DNA of 64,000 nt from assembly GCF_964355755.1 (NCBI RefSeq), contig NC_092677.1, forward strand, positions 13,600,601-13,664,600, in the 5' to 3' direction. The DNA is from Antedon mediterranea (lineage: Eukaryota > Echinodermata > Crinoidea > Comatulida > Antedonidae). Numbering within the stretch: the stretch's first letter is position 1; each line of letters starts with the position of its first letter. The position numbers and the translations under genes are program-made. Below, in pieces: positions 1 to 64,000 of the stretch. Below the pieces are notes generated by a model. The model saw nothing but the letters and a program-made list of their open reading frames with translations. It did not search any database and was not told the origin of the DNA.

Positions 1-219
1 TGGTCATTTTTCGAAAAAATCCATATACAGGGAAATTTTCGAAAATTGGCAATTTTTCGACCCCTTTATTTGTTGACATAACTGGTTACTATAGCATAAT
101 TAACATGCGCAAAGTCAATTAATTTGAAAAATGAAAGGTTACCACAAAGTAGCAGAACTAGCAGTGGCAGTAGCAGTAGCACACATCAAATACAAGGGAT
201 TTGGGAGAAGTTCTTATTG
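1..219. other. window edge, no gene seen
   Basis: AT-rich sequence with repeated TTTTCGAAAA-like words near 15-60 and a short imperfect GCAGTAGCA run near 157-180. It precedes the gag-like piece of a BEL/Pao relic and could be its leader or LTR remnant, but I see no LTR ends. Confidence 0.3.
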
Positions 220-544
220 AAATGAGGAAACCTAAGCTTGAGATTAAGAAATTTGAAGGCGATTGTTCGCAATTTAATCAATTTATGAGACGATTCAAAT
301 TAAAGATTGATAGAAACCCAAGTCAGAATGTCAAAGATTCTGAAAGAGAAGACAATCTGTGCTGCACAGGTTGACAACGATTGGATAATGTACAATTTCG
401 ACTTCGAAAGGGATGAAAAGAGTAATGGCTTGGGTTATGATAGCAAAACAGAAAATTTCTGTGGAGGATTCGAAGGACAACAAGTTGCGATTCAAATGGA
501 TGCCATAAGTACGGAAGTTATGAATCTGGTGAACTGACAGTGGG

Positions 545-1790
545 GACGCAGAGGACGTGATTTCTTTCTTTCTTTATTCGTAATTTTGGCCTTCGGCCCA
601 TATTACATAACAAAATGAATCAATATTTAGGCGGTCATTAAACATTAAAATAAAATTATTTCTCTTGATTTGGACATTCCTTAAGTTAAAACTTTGTTCA
701 ATGTATATAGCAAACAGTCTTAATTCTCTTTTATTTCTAAATACATAATTCAAATAGGTATATATATTTTGATTTTTTATCTTAATGTATTTCTGTCTCT
801 TTTTATTCTATTCTTTATATCAAACCAACAGTGTAAAACACCAATAACAGGTTGAAAATAAAAACTAAACTATAAAATATGAGCCAATATAAATATATAC
901 AAATGAAAAAGAAAATTTAAATAATTTCATTACTAATACATTTAAATTGAGAAAAATTACAGTTAAAAATATCTAAAGAATTATTTTTTAAAAGACATGA
1001 ATTGTACAATGACGAGAGTCTACAGAAAATACCATTTTTACAAACATTGACACGAGAAAATTTAACATGAAGAAAGGGTTTACTACGAAGATTACGAACA
1101 GGAACATTAAAATAAAACAACGAAACAAGATCACAATCAAACTTAGAAGTAAGACATTTATACAGGAAGTGCAAGTCCTGTCTTGCTCTCCTAGATGTCG
1201 GGGAAACAATAGGAGGCAGGTTGGCTGCTGGGCCGACAAAGCGCAAGAACTTGTTATGGGTCCGATCAATTCTGGAGGCTTGAGAAGCAGAGAGTGAATT
1301 GTAAATAATTGAACAGAAATTAAAAGATGGTTGGACGAGGGAAAGATAAAGCGCACGTTTGGTGTATGGAGAAAAATGTTTGCAATTGCGCCACATCAGC
1401 CCAAGCAGCCTATTGGCCTTTCTGACAACATGATCAACGTGTGAAATAAATGTCAGTTTACGGTCGATGAAAATGCCGAGGTCCCGGTAAGAGTTTACAC
1501 TTTCAAGGACTTCTTCTTGAACTGAGTAAGCGAAAATAATAGGTTTTTTCTGTTGTATAAAGAACAGCTAAATACAAAATGAAATTCGTCTTCAATTTCC
1601 CCAGTATTACAAAATAAACAAATTCTATTTTCGCTAATTATTTTAAGATGTCTTCCCTTCTCAATAAATAAATTATGTGTTGATAAACGAAATCTTGATA
1701 AAAGTGTCCTAAACTTAAAATTTAAATCATGTAAATAGTTTTCTCTAACATAATCAGCTTTACAATAATTATCAAATCGCAAACGTGGGT
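545..1790 (-). pseudogene. LINE reverse transcriptase 3' fragment(s)
   Basis: Minus-strand remnant of a non-LTR retrotransposon. At 1490-917 the reading (with one break near 1400) gives the RT thumb pattern: YRDLGIFIDRKLTF, then RALYLSLVQPSFNFCS. At 1782-1495 another open stretch carries the C-terminal LINE signature RICLFCNTGEIEDEFHF, a Cys-rich knuckle followed by EDExHF. The knuckle normally follows the RT, yet here it lies upstream, so two copies or a rearranged copy are joined near 1495. The 3' end at about 600-545 reads GGGCCGAAGGCC and then an AAAG-rich tail, as expected of target-primed insertion. No intact ORF remains. Confidence 0.75.
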
Positions 1791-1923
1791 TTTGTTGGAG
1801 AATTTCTCTTCCGTTCTCTAAAGCTGTATCGTATACCCTCTGGCTGAAATTATTATTTATATCATTTAAATAAAAAATATATAATGATTCTTAAACATGT
1901 TCAAGTGCGTTTGAAAAAGAGAC

Positions 1924-2470
1924 ATGCGATATCCAGGTTGGAAGGAAGCAAAGTTTAAGTTTAACCCTATTTTAGAAGAAGATGGGGCCCTCAGAGTTGG
2001 TGGCAGAATCGATAGGACAGACATGCCGTATGACAGTACATACCCAAGGTTTTTGCCCAAGAGTGCCTGCATATTAACAGAAATGATTGTGAGAGATGGG
2101 CATAAGGAAGTCGGTCATTTAGGAAAAAATGCCATCATTGCCAAACTCCGAGAACGGTATTGACTATTTGGAGCCAATCTATTAGCAAAAAGGATAACGA
2201 GTGTGTTACCTGTAGATATCAGGAAAAGCCATGCGAGTAAATAATAAAGATTTGGCCGTAAACCTAGCACAAGCAGAAGGAACACTATTTGAACACGTTA
2301 GTGTGGATTACTTTGGTCCATTTTTGGTCAAGAGAAGCAGTTCAGAAGTCAAAAGATATTCACCTGTATGTCATCAAGAGCAGTTCATCTTGAGGTAGCT
2401 CATAGCCCAGGCACTGACTCAGTGCTATCAGGGGGTTCATGACCAGAAGAAGCCCAGTGAAAAGTATAAG
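1924..2470 (+). pseudogene. BEL/Pao integrase, zinc-binding and N-terminal core remnant
   Basis: The open stretch 1924-2163 shows the BEL/Pao pattern before the zinc finger (GALRVGGRIDR, then LPKSACILTEMIV) and the first histidines of the HHCC finger (HKEVGHLG). After a stop at 2161 the similarity continues in shifted frames to about 2440. A readable piece there, EHVSVDYFGPF, carries the first catalytic Asp region of the integrase core. Several stops and frameshifts show it is not functional. It continues into the 2553-2912 fragment. Confidence 0.7.
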
Positions 2471-2552
2471 ATCGGAAAATGTAACGAATTTAGTAGGTGC
2501 AGAAAAGGGAACCGAGAGATGCTAGAAAGGGCCAACCGATCAAAAATTAAGA

Positions 2553-2912
2553 ATGTACTTATCAATGTTGGAGTGGAGTTTCAATCCACCAGCAGCATCC
2601 TATTTCGGTGGGGTTTGGGAGAGGATGATACGAACAACTACAAAGATACTCTATGGCCTTGTGAAAGATAAGGGACTATCTATCTATCATGATGATGAAT
2701 TGCTATCTACATTAATTTGTGAGGTAGAAAATATCTTAAACAATAGGCCACTGACGACAACCTCTACTGACCTCGAAGATAAGCCATTGACACCAAACAT
2801 GCTTATAATCCAGAGAGGAAGAATTTTGGACTCTTCACGAGTGTTTGTGACCACGGATACATATGTCAGGAAACGATCGAGACATGTTCAGCACCTGGTG
2901 GATGTCTTTTGA
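2553..2912 (+). pseudogene. BEL/Pao integrase, distal core remnant
   Basis: A 119-codon open stretch contains the signature FNPPAASYFGGVWERMIR followed by CEVENILNNRPLT. These are hallmarks of the distal integrase core of BEL/Pao retrotransposons, including the Glu of the DDE triad in the GGVWE region. It ends at a stop before the usual C-terminal tail and has no start of its own. It is a decayed segment of the element around it, not a host gene. Confidence 0.75.
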
Positions 2913-3095
2913 TGCAGATGGAGGAAAGAGTACTTTAGTAACTCCCCAGAAAACAGTGAGGAGATGTGGTGTTAGTTGTCGAAAAATCAGCTCCCGAAAT
3001 CATTGGCTGATGGCGATAGTTGAAACTTTATTTTAAGACAAGAAGGGCTTGTTGAGAATATTACTATGCTATTCCTTTGGCATTTGCGGGGTGGG

Positions 3096-3500
3096 TGTTA
3101 ATGCCAACTGTCTATTATTTTGTGTTTGTCACCCTCTATTTAGAAAAGTTGTTTCCGCCTCTAGACAGAAGAAAGATGGCTGTGCCCATGCAACACATGT
3201 TGTTGGTTAAACTAGCTAGATTTGAGTATATAGCAGCTATAAAACATTAATGAATAATGCAATGTAGTTGTCCATATCAGGGACATTTAACTGTACGGTA
3301 AATATCTGTACTTTATTTTTTATTTGTTTTTGTTATGTTTTCGATGCTAGCCTCGTTCTGGTTGAGCCCTTTTATCTTATTATGTATATTTGATTACTAT
3401 TGCAGTTAATCGTTGAAGATTATATCAGATCAACGCATTAAATACAGTGGGTAACCAGAACATATTGAGTTTGAAAATCAACCTGTGCCACTGTGGGCAT
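3096..3500 (+). repeat. possible 3' LTR of the BEL/Pao relic
   Basis: Sequence beginning TGTTAATGCC directly follows a purine-rich tract (GCGGGGTGGG), as a 3' LTR follows its polypurine tract. No matching 5' LTR is visible upstream in the window, so the right border near 3500 is a guess. Confidence 0.35.
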
Positions 3501-4814
3501 CTACTTTGCTTCTAAAACTGTAGAGGTAAGTTTTTGATTGGTTTAGGCCTTGGCCAACCTCGCGTTAAAAGTATTCTTGCAATGAAACAAAATAATTTAA
3601 TTTCCGTTACAGATGAAATATTATATTTTCATCTTTCACCTCATGAAATTATTTGTACCATTGCATTACCATCAATACAATAACACTGAACCACACCTTG
3701 TAAAATTCAATTATAATCTTTTATTAAAAACCACCTGTCCCATTGATACAATGTATTGTAATTATTTCACATTACTTGGGCTACAGCTGAGGATCTGAAG
3801 CATTGACCGACGATGGTCTAAGGACAAAACATAAAAAAATACATTGAGTTGAAAACATTTTTATTTGACGGAAATATTCTGAGTCTGAATTTACCCCAGA
3901 GGGATTCATAAATTAATAACTTGTATTGAAAAGTAGAAATCTTAACCCGTAAACATACCCAGACATTACTAATTATTCACAACTAGCAGTTACACCTCTT
4001 TTGTTTCAAGCTTGATTCATAATATTGGAAAACGTGTACAAATTAAAGTGAGACATATGGCAGATAGAGGGTAGGCCTATTTAGACTCATGCACACCAGT
4101 AAGAGCAAATGATGAGGTTGACCAATGACCTACTGGTGGTCCTTACGGAAATTATATTATAAACAGATAAAGCAAAATTAAACACCTGTGGAGAAGCTAG
4201 ATGTTTCTGATTTTCCCAATTTTGCTTCAGAGAAGTTAAGCAGATGGTGAGAATAACAAAAAACAGGTAAAGACAAGGTGAAAACTGCCAAAAACCAAAG
4301 AGTATGCTACATTGGCAAAAGAGTTGTTTACTTTACAACAGAGGCAAGCAGCCTTGTCCATGTCAAAGTAAGGATTGGTCCTTAATTCAAACAGACATCT
4401 TTACAGAAGAGATTCCACTTGGAGTCAGAATAAACTTATTCGGAAAAATGTTTTTATAAACTCTGTACACTGTTTCCAAATTATAAAGGAGTATGCCCTG
4501 AAATTCCTCCACAAGATGACACAGCAGCGCCCTTTAGAATTTTTGCAGTGGAGGAAAGGCATTCATATTTTCATTTTGATTTACATAGAAAAAGATCACA
4601 ATAAATGTCAATCTTTACTTAATGACATTGCTACATTAAATAATAACGTGCCTAGATTTTCTAGGCTAATTTGATCTTAACCATAGCTGTAATTACAAGA
4701 CAATTATCATTACTATGGATAAAAGAAAAGAAAAACAAAGCAGATTGAATATACAAGAAGAAGTATAGGATCAGTTAGGAAGGGTTTCAGAATGTGATCT
4801 ACATTTGACTCCCG
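3501..4814. other. no gene recognised
   Basis: AT-rich sequence with only short chance ORFs; the longest, 4375-4674 on the plus strand, resembles no family I know. No tandem or inverted repeat was seen. Confidence 0.4.
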
Positions 4815-5710
4815 AAAGCGGATGACGCACATTCTGAATATCAAAATGGATTACTGTCTGGGACTGGACCATATAGGTCTCGCCATTGTGAGTAATTCCT
4901 AAATCAAAACCAGACAATTGACGTCTAATATCCAAGAGGGGATTCAGTCAGCGAATGCTTTTCGAATTATTCCGATTGCAAATATTTATGCTCGGCCAAT
5001 GATTCAATATTTGAGAAACTAAATCTAACTAAAATTTGTCGGGGAGAATAGACAGAGGTCCTATGCCAGACAGGGAAAGAACTTTTTTATATGAATTTGT
5101 TCATAGTTGCTAGACATTGAAGTGCTTGACATAGAATTTCAGGTCAAAATGTGCCTCTTTTTTTGCAACTATGCACACTTTAAATGAATGACCGTCAACA
5201 ATGGTCAATAATTTTCAACCTATGACAGAGACAATGAAGGGATGGATGCTGTGAATCGCAAAGATTCTTGGTGGTACAAAAGTTTGTCACACACATTCTG
5301 AATATCAAAATGGATTACTGTCTGGGATTGGTTCATTAGGTCTCACCATTGCGAGTAATTCCTAAATCAGAACCAGACAAATGATGTCTAATATCCAAGA
5401 GGGATTCAGTCAGCGAATGCTTTTCGAATTATTCCAATTGCAAATATTTATGCTCGACCAATGATTCAATATTTGAGAAACTAAATCTAAAATTTGTCGG
5501 GGAGAATTGACAAATAGACAGCATAGTTGCTAGACATTGAATTTCAGGTCAAAATGTGCCTCTTTAAATGAAACAATGGTTAATCATTTTCAACCTAGGA
5601 CAGAGACAATGATGGAATGGTAGCATACTATGCTGTGAATCACAATGAAAGACCATAAACAATGGTCAATAATTTTCAACCTATGATAGAGACAATGATG
5701 GGATGGTAGT
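4815..5710. repeat. local direct duplication, about 450-bp period
   Basis: A block starting CACATTCTGAATATCAAAAT near 4828 recurs near 5288 and stays similar through CAGCGAATGCTTTTCGAATT and the ATTTGTCGGGGAGAAT segment. A shorter piece, CAATGGTCAATAATTTTCAA with its neighbours, appears near 5200, 5575 and 5655. Copies differ by small deletions and substitutions, so the duplication is not recent. No coding potential. Confidence 0.75.
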
Positions 5711-5711
5711 G

Positions 5712-6240
5712 TAAAGGGCTGTTCATACTACGACGATAACGATAACCGATAGAATAAAATCGATGTAAAGGTCTAAAACAATAGAATCGTTCATACCAGT
5801 ACGATAACGATAAAATTCTATCGTATACGATAGAATGATCGTTTTTGCTATCGCTTCCATGAGCGATTTTTTTATGCGAGCAAAACGATAGAAATATTTC
5901 AGCCAATGAGAGAGCTTCATTTACGGAAAATAAAAGAGCGCAAAAAAAGAGAGATTGAAAAATTCAGATGAAAATCATCGCGATGGAGTCCAGCGAAGAA
6001 GCGCTTATCGTACTTGTTGAAAAAAACAATATACTTTATGATAAGTGCACTAAAGAAAAGAGATGTGTTGAATGCCATCGGGGCCGAAATAGGATTGACC
6101 GGTAAATTATTGTTCTTTTTTTATATTGGTGCCGTGACCAGTCTTATTGTAAATTACGGCAAGACTACATCGAAACGCTGTAAGCTATCGAATCGCTGTC
6201 GGAAAAGTGGTACCCCATGCTGCTACTTCTAACAGTTACA
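5712..6240 (+). mobile_element. Harbinger-like transposon end with decayed MADF-type ORF
   Basis: Starts GGGCTGTTCATACTACGACG, a terminus style common in PIF/Harbinger elements. A palindrome-rich stretch follows (TTCTATCGTATACGATAGAA near 5815). From 5984 a short reading, MESSEEALIVLVEKNNILYD, followed in a shifted frame by KKRDVLNAIGAEIG and then LRQDYIETL, follows the layout of a MADF/Myb-SANT DNA-binding domain, which Harbinger elements carry beside their transposase. At least two frameshifts break it. No transposase and no opposite terminus were found. Assignment is by pattern only. Confidence 0.5.
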
Positions 6241-6939
6241 GAACCAATTGTTGCCAATATCTTGCACTCTGGGGAAGCTCATCCTCTGACAGAGTCACTC
6301 CAATTAGTGGCTCGGATATGGTGGAAAAGGCTATTCAGAAGAAGTCACAAGTATTGCTGGATAGAGCTTCAACCTATGGCCAATATTAGTCAGCCTGGCG
6401 AGTATGGAATAGCTGGTGAGGTGAACGGAACCATTTGTTAGCACAAAATAGTGGATTACACATATGAGGCTATTCTTGACCAGCTGAACCTATTAATCCA
6501 CTGGACTAGTAGATTTCACTCAATAGTTGACCAAGTTTCCGAGGTGCTCTGCCAATGTCCGACTTAATTGAATTGGGAAATAATGTCTTGGCATCCGTAA
6601 GAAAGATTTGAACTGATAGGTATATTGATTTAAGGGTACTTCTCAACAAAGAGATTGAACCAACTTGCATTTCTTTTGTGGTTGTCGACAAACAATTAAA
6701 GGTAGATACGGACAATAATAAAAAGAAAGTATTATCCATAACAGAATGGATGCGTGCATTCATGGTGTATATGTCAATTTTCATCAACAAATCAACCAAT
6801 GAGTGCTTGGCTTTGCTTTGCTAGCTATTCAGTTTGTGTGTTTTGTTTCTTTTGTCATGGCCAGGATGCATCCAAACTAGTGTATGTGTCAAAAAAGGAC
6901 ATTCTTGGTGAGAACGCCACACAAGACGAAATGAAAAAC
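6241..6939. other. unassigned, possibly decayed transposon
   Basis: Contains short overlapping ORFs around 6200-6440 and a 97-codon minus ORF at 6506-6799 with no family signature that I recognise. Probably more of the adjacent transposon relics. Confidence 0.3.
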
Positions 6940-7620
6940 AGAACATATCGATATATGGCATATAGTTGCTATATATAACGAGACAGAAGACTTATTTCAT
7001 CATTAGTATGGCCAATTCAAGATAAATATCTGGAGGATAGTAGAATCTATAAAGGATTTATAGATGGGATGAATGCAACAAGACAAATGTAACATATCGA
7101 TATAAATGGCATATAGTTGCTATATATAACGAGACAGAAGACTTATTTCATCATTAGTATGGCCAATTCAAGATAAATATCTGGAGGATAGTAGAATCTA
7201 AAAAGGATTTATAGATGGGGATGAACGCAACAAGACAAATGTAACATATCGATATATGGCATATAGTTGCTATATATAACGAGACAGAAGACTTAATATT
7301 TCATCATGCTTTGTATGGCCAATTCAAGGTAAATATCTGGAGGATAGTAGAATCTATAAAGGATTTATAGATGGGGATGAACGCAATAAGACAAATGTAA
7401 CATATTGATATGTGGCATATAGTTGCTATATATAACGAGACAGAAGACTTATTCCATCATGCTGTGTATGGCCAATTCAAGGTAAATATCTGGAGGATAG
7501 TAGAATCTATAAAGGATTTATAGATGGGGATGAACGCAACAAGACAAATGTAACATATCGATATGTGGCTTACAGGTGGGTGTACTCACAACTGAATAAC
7601 GAGATAGAAGACTTATTCCA
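6940..7620. repeat. tandem repeat, about 150-155 bp unit, 4.5 copies
   Basis: Each unit holds ACATATCGATATATGGCATA, then CTATATATAACGAGACAGAA, then TATCTGGAGGATAGTAGAAT. Unit starts fall near 6943, 7090, 7244, 7399 and 7552. The last is partial and diverges into the DIRS-like region. No ORF spans the array. Confidence 0.85.
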
Positions 7621-7699
7621 TCTTGTTGTGTATGACCACTTCCTGCGTTCGCACCCCTAATAACAATAATAAATACCCCGAACTGCACGAGGCAGAAAC

Positions 7700-8330
7700 G
7701 GAAGATTCAAAGGAGTGGCAGACGTTCAAGTGCGTTCACGTGCCTCCGTTGACGCGATCGGTACGCCCGTCCCCCGAGCAGGTGAGGGGTCGCCTAAGAC
7801 GATTTGCCCGAGTGTGGGAGACCCTGTCGGAGGACAGGTGGGTTCTCACCACAATAAAAAAAAACAGCATTGAAATCACGAGCCCCCCTGTGAGCTGGGG
7901 TGCTCAATCGACAAGAATACCGCCAGAGCCACAAAAGAGATGTGCGCTCCTGAACGGCTTCACTTCTCTGCTCCAGAAAGGAGCAGTAGAATCAGTCGAC
8001 GCATGATGCGCCGTATCGGGACACGAGTTGACCGTCTTCCTCACAGAAAAAAACACAGGCGATTGGCGACCTATCTTAAACCTGAGGAATCTAAATCGGT
8101 TTATTCGGCCCCAGAGGTTTCGGATGGAGACAGTTTCATCCATCCTACTAAGGATCGTCTAAGACGAGGAGACTGGGCAGCCTCGATAGATCTGAAAGAT
8201 GCCTACTTTTACCTTCCTATTGCCCAAGCAGATCGACGCAGTTTATAAGGACAAATATTGTATCATGGTTCTGCCTTACAAACCATCATCAAAGGCCACC
8301 ATCGCGAGGTGAATAGTCACTGCAATTCAG
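7700..8330 (+). pseudogene. DIRS-like reverse transcriptase fragment
   Basis: Similarity to DIRS1-type RT is spread over several frames. RLRRFARVWETLSEDRWVL lies near 7790, LLQKGAVESV near 7970, GDWRPILNLRNLNRFIRP near 8060 and GDWAASIDLKDAYFYLPI near 8170. The last contains the first catalytic Asp motif of the RT (S-x-D-L-K-D-A-Y). At least three frameshifts or stops interrupt it, and the YxDD region and tyrosine recombinase are absent. A dead 5'-part fragment; family call from motif order. Confidence 0.75.
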
Positions 8331-9130
8331 GCAGGCTACAAGGCACTGCGAATATCCTCACCTGCAAATATGTTATTGAGGAAGTTGAGGGACTCTAAAC
8401 CTTTACATAAGGAGAACAATGGAGGACATCAAGATGATCCACAAGCACTGCATTTTCAGATTGGGAACAGTAGAAAGATATGGCATATGTTGCTAGAAAA
8501 TTCTACTAATAGAGAAAGAACGATCAAGAGAAGATGATGAGGCATTCTATGGATATGTCAATGATCCAATCATCTGTGTTGTTTGGACAGAAGCGACAGC
8601 CAGATGCAACACAGAGGATGTAGCTAGTACTTTTCCAGTATAGTACATGAACAGTACTATGTTTAGGGATGGGCACTAACTAGCACTTGCTGTGCGTTTT
8701 ACAAGAAGGGATCCGTACTGATTTAGAAAACCTTATTCACCAAATACAGTTCAGGTGAAAGGTCCAATTTGAACCAAAAGATATGATAATGGAGTTGTTT
8801 TAGGAGCGAGAACATCCTTACAACTCAACAGAAACGACTGGAATACTTAAGGGCATAATGCCTGCAGACTCTAAATAAGCTCTGTATGTGGAGCTCGAAC
8901 TGGGCACTATAGAAATAGCTAAAATAACGTTCCCGGACATATCTACCTAAAGGTTTAACGGTGAAAACTCTCACTTTATGGCAGCCAGGCGACAAAAGGT
9001 GTAACAATAAAAATTTAATAGTGCCCTCTAGAATATGACATCCAGGCATTACGACCATCAGTGCCATGATGTAAACATATTGAGTTGACTACGATTAAAA
9101 GTTTATAGTTGTTAATATGCGACTAGATTA
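8331..9130. other. no gene recognised
   Basis: Short chance ORFs only. Possibly further DIRS-like remnant just after 8330. The stretch from about 9130 to 9463 is the probable OSGEP 3' UTR. Confidence 0.35.
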
Positions 9131-9136
9131 TTTATT
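9131..9136 (-). terminator. candidate OSGEP polyadenylation signal
   Basis: AATAAA on the minus strand about 330 bases past the OSGEP stop; the first canonical hexamer seen downstream. Confidence 0.5.
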
Positions 9137-9463
9137 GCATACTGTATCTAAATTTAAAGAGGACCTTTACTATCAATTCTGAACAAGTTATCATCTCTAA
9201 GAATGGTCAAAAGAAAAATAAAAGCCATAGTTACAAGCTGATCCAAGTCAGTGGAGTATTTAAACACAATATTCATTGATAAATGTACACAGAACAAAGA
9301 TTTACAAAAGTTGAACAAAACTGGTAATCTTCTGTCCCTCTAGGCTTCTACCTCACACATTGGTATTTGTCTTTCAACCATTTAGTACCAGTGCAATAGC
9401 TTAAGTGGTGGTGTGTTTGACACGATTAGCTGTTCCTCAATAGATGTTTTGTAATTGATTTTT

Positions 9464-12400
9464 TCAATCACGCCATGTTACTTCAACTTCATCTGTTCTG
9501 TACCTGCAAGCAATGTTGAGAGGTGACTCCTTATTATAAGGTAATGTTAAAATAATACTAGTATAAAGTCTTCAGTTTCAGTTGTTGGGCATGTTGAGTA
9601 AGATAGGGAGCTTTTCATTTGCGACAATCTACGACATGTCACCGGTTATTGTCTGGACCTAGAAACCATCAGAACTGTGTCAAGGTGGGGAAGCGAGGAA
9701 ATGCATCGAAATATCCCGCATGTGCACAGTGGATTAACGTACAGCGGTCTTCGCAAAGTATAATTCATGGAGAAGGAACATTCATTCGGCAACAGGCAAT
9801 AATTAAACAGTTTTATAATGGACATCAATTTACCTTTGTGTACAAAATGTCTCTTTTATTGGTGTTGTTATTCCACTCACAAACATCTCCCAGCCAGCCT
9901 GGGCAATCATTGCACCATTGTCGATACAAAACCTTTAAAAAAACAATACAATTTGAAAAATATTATTTACTGTTTTATTTATTCCTCCCTCGAATAAATG
10001 CGCCCATAGAACATCATTTTGAATCGAGAGCCTCTCACATGCTAGTCCGATATTCCTTATTATATAACACCAAAATAAATTCCTCTCTAGGTCTAGGCCT
10101 GATATGATAATGAGTAATATAAAAACGTTTTGTACGGTACCTCATATCTGTTGCAAATAGCTTAGCACCTCGCTCTTCAGCCATAATTCCCATCATTTCT
10201 TGTAAACGTTTGTTACCTAAAAGCAAAAAAAATTGTAATAAAACAAGTTTTTCGGTAATATGAGGGGCAGCAAAGCCAACTTGGAAGGCATCAAAGCTAT
10301 TAAATAAAATTATTGACGAACTTATTTATATTTTTGCCATTCGGTGGTTTTATTGTGAAAATTCAAGGGCACTCTGGCCAACCATGATTGTTGTTTTGTT
10401 TTGGTGAATACAGTAAAATTAGAAATAAAAACAACATACATCCCACTCCACCAACTATGAGGACCTCCTTCGATCCACAGTGGGCCATGGCTCGTTCTGT
10501 TACCTCAACCAACATTGCAAACAGTGTCTCCTAAAATTAAAAGATAAAATGTGGTGAATTGATCCCTTTGCTCAGCTAAGAACGAAGCTATACTGGGATT
10601 TGATGTAGGTAAAACATCGGAGCCAAAAAGTGGAAAAAAAAACGCATTTACAATTTAAAAGAAAACAGGAAAAACAAGGGCGAGTGAGTGGCAAAGCGGT
10701 TAAGACAATGGAATCATAATTCTGAGTTCTAGGCAAGGGTTTTAGGCTCACTCGCTCTATGGTTCTGGTTGTAGAACAGTCTTCTCGGATAAGGACTATA
10801 AACCATTAAAGACTCGAGATGAGTAGGGGGTTGCGCCAGTGTACTAGTACATTACAGCCACTGATCATAACTGGGCCCTTTGGTTCTTTGACTGAAGAGG
10901 TCACCCAGTATAAATAAATAACAAAAAAGCATTAAAACTGGTATTGTGTTTTGTACAATTTCGACGGTCTATTATACTTCAAGACTACTACTCTACCTAG
11001 ATTACCTAATACGTAAATATACAAAACAATATTGAATAGAATGGTAAAAATAATACCTGAAGTGAAAAGCAGAGATCACCTGGTGTACATTCACCACTTT
11101 TTAACAGCTTACGACCAACATCCTATTAAACAGACAAAAAAGGCTAACCTTTAAACCCTTTGAGAAACAGAAACCGTTTTATTTGTTTCATACTTTTCAC
11201 AATGTTATCAAGAAGCATACTTAAATAAAGTGATTTTTTGTGGTATAAGAGCTTTCAATTTTCAATGGCCTAGCACGTAGGAACGTCATATTAATGCTTC
11301 ATTCCCACTAGACGCATGACGGAAAGTGCAATGGAAGTAATTTGACCGATCACAAGAGATGGATTTTTGGAATTGGTCAATGCACTTTGTCGTTGCGTTG
11401 CGTTCTAGTAGGAACACCGAGACCATGCTTGTTCACTAGATTCTTAGACTATGATTCTAGGTCGAGACGGCGACTAACGACATGTTATGCGTCTACATAG
11501 CTTGTCACATATCAAAATCTCATCTACTGTACTGGAATCTTTATAAAAAAATAACAGTGAGTTGTTTTTATGCAGGAGTCCTGATTTTTATGGTGATAAG
11601 AGGACATTAAATAAATTAATTACAAACCTCAATGTGTGATAGAATTCCTGAAAATGATACGTCCATTCCCTTGGTGACATATGGCAGCTCAATCAACTTC
11701 TTTCCCCTACAAAAAAAAATGTATTACTATGAGGTGTATTTACTTACATCTGCAATCTCCTCATCTCCAAAATGCATCAATAACTCAAGTTCAGTGGAAA
11801 TGTAACAATAAATTTATGGAGAAATATGCAGTCTGTGTGAGCTTAAGCTCTGTCTACACTATCAAACGACTTCAGACAAAAAAAAGTGCCCAAATATGGT
11901 AGTAATATGACATCAGCGTGTCCATATATGGGCACATCACACTTTTTTGTCAAATCAAGTTTGATAGTGTAGACAGAGCTTAAGTTTAAACAAAACAAAA
12001 CTACTTACTCTTTTGCTTTTTGTTCAATGTTGTATCCAGGACTAGGATCATTTGATAGCTATAAAATAAAATAAAAAAGTTCAAAACCATTCATGGTTTT
12101 ACTCACTATCGACTTTACTGATCATTGTAAAAATTAGATTATGTCATGTTAGAAGAACATACCAATCCATCGCAATGTAATGTGATACTAACAACACAAT
12201 GGATAATTTATCTCCTCATGCACAGGAAAGATAAAGTGTCAGAGGAAATCCTACATAATAATTATAATATGTAATAAAATGCCATGATAAGCCTGACTAA
12301 CCTTAAGTATGCGAGCAAACCTGTCAAGACAGTTGCCTACTGCAATATCAATAGTTTCACCGAATATTCTATACTTCTTCTGAGAATATGCAATAACCTG

Positions 12401-15400
12401 TAAAGAATAGAAGGGTTAATTGTACAATTGTATTATATCATTATTGGTTAATTTCATTCATATTTGAGAGAGTAAAAATTGCGCTAATTTACCGACCAAC
12501 GCCCATCAAATTCAGTGCATTACAGGGTTTCTGTTTAATAACGTACACAAAATGTTGCTGTGTTGTGTCAGTTCACTGTAGGATTTTCATTTACACTATC
12601 ATTACCTATTGCTTTTTTTTTTTTTTTTTTTAACCATATTTAATGAGGGTGATCCATCCAGCTATTGCTGATCATTAGGGACCCTCAGAGGTTCACAAGA
12701 CAAACATATACACAAGATGCTCTAAACAAAGTCTTATTACAAGTCTTTGGGAGTGGAGAATTTGGTCCTTAGAAAAAATCCTGGACTTGAACCCAGGACC
12801 CTTGGAGTGGTAGCCAAGCATCATAACCACCAAGCCACAGCTCATCCATATCATCATGTGAGCGACCAAGTTGATTATAACAAGGTGGTTGAACTTGTTG
12901 TACGCAGGCCTATACATTATCTACTGTATACACTGCTGAAAAATTTAATTGTTGGATACAAAATTCATGGAAAAGAACCACCCAATATAAATAATTTGCA
13001 CACTGATTATTTTTTCCAATTTCTCTAGCCATCCCATGGCCATAAAAAATGTTTTGCAGCCCAGTTTTCAGAATGTTGATTTTTCCGACAAAGTTTGCTT
13101 TTAAATACCTGTGTATTTCCTCCACTAACATACAGTACTGTTGGATTTTGAGCATTTGTTATGAGGCGTCCCATCTCGATGTCTAACAAGTTTATTAAAG
13201 AATACACTGTATAGGGCTGCTTTACAAATATAGTTCATATATATTATTGCCAAGGAATCATTACTTAGTAATTATCTGTATATTATTCTTCGCAAGGTAA
13301 GGTGAACGCAAAGCCTTACTAGGCAGGCTTATTTACATAAAGAAGGCCTAGCAACCTGATTCTACTGGCAGTGGTTGTTGGCTATATAATATAACAGATA
13401 TCAACTTTTATATCGGTAATACCCCATGAAATGATATTCTGCTCTCGAGAAGATATATTTCCCTCAGCTTCATATATAAAATCTTTAACCAATTCTTATA
13501 ACATATCTATATGTACACCTAAAAGGCCTTCTGAACTAATAGGGGAAAATGAAAATATATAAAAGGATACGTCCAATACAGTGATTAACACCAATTATTG
13601 GTTTATTCCATAGTTGGGCCACAGTTCTTGCAACCAGAGCTACCGACACCAATGGCGCTCCCATACCTGGACCTGTATAAAAAAAAAAAACGAAAAATTA
13701 AATCCTCTTTCAAACAGACAGTGCAATTGAGCACAGAGTAGAGCCTGCCATTATAGACTAAACACACTACATGTTGGTATTTCAACCGCCACTCAGCCTT
13801 ACATTGCACAAAATTCTCAACATCTTTACAAAGATAGTGGAGCTGTAACTTGGTGGTTAATATGCTTGCCTTCTCCAACTCTTTCAACTTCACTCCCTAA
13901 GCCTCAAATGAGACTTGGGTTATAAGAACAATCAATTAGAAAATAGATTATCCATCCTGCAATTGGCGAGTTGGTTTTTAAATTTTAAACAAATACCTTT
14001 TGTGTATGCTATACAGTCAATCTCTCGAGGCGAAATGTTTGCTTCATCTAACGCCCTATAAAAATAAAAATTGAAACTAATGTAACACTCTGACCATCTA
14101 GTCAACAACACATTCTGTTACTCTAGCTATTCAAATTGCTAGTGGTTTCTTCCTGTCGTTAAATACTCTTTATTCCTTTTCCTATAACCCATATCCTTAA
14201 TCAATCACTATTTCCTTATCAAAGAGGTTTCCTTATTTAAATATTTCCTTCAAAGTAAATGCATATTAATACAATTTTTCCATAACATACATTAAATATG
14301 TTTGTACTGGCAAGGAGAAGATGGACATTTAATTTAAGACTTTAATTATACTGTAGTCCCATACTTGATTCTAAAGATTAGTTTACTGTATGTATGAACA
14401 CATAGGTTGTTAAACATAGTATTGTTAAATACATAAACATAACAGATCTGAATACATAGAATATAAATATTAGAAAGATGCAATACTTTTGTAAAACTTC
14501 TAGTACATGAGCTTGATGATGTCTGGCAGTATCCCTTGGTTGAAAACCTACAGTAAGAAGATGAAACAGATTTTAGTAAAACTGTCGAGAATTTATATTA
14601 CAGTGGAGCCTCTATTAATGGGACACCTTTAGGACCCAAACAAAGTGTCACCTTGGTAGGTATCACAAAGGAATTGTTCTTCTGTATTTTCCAATTGTGA
14701 TGGGTGGGAGGGGACTGGTATCATAGGATATTATACTTTGTATCACATGGTGCAGTTATACCACAGGGTGGGATTAAGCCACAGGGTGGGATTAAGCCAC
14801 AGGGTGGGATTAAATCTGTATCAATGATGCATTCTCAGATGAAGCTTGCCTGGAATATGGTGTACCACAGGGGTCAGTAATTGGGCCTGGCCAGTTTTCC
14901 ATTTATACGCTTCCCCTTGGTGACATTATTCGCAAACACAGTCTACATTTCCATTTCTATGCAGATGATACACAGATTTATGTGTCAGTAAATCCAGTGC
15001 AAAGGGATGTTGCTGCAGCAATCAGTAAGATGGAAGCCTGTATAGAAGATGTTCGCAATTGGATGACAACAAATTACCTAAAGTTGAATGATGGAAAGAC
15101 AGAGTTTATTATCGTCGGGTCTAAATGTAACATCTCCAAAATCAACATCACACATATCAGAATCGGAAACTCTAACATCGCTCCCTCATCGGTGGTCCGG
15201 AATCTGGGAATCATGCTGGATAGTAATCTCACTATGGAAGCACAAATAACAACTGTATCCAAAGCAGCATGCATATCGATTAGGAACCTTGGTCGTATTC
15301 GCGGTAATCTTAACAAGAAAACAGCTGAATTGATTGTACACTCATTTGTCACTTCTAAAATTGACATTGGTAATGCCTTGTTGTTTGGCATACCAAAATC

Positions 15401-17383
15401 TCAAATGGATACAACGTTTGCAGCGCTTGCAAAATATGGCAGCTAGAATTGTAACTTATACAAAATCAAACGCTCACATAACTCCTGTCCTGATGGATTT
15501 GCATTGGTTGCCTGTTCAACAACGTATTAAGTACAAACTTGCGTTGTTTGTATTCAAGATCCTAAATGACAGTGCTCCTGCTTATTTATCTGACCTTGTG
15601 GATCTTTACGAATCATCCCGCAGAGGCCTACGATCATTGTCACAAAACCTTCTTCAAGAGCGTAGAGCGAAAAATCAGTGGGGTCAGAGATCTTTTTACG
15701 TTGCGGCCGCAAGTGTATGGAACAGCTTACCAGCAACAGTTAAATGCTCAACTAGTCTAAACAGTTTCAAGACCAACCTAAAGACGTCGCTATTCGCTGA
15801 TGTTCTCGCACGTTGTTAATGCACAAAGCGCCATGAGCGCCACATGGGTGGAGGATACCGGCGTTATATAAGTTTTCATTTATTATTATTAAACCAGAGG
15901 GTGGAATTAAACCAGAGGATGGAGTTAAACCACAGGGTGGGATTAAACTAAAGGGTGGAGTTTTACCACAGGGTGGGATTAAACCAGAGGGTGAAGTTAT
16001 ACCACAGGGTGGGATTAAACCAGAGGGTGGAGTTATACCACAGGGTGGGATTAAACCAGAGGGTGAAGTTATACCACAGGGTGGGATTAAACCACAGGGT
16101 GGAGTTATACCACCGGGTGGGGTTAAACCAGAGGGTGGAGTTATACCACAGGGTGGGATTAAGCCACAGGGTGGGATTAAACCAGAGGGTGGAATTAAAC
16201 CAGAGGATGGAGTTAAACCACAGGGTGGGATTAAACCAAAGGGTGGAGTTTTACCACAGGGTGGGATTAAACCAGAGGGTGGAGTTATACCACAGGTTAA
16301 ACCAGAGGGTGGAGTTATACCACAGGGTGGGATTAAACCAGAGGGTGAAGTTATACCACAGGGTGGGATTAAACCAGAGGGTGGAGTTATACCACAGGGT
16401 GGGATTAAACCAGAGAGTGGAGTTATACCACATGGTGGGATTAAACCAGAGGGTGGAGTTATACCACATGGTGGGATTAAACCAGAGGGTGGAGTTATAC
16501 CACAGGGTGGGATTAAACCAGAGGGTGAAGTTATACCACAGGGTGGGATTAAACCAGAGGGTGGAGTTATACCACAGGGTGGGATTAAACCAGAGAGTGG
16601 AGTTATACCACAGGGTGGGATTAAACCAGAGGGTGAAGTTATACCACAGGGTGGGATTAAACCAGAGGGTGGAGTTATACCACAGGGTGGGATTAAACCA
16701 GAGGGTGAAGTTATACCACAGGGTGGGATTAAACCACAGGGTGGAGTTATACCACAGGGTGGGGTTAAACCAGAGGGTGAAGTTATACCACAGGGCGGGA
16801 TTAAACCACAGGGTGGAGTTAAACCACAGGGTGGAGTTAAACCACAGGGTGGGATTAAACCAGAGGGTGGAGTTATACCAGAGGGTGGGATTAAACCAGA
16901 GGGTGGAGTTATACCACAGGGTGGGATTAAACCAGAGGGTGGAGTTATACCAGAGGGTGGGATTAAACCAGAGGGTGGAGTTATACCAGAGGGTGGGATT
17001 AAACCAGAGGGTGGAGTTATACCAGAGGGTGGGATTAAACCGGAGGGTGGAGTTATACCAGAGGGTGGGATTAAACCAGAGGGTGGAGTTAAACCAGAGG
17101 GTGGAGTTATACCACAGGGTGGGATTAAACCAGAGGGTGGAGTTAAACCAGAGGGTGGGATTAAACCACAGGATAGGATTTCCTTAGGTGACATTTTCAG
17201 TATCATATAACTCTTTCATCTACAATTCATTTAAGTGTAATCATTTTCTGAAATGCACATTGACATACCTTCACCTGGTGGAGTGATATAGGTTACCCTG
17301 GGATTCGACAACACCTCTCCATCACGAATTATCCCGATTCCAAGCTTGTTGGCACTCCCTTCAAACCCAATGACCGTTGGCAT
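9464..17383 (-). CDS. OSGEP: tRNA N6-adenosine threonylcarbamoyltransferase OSGEP/KAE1
   Basis: Catalytic subunit of the KEOPS complex, which transfers threonylcarbamoyl to A37 of ANN-decoding tRNAs to make t6A. Coding exons (minus): 17383-17269, 14547-14487, 14055-13997, 13672-13571, 13182-13109, 12397-12302, 12058-12009, 11706-11628, 11122-11057, 10530-10440, 10216-10141, 9932-9834, 9503-9464. All borders are GT-AG, phases join without a break, and the product is 335 residues, the human length. Visible motifs: start [13 protein letters not shown], metal-binding His109 and His113 in VNHCIGHIEMGR, substrate loop [21 protein letters not shown], and Asp294 in FCIDNGAM; it ends VEVTWRD then TGA. 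The first coding exon has a 3' splice site just before its ATG, so a 5' noncoding exon lies upstream, probably near 19100-19210. Intron 1 carries a large minisatellite and a LINE fragment. Confidence 0.96.
10680..10925 (+). repeat. tRNA-derived SINE, family 1
   Basis: In an OSGEP intron. A-box-like GTGGCAAAGCGGTTAAGAC and B-box-like region before CTCACTCGCTC, then the shared body TCTTCTCGGATAAGGACTAT. Looks derived from a Ser/Leu-type tRNA. Other copies: 21021, 28895 and 37630. Confidence 0.8.
11291..11425. mobile_element. short inverted-repeat element (GGTTCCCACTAG family), degraded
   Basis: Left end ATTCCCACTAGACGCATGAC and right end GCGTTGCGTTCTAGTAGGAA are imperfect reverse complements, with the shared core word AATTTGACCGATCACAAGAG. 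TTAA precedes the left end; the right end has decayed. Confidence 0.65.
11843..11983. mobile_element. MITE with TTAA flanks (GCTCTGTCTACACTATCAAA family)
   Basis: Near-palindromic 133-bp element at 11847-11979 in an OSGEP intron. The ends read GCTCTGTCTACACTATCAAA and its reverse complement, flanked on both sides by TTAA (11843-11846, 11980-11983). No coding capacity. A sister copy is at 51061-51199 and a decayed one at 53568-53705. Confidence 0.85.
12609..12870 (-). repeat. tRNA-derived SINE with poly(A) tail
   Basis: On the minus strand, GCTGTGGCTTGGTGGTTATG (A-box side) is followed by a B-box GGTTCAAGTCC, a body and a poly(A) tail (T run on plus, about 12609-12632). It sits in the OSGEP intron between the exons at 12397-12302 and 13182-13109. 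Related tRNA-like heads occur near 13840 and 36545. Confidence 0.7.
14597..14815. repeat. GGACACC-type dispersed repeat leading into the minisatellite
   Basis: TCTATTAATGGGACACCTTT followed by AAACAAAGTGTCACC matches the repeat family also seen at 21418 and 24130. It runs directly into three units of the 18-bp minisatellite (GGGTGGGATTAAGCCACA) before the LINE insertion. Confidence 0.6.
14816..15893 (+). pseudogene. 5'-truncated LINE (CR1/L2-like) RT fragment inserted in a minisatellite
   Basis: Reads the second half of a non-[14 protein letters not shown], then the catalytic box FYADDTQIY near 14955, then the thumb with [14 protein letters not shown] and [11 protein letters not shown] frameshift near 15405 moves the rest into another frame ([42 protein letters not shown]), ending at a stop near 15818. 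A short 3' UTR ends in ATTATTATT repeats, the tail style of CR1/L2 LINEs. The 5' half is missing. The same minisatellite lies on both sides, so the LINE landed inside it. Confidence 0.85.
15894..17172. repeat. 18-bp minisatellite, about 70 units, in OSGEP intron 1
   Basis: Unit GGGTGGGATTAAACCAGA alternates with GGGTGGAGTTATACCACA, giving a 36-bp higher-order dimer over much of the array. The left part is split off by the LINE at 14816-15893. The unit length is a multiple of three and lacks stops, so long false ORFs appear on both strands; neither is a gene. Confidence 0.95.
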
Positions 17384-17399
17384 GATGATCAGTCTGAAA

Positions 17400-18700
17400 A
17401 CAGTTAAAAATATTAAATATACATACCTAGTTACTATATCATGACCTATGAACTTAAGTTCGGTTGTTTGCACTCACGGTTAAAATCTGGTCATAAAATG
17501 ACCAATAAACATTCCAACCTCCAAGCTTACAATTTGGGGAGGTTTAACATATTTGACGCATTTTGACTTTAAAAAAATACCTCCTGCAATCAGCATTCAA
17601 TGTTTACCAGATGCCCCCTGCATTCTAGCAATTACTGTTTGTATTAAATACAGAAATAACCTTGTGAAAAAAACAGGTTGAAAAATATTTTTATCTGAAA
17701 GATGAAAAATGATGAAAATTTGGGAGTACTGATGAGAACTCAACTTTATGATGTACATATTAATATTCATCAATGCATAAAACCAGGATTGTGTATAGGG
17801 TAGTAGGCAGTTTAAATATAAAATAATAACTAGTGGTATAGGTCACAGTGCATTTCACCTGCCAGTCATTTCGCCCGTCAGTTATGAAGAACAAAGGGAA
17901 AAATATGTCATGTTCATTTCAGCTGCCAACTATATGGCGCATCAATAACCAAAAATAGGATAGCCTACTACTATCTCAAAGAATTACACAAATATTGTGT
18001 AATCGAGGAAACTATCTTGGCAGATAACCTCATATCATCTCATTTTGTGGTGGGGGTATAGGGAGTAACAAATACTCAATGACTATAGACATCGAACTGC
18101 ACGTGTCGCACGCTGACTGAGCCTGGGGATTTCCCTTTTATAACATGACGTGACATTGTGTAATGGTGACGTTTTTTATTCCTAACTAAAAATACACAAG
18201 TGTGTTTAAAGGAAGTAGTGCGAAGCGTAGTCCTATTATGATGTATCCGTCGGCAAAATGAGATCGGTTTATCGAGTACTGTATCGCATCATACTTTTTT
18301 TAACATAAAGATCAAACCTGTCTGTTTGAGTTTACTAGTGCAAGTACCAGCCGCCGATTCCTATTCGGCTTAAATATTAATAAAAATATAACATTTTGGC
18401 ACACATGGAGTGTCATGCATATTCAACACTATTTATAATTCTGCCGTCCTTGTTATATATAGGCCTATTGTGAAAATAAAGTTGGTGAACTTTATAGTCA
18501 TTGATATCTGTTCCTACTCAGACATTTGAAGACATTTTGAAGAAAAATTGATACGTACTATCGGCCTAGCATTCATTGAGATATAAATGTAGGCATGTTA
18601 TAAAATAAAACAAATAATGAATGTTTTGTATTCATTGAATGGTGAAAACTACTACTCTTTTTTCAACATAAAATATTCTGACCTTCCAACTCTAGCCTAG
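17400..18700. other. OSGEP intron 1, unassigned part
   Basis: AT-rich sequence with no ORF or repeat that I can place. It lies between the first coding exon of OSGEP and the GGCCTAG field. Confidence 0.4.
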
Positions 18701-19015
18701 CCTACTCATAAATATTCATTATTTGTATAATCTATATACCAAATACACATACTAGCCTAGCCTAGCTAGGCCAATCTAGGGCTGCTACGCTAGCGGCTAG
18801 GCCTCAGCCTAAAATAAACCTAGCCGAGGCCTAGCTAGGCTAGGCCTAGTTATATACTAGGCCTAGGCTAGCTAGCATCCTACTAGGCCTAGGCTAGCTA
18901 GCATCCTACTTGGCCTAGCTAGGCTAGCCTAGCCCTACTAGGCCTAGGCCTGGCTGGCCCTAGCTAGCTAGGCCTAGGCTAGCTAGGCTAGTTCTAGACT
19001 AGGCTAGTACTGTAT
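18700..19015. repeat. GGCCTAG palindromic field
   Basis: Dense overlapping words CTAGGCCTAG, GCTAGGCTAG and CTAGCTAGGC, all self-complementary or nearly so, without a fixed period. Similar fields are at 19590-20100, 59760-60170 and 62975-63240. Confidence 0.85.
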
Positions 19016-19114
19016 AGTAACTGCAAGCCTTCTTTTCTAACACGGACTAATAATAGTGTAATGTACGTTGTGTGTATTATTAATTATTTTACCTTACAAA
19101 AGAAAATATTAATA

Positions 19115-19300
19115 CTGTAACACGCGCGACAACATACAACAAAATTAACACGACCTACGACCTAATGACATACATACACAGAGTAGCTGCTGCTGCTTAC
19201 CACCAGTTTATATGCTTGAGTGCTCACGAGGTCGGATATGAACGTTTTCGCGCGATTAATCTAGTAGCGCGAAAAGAACTAAATCGACGTCATCGTTATG
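19115..19300. promoter_or_regulatory. probable OSGEP/REC8 divergent promoter core
   Basis: The richest CpG cluster between the two divergent genes. It contains paired E2F-like sites in opposite orientation, TTTTCGCGC at 19245-19253 and GCGCGAAAA at 19267-19275, and a CRE-like CGACGTCATCG near 19285. On the minus strand CTGGTG/GTAAGC near 19200 could be the donor of an OSGEP noncoding exon. Transcription starts are not visible from sequence, so this is inference. Confidence 0.5.
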
Positions 19301-19589
19301 TTAGCTATAATTGGCTAGAATATTTATTTATGAATTTCAGGACATGGGATTGGTCAAAAGTATCATCATTAACATAATTTTAATGACGTTGAATGACGAG
19401 TAGAGCTGAGGAGGGGGTTGCTTATTACTGTTTAAACAGGCAACGACAGAACTTTTTTAGTCAAAGTTTGGTGAGACAGTTTTTTTTATTATTATTATAA
19501 AATTGTAGGCATATTATCATCATTCTATACAGTACTTTAATATCCTCTACTCTACCTAATTAATTAAATATTAGGCCCTACAGACTATT

Positions 19590-20100
19590 AGGCCTAGCCT
19601 AGGCTAGCCTTTTAATTTATTAGGCCTACTAGCCTAGGGCCTACTAGGCCTAGTCCTAGCTAGACTGGCTTAGAGGGCCCCTCTAGCCTACTGTTAGAGC
19701 ATAGAAGTAGCATAGTAGGCTAGGCCTAGCCTATTAGTAGTAGGTTAGGTCTAGGCCCTAGGCTAGGCAGTATTTGCATAATCTTTTATTTTTAGTAAAA
19801 GTTTATTTCATAAATAATGACAGATCAAATCCATCATTGATTGCCATTAAATATTATTCTAAGCTATGCCTAGCCTAGCTAGGCCTATCATAGCCTTAGT
19901 TAGGCTAGGCCTAGCTAGATAGGCTACTGCCAACCTTAGGCTAGCCAAGTATAGGCCTAGACTAGGCCTAAATAAAGATATCAATCCATAAACCTATGTG
20001 GTCTCTAGGCATACCTAGAGGGCCTTATAGTTTATAGTAGTACTAGCCTAGGTATAATACTACTAGGACTAGGCTATATAGTAGTAGCTTACACTAATTT
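19590..20100. repeat. GGCCTAG palindromic field
   Basis: Second dense field of CTAGGCCTAG-type words just upstream of the first REC8 coding exon, interrupted by AT-rich DNA at about 19780-19860. Confidence 0.8.
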
Positions 20101-20185
20101 GATATTTTCTTTATCTATTTCAGAATTGTTGTATTCATACAACTTATACATTTGTAAAAAAGTCATCACCTAAGTTAGCCTAAAC

Positions 20186-23100
20186 ATGTTTTACTCGCAC
20201 AATATCTTGCAAAAAAAAGGAGGAAGATTTGGGAAAATTTGGTAAGAGAGTATGGTGGTAGGAAGAGAGGAGGTATTTTAGTACTAAAGTAGTAGGCCTA
20301 AAACAATATGGGTATGGGTGGAGAATATAATAATAGTACAGTAATAATTATAATACAGGTAATATAATAATGATGTATGTTGTATGCATTAGTCCTATGC
20401 TAAAATATAATCTCATTTTTTTCATTTAGGCTAAATTTTGCCACAAGATTTTGGCAAATAAATTCCATTGTTAATGCAATCCAAGTATACTTTACCCTAG
20501 TTTTCACCAAATTTTATACTCAGGGATCTCTGGCACTATACTTGGTCATATACACTACAATGGATGAGATAAAATACACAATACACACCCTCCTACCCTA
20601 AAGATGTATTTATTTATAGCCGACTTCCAAATTGTCCCTGATCCTGACCCCAATACTCATTTTGCCTACTGTATTTTATTATTGTCATTCCTGATGATGA
20701 TCCACATGTCATTTAATCATGACTGTGTTTTATCCTATTGTAATCCGTGCATTAATTAGTTTTATTGTTAATGTTATTCCTGTCATTTTTGCTTTGCCAT
20801 ATTAGGATTGCTGCGACCAGATCATCAAAGCTCACGAAGCGCGAGTATGTGACGATCAACGTAGCTAATACCTGGTAACTCTTCATTTTAATACTCAATT
20901 CATTTTGTAGTGAAATAAACTAGGTAACAAATATCGGACCCTAATTAGAAATTGATTACTGGCCGGGAAAATAGATGGGCTAAGCTATTGGCTCTTTCTC
21001 CAAGCAGCATTTAACATGTTGAGCGAGTGAGTGGCCGAGCGGTTAAGACAGTGGAACCGTAATTACGTAGCCATAACATCGGCAAGGGTTCGAGGCTCAC
21101 TCGCTCCATGGTTCTGGTGGTAGAACGAGTCTTCTCGGATAAGGACTATAAACCGTAGGTCCAGTGTACACATAGCTCATGCACACTTTAAAGAACCTAG
21201 TACATCTTTCGAGACGAGTAGGGGGTTACCCCGGTGTACTAGTCCACACAAACACAGTCACTGTCACACGCAGCCACTGTGCCTATTAAACTAACTCACT
21301 CGCACCACAACCCACCAAAGTGCTATAGTCTACAAGTTTGAAGTTTGCACTAAATTGGAAGAAGAAGAAGAAGATGTTTATTACTGCATTGTACTCTGAA
21401 AATGAATACAGTAGAAGCCCTATATAAAGAGGACACCTTTGAGACCCAACAAAGTGTCCCCTTAATAGGGGTAGGTGTCCACTTAATTGCAATTGCTGCA
21501 GTATTAAAACATTTTACCTCATAAGTTTCACGGTACGTGTACTCTTAATAAGGGTGTCCTGAATAGGTGTTGTCCCCTTGACAGGAGTTGTCCTGTGAAT
21601 AGGGGTTGTCCCCTGAACAGGGTTCGTCCTGTGAACAGGGGTTTTCCTGTGAATAGGGGTTGTCCCTTGAATAGGGGTATCCCAAAGGAGGGGTGGAAGG
21701 TAAGGAAGATTATGAATATTACAGTTCCTATGACAATATAAAAATATACAATGTATTCTTCTCCTTTTTTTCAGTCAAGATATTATCAATTGCCTCCAGC
21801 TACAAGTTGAACCACGCCTTTCCCTTTACCTGTCATCGCAGCTTATGTTTGGTGTTGTTAGAGTATTTTATAAACAATGCGAATACCTTACCAGTAAGTG
21901 TAGTATACAATTGATAAAATATGAAACAAAATTATTAACCTAGTTATTAAGGATGCTTTTGATTTCAACAAACTAAGGCATAGGAATTATGTAAATTTTG
22001 CATTACGACATTTTTCGTTCAGTTGATTTCCCTTTTCCACGATGACAATACACCCAAATAAAGGTCTGTGAAGTAGAACTCAGGTCGTCACCTGGACATA
22101 TCAAACAAATTGGTACAGATAACTGGAAAAAATTGCCAAATCAAACTCGCGGTATGCAAATGGTACCTCCATATGACGTTATGTCTCATGGAAATCTAAA
22201 GCTCTCTATTTTGAGTTAGTTAGATTCGGTGATGCACTGAATGTGTAGAGCATTGTATACCTCTCCCTGGATCCCACCGGAATCATGACTCTCATCTTTA
22301 GTAACACCGGGTTGAAGATGAGCTTAACTTTCTATTAAAATGTAGTCATTATGACGAAATACATTCCAAAGTATATAATAATCTAAAGAGTGTCATAACA
22401 CTAACTACTGATAACAATATAAACTTTTTAAACATAATCGGCTCCACTGAATACGAAGTCATGTTGCCGGCAACCAGATTCGTACAGGACGCGTTTATTC
22501 TACGAATGGAGTTTGGACTATAATTAAAAGTATAATCATAATTGTTTGCCTTTTTTTAGATGAGTTGATATATGTGAACAACCGGATAGGTTCAAGAATA
22601 AATATCGCCGACAGCATAGATATAGGCATCTCAAGGTTAGAAATCATTTTTAATTTATGCAAGGACATGTGGGGCAGTGTGTTAGATGTTGGCTCGCATT
22701 GCTTCTATCCTTAGTCAAGACACTTTATTTAGGTGTACAAATATGTATCTGGTATTAGGTCAAGACACAATGTTGTGCTGATTACTAGCTGCATACGTGT
22801 TTGCTCCAAAAATGACCAGGATAATAATACATACAGCACTTAGTGGTTTTACAACATTAGGTACTTTATAAATCCAGGATTTATTATTATTATAGATTAC
22901 AAATTTGATTTATAAAGTATGCCTCAACAGAGGGTGCATGAGAAGAAAACATACAGACGGCGACAATATGCTATGTACTGTACTGTTTGAAGCAAACCAC
23001 CTCCTACCCAGTCTGTAAATTTCTTCCTTTCCTTTATTATGAATAAACAGGGAAAGGCACACAATTCCTGAAGGTAGCAGGGATCAAACATTCGGAAATT

Positions 23101-26100
23101 TACAACATATTTCACTACCAATCACCATCCCTGAACAGGTATAGCTCATTATCATTATTATCACTTTATCATGACTACAGTATGAGCAGGAAAGAATGGT
23201 ACAGTGCATATTGGCCGCCGTTCATTCAATTCAGCCACCATCACTAAAGAAAATGCGAGTAAATTATAAAAGTTATACATTTTGGCGACCGAAATGATAT
23301 CAGATAGAAGATTTGGTATTAAAAATAAGTAAATTTGGCCGAAGTGAGAAATTCATAAAAAAAAAGGTCTGGGCTCTCGAAAAATACCATACGCAAAAGA
23401 TAGAACAAGGAACATCAGGTTTATCACTTTTACGATTTTTAGGCCATGGACCTCCAAATGGATCAGTCACTGATGGCTGGATATGGCACTAACAAAATAC
23501 CTTTGAAAGGGTGGAAATATGATAGTTATTAAGGATATTATACAATAGAGTAGGCCTAAAGAAATAATTCTTATCTATGATTTTTACATATATTCATATA
23601 TTCCATACATTATTTTGTGTACATACTGTAGGATATTCTGCTTCCCAGTGCTACATCTACTGATGAGAGTCCAGGTAGAAGACAGCCGGATGCTATTCCA
23701 CCTCACCTGTCGCCTCCAGACTTGATAACGTTGAGAGAGGATGTCTCCGATATGGAGACTATCCAAGTAATTATGTTCACTTTTTTTAGTAGATGGAAGT
23801 ACCGTTAAATATATCAGAATGAATCGTAGTGCTTGCTTGTAGATAAGCTTGTTAATATTATTTTAAAGTTGGTAATGTTGTTTTACAGGTTCCAGTAGAA
23901 GAGGAAATAGCCCAGGATCCGGCTTTCGCAGAAGTGATGCATCAAGTGACGGCAGCAATTAACAGACTAGAAACCGATGAGGAGAGAGAGTAAATAAATA
24001 ATTTTTTATTACCATGTTTTTTGATGATTGATTGGTGTTTTATAATATATAATATATCAATATATTGATAAAATATAAAACACACATGAATATTTAAATA
24101 TTCAATGACAAAGGATAATAATATAGATGATCCTAGGGGACACCCAACAAAAAGTCCCCTTAATAGGGATGTCCCTGAACTCCATATAGACTGAAGGATG
24201 CCCAATTGATTGACAAAAATATTGTCCAACATTACAGTTTCACAGGAAAATTCTACTGTAACTATATATTCTGGCCTACATTAAAAGTTAAAATGTTTTA
24301 AATTGTTTGTTCCATAAAAGTTAAAAAGAACTGCAGGTTTAATAAATTTTGACTTAAGCACTTCTCTATCTTGACTTTAAGCAATAAATGCCAGTCCTTG
24401 TGGGGTTTTTGTTCATGGAGTGCCACAGCCTATTACCTTATTAGTTTATTTATATAACGTCGTTTGTTGATGTTTGATAATGCAATGATTTCTATTATAG
24501 AGAAGGCATCATGCTTGTCGAAGAAGAAACCGGACAATTGTCCCTTTCTCGTGATCATCAAAGAAAAACCAGGGACCGAAAAAGAAAGAGAGGACTACCA
24601 GAACCAGAACCCATTCTACCACCAGATGACGTTGTGCATTCACCAAATTTCCCGAGTGTAAACGAAATTGCATCTATTACAGACGACATACCGTTAAGGG
24701 TCACACAGTTGGATGATATAGAGCAGATTGTCCCTAGGCCACCACCTGAAGAAACACCTCGGACTGATAAGGTTAGTTGAATAAATTGGGACAATATGCT
24801 AAACTTTAAATCTGTCCCTAACATGGAAAATAAAATTATAAATTAGAATATCTAAAACCAAGCAGCTGGTGTGGCTTGCATTAATATTCAGAAAGACTCA
24901 AACACTCAAAGACTTAAACAATGCGCTCCGAGAAAAATGATCTGTATAGATCTATCAGATGTAGAACCGCAAGATATAAAGATCCTTTGTTACTTACTAT
25001 ACTTATGCTCACTATGTCGGTCGGTTGGTAAACACCAACTCAAATTTGTGAACGCGACTGCAGCCATGTATTTCTTTGGATAGAGTTATTAAATAATGAA
25101 TAAACATTTTTTTCTAAAAATGTTTCATTTCAATAGGCTGTGGCACCTCCTAATTTGGAACTGTCTCCAATTGTCGAGATTATTCCTCCAGTGGTACGAA
25201 GACGGAAGAGGAGTCTGTTTGTGGACCAGGAGACCCAGCTGCATAAGACAGACATGAGGCATAACATGGCCACATCAGGTGACCTATGTAAAAAGAATGA
25301 TGTAAGATATTATACTGTATATTGGCATCATTTGGCTTAAAGATGTATTGTTCCCCTGAAAAATAATTTTTTCCAATTTTTTTTTTTTTAATATGCCATT
25401 TTATTGTCACATAATAGTTATTCACTTTGACCAAAATTTGGATCTAAAAACAATTTATTTACCTGAAAAAACTGTAATTTAAAGCAAAAAGTGGTCAAAT
25501 TGGCTGCGTGCCAGTCAATGGATTTTTGGTTGAATTTAGCCATTTATTAGGTTATTTTATAAGTGAAAACATTATTTTTTGGGTGTTTTTTTTTCTACGG
25601 AAGTGATTAACTTTATTTATTTATAACAAAGTCTGATTTAATTAATCTTCATTTCATTTTTCATGTTTTTGGGGACCAATACATCTTTAACTACTTCTAG
25701 TAGTTAAATGTTACCATTATTACACCCAAATAAATAAACATCCTCACCCCCCAAAAACCCTCCTGAAAAATAAGTTCCAGAGCGTTTATTTGAATAAATA
25801 CAGTATGCAATTTATTCTAGGATTGTACTATGTTTTGATCCTACACATACTTATCCATTGCAATAATTCATTTTTCATTGTTTCCATAGATAATATCAAT
25901 ACCAAAACATCCAAGTGCCAGAGAGCTGTTCAATCTTCCAACTAGAGTTGGTAAGTCCTGAATGTCAAAACTCAGGGGTGTTCTAGTGTCGGCCCTATTT
26001 TTTGCTAATTCGGTACAGTAACTTTTATATGTATATATTTATTGTGATTTTTTGCCTTGCCTTTTTCTTGTAATTGTATTTGAAGTTTCCATTTTTATAT

Positions 26101-29100
26101 TCATATATATATTTTTAAATCATGAAAAATGCCTTTTATAGTTTATATTTTTTATAGGCCTAATTTTTAAAAACCATTGTAACAAGTATAGGTTTTCTTC
26201 GGTACATGGTTCGGTACATTATCGATCTCCACATGTTAAATTTGAGATTTTAATATGTGTTGATAGCGTACCACTTTTTGAATGATATATTAAGCCATTG
26301 GTCCTGTGTTAAATATGGCGCAATCATGTGCATGTTTAAAGAAAGAGTAGATCGTCTCTGGTGTACTGCCAAATTGACAAGACAGAAGGACCCTACCAGA
26401 AACAAGTCCGCGCCAAATTTTGTGTAAAAATAACATAGATTCTATATTTTTATTACCGTTACCGCTTGTAAATTGGCTTTTAGTGGGTTATCCTTGTGCA
26501 ACATTCAAAATAATAACAACAAACAACAAAATGTAGCATTTGTAAATAATTTTAATAATCTAGTTAAAATGTATTAAATTTATTTCCGGATTAAATAGAA
26601 ACTCATAAGAATATCCATTCAACTCATTAAAAGCATTCATTGTATACTTTCTGTAGGTATGCGAAAAAGCAAACCAATGATGGCAATATGGAAAAGACAT
26701 GCTGTACCATGTGACTACGAAAGTCCGTCAGAATACGAGAACCAAATCTGGAGTACCATCTACCTCAGAGAAATGGCTAGTGATGAGGATAACACCAGAG
26801 TAAGGCAATTTCTTTATGCCATGATTATTACGAGTTGTAGTAGTCCTGAAGGCTATAATTCTTGATTCCATACAGCCCTGAGAACAATAGACTTTCGGCC
26901 CTCTTTCTTGCCTCTAGCCCTCTTTCTTGGACCTACAGCCCTCTTTTTAGGCTTCCAGCCCTCTTTTTTGCCTCTAGCCCTCTTTCTTGGGCCAGCCCTC
27001 TTTTTAGGCTTCCAGCCCTCTTTCTTGCCTCTAGCCCTCTTTCTTGGACCTACAGCCCTCTTTTTAGGCTTCCAGCCCTCTTTCTTGCCTCTAGCCTTCT
27101 TTCTTGGACCTACAGCCCTCTTTTTAGGTTTCCAGCCCTCTTTCTTGCCTCTAGCCCTCTTTCTTGGACCTACAGCCCTCTTTTTAGGCTTCCAGCCCTC
27201 TTTCTTGGACCTACAGCCCTCTTTTTAGGCTTCCAGCCCTCTTAATTGCCTCTAGCCCTCTTTCTTGGGCCTACAGCCCTCTTTTTAGGCTTCCAGCCCT
27301 CTTTCTTGCCTCTAGCCCTCTTTCTTGGGCCTACAGCCCTCTTTTTAGGCTGCCAGCCCTCTTTCTTAGGCCTCCAGCCCTTGATACATAATAAAAAATA
27401 TCCTCTAGGCAATGGTGATAAAAAAACGATGGTGAGTTTTTAACCCAGGGCTAACGTATGGTTGCCTGAGCACCACTTAGATCCAACTGTCTTTTCTTTA
27501 ACAAACGTTGATTGCGCGTACACTATTGATAGTCGTAAGGATAGCCGCTAGTCTCAAATACCATTTTGTCGGACACAATTTATGAGTTGGAAATACCTCG
27601 ACGCTTCGCATTGAAAGTATGTATATACTATTTATATTTCAATTTTGTCCATAATTATATAAGTGATGATAAAATGCACGCATCTATACCGGCATTTTAC
27701 AAACATGGCTTCCGAGGACTATTTCTATGTTAACCAATTCTAATGGTTTTTCTCCAGGAATTATCTGATATAGAGAGAATAAGACGCACCATGACGGAAA
27801 GTAGAAGTCTCCTATTAACTGGTAAGTATAACACAGTTTCTCTCACTACATCCAAAAGTGTTATACAGTCAACAGTACCAGACACCTTTGGGCTAGCGAA
27901 CAAATATGTCTGTTTTCCGGAATGTCTGGCATTGGGAATGTGTTTTTTTATGTTAAAAATGAATTTGGGCATCATACAAGAAAAGTCTGGTATTGGGACT
28001 GGGAGAGTTTCTGGTTTTCAGAGACAGAGTCCGATATTGGGAGAGTAACTGTATTACTGAAATACTCTGGCACACCACAAGTACTGAATCTCAGGAAAAA
28101 ATAAGATTATTAAATATCTGATATACCTATTAAATCATAAATTCTTTTTTATTGACTGTGTAAAAAAACAAAGTCTATATAGGCCTACAGTATAACAAAT
28201 ATGAAATATTATGCCTTTCTTTCAGATTTAACTTCACTATCAGAAACAAGAGAGCGAGATGCTGACAGGTAGGTATTTAAAAACATGATCTAAGGATAGA
28301 GACATCACATAATAGACCACAAGCCTGTTTAAAGCCTATTTTCCACTAGGAGGATTTTTTTGTGACAAAACCATATTCAACAAAACATTTTTTTTAAATG
28401 TTTTTTCATGGGGACAGTACAGTACATCTTTAAAAACTATTTGATCGTTGTTACTAGTGAGATTTTAAATTTTTTAATTGTAACTATTGCATAAATCAAA
28501 TATTCTTTATCTAGATTCTCATCTAGTCTTGCAAGACCACTGACCACCAACAGTATTGAAGAAGTACCAAGGGAACTTGAAATGGCGGAACAACAACAAA
28601 CAGAATTTGATCCAATTCCAGAACACATTTTAGGGGAAACAGGGAGAGAACTAGGCAGGTGAGAAACACAAAACTGATTTTCCGATTTTATGCAATATAT
28701 TTTTTCATAACAAATTTATTATCACTAGCCTACCAGATGTTTCATAGTCTATTGTATATGCAGCGGCATAACACAGTGGCCAAGGCCTCTTGTTTAGCAC
28801 TCCTAAGAGGCCCTTCAACCATAGATAGAGGTATACTGTAACCTCATGCTCCAATGCTAAGTAGTTGCATTGGGCTGCTCATGCTCTAGGTTTATCAACG
28901 AATCAATGGCCGAGAGGTTAAGGTAGGTGCGCCGTTCACTGTACCTAAAGAACCAACAATATGGCATGGGTTCTAGGCCGACTCGCTCCTAGTTTAGGTG
29001 GTAGAACAAGTCCACTCAGATAAGGAAAACCCTTTGCACTAAAGAACCCAGTTCATCATTCAAAAAGAGTAGGAGGTTACCCGGTGAACGCTTGGCCACA

Positions 29101-30643
29101 TGTGCCAAAGACATAAAAAATATTATAAAATATCTTAACTATTTGTTGGTATTTATTATTACAACCTATTAATATATTCTAGTGCTATTAATAATATTTT
29201 GTATTTTGTTGCTGTTTAGAATTTTAAAATAATCAAATAAATTTTTTGAGATGGTGCAGCATTATGTCTCATGTCCAATGGTGCAAATCATTATGTGGTT
29301 TTAAGACTGTTCTCGGTTATTATTTATGTCTTTTTTTATTGTGTAATTTTTAAATTGTTGGTATTGATTGTTTTAAATTAAGCTGATGTTTATGTTTTTT
29401 TCATGTACAGCGCTTAGAGTTTGTTTCTGTCATTTTGAAGCGCTTTATAAATTTAATTTATTATTATTATTATTATTTATTATTCTTAATTTCAAATTAA
29501 TCTATATCCAATAAACCCTTACAGTAGTAGTGACGAAGTCCCAATAGAACTTGTACCGGAGCAACAGATAGAATTGGACGATATTAGATATGGACAGAGG
29601 GATATTAGAGAACTGGACACAGTAACAGTTCATGAAGAGAAAATAGCTTTAGCAGACCTTTTGAACGGTTCAGAACAATCTTTCGCAAGGTAAGTCTTAA
29701 TAAGTAATACTGTATGTTACAATATAGAAGGCACGTGTTACAAGAGACAATGTCGCTATAGAAGCATATACTTTTTACAAAGTTGAATTAAACTACAGTA
29801 TTATCATTTTAAAATATATGTTTACCACAATTTTTAAATTCAGAGACATTAGTAACCTGATGGAAGATGGGTCGGTAACATTCCTTGAACTGTGCCCTTA
29901 TACTACTTACAGACAGGCAGTGGCGAGAATGTTCTATGTCTGCTTAGGTAAGTTTAGATATGCAGTTGATTTAGCCACACCCCACAAGCAATTTTGGTTT
30001 GTGGTTCCTGGGTTCAGGTCTATTTTGTTGAGTAGAATGTAGATTTACATATTCAGCTCCATTTTTTAGTTGCGTGCTGAAGTTAGTGTTTACCGACAGA
30101 CCGACCGACATAGTGAGCTGTAGAAAAAATATATTATACTATAAAAATATTATACAAATAGTGAATGTTTATGAGTGTGATGGTATAAATAATTTCAAAG
30201 GTAAAAGTTGTATTTTCACGAGGTGACAGCCGAGTGAGAAAATTATCTTGTTGTTATGGGGCATCACTGGAGCATGTGTACAGTAAAGCCTTTGGAGCAA
30301 TGCATTGTTATTGTGCTGTCGTTAAGGTCGTGCTGTCCGGGCTTCACCCGATAAAAATCGTAATACACTGCCTGCGCTATGTGGAGAAATTAATAGGGCA
30401 CTTACTTGTTACCATGGACCAACAATCGTCCAATCAAATGACAGCAATTTATTTAGGTGTTATATAATGTACAGTACGCGTATACGACCCTAGTTAAGTA
30501 AAAATAGTATACACCTACTTTATGTTCAATTATTTATTTTTTCTTTTTCAGTGCTGTGTGAAAAGGGTGTTATCAAAGTGTCACAGCCTGAATTCTATGG
30601 CACAATAACGATTGAACGAGGGCCAAATTTTCCCTTGTTTTAG
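20186..30643 (+). CDS. REC8: meiotic cohesin kleisin REC8
   Basis: Alpha-kleisin that closes the SMC1/SMC3 ring in meiosis. Exons: 20186-20241, 20806-20874, 21775-21893, 22560-22635, 23649-23766, 23889-23989, 24501-24771, 25137-25301, 25890-25950, 26657-26799, 27758-27821, 28226-28268, 28515-28658, 29525-29689, 29844-29947, 30552-30643. Phases join cleanly to 596 residues (human about 547). The N-terminal Rad21/Rec8 domain (1 to about 106) starts MFYSHNILQKKGGRFGKIW and includes RLSLYLSSQLMFGVVRVF. The REC8-specific middle block RRRKRSLFVDQETQL is near 290. The C-terminal winged helix (about 532-596) has FLELCPYTTYRQAVARMFY and VSQPEFYGTITI. The middle block argues for REC8 over RAD21. The fifth exon's 3' splice site was chosen at 23649 because the nearer upstream AG breaks the frame. 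A 3' splice site near 20124 suggests a 5' noncoding exon. Confidence 0.93.
21021..21300 (+). repeat. tRNA-derived SINE, family 1 (best copy)
   Basis: REC8 intron 2. A box GTGGCCGAGCGGTTAAGAC at 21031, B box GGGTTCGAGGCTC near 21087, then a body with CTTCTCGGATAAGGACTATA. The A and B boxes point to a Ser/Leu-type tRNA ancestor. Confidence 0.85.
21418..21690. repeat. GGACACC dispersed repeat with internal 17-18 bp minisatellite
   Basis: Begins AGAGGACACCTTTGAGACCC with AACAAAGTGTCCCCTTAATA, then from about 21540 holds eight or so imperfect units like TGAATAGGGGTTGTCCC. The family also occurs at 14597 and 24130. Confidence 0.75.
22675..22890 (+). repeat. SINE family 2, partial
   Basis: Body words AGGTGTACAAATATGTATCT, AGGTCAAGACACAATGTTGT and GATTACTAGCTGCAT match the 47228 copy. 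Ends in a TTATTATTATTATA-like tail. The tRNA head is truncated. In REC8 intron 4. Confidence 0.7.
24130..24235. repeat. GGACACC dispersed repeat, fragment
   Basis: GGGGACACCCAACAAAAAGT followed by CCCCTTAATAGGGATGTCCC. Short relic of the family seen at 21418, in a REC8 intron. Confidence 0.6.
25337..25690. mobile_element. MITE with TTAA flanks (AGATGTATTG family), 346 bp
   Basis: REC8 intron 8. The element 25341-25686 starts AGATGTATTGTTCCCC and ends GGGGACCAATACATCT, flanked by TTAA at 25337-25340 and 25687-25690. It is non-coding. Copies at 43329-43676 (complete) and about 33488-33860 (decayed). TTAA targeting is the hallmark of piggyBac-type transposases. Confidence 0.88.
26895..27380 (+). 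repeat. 20/60-bp pyrimidine-rich minisatellite in REC8 intron 10
   Basis: A 60-bp composite of three related subunits of 19-21 bp: CCCTCTTTCTTGCCTCTAG, then CCCTCTTTCTTGGACCTACA, then CCCTCTTTTTAGGCTTCCAG. About eight composites, some truncated. Each subunit is a pyrimidine run ending in AG. Three overlapping ORFs cross it only because the period is near a multiple of three. Confidence 0.9.
28895..29110 (+). repeat. tRNA-derived SINE, family 1
   Basis: REC8 intron 13. A-box-like ATGGCCGAGAGGTTAAG and B-box-like GGGTTCTAGGCC before GACTCGCTCC, then a body with CCACTCAGATAAGG. Diverged copy. Confidence 0.75.
29400..29478 (+). repeat. LINE-type 3' tail
   Basis: CAGCGCTTAGAGTTTG, then GAAGCGCTTTATAAATTTAA, then a TTA microsatellite. 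This is the 3' end style of CR1/L2 LINEs and of SINEs that borrow it. Confidence 0.55.
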
Positions 30644-30703
30644 AACCAAGATTTGGGATTTCAAGAAAAAAAAGTAAATGACTATAATAACATTTTCAGT
30701 AAA

Positions 30704-30714
30704 AATAAAATAAA
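30704..30714 (+). terminator. REC8 polyadenylation signals
   Basis: Two overlapping AATAAA hexamers 61 bases past the REC8 stop codon. Confidence 0.7.
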
Positions 30715-32800
30715 AGAATTGCAACTTGCAAGAGAAGTTTGGTTCTCACTTGCATGCAACGCAAAGACGTAGTTTGAACCATCAGGATTGGTTAAGTTAC
30801 TTGCGGTCTGTTTACATCTTTGCGTTGCGTCCACGTAGGAAACGATATTGTTGTATTCACACATGTTCTCTGCTTTACAAATGAAGACGGCGTGCGCGTT
30901 ATTCAACTCTTAATTGTACGATTTTCCATTTAACAAAACAGCACCATCTTTCATTACATCTTCAAACAATAACATGACTGAAATTTTAATGTGTTTGTTG
31001 TACGCACATGATTTTAATTGATAAACACTCGGGTTCGAATTTTTAAATTTGTATACATTTTGTATTTTGACACTTTTTTTTTAATACTGTTTAAATCCCT
31101 ATTATATTAATATAACCGTATTAACATAAAAATATAAATATATATATTAACATAAAAATATGATACATATCGTCAATGTTGTACCTTTGTGTCTGTTTAT
31201 GCATTATTTTCCAACGTATTGCATTCCAATATAAATATGATTATTTATTACATAATATACTATTTATAACCTATTTATGTACACACATAAAAATAAATAA
31301 TATATCATATATATAGGTCCTATTTTAATTTTCGATGAATTTTTATGATTTTTAATTGAAATATTTATGTACTATTTTAATATAAAATGGTAACATTTGC
31401 AATATTATTTTCATTATATTTGCAATATTATTTTCATTATATTTGCAATAGTTTTAAAATTTAATATACCCTATTGTATTTGTAGTTGTTTTAAAGTAAT
31501 ATTAATTTTTTAATAAATCAATAGTTATTTGTTTTAAAAAAAATTCTGAACACAAAATTTAATAACAATTTGTATACACTTTTTAAGAATACATTTTTGT
31601 GATTCAAATTTTCAACAAAAAAAATATAAATATAAAAAAATAACAATTTAGTCTGCTTATTTGTTTTGTAAGAATTCAAGTTATATTCACTGCTCTCATG
31701 TTTCTATGCACAAAAATAGTACAGTATGTATATTCTGTACAGTTGTATTTTAAATGTTCAAATACTGTATTAATGTCTGTGTTAGACTTTGCATTATAAA
31801 TTGCACATGGTTAATTAAATTAATCTCTACATCATATTTACTATAATATATATATTAGATATGTTACAATTAACAATGTTTTGTAATTTAATTTTTATTA
31901 ATAATGAAAATAATTTACACTTTAATATATTTATAAATTTTAATTGAAATATTTATGTATTATTTGATAACATATTAGTATTTTAAGATGCATTAAATTT
32001 ACCAAAATCTTATTATAAATGTTAATATAATGAAAATAATTTTTATATCATTATATACTTATAATTTTAAAATATTTATGAAATTTAATTGAAATATTTA
32101 TGTAATATTTTATAACATTTGCAATATCATTTTTACATTATATGCATTAAGTTTACCAAAATTGTTTAATTTAATATGCAATATATTTTCAAAATGTATA
32201 TACAGCATTATCTCTTTATACAGTAGTTTTATACAATTTTTCCATCTCACTGATATGGTGAATAAAATGTAATTATGTTTATTTTATTGACGTTTTTATA
32301 AGTTTTAAACTTTTGAATTGAATCAATGTTATAATAAAATTATAAAAAAAACAAATTATGGATTGTATGAAATTTATTCCACAGTGTACATTGTTTCATT
32401 TGGATTTCGGTTTAAATCAATCAGTCGCACTTTATTTTGGTTGTGATTCCGGTATTTGGTATGGAGTACCGATAGCTACGCTACATTCTTTTTTTGTTGT
32501 GATTAGTAGGCCTATTAATAAAGTCTGCATTTGTTGTGAATGAAACGCATTATGCCATCGAATGATTTGATTTTTTGATTTGATTTATTTCGGCATCAGT
32601 ACATAAAATATCACAGACATACAATTAAAATTGGCAAAAATAAAAATACCAAAATAAAACAAGGATGCCAAGGAAAAAGAATCATATAAATATTAGTCAT
32701 GTGCCTGTTAAAATTTATATTTATTTGGCATTTTACGTTCTTGACTTAATACAACCACCGACAATGATTTTAGGCTGAAATGTTCTCAATGCAGCCAGTG
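30715..32800. other. AT-rich intergenic spacer
   Basis: Between REC8 and METTL17. A piece near 30720-30840 (GGTTCTCACTTGCATGCAAC) may be a decayed GGTTCCCACTAG element. From 31000 to 32350 there are homogeneous AT-rich words such as AATTGAAATATTTATGTA, partly repeated, without an ORF of note. The METTL17 promoter should lie in the last few hundred bases. Confidence 0.5.
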
Positions 32801-32849
32801 AAAGAAATGGACAAAATTTATTGACAACCTGGAAACCACTATAACAACA

Positions 32850-35800
32850 ATGGCAGCCTCCTGTATAAAAGACATGACTTATTTTTCAGTCGTGTTGTTC
32901 TCTTATCCACGACTAAGTAGGCTAAATTTATTTAAAAAATACATTTGTAATATCAATAGATATTCTACAGCAGTAAGTTAACCTACAATTGAATATATAT
33001 ATATTTGTTAATATTAGGTATAGGCCTAGGCCTAGTACTAGCCTATATTTGTTACGCTCCCTCGTTCGCTCTAGCCTATCGATGATGATGTCTAGCTAGG
33101 CTTTTTGGTGGCTTCCATGCCGCCTTTACTATTACTATGATTACGGTCTTACGCCAGTGTAGTAGGCCTAAATTAAATTGTTATTTTGGTATGTTCGCAT
33201 TACTGTATATGGTTAAATAAGGAAAGTTCAACATGCACACAACTCCTGTTTTCCTTATTGATAGATAAAACAACCTAACTTACCACATGACAGACAGAAC
33301 AAACACCCGTCCACCACATGTCCAGAAGTTGAATAAGACTAAAGAGTTGAGAGAAGCTTGTTTAGAACTGATGGCCTTTAATTTGCATAAAAATAACTTG
33401 ATCCCAGGGGCCACAATTATTATTCTCTAGTTCTAATCAATAGTTTGAGTTTATAGATAGTTGTATCATTGTACTTTACATTTTATTGCTTAAAAGATAT
33501 TTAATTATTCTCCCCACAAAAAAATAATAGTTAAACATTTTTTTTTGTTGAATATGCCATTGATTTTACACATGTCACATACTGTATAATAATAGTTATT
33601 TTATTCACTTGGACCAAAAGTTGTTTTATTGTTGAAAAAAGACAATTATTTTCCTGAGAAAAAACCCTGTAATTTAATGCAAAAAATAAATTTTCAGACA
33701 GTGAATTTTTGGATCATGTAGTAATAATTATTTCTCCATGTTTACATTTTGTATGTATTTAGTTTTTTTAATATTTTTTTCTACAAGTATTAAGTAACTG
33801 CCAAATGGCATATTCAAAGTCTGATTTATTAATCTTCATTTTTCATTGTTAACATTTTATAATATTAAAATCTATTTAATAAAATTGAAATATTATTTGC
33901 ACATTTGAATAATCCTTTAAAAAAAAAGTTAAGAAAATAACATTCCTTATCAACCAACTAGGTTACTGTTAAAAAGCACCAAACAACTATGGATGAAAAT
34001 GTGGATACAAATTCATCAACATTTGTACACCGCAAGCACCCAGGCATACTAAAATGTCGCAATGTACAGTTACCAGTGTCACTTCAGGAAAGCATTACAG
34101 TTTTATTAGCAAGTATGTATTTAAATAAATGTTTAAACTATCAATACTCATATTAATTCTTTAAGAAGATATACAAAACTAGAAAGCCACTCTGAGAGTG
34201 CATACCTCCACCTACTGTAAAATTCTCCTACATAAGATTTCTCCGGTAAAAAAAGATATATATATATATATTTGTGTGTGTCTTAATGCTGTTTCTGATT
34301 TAGGCTAATTTCATTACAAGCATGTGTATGCGAGTTTGGTGTAATGGTTATGTAACAAGCCTTTCAATTAACAACAATAGCTTCAGTTGACTAACAATAG
34401 AACAGCAACGCGAAAATCAAACGAGTGAATTTGAAAAGAAATAGGTTTTTTAAACTACTCGCATCAAAAAACGTGCACATTAAATCAAATTATGTTTTAA
34501 AATTACAAATCACAGATTATAACTCTTGCCTCTTGTTAAAAAATGAAGTTTTTTGGACAAGTAGTTCTCGAGAAAATGCAATTTCAGTTTACTTGTTACT
34601 TTAAAACTGCTCGCCGGCTTTTGAAAAATTCTGTCCTATCTTTTAACACTAGCAGGTCTGAAAAAGTATACTAAAAAGTGGTCCAGAATTGGGACTGTGG
34701 TCCCAAATGGTCCCAAAATTTAATTGAATGGTCCTTGACCACATATCTATCTGTCTATTCATTTTGGTAAAGATCTTGTAATTACTTTTTGAGTAATCCT
34801 ACTAACAAACAAACAAACAAACACACGCTACCGATTACATATACCTCCTTGGCGGAGGTAAATAAATATAACAAATTAATAAATAATAATATCCTGGATT
34901 TATATAGCGCCTAATGTTGTGAAACCTCTAACCGCTGAACATTATTACCCCAGTCATTTTTTGCATCAAACACGTATGGAAACATACTCCCATAATGCAG
35001 TTAGTAATCAATTTAATGCAGCTAGTAATCAATTTAATGCAGTTAGTAATCAATTTAATGCAGCTAGTAATCAATTTAATGCAGTTAGTAATCAATTTAA
35101 TGCAGCTAGTAATCAATTTAATGCAGTTAGTAATCAATTTAATGCAGCTAGTAATCAATTTAATGCAGCTAGTAATCAATTTAATGCAGCTAGTAATCAA
35201 TTTAATGCAGCTAGTAATCAATTTAATGCAGCTAGTAATCAATTTAATGCAGTTAGTAATCAATTTAATGCAGCTAGTAATCAATTTAATGCAGTTAGTA
35301 ATCAATTTAATGCAGTTAGTAATCAATTTAATGCAGCTAGTAATCAATTTAATGCAGCTAGTAATCAATTTAATGCAGCTAGTAATCAATTTAATGCAGC
35401 TAGTAATCAATTTAATGCAGCTAGTAATCAATTTAATGCAGCTAGTAATCAATTTAATGCAGCTAGTAATCAATTTAATGCAGTTAGTAATCAATTTAAT
35501 GCAGTTAGTAATCAATTTAATGCAGCTAGTAATCAATTTAATGCAGTTAGTAATCAATTTAATGCAGCTAGTAATCAATTTAATGCAGCTAGTAATCAAT
35601 TTAATGCAGTTAGTAATCAATTTAATGCAGTTAGTAATCAATTTAATGCAGTTAGTAATCAATTTAATGCAGTTAGTAATCAATTTAATGCAGTTAGTAA
35701 TCAATTTAATGCAGTTAGTAATCAATTTAATGCAGCTAGTAATCAATTTAATGCAGTTAGTAATCAATTTAATGCAGCTAGTAATCAATTTAATGCAGCT

Positions 35801-38800
35801 AGTAATCAATTTAATGCAGTTAGTAATCAATTTAATGCAGTTAGTAATCAATTTAATGCAGCTAGTAATCAATTTAATGCAGCTAGTAATCAATTTAATT
35901 TAGTTGTATCTAACTGGGTACCCATTTATAACCTGGGTGGAGCGAGGCAAACGTAATGAAAGTAAGGATACAAGCAATGCGGCAGAGTTGGATTCGAACC
36001 GCGATCTCTCGATTAGTAGTCCAACACACTGCACCACACACCCTTACATAATTAGCTTGACTAAATGTCGCAATGTACAATTAGCCGTCTCACTGCAAGA
36101 ACTGAGCATTTCAGTTTTATTAGCAAGTATGTAACCAATCAATATTATATTAAGAAGTTATACAAAATAAATTATTAGATTGACTAAACATTTAAAAAAT
36201 GTAGTAGGATCATTAGGCCTATCTAAAATGTAAAGAAATTTAATTAAATTATAAATAATTATAGACAAAATTAATAATAAATGCAGTACATTAAGTTAGA
36301 GAAGGGATTTGAAATTTTAATAATTTGAAGGCATCTAGATCAAATGTAATGTGACATTTTTTAACCTATTTTTAGAATATCCTGTCCATGAATTAAAAGA
36401 TCAAACTCAATTTCTGGTGAATTACTTGGCCAGCAGAAAGCGTCCAGTAGAAGACACGGAACTACGCAAGCACGCCATCAAACCTGAAAACGAATTTGCC
36501 ACAAACAGTAAACCAAACCATTTTATTTTTAGGAAAATATCTAAACTATTTTTTGTAGCTGTAGCTTTGTGGTTAATCTGCTTGCCTTCCAATTCAATTG
36601 GCCAGGGTTCAATCCTGACCTAGTGTCAGGGTTCAATCCTGATCTACTGCAGTGTACAAGGTTCAATCCTATTTTTATAGGTTTATCCATCTTGTAATAT
36701 TGGTATGTTTCTCATTTTTTAATTCATATAAATAAAACAAATTTAATTTATTTATTCTTAAAAATAAAAATAATTCCCTTCTAGAAAATGAAAATAAAAT
36801 AACATGTTATTGGATTGAAACATTATGTTAATTGTTATTTTTATTTAAGTAATCATTTCTGGGATATTGTTAGATTTCTTTAGGCGAAAATTTAAAATAA
36901 TAGACACATCATCATGTTTTTTACTCCATTTTCCAGATGTGAGTTTTTCAATTGTTTTTTTAACTATTACTACAGGCAACAGCGATTATATACCTGACAG
37001 ACCAAAAGATATAAAGAAACGAAAAACAATTGTGATGAACAAGTTAAAAAGGAGCATATACCACTGGCAAACAATAACGTAAGTTGTTAATATGCTAGAC
37101 TAAAAATAATACTCTTATATATTACCCCGTCATATTTTCGATCAAACATGTCTGGAAAAATACTCCCATATTTATGCAGCTAGTAATCAGCGCAATTGTG
37201 TTTCGACCTTACCACCAAGTACCTATTTAAACACGTGGGTGGAGAGAGGCCAACGAGTAATGCCTATTGAGTTGAAAGTTATTCTGCCGATGCTCAGAAA
37301 TATATGAGCATGTACAGAATGACTTTTAGACTCGATAATCACAATTTTTTTTTTGGAGTAGTGGTACATTGCAAATATGTTTGGGCTTTCTTAGGTTCTA
37401 ATGCTAATAAAACTGTTACTGTTTATTTAAATTTAGTTACAATGAAATGGTTAGTGTTGCTTATCTGATGGGAAGATTTGCCGCCAATTATGCTGCTATA
37501 TACAGGGCATTCAATGAGGTTTGTCAGTTGAAACAATAGCTTGGCACACCCACTCTTTAGCAACATTTCAAGAAAGACAAAGACACCCACAGCAATATTT
37601 CTATCTGTAACTGTATCGCAAAAAGACGTGGTTAAGACAGGCGCTTCAAACCATACCGTAGCTATATACAATTGGCACAGGTTCGAGTCACCCTTTGACC
37701 ATTGTTCTGGTAGTAGAACAAGTCTTCTCGGATAAGGACTGGAGGTCCAGTGTACATATCTGGCTTGTGCACTCTAAAGAACCCAGTTCATCTTTCGGAA
37801 GTACTGGGTTCATTCAGGTCCTGTCGTTGTGGACAAACGAACAGGCGGCGTTTATGGCAGCACTTGACACGAAGGGACCCTAATAGTGGAGAAGAAAGTT
37901 ACACACTGTGCGCAATTCAGCCCAGTTACTGTAGGCTGTAAGTCACTACTAAGTTACTAAATATTATAAAATACATATATTTATGATTTCAGATAAAACA
38001 GAGAGAGCCAGATTTTTTCCCAGAGGCTATACTTGACTTCGGTTCAGGATTATGTACGAGTGTTTGGTAAGTGAAATTACTCAGCACTAAAGGTTGAATT
38101 GCTTAGTGGAGTTTTCAATACTTCATCCACAGTATATAAAAATTATGATCATTTTCATCAAAAGCACACAAAACATTTGTAAAAACAAGGCCATATACAT
38201 GGCTGCAGTGACCAAACGACCGACGTAGAGTCTCGTTGCACGCGACTAAAGACTGGCTGGGTATGCATCCGCGAAACAGAAATTTGGTAATCGCCATGGC
38301 ACAGTATTTTTAAATTTTATCCTTACATGACAAAATGAAGGGTTTTGGATTGCAATTTTTTCATTTCTATGTTTTAACACACACTTTAATAGTAGTAGTA
38401 GTAGCAGTAGCAGTAGTCACTTCAGGATTTGCTATAGTCACTTCCATTATTCAGTCTCTCTCTCTCTCTTTACGCCCTTTCATGGCTGCCTACTTCAAAC
38501 TTATTGAGTGTGGGTAACTATATAACATAATAATTTGCCTCTTGTGACCCACAATCAGTTATGCCTCGTAGCCCAGAATGGTATTAAAGTCCTTATTTGA
38601 CCAATACTTGTCCAACTTTAATTTAATTTTAAACACTTTCACGGATGTTGCGTTTAAATGATTGATTATTCTCAAACTAAACAAAATATTTTCTAAGCAG
38701 TAACATAGTAGTTCAAATTATTACTTTATACACTAACTCCATCATGCGATCACTTTACAGTACAGTGTATAGGTAAAGGCAAGCAGTAACAGTAAGCAGA

Positions 38801-41800
38801 AAATCGCGTAGCTTGTCCCGTGTAGAATCTGTATCTATTCTAAGTGGAAACCACCTGTCCGTTCCGCGTTTTGTGTAAATGGTCAAAAAGAATAACATAG
38901 ATTCTACATTTTTATTACCGTTGCTGCTCGTCTGTGTAAATTGGCTTTTCGTTTAATACCAGACGCCTTATTTTAACTTGTGTTGCCTGTGTAATTAGTT
39001 ATTATATTATTATTATTATTATAAAATATTATTAACTGTTTTTTTAGGGCTGCAGAGGCAACATGGGATAACAAGGTAAAGGAATACATGTGCATTGATA
39101 TATCCAAACACATGCACGCTGTTGCCGATGCATTACTACGAGATGGTGATGAAAATAGAGAACGAACAGTACAGAATGTTTTCCAACGACATTTTATTCC
39201 ACTTTCACCTCAGGTAATTTTCAAAGAGTGATCATCCACTCTCCTAATACCCAACGCCCTTGCTCAATATCTCTGATTTTCCAGAAATGTTGGTATTTTT
39301 AATGCGTTTTCAATGGTAAAAACAAATTTAGGGCTCACGATGTTGGAGATTTTCGGAGAATCCAGTATTGTAAAAGTTAACTGGAGCTTGCTAAGTTGTA
39401 TTGTAGAAAATAAGATTGATTGTAGGACCAATTGACAGACTATAATGATAATTAATAATATTAAAACGGAGAATTTCAAATGTTCACTGTATAAGAGATA
39501 AATTGAGACTGTAAATTGTTTTAGCCATGCATGTGTATTGTTAAAGCTTGGTACCACTGATGCAACGTAAGTAATTTGACCAATCATGACACGATGGATC
39601 ATCACCTGCATAGTCCCGTTGCAGTTGGAACAAATCTTTCTATTACAAAACAGATATACAAAACATGATAATAATAATAATAATAATAATAATAATTTAT
39701 TCGGAAAACGCTTTTTGATATCAAGTATCACATACTGGATACACAAACAGGGTGTAAAGATTGTGGTTACTGAAAGAAGATTGTTTTAAGCCTTCTCGCC
39801 TTGTAGATTTGCTTGCCCTGTATTCTAGCAATTTTACTGCTGGTCTTTGTAGCCTATGAACCCCTGGCTACAGGATCAAAAAAATAATATTAACATTTTT
39901 TATATGGTGGTCTTTACAGCAAAACTACAACATTGCTATATCAGCATTCTCTTTACTGGACTTGCCAACAAAATCCGAAAGAATAAGTACCGTTAGAAGG
40001 CTGTGGAAAAAGACAGACGACTTTATGGTGATCATAGAAAATGGTTCGAGAGAGGGTTTTAAAACTGTTAACGAAGCACGAGATCTGATACTCGGCTTAG
40101 CTAAGCCTTTAGGCAAAGACAAAGAGGGCGATATTGAGAATGGTTATGTGTTTGCTCCCGTAAGTTGTACGATTTCTTGTGTGAGGATAAATTGAAGTAG
40201 AAAAAATACCACTCATGGTAGACACTGCACTGTGGCCCCTATGGGAGCATAGCGTAACCTAAAAGCAATAAAGTAATCGGTATCTGGACTGACTGGAGAA
40301 AATAAATGGGCTGCAATTGATACACAATTTACACAATGTACAGTATGACAAATTGTTACATCTTATCAACGCTTTTATTTTACATAATTTGTTTGTCACT
40401 GTTTATGCAAGTGATGTGTACAAACCACGCATTATGCATGTGTATACCGCTGTGGTACGCAGACTTACTAAGATTTTATTCACACGTTTGTACTAAAGGT
40501 AAAAATTTGATGTAATACGTTATATTTGTATGTGTGAATCTGGTAGTCCAACATTGAAATTCTTTAAAACTTCAATATTAACTGTTATTCCTCTCCAGTG
40601 TCAGCATGATTTAAGCTGTCCAAAAACCACATCAACCAAGGAAAACATTGAGCCATGTAATTGTGTCCAGGAATACAAGCCAATCAAAGAGAGCAAGGTC
40701 AAATCAAATTCACTAAGAGAGAGGTTTTCTTACGTGATTCTTCGCAAAGGAGCGAGACAGAATAGGGCAGGCAAGTTTCGCAAAGGTTTTTCCATTTAAA
40801 AAAAGTTACAAATTGACTACATAATCAGTGTAGAACTTAGAACCTACAAATGTTTTGTGCGAACCATCATTTTTTAACCGCAATAAACATACAGTACCAA
40901 GCAAGTGTTTGTACTTTTTCATTGAACCAACATAACATACTTTCAATGACGTTCATCATAATTACCTACTAATAATTTCTTCTCAACAGATGGCCATTGG
41001 CCAAGATTAGTAGAACCAGTAATTCAGAGGTCAAGACATGTCATCTGCAACCTGTGTTGTGCGAACGGTCAGTTACAAAGACCAGTAATAACGAAGACAA
41101 AGCATGGAAAGTAAGTTGCAAGAACTGGCAAATATATATCGTAGTTTAAATTACATCAATTAGCCAGTGGTGGATTCAAAGGGTGGGATCGCCAGCTGGT
41201 CCCTTAAAATATACAAAATAAAACAATACGCAAGTATATGAATTAAGCACCACATTCACACTGAAAATGCAACCTCAACGCAAATGAAAACCTAGCCCTA
41301 TGATCGATCAAACAATCTGCAGTTAAAAATGGATATATATATAATCACTTTGATGATTGCAGGCATGCTACATGGGAGGGAGTGTCATCTGCCAACTAGA
41401 GGTGTCATCTATCACAAATTTTATGTGCGAGAGTACCATTTCCGACCATCTAGGGGTTTCGTTTCACTAAATTTGCTTCCATATATGCCCAATAGGGGGT
41501 CTGTAGCTTAAATACTCAGTGTGCCATTTCTATGCCCAGGTCCCCCTGAATTTCAAAGTCCTGGATCAGCCCCTGTTACCAAATTTTTAAAATTTTGGGC
41601 CTGTTGAGGTTTGGTTGGTTAAGTTACCCACTAAGATGGCTTCATGGGCCAATTATATATATTGACAAATGCATTCATTCTCTAGAAGACGGTTGTAACA
41701 TATCAACTCAAATATGGAGACATTCTCAACCATACTTTTTTGCATTTAGAAACACATAGTGTACCACAAATCTAACTTCACTTCACAAATTCAAATACTC

Positions 41801-41932
41801 TTTTTTTTTTCCAGAGATCTATATCGTTGCACACGCCATTCAAATCAAGGAGATCTTCTACCAATAAGCCACCCCGACACATTGACTGACCCTCCCTCTG
41901 AGGGAGAGGGTCAAGAATTCACTGGACAGTAA
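32850..41932 (+). CDS. METTL17: METTL17, mitochondrial ribosome small-subunit assembly factor
   Basis: Rsm22-family methyltransferase-like protein that binds the assembling mitochondrial small ribosomal subunit in the matrix. Exons: 32850-32972, 33962-34112, 36376-36507, 36976-37078, 37437-37518, 37993-38066, 39048-39213, 39920-40159, 40599-40770, 40990-41110, 41815-41932. In-frame total 493 residues (human 456). Exon 1 encodes a basic presequence (MAASCIKDMTYFS to RLSRLNLFKKY to NRYSTA), as expected for import. Motif I of the SAM fold is LDFGSG at 211-216. Other landmarks are HRKHPGIL, YMCIDIS and SAFSLLDLPTKSERI. The iron-sulphur-type cysteines are C358, C364 and C377 or C379, plus HVICNLCC at 431-438. 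It ends near KDLYRCTRHSNQGDLLP, matching the family C-terminus. The intron after exon 9 has a GC donor. Exon 1 is the least certain; the rest is firm. Confidence 0.94.
33488..33860. mobile_element. decayed AGATGTATTG-family MITE
   Basis: Inside METTL17 intron 1. Shares body words with the 25341 and 43333 copies (TTGTTGAATATGCCATT, AATAGTTATTTTATTCAC, AATGGCATATTCAAAGTCTG). Ends are eroded. Confidence 0.65.
34890..36055 (-). mobile_element. SINE family 2, split by a minisatellite grown inside it
   Basis: Minus-strand tRNA-derived SINE. The tRNA-like head (GGTGCAGTGTGTTGGACT, B box GGTTCGAATCC) is at 36050-35990 and the body (TGGGTACC) is near 35920. After a 900-bp minisatellite, the remaining body (ATTATGGGAGTATGTTTCC) and tail are at 34998-34890. 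The 47228 copy shows the uninterrupted order. Located in METTL17 intron 2. Confidence 0.8.
34995..35900. repeat. 21-bp minisatellite, about 43 units, in METTL17 intron 2
   Basis: Unit AATGCAGCTAGTAATCAATT plus T, with one main variable base (GCAGCT versus GCAGTT). The array is otherwise almost error-free. The period is seven codons and has no stops in several frames, so ORFs of 345, 321 and 302 codons arise on both strands; none is a gene. The unit matches a segment of the surrounding SINE. Confidence 0.95.
36056..36136 (+). pseudogene. duplicated 3' part of METTL17 exon 2 with its donor
   Basis: From about 36062, AAATGTCGCAATGTACAATT to TTTTATTAGCAAGTATGT is a near copy of the end of exon 2 (about 34050-34118), including the 5' splice site. 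The reading is KCRNVQLAVSLQEL where the true exon has KCRNVQLPVSLQES, and it keeps the same phase. The exon's 5' half (FVHRKHPGIL) is not present. It is 1.9 kb downstream in intron 2, just past the SINE. Probably unused, though a cryptic acceptor (ATAATTAG at about 36053) precedes it. Confidence 0.8.
36545..36670 (+). repeat. tRNA-like SINE head fragment
   Basis: TAGCTTTGTGGTTAATCTGC followed by CAGGGTTCAATCCTGACC resembles A and B boxes. The GGTTCAATCCTG part is repeated three times (36606, 36630, 36660). In METTL17 intron 3. Confidence 0.55.
37105..37270 (-). repeat. SINE family 2, fragment with a single satellite precursor unit
   Basis: METTL17 intron 4. On plus: CCCATATTTATGCAGCTAGTAATCAG split over 37168-37193, then TACCACCAAGTACCTATTTA and GGGTGGAGAGAGGCC. 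It carries the satellite precursor segment once, unexpanded. Confidence 0.7.
37630..37945 (+). repeat. tRNA-derived SINE, family 1
   Basis: METTL17 intron 5. GGTTAAGACAGGCGCTTC, B-box-like GGTTCGAGTCACC, then AAGTCTTCTCGGATAAGGAC and a body partly repeated at 37785-37810. Confidence 0.75.
39666..39697. repeat. (ATA)n microsatellite
   Basis: About ten AAT/ATA units in METTL17 intron 7, next to a TTCGGAAAACGC-like LINE tail word. Confidence 0.85.
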
Positions 41933-41982
41933 TAATGTAGATGTTAGGCCTAGCACTACAATTGTTTTTTTTTGTGCGTGTA

Positions 41983-41988
41983 AATAAA
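41983..41988 (+). terminator. METTL17 polyadenylation signal
   Basis: AATAAA 51 bases past the METTL17 stop; a second AATAAA lies at about 41998. Confidence 0.7.
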
Positions 41989-42241
41989 GAAGATATGAAT
42001 AAAACTTATTCTGCAAAGGAAATGTAGAAAATTGCTTTGTTTTAAATTTTCAAATGAAGTGAAAGGAATTTAACCACATCACTTCATTTAAATAATGAAT
42101 CGAGTACAAATCGTTTAATTAACCATTTAATACAGATGATGAAAAATATAATATATCCGTATGTCCCTTAGTTAAACTTACACTTGCTGTGTAAGGAAAA
42201 TGTTGGTGTAGTGTCTGTAACACATTAAGGCAATTTGTAGG

Positions 42242-42405
42242 CTAGCGCAGTGGCATAACAGCTGAGCGCTTATTGGCTAAACCCAGGAGGCCCCAGAGCA
42301 ATGTCCAGATGAAAATAATAATATAATATAATAAAATATGTCGAAAAGGGCTAAAAACGTCCGAGAGGACTCGTGCCTTTGCGTTATGCCACTGGGCTGG
42401 CATAG
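42242..42405. mobile_element. inverted-repeat element, about 165 bp
   Basis: Left GCGCAGTGGCATAACAGC and right TTATGCCACTGGGCTGGC face each other, with an AT-rich middle. A related piece (GGCATAACACAGTGGCC) occurs at 28763 in REC8 intron 13. Confidence 0.6.
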
Positions 42406-43004
42406 GTATTATGACACAGGACAACAACATTATTGCCGTGTCCAATCACATCATACATCATAGCTTTGGAGTTGAAAACCTCTAAGGTTTGTTCAATTCT
42501 TTTGATTGTGTAAATGTGAAATGAACTGTAAATGAACAGCGTGGAACGAACAAACAGTTCAATTACATTTATGACCCTACAAAAAATCACTCCATACACG
42601 TTTACCATAAAACCAAATAGGTGATCGTGGAATGATCTCATTCTACTCTGTGTAAACGCATTTAAAACAGCACAGAAAAACACTTGTGAACAATGGTTTA
42701 AGGAAATTTTTGACACCACAAATACATTTATTCATTAATAAATCTGGCTGGCTGTGAGGAATGAAACTTTATACCATTTACACTATTTTACAAAAGGTTT
42801 TGCTGACAAAGACAGGCCTGCAACATATACCCACTGGAATACCATTACCCTATGGCTTAATAAAAAAACATCTCAATAATATCTCTGACAACTCTCTTTT
42901 ATATATTTAGATCTCATGATAGTATTATACAGCATAGGCCTTTAAAATAAAGTAAATATGATTTAGTGTGGAGTTTGCAGGTGTTAATGATTTAAAAAGC
43001 AAAA

Positions 43005-43092
43005 AGGTTACAGCCTGGTTTCAACTTTAACGCAAGTGAGTTGACCAATCACAAGAGACTGTTTGGATGATCCTTGTGGGAACCAAGCTTAA
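43005..43092. mobile_element. GGTTCCCACTAG-family element, fragment
   Basis: AACGCAAGTGAGTTGACCAA, then GTGGGAACCAAGC followed by TTAA at 43089-43092. Left half lost. Confidence 0.6.
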
Positions 43093-43328
43093 GCTGCTGT
43101 ACTTATACTATCATGCAACTATCTTTTTAAAGCTCAAATATAACAGAAAATATAAATATTGGTGGTTTAACATATTGAACAGAAAATCAGTTCAGTTAAT
43201 TGGTCAGATATTTGTACTACTACTGATTCGAGTCCCACTAAGAATTACTTCTCATATGTACTTAGTATGAAGTGGTCATTCTAATCGATGTCTGGTAAAA
43301 TGTAATTAAGTATATGCTAACATCATTT

Positions 43329-43676
43329 TTAAAGATATATTGTCCCCCTAAAAAAATCTTTTTTTTTAATTTTTTTGTTGAATATGTTATTTTAATGTCA
43401 CATAATAGTTATTCACTCTCACAAAAAATTGGGTCTGAAAAAATTTTATTTACCTGAGAAAAATGTAATTTAAAGCAAAAAAGGTCAAATTGTCTGGAAG
43501 ACAATGAGTTTTTGGGTTTTTGTTTATTTTGTCTTTTTATAGGTGAAATAATTTTTTTACCCCGTTTTTTTTCTTATGGAAGTGAACAACTTCATTAAAA
43601 CTGCAAAATGGCCTATTCAAAGTCCGATTTTAAAAATCTTTATTTTTCATGATTTTGGGGGACAATACATTTTTAA
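43329..43676. mobile_element. MITE with TTAA flanks (AGATGTATTG family), 340 bp
   Basis: Element 43333-43672 begins AGATATATTGTCCCCC and ends GGGGGACAATACATTT, with TTAA on both sides. Same family as 25341-25686, in intergenic DNA between METTL17 and the RRM-zinc finger gene A. Confidence 0.85.
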
Positions 43677-43679
43677 AGT

Positions 43680-45050
43680 TATTTGGATATTAAGTAGTAA
43701 AAGAACTGCCAAAAGTGATTAGGTTTAATTTAAAATCGAAGACAACATAAGGTAAATTCACATCATCTACCATGCGCTGCCAGGCTAGTTATTGTAAATT
43801 CTATTTTAATTCTTAACCTGTTTCTGGTAGAAAATATAAATTAAATTTTAAATTGGAACATGTTGATTAACAATTCTATGTCATAAAACCCTACCTAATG
43901 CTATCAGGCATGCAGTAGGATAGTATGACCTTACATAACCTTAAAAGAGCATGCCACCCTGCAGATAGCTACAAATACGCACATCTATAAACATTATTTG
44001 TAACATGCATTAACATATTTAAAGCACCTATATAACGACACATTGACAATGTCTTCAAAAACTAAATAATGGTTAAAATAAATGTGTAAAAATTAAATGA
44101 CAACAATGTTAATAATGAAAACACTCAATAACATAACTAAATAATGTTAATATTAAATGACAATATAATAATGCAATACGTAAATATTAATTCTCAACAA
44201 CACATCTAAATAATATTAATATCAAATGATAAAATGTTAATAATGTAATAAGTAAAATTACTTCTCAATAAAGTAATTATAGTTGAAATAATGGTTAATA
44301 TTCAAATAAAAGTTGTTTAAAATATGCAAATTGCTCATATATAACGTAACTAAACAAAATAACTAAATAATATGAAAACACAACTGTTAATAAATTCAAT
44401 ATGTAAAACTTGACTTCATAATTTTGAAACAATGATAATAACGAACATTGTAACTTGTTAATAATGTTGAATTAGTATAATACCATCAACTCTCTCAATA
44501 CTGAACTGTCTGAAAACTGGAAACTCTCCCCAAACCAGACTTTTTAGATGTCCAAAAGGTCCCAAAGTATTTTTTCCATTAAAAACACATTTTGAATACC
44601 ACAAAATCAGACATATTAGGCTAGCCAAAGGGTGTTCAGTATTGGTAAAGTTGACTGTACTGTATCTCTTAAAAATGTAACAAATTATTGATAAATTTAA
44701 TAATGGTTTAAAAAATCCAATAAGTAATTCTAGGCAACAACCAGGGGCGGATCCAGGACAGGGGAGCACTAATAACACATAATATATAGTCTATAAAAAA
44801 TAAGGTATCAAAAAGTAGTTTATAATTTCATTTTCTCTGTCAATAACAGGAATGTGTGCCCCAAGCGCAACCTTCCTGGATCCGTCCGTGAAAACATGGC
44901 TTTCTCAGGAAGCATGCTTTTGACGCACCACTATAAAATGGCCTACCAACACCCTTACACTAGATTTTCTTTACCAATAAAATTTCTATACAACTTGTGT
45001 TTTCGCATGTTTTACTATATCTATATTCAAGCACGTTGGACGTTTTGTGT
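43680..45050. other. AT-rich intergenic DNA, no gene recognised
   Basis: Holds a loosely repeated motif (AATAACATAACTAAATAATG and variants) at about 44100-44420 and chance ORFs. It includes the 3' UTR of the gene at 45051-49304; no canonical minus-strand AATAAA was found close by. Confidence 0.4.
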
Positions 45051-48000
45051 TTAGGACGTCTGCATAGCCTTGTTGTCGCGGTAAATCACAAGTTCATGTA
45101 TGGTGGCCGCATGCTTGATTAGTTGCCAGGCTGTATGGGTGATTTCATCACAAATGCTGCACTGCCAGTCATCGGGTTCTACAAATATTTAAAAAAAATA
45201 TTTACAGTTACAAAATATTAAAGAACTGAATTTTTAAATCCCACGTTGCTCGTCCACTATTAAGAAAGATTTGTTTATTGGTACGGGTCAAGTACTTACC
45301 ATCAACTTCATCTTTCTTTCTTTTGGCAGGTGGTCCTGGGGTCGGGTGGATAGGGAGTAAATTTGGGTCTACATAGCCACTAAAAAATACAAAAACAAAA
45401 TATAAAGTTCAATTTACAGTCGAGCGGTAGCGGTAAGCGAAAAAAAATGCGTAGCTTCTCCCACGCAATGAGAAAAAGTAAATTACACACAAAGACACAA
45501 ACCCATGTTATTTTTATATTAAGTATTTTTTTGGTTTACATTAGGACATGTTACAATATAGCATTTCAGCATGTGTACTCGGCTTTTGTGGGGGAACGGC
45601 ATGTTACAATATAGCATTTGATCATACGTGTATTTAGCTTCATCCTGCACTCTCTTGAATCCTTTAGGTCGTTCTCGGTCTGGTTCATTTGCGATGTGTA
45701 AATCTGCATAAAAAAAATATTATTGAACAAATTTTATATTTCTTATTAGATATCTTGAGATTTTGAAACTCACCCTTGTATATATTTATAAACCAGAAAC
45801 TACACCCAATACAAAATAGCATCAGCAATTCAGTACACCTCTTTTGCAAACTATGTATAGTTCTTGCCTTCAGCACTAATGCTTGGTTCCCACTAGAGAT
45901 GCAACACAAGAACGTATCGCACCGTAAGTGATTTTACCAATCACGGACGATGCATTATTAAAACAGTCATTGGTCAACTCACTTGTGTTGTATCTACTTC
46001 CTTACGTTGCATCTCTAGTGGGAACCAAGATTAATTATTGAACGTCTTGTTCAAAGAATGTGGTTGGCAACAAGAGTTAAAATACCTGGCTTGAACCCAT
46101 GCCTTTCTATCCACAGGTCAGCTTCCTACTACAGGATTATCTTGCTGACTGAGTTAATCTAATAAAAGAAAAGCATTTCTTTACAACATACCTAAAGGCT
46201 GGCTTGCAAGGATGCGGCCATGTTCTTTTCGTTTCGCATCCATAGCATCTTCTGGCTTGCAGAACTGCACAAAGCCAAAGCCTTTGTGTAATGATATTCC
46301 TGTGATCTTGCCATACTGGCTGAATATGTGCTCAACATTTTGTCTTGTTACAAGGCCAGTGTTAAGGTTGCCAATGAATAACCGAGAAGCGAGGTCATTG
46401 GGATGTGTGCTGTTGGTCAGGTTGCCAGGCGAGTTACGGTCAATAATATTCTGTAATGCTCCCATCATACCTCCTAGCCGTCCAATGCCATTACTGAGAG
46501 AGAAGTATATTCATGTAAGAACTGTCAGTACTACAAAATACTTAACGAGCGAGGGAATCTATTAAAGTAGTTTTGCCCAACTCTTGATTTAAGTGAACAC
46601 ATTTTGCATGTTGACCTTTGTTTCCAGGTCAAGTGTTCAGAATATTTGGCACAAATATTTTAGTTAGACAAAACATCTGGCTATTGCATTTTATGTTATT
46701 GCATTAGCCACTTGAGTTAAAAGTATATGAATGGTACTATCTAGTCTACTGAAACTACTTCTAATATTAATTGTTTTTAACCAATAAACAGCTTACAGAT
46801 ATGCATTTATTCACATCAAGAATGTGCTCTTACCTGCATGTTTAAAACATTTCACAGGGCCCGGGTAAAAAAAAACTTTAAAACAATTTATTATTTCAAA
46901 ATAAAACAATAAAAGCATTGTGTTAATTAAACTAAATTTAATTTGGGGAAGAATTCTGGTTTAGGCAAATTTTCTGGTTTTTAGATAGTGGACTAATTTG
47001 GAATTGTGATCATTTTATTGAATTTACTTTTTTATTTTTTGGACATGGTCAACCCACAGTCTATTTAACCCAATTCTATATCAAAATTACCTAAACATTT
47101 TAATTAACTTGAGGGATTCTATGATGTAGAATAAGTAATAACGTAACTTCACAAATAACTTAATGCAAATCAGCGAAAACCATGAGCAGGTCTTGTATCT
47201 TTCAAAGACACCTCTAATTATGTACCAAAACATGAGGGCATGTAGCGCAGTGTGTTGTACACTGATACTGATCTTGAGATCGTGGGTTGGAATCCAATGC
47301 TCATTGCATTGCTTGCAAGATAATTAACTTCAGATTGCCTCTCTCCACCCAGGTGTACAAATGGGTACCTGGTAAGGTCAAGACACAACTTTGTGCCGAT
47401 TATTAGCTGCATTATGGCAGTATGTTTCCATATGTGTTTAATAATAGGTACAGTGCTTTATAAATCTTTATAAAAGAAATTGCTGAGATTGAGATATATG
47501 CAATATTTTGTTCCTTTATGAGAATTGCCAAAAACCTTAAAATCTGATTACCCTAGTTGTGTAAATATCTGAATCAGACTCCGGAAAAACAGCATCATAT
47601 TGTATGAACAGCATTAAAATGAATTTCATAACATTTCTTTTTTGAAAGAGCCATAGCGTAAAAAATGGAGTACTTATTCCGATGACGTCATGACCAGGCT
47701 GCTTGTCAACAAGCAGTCAAGTCAGTTGATAAAGATCTATGATAGAGTTTGAAACGTTTGAGAAAGTACTCAGTTTTTTTTACACTATAGCTCTTTTATA
47801 GTATTATAATGATTAATGCACGAGTTCTTCACTCACAAATATTTCATATTTTATTACTAATGAGACTGCATAATTTCTTTCATTGGCATTTCTCACATAG
47901 GACAAAAAATATGGCGACATGTTTGGTTTAAAACTTACTACTGTTCCATTTGAACTTCAGGTTCTGGAGTCCTATTAGAAATGTTGAAACTAATATGTAA

Positions 48001-49304
48001 GGCATTTTTATAAAATTGACATATTAATAATTGAAATATTATTATTAAACAGATTTAAGCATAAAAGTAGATTGTTACTATATTCTTTGAAAGTGACGAA
48101 ATCAATATGTTGATATAAAGTTTGCGGTACACCACATATTTTTTTCTTTTCTAGTTTCTTGACATTTCGATCAATATACTTCAGTAGTCCTTGGAGTATT
48201 GATTAAAACATTGAGAAACTCAACAGTTCTTTTCAGAACCAAATATACATGGTGTACCGCAAACTTAGGATTAACATAGATCGTTACTGTTACGGATTTA
48301 GGAGACAGTGGATTTCTATCATCGGTAAACCAGTGGCTCCAGTGTCACATCTCTGATTTTGAATCACATGTACCTTGATTGGTTTAATGAAAATGTCCAA
48401 AATTTCAGTTCAAAATTTGCAATAGTTCAAAAGTTACATTACAAAAGTGCCACGCCCATCTCTATTTGGGATAAATGTGATTACATTTTCAGCAAAATCA
48501 GAGATGAGGACCCTGGAAATTTCTGTTAAATTGGTTGATTTGGCATGGAATGACACAGTATCCAAACTGGCTTTTTTTTTACCAAGACCAAGTGAAGCAG
48601 ATTTTAATCAAATGAATTCAAATTCACTGAGAGGCAATTATCAAACAAGTGTAGTTTACGTATTGCTATGGATAATTTACTTTATAATGGGCACTTCCCA
48701 ATAACTGCATATCAAAGCAAAATTTTATTAGACACAAAACTTGACAGAAACAACTAACATGTTAAACATACATTATTCACAAGAAGTAAATGAGGGATGA
48801 CCATGTCCAAAAGTTAAAGAAAGAGTATAGATGAACAACATTTAAAATGCTTTGTGTTTAATTTGGAACTACATACAAAAGAATGATATGTTGTGTTAAA
48901 ATATCAAAAGTGAATATTAAAAAATAAAGATTTTAAATAATAAGATTTTATATTTTTCATATTTAAAAATAATGCATTACACAGATTGTTCCATTTTATT
49001 CAGAGGAAAATGTATCTATTTATTAATGGAAGTATAGGATAGAAATCCTTCGTAGTTTACAGACAACTTTGTCCCAGAATCTTTAGGCTGGGATGTAAAT
49101 TTCATCCACAAACCAAAAGATTAAAAGTGAGCATGGGAGGTAGAGAGCAAACTTGATTGTTGGGTGGGTCTGCTCTGAATCTCTCTCAACACTACAAGTT
49201 GGCACCGGTTCCACCCAATGGAATACCACACCTAATCTTTTCCACTGTTTCTGTTACAATACCTACCCAATTCCTTGACCATTTGGTGTTGGTTGATGCT
49301 CCAT
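45051..49304 (-). CDS. hnRNP C/RALY-type RRM plus C2H2 zinc finger protein, paralogue A
   Basis: Probable nuclear RNA-binding protein. Coding exons (minus): 49304-49267, 47971-47939, 46493-46192, 45703-45628, 45379-45300, 45178-45051; 218 residues, all phases consistent. One RRM of hnRNP C/RALY type: RNP2 LFIGNL at 62-67, GNLNTGLVTR, RNP1 KGFGFVQF at 94-101, ending in a conserved DLHIANEPDRERPKGF stretch. A basic nuclear signal PPAKRKKDE is at 166-174. The C-terminal finger CSICDEITHTAWQLIKHAATIH (C183, C186, H199, H204, given as C-x2-C-x12-H-x4-H) resembles the first finger of BCL11 proteins. The N-terminus is short and polar (MEHQPTPNGQGI). An acceptor just before the ATG implies a 5' noncoding exon. 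HNRNPC itself lacks this finger, so I give no symbol. Paralogue B lies 4 kb upstream in the direction of transcription. Confidence 0.9.
45888..46034. mobile_element. GGTTCCCACTAG-family inverted-repeat MITE
   Basis: GCTTGGTTCCCACTAGAGAT at 45891 and GCATCTCTAGTGGGAACCAA near 46010 are reverse complements around a body with CCAATCAC-like words. In an intron of paralogue A. A TTAA lies at the right end. Confidence 0.8.
47228..47475 (+). repeat. tRNA-derived SINE, family 2 (most complete)
   Basis: A box TAGCGCAGTGTGTTG, B box GGGTTGGAATCC, body CCAGGTGTACAAATGGGTAC and GATTATTAGCTGCATTATGG, and a LINE-like tail CAGTGCTTTATAAATCTTTA. In an intron of paralogue A. Confidence 0.8.
48119..48270. mobile_element. 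inverted-repeat element, 150 bp
   Basis: AAGTTTGCGGTACACCA at the left and TGGTGTACCGCAAACTT at the right are exact reverse complements. A second inner inverted pair involves TTGAGAAACTC and TTTCTTGACATTTCGATCAA. In an intron of paralogue A. Confidence 0.75.
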
Positions 49305-49319
49305 CCTGTTTATAATATA

Positions 49320-51060
49320 GAAAAAGGTAAACATTACAGAATAATATAGATAAAACATATATCCACATTTAAGCTATTGAAATTACATGGTTTCGTTTCA
49401 TTTGCATATTCTGTAATTTAATTTAAACTGATTTTTGTTGTTGTTGATTTGGTAACATTTATTTAAACCAACAGAACATAAATAACAACATTTGGAATAC
49501 AATATGTGAAATAAATTTGAAGATGATATACAGTAAAGGATATAATAATATTTAATAATAATAATAATAATACATGAGGATAAGATTAATTATATTCTAT
49601 TGGTTTGGATCATAAATACAAGTTCAACAAACTTTTCTGGAAATGGTTCGATTTAAGGAGAGGCAGTTCCGAGTTACAGTACTTGGTATTTTAACAGATT
49701 TAAACTAAATTGATTTCAAATGCACTGCAGCTTGTATTCGGTGATGTTCAGAAAGCACTTTTGCTCATGTCTCTATAGACAGGCAGAAAAACAGAAATAC
49801 TATTTATACCTGTTTAGTGTACTTAATTGACAGAGAGCTACACACACTGTTGTTACGCTTTTTTATTCATCAGTTGAAACGTGAATTCTATATATATCAT
49901 TGAATATATACATGGCATTGTAACATAAATCTCTTTATTCACCTCATAAACAAACAAAAACAAGCAAGGAGTAAAAACATTTTTTTTTAACGATGAAAGG
50001 GATCTCTAAGAAGCCCCAAGGGGCTTGTGATAGGAGGCCCACTAAAAACTAGTTACATTAATTAAGATACAGTAAAAAGAATAAATAAACAAATAGACCA
50101 TTAATTATAACAGGGGACGCGCATTGTTAGGGAATACCATTGCCAGGACAACCAAATACCTGATTTGTGTATGTGTTGCTCAGAGACAAACACATACACA
50201 AATAAAAAAAAACATGTGTCAACAAAAACAAGTTTTGTGCATTCACTGACCCAATACCAGCAGAGTACAAGTCGTTACAGAGCCTATTTGATTGGCCAGT
50301 AATGTCTACCAACATAACCTTGTATCTTAACAACAGGGCTAACAATTTGTATTTGTTAACCAAGATTTTTCAATGCGAAATAACGATAATGCAGTACCCC
50401 AATTCCTGGAAAATGCAGAGTAACATTAATACTGGCATATAGTATAGTATAATATTCAACTAGCTAACAGAAAAAAATCAAAACTAGTAATACAGTCAAT
50501 GAAACAATAAGTATAACAGTGTCTGTACACGTACAATTATTTATTGTTATAAAATTTGCACAATTCTTACTTACGAAAAAAAAATTAACAAAAGCAATTA
50601 GTGTAAAAATAAAACACATTCACTATAAAGCATATTACAAATTGATATTACCTATGTTGTTGCTGAGGATGAAAATAATGATGATGATGATATTATGCAA
50701 TAAATTTGAATAAAATGTTGTATTTGTGTTAGAATTCCGTGTTGCACACAAGAGTTAGTTTATCACTGCTACAGGTCTAATGTTAATATTACGAATAAAT
50801 ATCAATAAAAAATGAATTTCATAAAGTTTATCTTTTAATGATTAATACTTCTGATGGAGAATCAACATTTATCTGGTAAACTTGATTGATTATTGATACT
50901 ATTCAGTATTTTTAATTAATCATCAAATAGAAAATGTTACCAAATACAAAATAATTAAAAAATTAACTTTTTCACTACTGCTATTTATTGATGATTAATA
51001 TTCCACACATAGATATGCTGTGTATTAAGTGATAATAACTCAGTGATGCAACTGTCTGTC
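49320..51060. other. region between paralogues, no gene recognised
   Basis: Downstream part of the spacer 5' of paralogue A; its noncoding first exon may be here. A hairpin AAGCCCCAAGGGGCTT with GGAGGCCCACT at about 50010-50045 looks like a retroelement end. The rest is AT-rich. Confidence 0.4.
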
Positions 51061-51199
51061 TTAAGCTCTGTCTACACTATCAAACTTTATGGACAAAAAA
51101 TGTGATGTGCCCATATATGGACATGGTAATATCACTACCATATTTGGGCACATCACACCTTTTTTGTCAAACAAGTCTGATAGTGTAGACAGAGCTTAA
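51061..51199. mobile_element. MITE with TTAA flanks (GCTCTGTCTACACTATCAAA family)
   Basis: Element 51065-51195, 131 bp, near-palindromic, with TTAA at both ends. Sister of the copy in an OSGEP intron at 11843-11983. Confidence 0.85.
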
Positions 51200-53015
51200 T
51201 GTATTGAAGTGGAATTGACTGTTCTTGTTGATGGTGTAGTTCAGAAGAGTCCTCCTATAGGTCGTATGTTAAAGATGTACAAGATGATGAGTATTGAGAC
51301 AATATTAACACTAAAAAAAAATGTTTGTTGTCATACTAATATAAGAAATTATCCTATAATGATAGTGGTTAACATGACAAATAATTTGATTATAGTCAAA
51401 CCAATGCTGCTAAATTATTAAGCTATTTACATATATAAAGCAATGTTACTTTTTTTTTAAACAGTGTTATCATCACTTCTGATAAAAAAAATTTTGAGTA
51501 ACTGTAATAAATTTAATGCTTTTTTTTTCCAACACTGTCTACCCCTTTCCCGCCCATCAATGTTCACCCCTCAAACATATTTTTCGTCACACTACGTTAT
51601 TCCAATCTCCCCACTATATCTTCTTTACAAAAAAATGGATCTTGTTATCGCTATTATTGGTCAACATACAACGTCTGCGAATTTCAGGAATTTTTACAAG
51701 GTGAAAAGCGGTCTTTGAATAAGAAACAAAGAGAAACAGGAGTGCCATCGTTAAGTTGCACTTAAAACACCTGAAATAAATAAAATAAATAAACTAAAAA
51801 ACTAATAAATAAATACAGAAATAAAAAACATAACATAAATAATAAATATCCCCATACCAAGTGTGGAAAAACATGTTATACAAGTCTTTAAACAATAGTG
51901 TAGTGTATGTTAAATTGGTATTTTGATATCCTTTAGGTGTTGTATTTTAGCAATTAATACCATATTAAGTCCATAGAGCAAAACCTCAGACATAGAGGAG
52001 GATGAGCTCTGTTTCACCCCTTAAAAAATGGCATTTTGTGGCATCCTGATTTTATCAGGAAAGACTGTCTATATTTGATTGATTCAGTCAGGACACCAAC
52101 ACCCAGAACAATCGCATGGTGTCTGAAATCAAGCCTAAAATAAAAATATTGGTACAGTATCATATTCCATATTGGAATCACACTCGTGCCAAAAAGTATG
52201 CATCTAGACTACTGTATAAAACAAACACAGTTTTCAGTAACTAATTTATAAATTTATCAGAGCAGCCTTACTGTATGACATCAGTAAGATGGCTATAATA
52301 TTCTTCATTGGCTTTGTAAGTGTCGCATAGTGTAATTCATTGGCACTCTATTATTTACAGTATAGACACTTATCTATTGCGGGAAAATTGGTAAAAGATG
52401 ATTTAACCACCTTTCACTTTTTAAAAAATATATATTATTTTCTTATTCTATGTTGTACAGTATTTAACTGGTGAATGCTATTCAAATAGTATACTCTACA
52501 CTTAAAATAATAATTTATCCATTAAGCACCATTTTACATTCTTTTTGTGAAATACTTTATTTCATTGTATGAGCAATTTCTGAATGTTATTTAATTGTTT
52601 TGACAAATCTGATATCATTTTTAAATCCTTGATGATCAATAAATGTAACTTAACATTGTTACCAATTGGCCTTATGGTCATGTTTATACTGTGTGCAATA
52701 CTGTATTGGTTACTAACTGTAGTTATAAAACTAGATGTAAATAAGTTATTATTTTATTTGGCACTACATTATGAAGGTGATAACTCCAATAATCAGGTGT
52801 TTGGTTTCTAGTAAAAGCCTAGCACCTAATAATTGAAAAAAAGATGTTCATATTTACTTCAAGAAACGGTCCGTAGTGTGCAAATAACATGTAGAAATCT
52901 ATTTATTTTATATAGCTCTGCTTATGAATTGAGCTTTTCATCAAGTCAAATGTGCAGTATATATATATATATATTATATTTAATTTCTTTCCAATTAATT
53001 AAGATAAGATAAATC
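51200..53015. other. AT-rich spacer, no gene recognised
   Basis: Chance ORFs only (for example 51464-51718 and 52584-52811). Simple AT runs near 52965. Confidence 0.4.
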
Positions 53016-53021
53016 TTTATT
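53016..53021 (-). terminator. paralogue B polyadenylation signal
   Basis: AATAAA on the minus strand, about 243 bases past the stop of paralogue B. Confidence 0.6.
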
Positions 53022-53263
53022 GTCATGAACACAACAAGGCAAACATGAAATTTGTTAATTACATAATCAATCATTATTGCTCCAATGTTAAGCAACATAC
53101 AGTATAATGTTATGGGTTATCCTCATGATACTTCATTAAAACCATTTTCTTACAATTATGTCAGAGTACGGTATTATAACATTTTCAAAATAAACTAAAC
53201 ATTGATGTTTAAAATTGTAAATTGTGAAAAAAAACCAGAAACATACACACCTTATTAGTCTGT

Positions 53264-56200
53264 TTATGTTGGTATTGGCTTCTCCATAAAGATTTGAATA
53301 TCATGGGTTTTGTGGGCATGCTTAATTAATTGCCAGGCTGTTTGAACCTTGACCTTGCAGATACTGCACTGCCATTCAGGTGGTTCTGCATGAGGAAGAA
53401 AACATGAATTGGTCTCCAAAATAAAAAAAATAATTTATAGAAATATATTGATTATTGATATTTTAGCCAAATTCTACTATGCAAATTGTTGAATTCACAA
53501 AAAGCAAAAATGTCCTTACAGTTGTGAATCGGTAAGTTGGAAAAATTGGTAAGGTAAGTAAACTAAAGCTCAGACTACACTATCAAACTTTACTATCAAA
53601 ATGTGATGGACACAATGACATCATATCACTACTATATTTAGGCACATCCTTTTGTAAAACTATTTTGTAAAACTATTTTGATAGTGGAACAGAAAACAGA
53701 GCTAACATTTTCCATGAAATTGACACATTCACAGATTTTGTTTAACAAGTAGACAGAAATAGTCCGCATACGATTACTTAGGTTTGTGTTTCCGCCAAAA
53801 ATTCCACGTACAGTATTTCAGCAAGCCTCATTATAATCTAAATTTTTTACTTCTTATTTACAAAATATGTTTGACACAAATGGGGTCATTTGCTAAGACG
53901 ATTTTGTTTTGCATTTACAACGGTGCATAGTAGAAAAAGCATTTTGTGTTAAAAGATATTTTTTGAAAATGTGGAAAATTGTATAAAAAATACTGCAGTT
54001 TGTAACAACATCTATTCTCCAAACAGATGGACAACAGACATTCTTTCAAATACAAATAAAAGTCTTCATTAAATTTACATTATATTAGTTATAAAAAAAA
54101 TCTCTTAGAAAAAGACCTAAATAAGCGGTAATAAATTATGAAAAAAATGAAAAAAAAAAAAGATAAAAAAATGACTACCTCCTGAAAATCAAAGACATTA
54201 AAATACATACCGTCTGCTTCTTTTTTGTCTTCGATTACAATATTTGTGGAATCATTAAACCTTTTCATCCTCTTTCTTGTTGGCTGATTGCCATTTGCCC
54301 CACTACAGGGTTGTACTGGGAGTTGATGTGGGTCCACATACCCACTATATAAAAAATCAGTGCCGAAAAAAAAAATATAGGAAGATGGTTAAGACATTTG
54401 TTCAACCGTACATACAGTACTGTAGCTGCACCTGCGCAAATAGAAACCTGGCGTGGAAAACGTATTGTACTTGGTATCAGCCCCTGGCATGGCTCAAGGT
54501 GGTATATTAACACCTGGCAACATGGCAAAGTATGTTGTATGGTATGACAGAGGTGCTCAATGTGGGACAGTATTACAACATCTGATATGACAAAGGTGTT
54601 GTACAACAACACCTGTCATGGCAAAGTGTGTTAGTTGGTAACACAACACTTGGTATGACAAAGGTGCTCAATGTGGGACAGTATTACAACACCTGATATG
54701 ACAAAGGTGTTGTACAACACCTGGCATGGCAAATTGTGTTAGTTGGCAACAACACTTGGCATGACAAAATGCTTAATGTGGGACTGTTTGCAACACCACG
54801 GCAAAGGTAGTCAATGTGGCACAATATTACAACACCTGATATGACAAAGGTGCTAAATGTGGAACAGCATTAAAGCACCTGTGTTGTACAACACCTGAAA
54901 TGGTAAAGTGTGTTAGTTGGTAACAACACCTGACATGACAACGTTGTTTAATGTGGCATAGTACAGTATTACAACCGACAATGTTCATGAAAAAATGTTG
55001 ACATACTGTAAAAAAGTCACCTAGAAAAAGTATAATAAAAGATCTAATTGATAAATGAAGATGGATATGATTTTTAACCAACATTTCACTGCTATAGTGA
55101 TGAATACATGGTCATAGATGTCAATTTATATTGTCCGCCATTTTAAGATGTTCAGTCCTAAAATTTTATTTTTTTTAAAGTTTAACTTGTTTTTTTCCAC
55201 GATTTCAACTGGCTGATTATATCGAAGAGGAACAACTTATTTTGCGACTTTATTAATGTGAATCAAATAGGAACTGAAAAATATATAGCAGTCAATTTTT
55301 CAGGTAGAAAGTCTTAAATTACCTAAATGATTCTCCCTGAATCTTTCTAAATCCTTTTGGTCGATTCTTGTCTGGATCACTTGCTATTCGAAGATCTAGT
55401 GAGATAAATAGCAATAATTTAAATAGGGCACAACAAACATGTTTGGCATGTATACATTTGTACAGTATCAAAGATATTTATTGGCACAACGCAGAGGCCT
55501 GGTGTAGGGACACTAAAAGTGATGGCTTTTTATTCCTCCTGGGCCCTGTTCAGGGGCCCCTTAATCCCTAATACGCCACTGAAGACATTACAGGATAGAC
55601 TAAATAGGAATTACACTAACAGTTTTCTGCACGCCAGTTCATTTGGCTGAATGGTACTGTATAGACTTGTTGAACTGGAACTATCGGTTTATCACATTTA
55701 GAGGGTTAGGTTAAATTGGGAAATATTGTGTATCTTGCAGGCAATCTCTCTGAGAAAGTCTTTGGGGAAAAAATCAGCCTGGTAGTTAGCTTTGAAGAAG
55801 CTGTTTGTAAAAAAAAGAAGACTGTAATTTTACAATCATTAAATTAAACCCGCATCGTCTGTAGTGTAAGAATCTTATTTCAAATTCTTATAAGATAATA
55901 CTTAATGTTAAAAGAACATTACAAAATAATGCTTACTCAATTGTTTAAGTGCCATAACCCTGCCTTGTTAAAGGGACATTACACAATAATGCTTACCTAA
56001 TGGTTGAGATGCCATAACCCTGCCTTGTTCTTCATTCACAGCCTTTATAGCACTATTTTCATTGTTGTACTGAACAAATCCAAAACCATTGTGTAGGGAA
56101 ATGCCTAAAATCTGTCCATATTTACCAAAGGCATGTTGAATATCAGGCCTCTTAACAACTCCAGTGTTCAGATTTCCAAGAAAAACTCTCGACGCCTTTG

Positions 56201-56435
56201 ATTTGGGATCATTACTGTTGGTTATGTTGTTTCCTCCAAATTGACCACCTATGCCACCTATGCCGCCAATACCACCCGCTGCTCCACCTCCCCCTCCCAT
56301 CATTCCTGCACCCCCATAATTGTGCATTGGTCCTGGACCATGCCCCATGCCGTAGCCTCCATTGTATCCACCCATGTTACCATAATGGCCGCCGTGATGG
56401 GCACCATGGCCACCACTGTATCCTCCACGATTCAT
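53264..56435 (-). CDS. hnRNP C/RALY-type RRM plus C2H2 zinc finger protein, paralogue B
   Basis: Coding exons (minus): 56435-55997, 55395-55323, 54344-54211, 53385-53264; 255 residues with clean phases. Residues 1-70 are Gly/His/Tyr/Met-rich (GGYNGGYGMGHG, GGIGGIGGIGG), a likely disordered region typical of hnRNPs. The RRM follows, with RNP2 VFLGNL at 84-89, RNP1 NGFGFVQY at 116-123 and the RRM-end DLRIASDPDKNRPKGF. Next come SGYVDPHQLPVQP and a basic signal TRKRMKR at 193-199. The C-terminal finger CSICKVKVQTAWQLIK with H238 and H243 is C-x2-C-x12-H-x4-H. After the RRM the intron phases (1, 2, 1) are the same as in paralogue A, so the two arose by gene duplication. The finger shares TAWQLIKHA with A. 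A 3' splice site four bases before the ATG implies an upstream noncoding exon, perhaps near 63400. Confidence 0.92.
53568..53705. mobile_element. decayed GCTCTGTCTACACTATCAAA-family MITE
   Basis: AAAGCTCAGACTACACTATC at the left and GATAGTGGAACAGAAAACAG at the right. In the last intron of paralogue B. Confidence 0.65.
54490..54980. repeat. tandem repeat, about 110-bp unit, 4 copies
   Basis: Units contain TGACAAAGGTGCTCAATGTG, then GGGACAGTATTACAACACCT, then GGCAAAGTGTGTTAGTTGGT. Starts near 54541, 54651 and 54757, with later units deleted in part. In the intron of paralogue B between 54344 and 55323. Confidence 0.8.
55907..56029 (-). repeat. 60-bp tandem duplication carrying the RRM-exon donor
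   Basis: Lines up at exactly 60 bases: GCCATAACCCTGCCTTGTT occurs at 55951 and 56011, and ATAATGCTTAC at 55926 and 55986. The right copy holds the true end of the RRM exon and its donor. The left copy is intronic and keeps a second good donor (TTGA/GTAAGC). Confidence 0.9.
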
Positions 56436-56439
56436 GGTT

Positions 56440-57250
56440 CTGAAAACAATATAGAATTGCCTGTCCATATTAATCATTCATAAATTTGATTAGACAATTT
56501 TGGGTCACATGATATTTTTTTTTTTCTCTTTCATGGGGCCAACCCACTTTTATTTCATTCTTCATATTACACATTGTAGTTATATATAGAAATTGTATAA
56601 AATGTCATTAAAAAAAAATGTTAAATATATATATATATATAATAAAAATTAAAATAATAATGAAACAATTAAAAATTAATACATGTAATTTTAAGAAATA
56701 CAAGTTAATAATTTTCTTTTTACGTTACCCCATTTCTTTTTTGCCTTGTTTATGTTACAAGCATATTGATTCTGTATAAGATTTTTTAGCTCAAATCGGA
56801 ACAAGTTCCAGACGACTTTTGATTTAATTTTTGAATGCTTTTCTAATGATTTAATAAAATTTGTTTTATAAATACAAAAAGTAAACAATGATAATAATTC
56901 ATTGACATTTTCACTTTTTGTGCATGATTGATATTAAATATTATTTATATTTAACTCATGTCATGCAGTTTTTTTTCGTCTAGGGTTTGTCATAAAACAA
57001 GTTCTTTTACCTCAAATTCCGATCCCTGAAACAGCTATTAATTCTACCATTGAACTAATTGTAAATGAATGCATGTTTTTTCCATTCATTATTTGTATAT
57101 TTATAAATTAATTCACCACTTTTTATCATCAAAGCCATTGTAGGATAGAATAAAGCTAAAAATGAGGCGTCATTTTGATGGAGTAGTGCACCCTCAATAT
57201 GCTGGAAAGGAGCATCCTTTTCCATAATGAGTGTATAGAACAATGATATT
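56440..57250. other. AT-rich DNA, no gene recognised
   Basis: Upstream of the paralogue B start codon. Simple AT run near 56628. Chance ORFs only. Confidence 0.4.
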
Positions 57251-57254
57251 TTAT

Positions 57255-57828
57255 ATAGCCGAAGGCTAGATGTGTAACAACAATGTTATCGAAGTGATTC
57301 TCCATGGAGAGGAAACCAACAAGATGGCGGCTGTAATCGACCAATCAGATACATATGCCCTGCGCAGTATGCACTGCTATACGCATGTGTTGAGCCTATC
57401 TGCATGAGAAAGATATGCAACGCACCGTATTAAGCCTATAAACAAGACGTCATATGGCTGCATCCGGTTTAAAATTAAAAAATCCGGCTCTATAGCTTTG
57501 AGGACATGTCCCTGTAGTATATTCATGCCAAATCCCAGCTCAATACTACAAATAAATAAGGGAAAATGAAAATGTCGGATGGAAGAGAAGATGAGAGAGT
57601 CCTAGACTCAGGTACCCCGAGTAAAAACTTCACTGTGCTTTGATAAGAATTGTTTTGTAATTTATGTGGTCCTAATGAATTATAATACTTAATAGATATC
57701 ATTTTTTATAATAAATAATGTTTTTGAAAAAATTTACAGTCGCCATCTTGTTGGTTCCCCCTCCTGTTGGAATCACTTTTCAGTCTGGAGTACGCCCACA
57801 AGCCTTTGGCTTATTACATCTCGCTGGT
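57255..57828. mobile_element. 570-bp element with about 80-bp imperfect terminal inverted repeats
   Basis: The left arm has GAAGTGATTC, GGAAACCAACAAGATGGCGG and CTGTAA. The right arm is its reverse complement (GTCGCCATCTTGTTGGTTCC, GGAATCACTT) with the outer words AGCCGAAGGCT and AGCCAAAGGCTT. There is no transposase ORF in the 400-bp middle. CAAGATGGCGGC inside the arm is the YY1 consensus. Confidence 0.75.
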
Positions 57829-57829
57829 A

Positions 57830-59035
57830 TAGAATAATATGCAACCACCACTTTTTGGCCCGAAGATGTTTCAGCTCAGTATAGAGATTTACCAATCGTG
57901 ACCCTTCAACACCTGCCCTAAAATACCATCACCAACTCCAGAAATGTCTCATGTCAGATGTGAAAGACTAAATATGAGTGGTTTTTGGCATGGTCCTGTG
58001 TTTTTTCTCCCAATCTTTAGACTAATCTTTTAAAGGAAATTCAATCTATTATCTAAAATTAGTTTGCAATACCGTGTTTGAGCTCTAGGTCTACTTTGTA
58101 CTATGCATACTTCGTTAATTTATAGTTTTTTTTAAATATATTTGTCATTATTCACATTAATATATACTAAAATTAAATAAATTCTACCTGGAGGCCAAAT
58201 TAAATTTACTGAATGGTGACCACCATCCATTCATACTTTTTATGTATGTTGTGTGGAGAAATGTTATATTTAAATTTTGAATGTATTTTGAGAGTACTAA
58301 AGATGTATTGCATGTATGTTGAATCACTCTTTTAACAATAAATAATCATTTCAATTTCTGTAGCACAATTCCAACCATCATCGTTCATAGCGATGGACAT
58401 ACTGCACAGTAGATGTTACCTGTACACAGTTCAGATACTGTATGCTTCAAAAGAGTGCGGCTAATTCGAGTGGTCTCTTGTCTGAAAAAGATTGTGGCTG
58501 TGTAAACTAGAAAAGTACTACTAATTTTATGTGCATAGGATTTATAGTCCTTAAAGGCCAGGTACGGGCAAAAAATTTCTATTGATCATACATTCCAATA
58601 ATTATCGATCTATAGTTTTCCCTATGTTTCATAATTTTTGGGATTTTATTTGTGTTACACGAGCTTGTTGAAAATAAGCACTTTCATATCAGTTCAAATT
58701 ACACAGTAAAATCTTTATTCTTTTGTACACAAATTTTGTAAATAGAGAGGCATTTTAAAAAGCTATGAAAAAATAAATGGTGTGGTAAAAAATGTTATCA
58801 GATGACTAAATATAGGTAATATAACTTGAATATTACATTTCTGATATTTTTATTCAACTTCAGATTTTTATTTTCATGCTATAGCAAAAATTATCCACTG
58901 TATATCCACCATCTTTTTTCACTGTCTAGGGAGTCACCAGACATGTTATTACATTAGGTTAACTACCTAACTACTGAAAAAAAGTCTTCCTGGTTTTTAT
59001 GGAAGAATTTTGCCAAATTTGTATTTGACCATGTA
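57830..59035. other. no gene recognised
   Basis: AT-rich, no long ORF. The words TAAAGATGTATTGCATGT near 58300 echo the end of the AGATGTATTG MITE but no partner end is seen. Confidence 0.4.
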
Positions 59036-60582
59036 TTAAAGGGGGGTTCCGGGTTTAAAATGAATAGTAAAAAATGTAAAATATATTTGTTTGTCTCTTG
59101 AACGGTAAAAGTTTCAATTTATATAAGCGCCCAGTGAAGCAGAACGAAGGCTGTGAAATAAGGCCAGATTACAAGTGCAGCTACGGCGATATGACACTGT
59201 GTTACCAGAGAATAGGAAATTCGTGAAATGGTCAATCTTCCGACGACCCGTTATCATTAACCATATCAATTACTTTTGTAAAATTATACTTATCTGATGT
59301 AATTTTAGTCGGTCTTTCCATTTATAAAGTCAATGTTCTATGAAAATTCATCAAAACAGTGAAAAATTAGATATGTTTGCACTTTACGTTTGCCGATTTT
59401 CGCACTGACTTAGGGAAAGCCTTCAAAATCAATGAAGCGTAACGTATACATTCCTGCTGAGCGAGGAGAGAGCGAGACGACGATCGATACACGTGCTCTA
59501 TCCTATACCTGCCCACGCCTGGCAGCGTCACGTGATAAGCAGATACAGTATACAATACCAAACTGGTCGGGTCGAGTATACCCCGTCTATAATTACAACA
59601 TGAACGATGTACAGTATTTGATTGAAGGTCGACTCGACCTACCGAAATGGTATAGATAATATAGCTCGAATGAGAGAGTTGGAATATTTGTAAACATAAG
59701 TATTGCTAATTTTAAGAAGTGTAGCCTAGTAAAAGGCCTGGTAGTATCAATTCGCATAGGGTCTACTACACTAGCTAGCTCAATTTTTAACTGGGCCGGA
59801 TCGGCTAGGTCTCCTTCCTACTACCTGGTCTACTTGCTTGATGCAGTAGTATCCGCTTTTTTGGAGAGTAAACTAGGCCTATTTTAGGCCTACTTAGACG
59901 ATCGGGAAACCATACGTGCGGACGGCGAACGGCGATATTTACAGCCGATTTTGTAGAATGTTTTAGGTTTAGATTGTTTAGGAGTTTGGTTGATAGGATG
60001 GGTTTGGAATCCACTGAGTTTTGTTATTTATGGGCCAATCGTTTAGTAGTAGGCTAGCTAGGCCCATGATGGGCCCCAATGTTTTAGCGTTGTAATCCCT
60101 AGTCAGAATGGCTCTCACCCATGAAAAAAAATGATTTACTGTAGGCTAGGCCTAGCCTAGTACGTGAAGCCGATAATATGATCTGTACTATTCGAGGTAT
60201 AAAAATAGTATATAATTTATGACTCCGTAATCTGTACTAAATTTCATTAAATGTCAAATAAATATATGCTACTGTTATTATTACACTTTAGGCATAGCTT
60301 AGAAAATCTACAAAAAATGTATTTCACAATGATCGGGTGGTCGCGAGTTTGGAATCCACGGATGACGTGATTTTGTGAATATCTCATGAATATTAATGAG
60401 CTTCCCTAAGCTGCTGAAAAACAGACTTTCCATGAATTTACCCTAAAATGTATATGAAATTTTATTTTTTTAATTTCTCGTTATTATTTCTTCATTCTGA
60501 CATGTCTATATTGTTATAATATTTTTTATTTAATAAATAAACGATATTTAAAAGCAATTTTAAACCCAGAATCCCCCTTTAA
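59036..60582. mobile_element. 1.54-kb non-autonomous element with TTAA flanks
   Basis: Left end AGGGGGGTTCCGGGTTTAAA starts at 59040. The right end, ending at 60578, is in reverse complement AGGGGGATTCTGGGTTTAAA. TTAA lies immediately outside both (59036-59039, 60579-60582). The interior includes a CpG-richer stretch (59430-59660) with ORFs of 75 and 64 codons that I do not recognise, and a GGCCTAG field. TTAA duplication suggests piggyBac-type mobilisation. Confidence 0.8.
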
Positions 60583-60960
60583 GGGAAATTCATGTTTTTT
60601 CGTCTCGATTTCTGTTACAAATATTTGATTTATGTACAATTAACCAAATATTATATTTAAAATTCATGCCTGTACCTGAGCTTTAAACTTATCTGAGAAG
60701 ACTTGTTCTGCCACAAGAAACATGGAGCAAGCAAACTTTGAAGATGGATTACTGTTATAAGGTTTTGGAAGAGTTCACTACAGTACTCCATCATGGACTC
60801 TGTGTAGACTGTCAAATGAGCCAAGTTTGGTGGCAGCAAGAAATAAATGGACCCCGTTGTTACAACCGCTAATATAGAAAACGCCAGCTAATGTTGAACT
60901 CTAGTCTTAAGGATCTGCTTCTCATAATCGACCACCTCTATTGAATGACCAGCGTCTCTG

Positions 60961-61140
60961 TTAAAGCGTGGTTCTCACTAGCGACGCAACACAAGGACAT
61001 AACGCAAGTGAATTGACCAACACAAGCGATGGCTTATTCGCTTGTGATTGCTAACCGTCTATAACTTCGCTTGTCATTGGTTAAAACGCTTGCGTTGCGT
61101 TTACGTCCTTGCGTTACGTTCTAGTGGGAACCAAGCTTAA
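60961..61140. mobile_element. GGTTCCCACTAG-family MITE, intact with TTAA flanks
   Basis: Element 60965-61136. Left GCGTGGTTCTCACTAGCGAC, right CTAGTGGGAACCAAGC, body with AACGCAAGTGAATTGACCAA. It sits inside an older repeat, since GACCACCTCTATTGAATGAC at about 60930 and GTTCAATAGAGGTGGTCGCT at about 61187 are reverse complements. Confidence 0.85.
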
Positions 61141-62970
61141 GAGGTGGGCGATTATGAGAAGTGGTCCCTTAACAGAGATGGTGATCGTTCAATAGAGGTG
61201 GTCGCTAACGACGGTGGTTGCTTACGATGTATGGTCGCTTTAGGAAGGTGATCGCTTACAAGATGTCCAGGTTTAGAATGTCGCTTACGAGAGAGAGGTG
61301 GATAGACTGAAAGCAAAGTAAAGTAATGCATTTGCACATGATTTAGAGATAGGTTTGTTTCTGTTTTTTACGTTAGATTTTGTAACACAGACCCTGTGTA
61401 AAAGTTGTACTGTATGTCTTATCGTCTTTAGTTATGGAGCAGATTGCTATAAAACAGTCTTGACCGCTGGTCTAACTCCCAGATTAAAGCCGGCTTTATC
61501 AGATAGACAGTCTGACTAAAGACCAAATTTTATGTCACAAATTATATAGCTGATAAAGACTGTTTATACACCACTTATAGCAATCCACCCATGGTCTTTT
61601 TTTTATAAAGTTAGTAAGCATTTTGATTTGTAAAAAGACTTTGTAGTTTGTTTGTACTGTAGTAAAACACATCTGTGGAAAATATTTGACGCAAGCAAGG
61701 TCAGAAAGGATGAGTTGAGGCATCAGTTGTTGAAAAATGTCCTAATGTGCATTTAAAATATAAACAAGTAACCTATTTTTGTCAACCTTATGTGGCCGAA
61801 ACGTTTTCACAGAGGGGGCAGTTCCAAGTTGGCTGTCTTTTCTGTAGAGTATATAATATCACCCAGCACTGACTAGAGCTACTTGAAGCAGAAACGTATT
61901 GGTACCCAGTAAGTAAAATTAGAATGCTTCCACCGTTCTTTTAGTTATTTTGCAGCACATTTATATAATATATTTGATGATTGACGTTTGATGATAACCG
62001 ATTATTGTTTTAATAGTAATTATACAGGGCCGATGGCGTTTTTCCAATCTACATTTTTAATAGTTTTTTAACATAGGCCTATAATTTAACCTTAACTTTT
62101 GCAATTTGATGTATTTTTCTTTGTTTTATTGTCTTAAAATGATGTCAAGCAAAATGAATTTCTATTTTAAAGTGGACCAATACAATTTCTTGAATCTTGA
62201 AGTGATTTCAATATACAGTAATTTATGATACCAATAGTTTAAAAATATGCCAAAAATATTTATTTAAAAACTCGGGCCAGGACAAACCTTGGAATACAAT
62301 TTTTAAAAAAATATAAGTTCACAAAAAGTTGATAACTCATAAAAATACTGTATAATGCAGCATACAGCAAAAACTAAAACTTTGGAAAAAAAAAATACTT
62401 TGAAATAAAAATTGTCATAATTCAGCATGTAACACTGTCAAAAACACAAGAATTTAATATTTTAAAAAAAAACCATTCATTTTGGGACAATAAAAGTTGA
62501 ATAAATATATCACATAAAAATAAAATAATAAATACGGACTGTATTGTTTGCATCCTCAAAAAAAAATCTCAATAAAAAAATACTCACCAAATAGAAAAAG
62601 ACTTGTAAGGTGATAAGTAAAAAGTGAAGAAAAATTCTTGTAATAAACGGTTGAAAAAACAGTTGATTCAAAAACTGAAAAAAAATAATGGGACCATATA
62701 TAAATAAAATGTAAGAAATAAAAAAAATGGGCCATGCGTTTTTTGGTGTTTTTTTTCTCATCAAAAGTTGATTTTTTTATTTTATTACGTCATTTTATGA
62801 ATAATGATTATTTATAGCCTATTTAGATAATAAAAACGATTTCAATTTATAATATTGTTACGTTGTATGTTAAGGTCTACTTATAAAGAGTATTATTTAT
62901 TAACAAAATAAAACTACAATATTTTTGTTGACAGCAAAAATCTGTTATTTTCATATTTAAAAAGAAGTGA
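61141..62970. other. repeat-derived and AT-rich DNA, no gene recognised
   Basis: 61141-61320 repeats GGTGGTCGCTTAC-like words. 62230-62770 is A-rich simple sequence. No exon with recognisable protein. Confidence 0.4.
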
Positions 62971-62974
62971 TGCT

Positions 62975-63240
62975 TCGAGGCCTAGCCTAGTATAGAATAG
63001 TAGGTTAGGCTGGCCTAGCTAGCAAGAAAAATAGCCTTAACTGCAGCACATTCCTTCGTGAGTCTGGCCGGTGGTGGCATGGCGTGTCTTCGTCGAACAT
63101 TAGAACAATCATTCATTTGATCAACAATACATTCGTAATTAACTAAATAAAACGATAAAAAACCTTACTTTATCTACTAGTACTACTAGCCTAGGGCCTA
63201 GCTAACTCTAGGGTAGGGCCTACCTAGACTCTGATGAGTA
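62975..63240. repeat. GGCCTAG palindromic field
   Basis: Words AGGCCTAGCCTAG, GGCCTAGCTAG and TAGCCTAGGGCC, as near the OSGEP/REC8 promoter. Confidence 0.75.
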
Positions 63241-63354
63241 GGCTAGACTAGAACATTGATTGTTTCTAAAATCGCTGCACAATCGGACAAATCATATAGG
63301 CCTAGCTTAAAATACGTCACAAAAGGCCAGTTCGATTAAAAGAACCTAGGCCTG

Positions 63355-63735
63355 CAAATAAAGCACCGAATCACCACCGCCATATTGATTTCTTGCGCTG
63401 GCCTGGCTGCCGAATCCGCCGCCGCTTGCCTGGATGGCTCTCTACCGACCGGTGGTCTAGGCTTCTGGATATTCATAATAAATTAGAAAATTCAGTCGAA
63501 GCCAACCAAATTTCTACCGACATTTATCAAAACTACAATACATCACTATTATCCTGAACACTAAAATAACTGTCAAGAATTAAAAAATAACAATAATGAA
63601 TAAATAAATACATTAATAAGAACCTTTAACAAAATATTGAAGACAACCACGCTTTTCTAGTTTTTAATAAAATCGACGCCTTTTCTTTCCCACGTGACCA
63701 ATGATGAGATTTATCCAATTGGTGGCGCTATTTTA
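63355..63735 (-). promoter_or_regulatory. promoter-like region, probably for a minus-strand gene
   Basis: A CpG-containing stretch at 63370-63460. On the minus strand it reads AATATGGCGGCGGTG, a YY1-like 5'-end motif. Upstream on that strand, an E-box CACGTGAC (about 63692) and two NF-Y CCAAT words (about 63699 and 63717) are spaced as in many housekeeping promoters. It could be the distal noncoding first exon of paralogue B, or of a gene beyond the window. Motif-based inference. Confidence 0.45.
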
Positions 63736-64000
63736 ATATTTCTCTCTTAATGATAGCCAAAAGCTGGATGGCAAACTAACCCTTTCGGTTAAAGATTCTT
63801 TGTCCCCCAAAAACATGATAATTGAATATTAATAAAAACTTTCACTAGGCCTAGGCCATTTCGCAGTTAATCACTTTTGTAGGAAAAAAATATAAACAAT
63901 AATTGTAATTGTTTGTAATACTGTGTGTAGTAGCTTCGCATGCATCGTTGAAACAGGGAGTTGTAAAATAACAACTCCCTGGTTGAAATATAACCTTTTA
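63736..64000. other. window end, no gene recognised
   Basis: TTAAAGATTCTTTGTCCCCC at about 63788 looks like a terminus of the AGATGTATTG MITE family; its partner is not seen. The inverted pair GGGAGTTGTAA and TAACAACTCCC lies at 63956-63982. Confidence 0.4.

Follow-up and report, generated by a model that had tools for sequence, protein, structure and literature searches.

The window analyzed here, a stretch of 64,000 nucleotides from Antedon mediterranea, covers C8:13,600,601-13,664,600. At 28.58 of 354.43 Mb, contig C8 makes up 8.1% of a genome in 18 contigs. The window is AT-rich, and its genes are cut into many exons. Within 47 kb of it (positions 9464-56435) lie members of four families: OSGEP, REC8, METTL17, and an RRM family of hnRNP C/RALY type. 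A sequence-only reading of this DNA had placed OSGEP, REC8, METTL17, and hnRNP C-type genes in this interval, and all four identities and places were borne out by spliced alignment, Pfam, and PDB searches. A tRNA scan and an Rfam scan of the whole window returned no match, and a search of the genome for COX1 was likewise without a hit. Near its left end, the window carries retroelement coding fragments (1915-2909 and 7608-8245) that, named from reading, resemble integrase and reverse transcriptase.

OSGEP, the gene for the KEOPS subunit KAE1, occupies 9464..17383 on the minus strand. Using human OSGEP as the query, spliced alignment recovered the full length of the protein in 13 exons, with 263 of 335 residues identical. 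Coding exons 1 to 7 lie at 17269-17383, 14487-14547, 13997-14055, 13571-13672, 13109-13182, 12302-12397, and 12009-12058, and exons 8 to 13 at 11628-11706, 11057-11122, 10440-10530, 10141-10216, 9834-9932, and 9467-9503 plus the stop. The top PDB match of the resulting model was chain 6gwj_K (E = 2.8e-186), and Pfam TsaD was matched at 2.4e-82. The model scored 408.1 bits against the archaeal/eukaryotic NCBIfam family arch_KAE1, above its cut-off of 375, versus 207.5 bits against the bacterial family TsaD_YgjD, below its cut-off of 296.1. Judged by these scores, the gene in the window is a full-length OSGEP of the KAE1 type, nearer to KEOPS than to bacterial or mitochondrial TsaD. A second TsaD gene, on contig C1, was considered as the true OSGEP and rejected, since the window gene is full length and of the KAE1 type; by elimination alone, the C1 gene is a candidate OSGEPL1. 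Within intron 1 of OSGEP are open frames that resemble reverse transcriptase (14814-15816; named from reading) and an array of 35.8 copies of a 36-bp unit (15889-17172).

The next gene, a REC8-type kleisin, spans 20186..30631 on the plus strand. It is divergent from OSGEP, with coding starts 2.8 kb apart (17383-20186), and it is possible that the two genes have a common promoter region. Spliced alignment gave reliable exons at 20186-20241, 20806-20874, 21807-21893, 29846-29947, and 30552-30631 and a likely one at 25137-25316 (plus strand); the middle of the gene model is poor and uncertain. Once joined, the exons matched the N-terminal (PF04825, 1.7e-20) and C-terminal (PF04824, 3.4e-14) Rad21/Rec8 families of Pfam. 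The spliced score of the whole gene was 383 against REC8 versus 246 against RAD21, and that of the N-terminal part alone was 203 versus 126. A PDB search returned seven matches, none of them named REC8, the nearest being RAD21 (2.3e-9). The other kleisin gene that we found, on contig C1, is RAD21, with 99 of 117 residues identical to human RAD21. We rejected RAD21 as the identity of the window kleisin because the spliced scores favor REC8 and a separate RAD21 resides on C1; by these comparisons the gene is REC8.

METTL17, encoding a mitochondrial ribosome assembly factor of the Rsm22 family, follows at 34028..41908 on the plus strand. Spliced alignment to human METTL17 spread over 14 exons, some very short ones being doubtful, with 164 of 403 residues identical; the alignment found no counterpart of the human protein upstream of residue 49. 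The Rsm22 domain (PF09243) was matched at 7.4e-58. In the PDB search, METTL17 itself came first (3e-93) and the next match was far weaker (1.5e-16). A search of the whole genome found this as the sole gene of the Rsm22 family. An N-terminal exon segment of METTL17 (CRNVQLPVSLQES.TVLLASM, 33962-34153) has a similar copy 2 kb downstream (35904-36131), which is probably a partial exon duplication. Between the two copies is a 21-bp unit repeated 43 times (34993-35899).

The remaining family comprises three RRM genes in a cluster, all with C-terminal parts that are treated below. Gene A (45048..46468, minus strand; splice sites and phases assigned by eye, start codon taken at 46468) has exons at 46192-46468 (RRM), 45628-45703, 45300-45379 (a linker with GYVDP), and 45048-45178 (C2H2 finger and stop); a further 5' exon upstream is possible. 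Gene B (53264..56435, minus strand; start codon taken at 56435) encodes 255 amino acids in exons at 55997-56435 (Gly-rich N terminus and RRM), 55323-55395, 54211-54344 (GYVDP linker), and 53264-53385 (C2H2 finger and stop). Gene C lies 17 to 20 kb past the window end, at C8:13,684.7-13,681.5 kb. The sequence-only reading counted two RRM genes; with gene C, outside the window, there are three. The stretch between genes B and C carries a long open frame for a LINE-type reverse transcriptase and, in addition, two GPCR-like frames of one exon each (L007 2783-6163, L007 6553-7449, and L008 2-817; named from reading). To the right of gene C is a single-exon sulfotransferase-like open frame (C8:13694398-13695240), likewise named from reading.

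Comparison with structures placed the RRMs of all three genes with HNRNPC and RALY. The RRM of gene B matched Pfam RRM_1 at 8.1e-10, and its leading PDB matches were RALY (1.4e-28) and HNRNPC (6.7e-28), with the next family at 7.4e-9. For gene A the order was HNRNPC (3.9e-25), RALY (6.7e-25), and the next family (1.7e-13), and for gene C it was RALY (3.4e-26), HNRNPC (5.9e-26), and the next family (5e-17). Chains of RALY and HNRNPC took ranks 1 to 3 for A, B, and C, and 9 to 20 orders of magnitude in E value separated the best of them from the next family. When protein B was searched against the whole genome at E ≤ 0.001, all seven matches fell inside the RRM cluster. By PDB ranking, the three RRMs group with HNRNPC/RALY, as had been proposed for the RRM genes, and not outside that clade. 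The proposal had also leaned on linkage as support for this kinship; the kinship is evident from the sequences themselves, and linkage adds little to it.

hnRNP C binds U-rich RNA and forms tetramers. A, B, and C all retain its RNP motifs (VFIGNL and KGFAFVQY in the PDB alignment of gene B) with conservative changes, so the binding of U-rich RNA would be the likeliest activity of the three proteins.

We asked where other genes of the corresponding human region lie. Human OSGEP, METTL17, and HNRNPC are at 14q11.2, with REC8 at the 14q11.2-q12 border, and SUPT16H, a copy of EMC8/9, PRMT5, and DAD1 belong to 14q11.2-q12 as well. All four of the latter markers, which were all those searched outside the window, were on C8: SUPT16H at 27.43 Mb, EMC8/9 at 9.31 Mb, PRMT5 at 7.36 Mb, and DAD1 at 11.28 Mb. 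None of four comparison genes, whose human positions are outside 14q11.2-q12, was on C8 (RAD21 and the second TsaD gene are on C1, BCL11 on C10, and EIF2S1 on C11). These four positive and four comparison genes were picked by hand or came up incidentally. Human EIF2S1 is at 14q23 and one human BCL11 copy at 14q32; the EMC8/9 and RRM families have further human copies on other chromosomes. With four of four extra markers on C8 and none of the comparison genes, the claim that the window genes come from a linkage group matching human 14q11.2-q12 is supported. The same cannot be said of the accompanying claim that the linkage is "kept much tighter here than in human." On C8 the other markers range over about 20 Mb (7.4 to 27.4 Mb), which means that gene order on this contig is scrambled, and a tight run can arise by intrachromosomal reshuffling. 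As linkage it is unremarkable: macrosynteny is conserved and gene order is not.

Past the near flanks, the 40 kb on each side contained at least one gene with a clear human counterpart among the open frames listed, and it is of the PPP1R16 type. This ankyrin gene lies about 17 kb to the left of the window (C8:13572477-13583577) and has 140 of 270 residues identical to PPP1R16B, some short pieces of the alignment being doubtful. The human PPP1R16 copies are at 8q24 and 20q11, on arms that also carry RALYL and RALY, which is what duplication of a single linkage group in vertebrates would predict.

Such an arrangement most likely came about in a simple way. Since exchange between chromosomes is rare, genes remain on one chromosome, while inversions within it change their order. 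Four genes of one linkage group can then adjoin without a conserved cluster or common regulation, and tandem duplication has given the RRM member its three copies. It could instead be argued that the 47-kb cluster of OSGEP, REC8, METTL17, and hnRNPC is an ancestral micro-block, kept by selection (e.g., on common regulatory DNA) and dispersed in vertebrates. The four families do sit side by side, OSGEP and REC8 diverge over the short distance given above, and the strands of the four (OSGEP minus, REC8 plus, METTL17 plus, and hnRNPC minus) match the human pattern, a weak hint given that chance alone would produce it about 1 time in 8. However, an intact block fits poorly with a contig on which the other 14q11 markers are strewn over 20 Mb and order has generally been lost. 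In human, moreover, some 3 Mb and many intervening genes separate REC8 from the rest of the four. A literature search of partial coverage found no paper on micro-linkage of OSGEP, REC8, METTL17, and hnRNPC. We regard a selected micro-block as unlikely and favor shuffling within a conserved linkage group.

The RRM genes have a feature that the sequence-only reading missed. In A, B, and C, the last exon, 3' of the RRM and on the same strand, encodes a single C2H2 finger. The finger maps to 45051..45179 in gene A and to 53267..53386 in gene B (both on the minus strand), where it reads EP..W.C..C......AW.L.KHA...H...I. With splice sites assigned by eye, the RRM exon of each gene has the first base of an Asp codon as its last base, the finger exon starts at a phase-1 junction that completes a Glu codon before Pro, and adjoining exons agree in phase and keep the frame. 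The GYVDP linker exon occurs in A and B but not in C; in A it is only 121 bases away from the finger exon. In each case the stop comes 5 to 7 codons past the finger motif, and no further C2H2 fingers follow. The fingers of A, B, and C have 12 invariant columns in common, which argues for selection since the duplications.

Profile and structure searches were less specific about the finger. Pfam matched the fingers to zf-C2H2 only below the cut-off. An AlphaFold2 model of the gene B finger, built with the three finger sequences, had two short strands followed by a helix (mean pLDDT, 82.4). Foldseek returned 180 matches at E ≤ 10, the best at 0.61, and it assigns no finger family because none reached E ≤ 0.001; C2H2 fingers were among the best 50 of the 180, with a structure of BCL11A fingers 4 to 6 at rank 2. 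When the gene B linker and finger were compared with PDB sequences, all matches were weak, BCL11A chains leading the list (E = 0.065).

Could the finger exons be remnants of separate zinc-finger genes that do not belong to the RRM genes? The joining was read from genomic sequence rather than from transcripts, and the fingers fall short of the Pfam cut-off, both of which leave some room for this explanation. Remnants would nevertheless have to show the same arrangement, strand, phase-1 junction, and open frame with an early stop in three tandem copies, and in gene A they would have to begin just 121 bases after the linker exon. We consider this very improbable. A related candidate, in which the lone finger exon at 53267 is a separate BCL11-like gene, was rejected because A and C have the same exon in the same phase. 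The reading that we retain is that RRM and finger exons would be transcribed as one mRNA, whose finger is predicted to bind zinc and might give the RRM protein a second contact with nucleic acid or protein.

With this ending, the RRM genes are not plain orthologues of HNRNPC in architecture. About 100 residues or fewer follow the RRM in the gene models, made up of a short linker and the C2H2 finger. The genes end in a BCL11-type finger and leave no room for the oligomerization and acidic regions of HNRNPC; by inspection, neither the coiled coil (zipper) nor the acidic region of vertebrate HNRNPC/RALY was found in the models. Human HNRNPC and RALY, for their part, are not known to have a zinc finger. 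Lacking the oligomerization region, the three proteins would not be expected to form tetramers like those of hnRNP C.

The closest relative of the finger was found on another contig. Searching the genome with human BCL11A finger 1 recovered this genome's own BCL11 on C10 (2.4e-10), followed by the fingers of B (2.8e-4), C (0.0024), and A (0.079); there were six matches in all, the remaining two at E values of 1.15 and 2.6. The reverse search, with finger B at E ≤ 10, hit four places, namely, itself, A, C, and BCL11 (0.028). By these reciprocal searches, BCL11 finger 1 is the sole related finger found outside the RRM cluster. Excluding the four zinc ligands, the fingers of the RRM genes and BCL11 have 9 to 11 of 31 residues in common, and none of 20,000 shuffles reached any of the observed scores. 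Since the shuffle keeps the ligands only and takes no account of the wider C2H2 pattern, the ranking across the genome carries more weight, with the proviso that the search tool scores its best candidates only. As read by eye, the BCL11 finger exon in this genome also has an apparent phase-1 start, three codons further upstream than in the RRM genes. Common descent of the RRM-gene finger and BCL11 finger 1, perhaps by way of exon transfer, is likely, though judged from only 35 residues.

It is tempting to extend this kinship back in time. An ancestral animal hnRNP C/RALY protein could have carried a C-terminal finger of BCL11 finger 1 origin, exchanged as a phase-1 terminal exon, which vertebrate HNRNPC, RALY, and RALYL would have lost and replaced with oligomerization and acidic regions. 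We offer this tentatively and think it somewhat less probable than its negation. If true, the mRNP packaging function of the vertebrate proteins would be a derived state. A literature search, partial in coverage and including few subscription journals, found no description of an RRM-plus-finger protein; should such proteins be widespread in invertebrates, the view of how vertebrate hnRNP C arose would change.

Considering these results together, we think it very likely that the window belongs to a chromosome descended from the ancestral animal chromosome behind human 14q11.2-q12, with its order shuffled and its RRM member tandemly triplicated with a BCL11-type finger. We infer descent from one ancestral chromosome with human as the sole point of comparison. 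That these neighbors merely happen to be on one human chromosome might be suspected of only four genes picked after the fact, yet all four markers outside the window are on C8, an outcome with a chance of 0.081^4, or about 4e-5, by contig share of the genome, and pure coincidence is scarcely credible.

Simakov et al. 2020 (PMC7269912) describe 17 chordate linkage groups whose genes have stayed linked while their order has for the most part been scrambled, and the same source traces chordate and other animal chromosomes to some 17 to 19 ancestral linkage groups, again with order scrambled. C8 resembles these ancestral chordate and bilaterian groups, as outlined there, in its chromosome-scale linkage and scrambled order, and it differs in scale, the case comprising eight marker genes in one genome. 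It adds one more case of chromosome-scale conservation, and the 14q11 markers provide a small, checkable anchor set for matching C8 with one of the ancestral groups.

Genes A, B, and C resemble HNRNPC and RALY in the signature of the RRM (GNLNT and H.GF.FVQ, then a segment like L-D-I-x-A). In contrast to HNRNPC and RALY, they form three tandem copies and encode a short protein (255 amino acids in B), with a C-terminal C2H2 finger where the human proteins have coiled-coil and acidic regions. A table in PMC12108566 pairs Drosophila CG42458 with RALY, which would make it, like A to C, an invertebrate member of the RALY family. With finger 1 of BCL11A and BCL11B, the RRM genes have in common the pattern EP....C..C....SAW.L..HA...H...IY and, judging by eye from the BCL11 gene of this genome, a phase-1 junction shortly upstream. 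Going by PDB titles, BCL11A fingers 4 to 6 are seen in DNA-complex structures. Unlike BCL11A and BCL11B, the RRM genes carry a single finger together with an RRM and none of the other BCL11 fingers, and they thereby show finger 1 of BCL11A in another setting.
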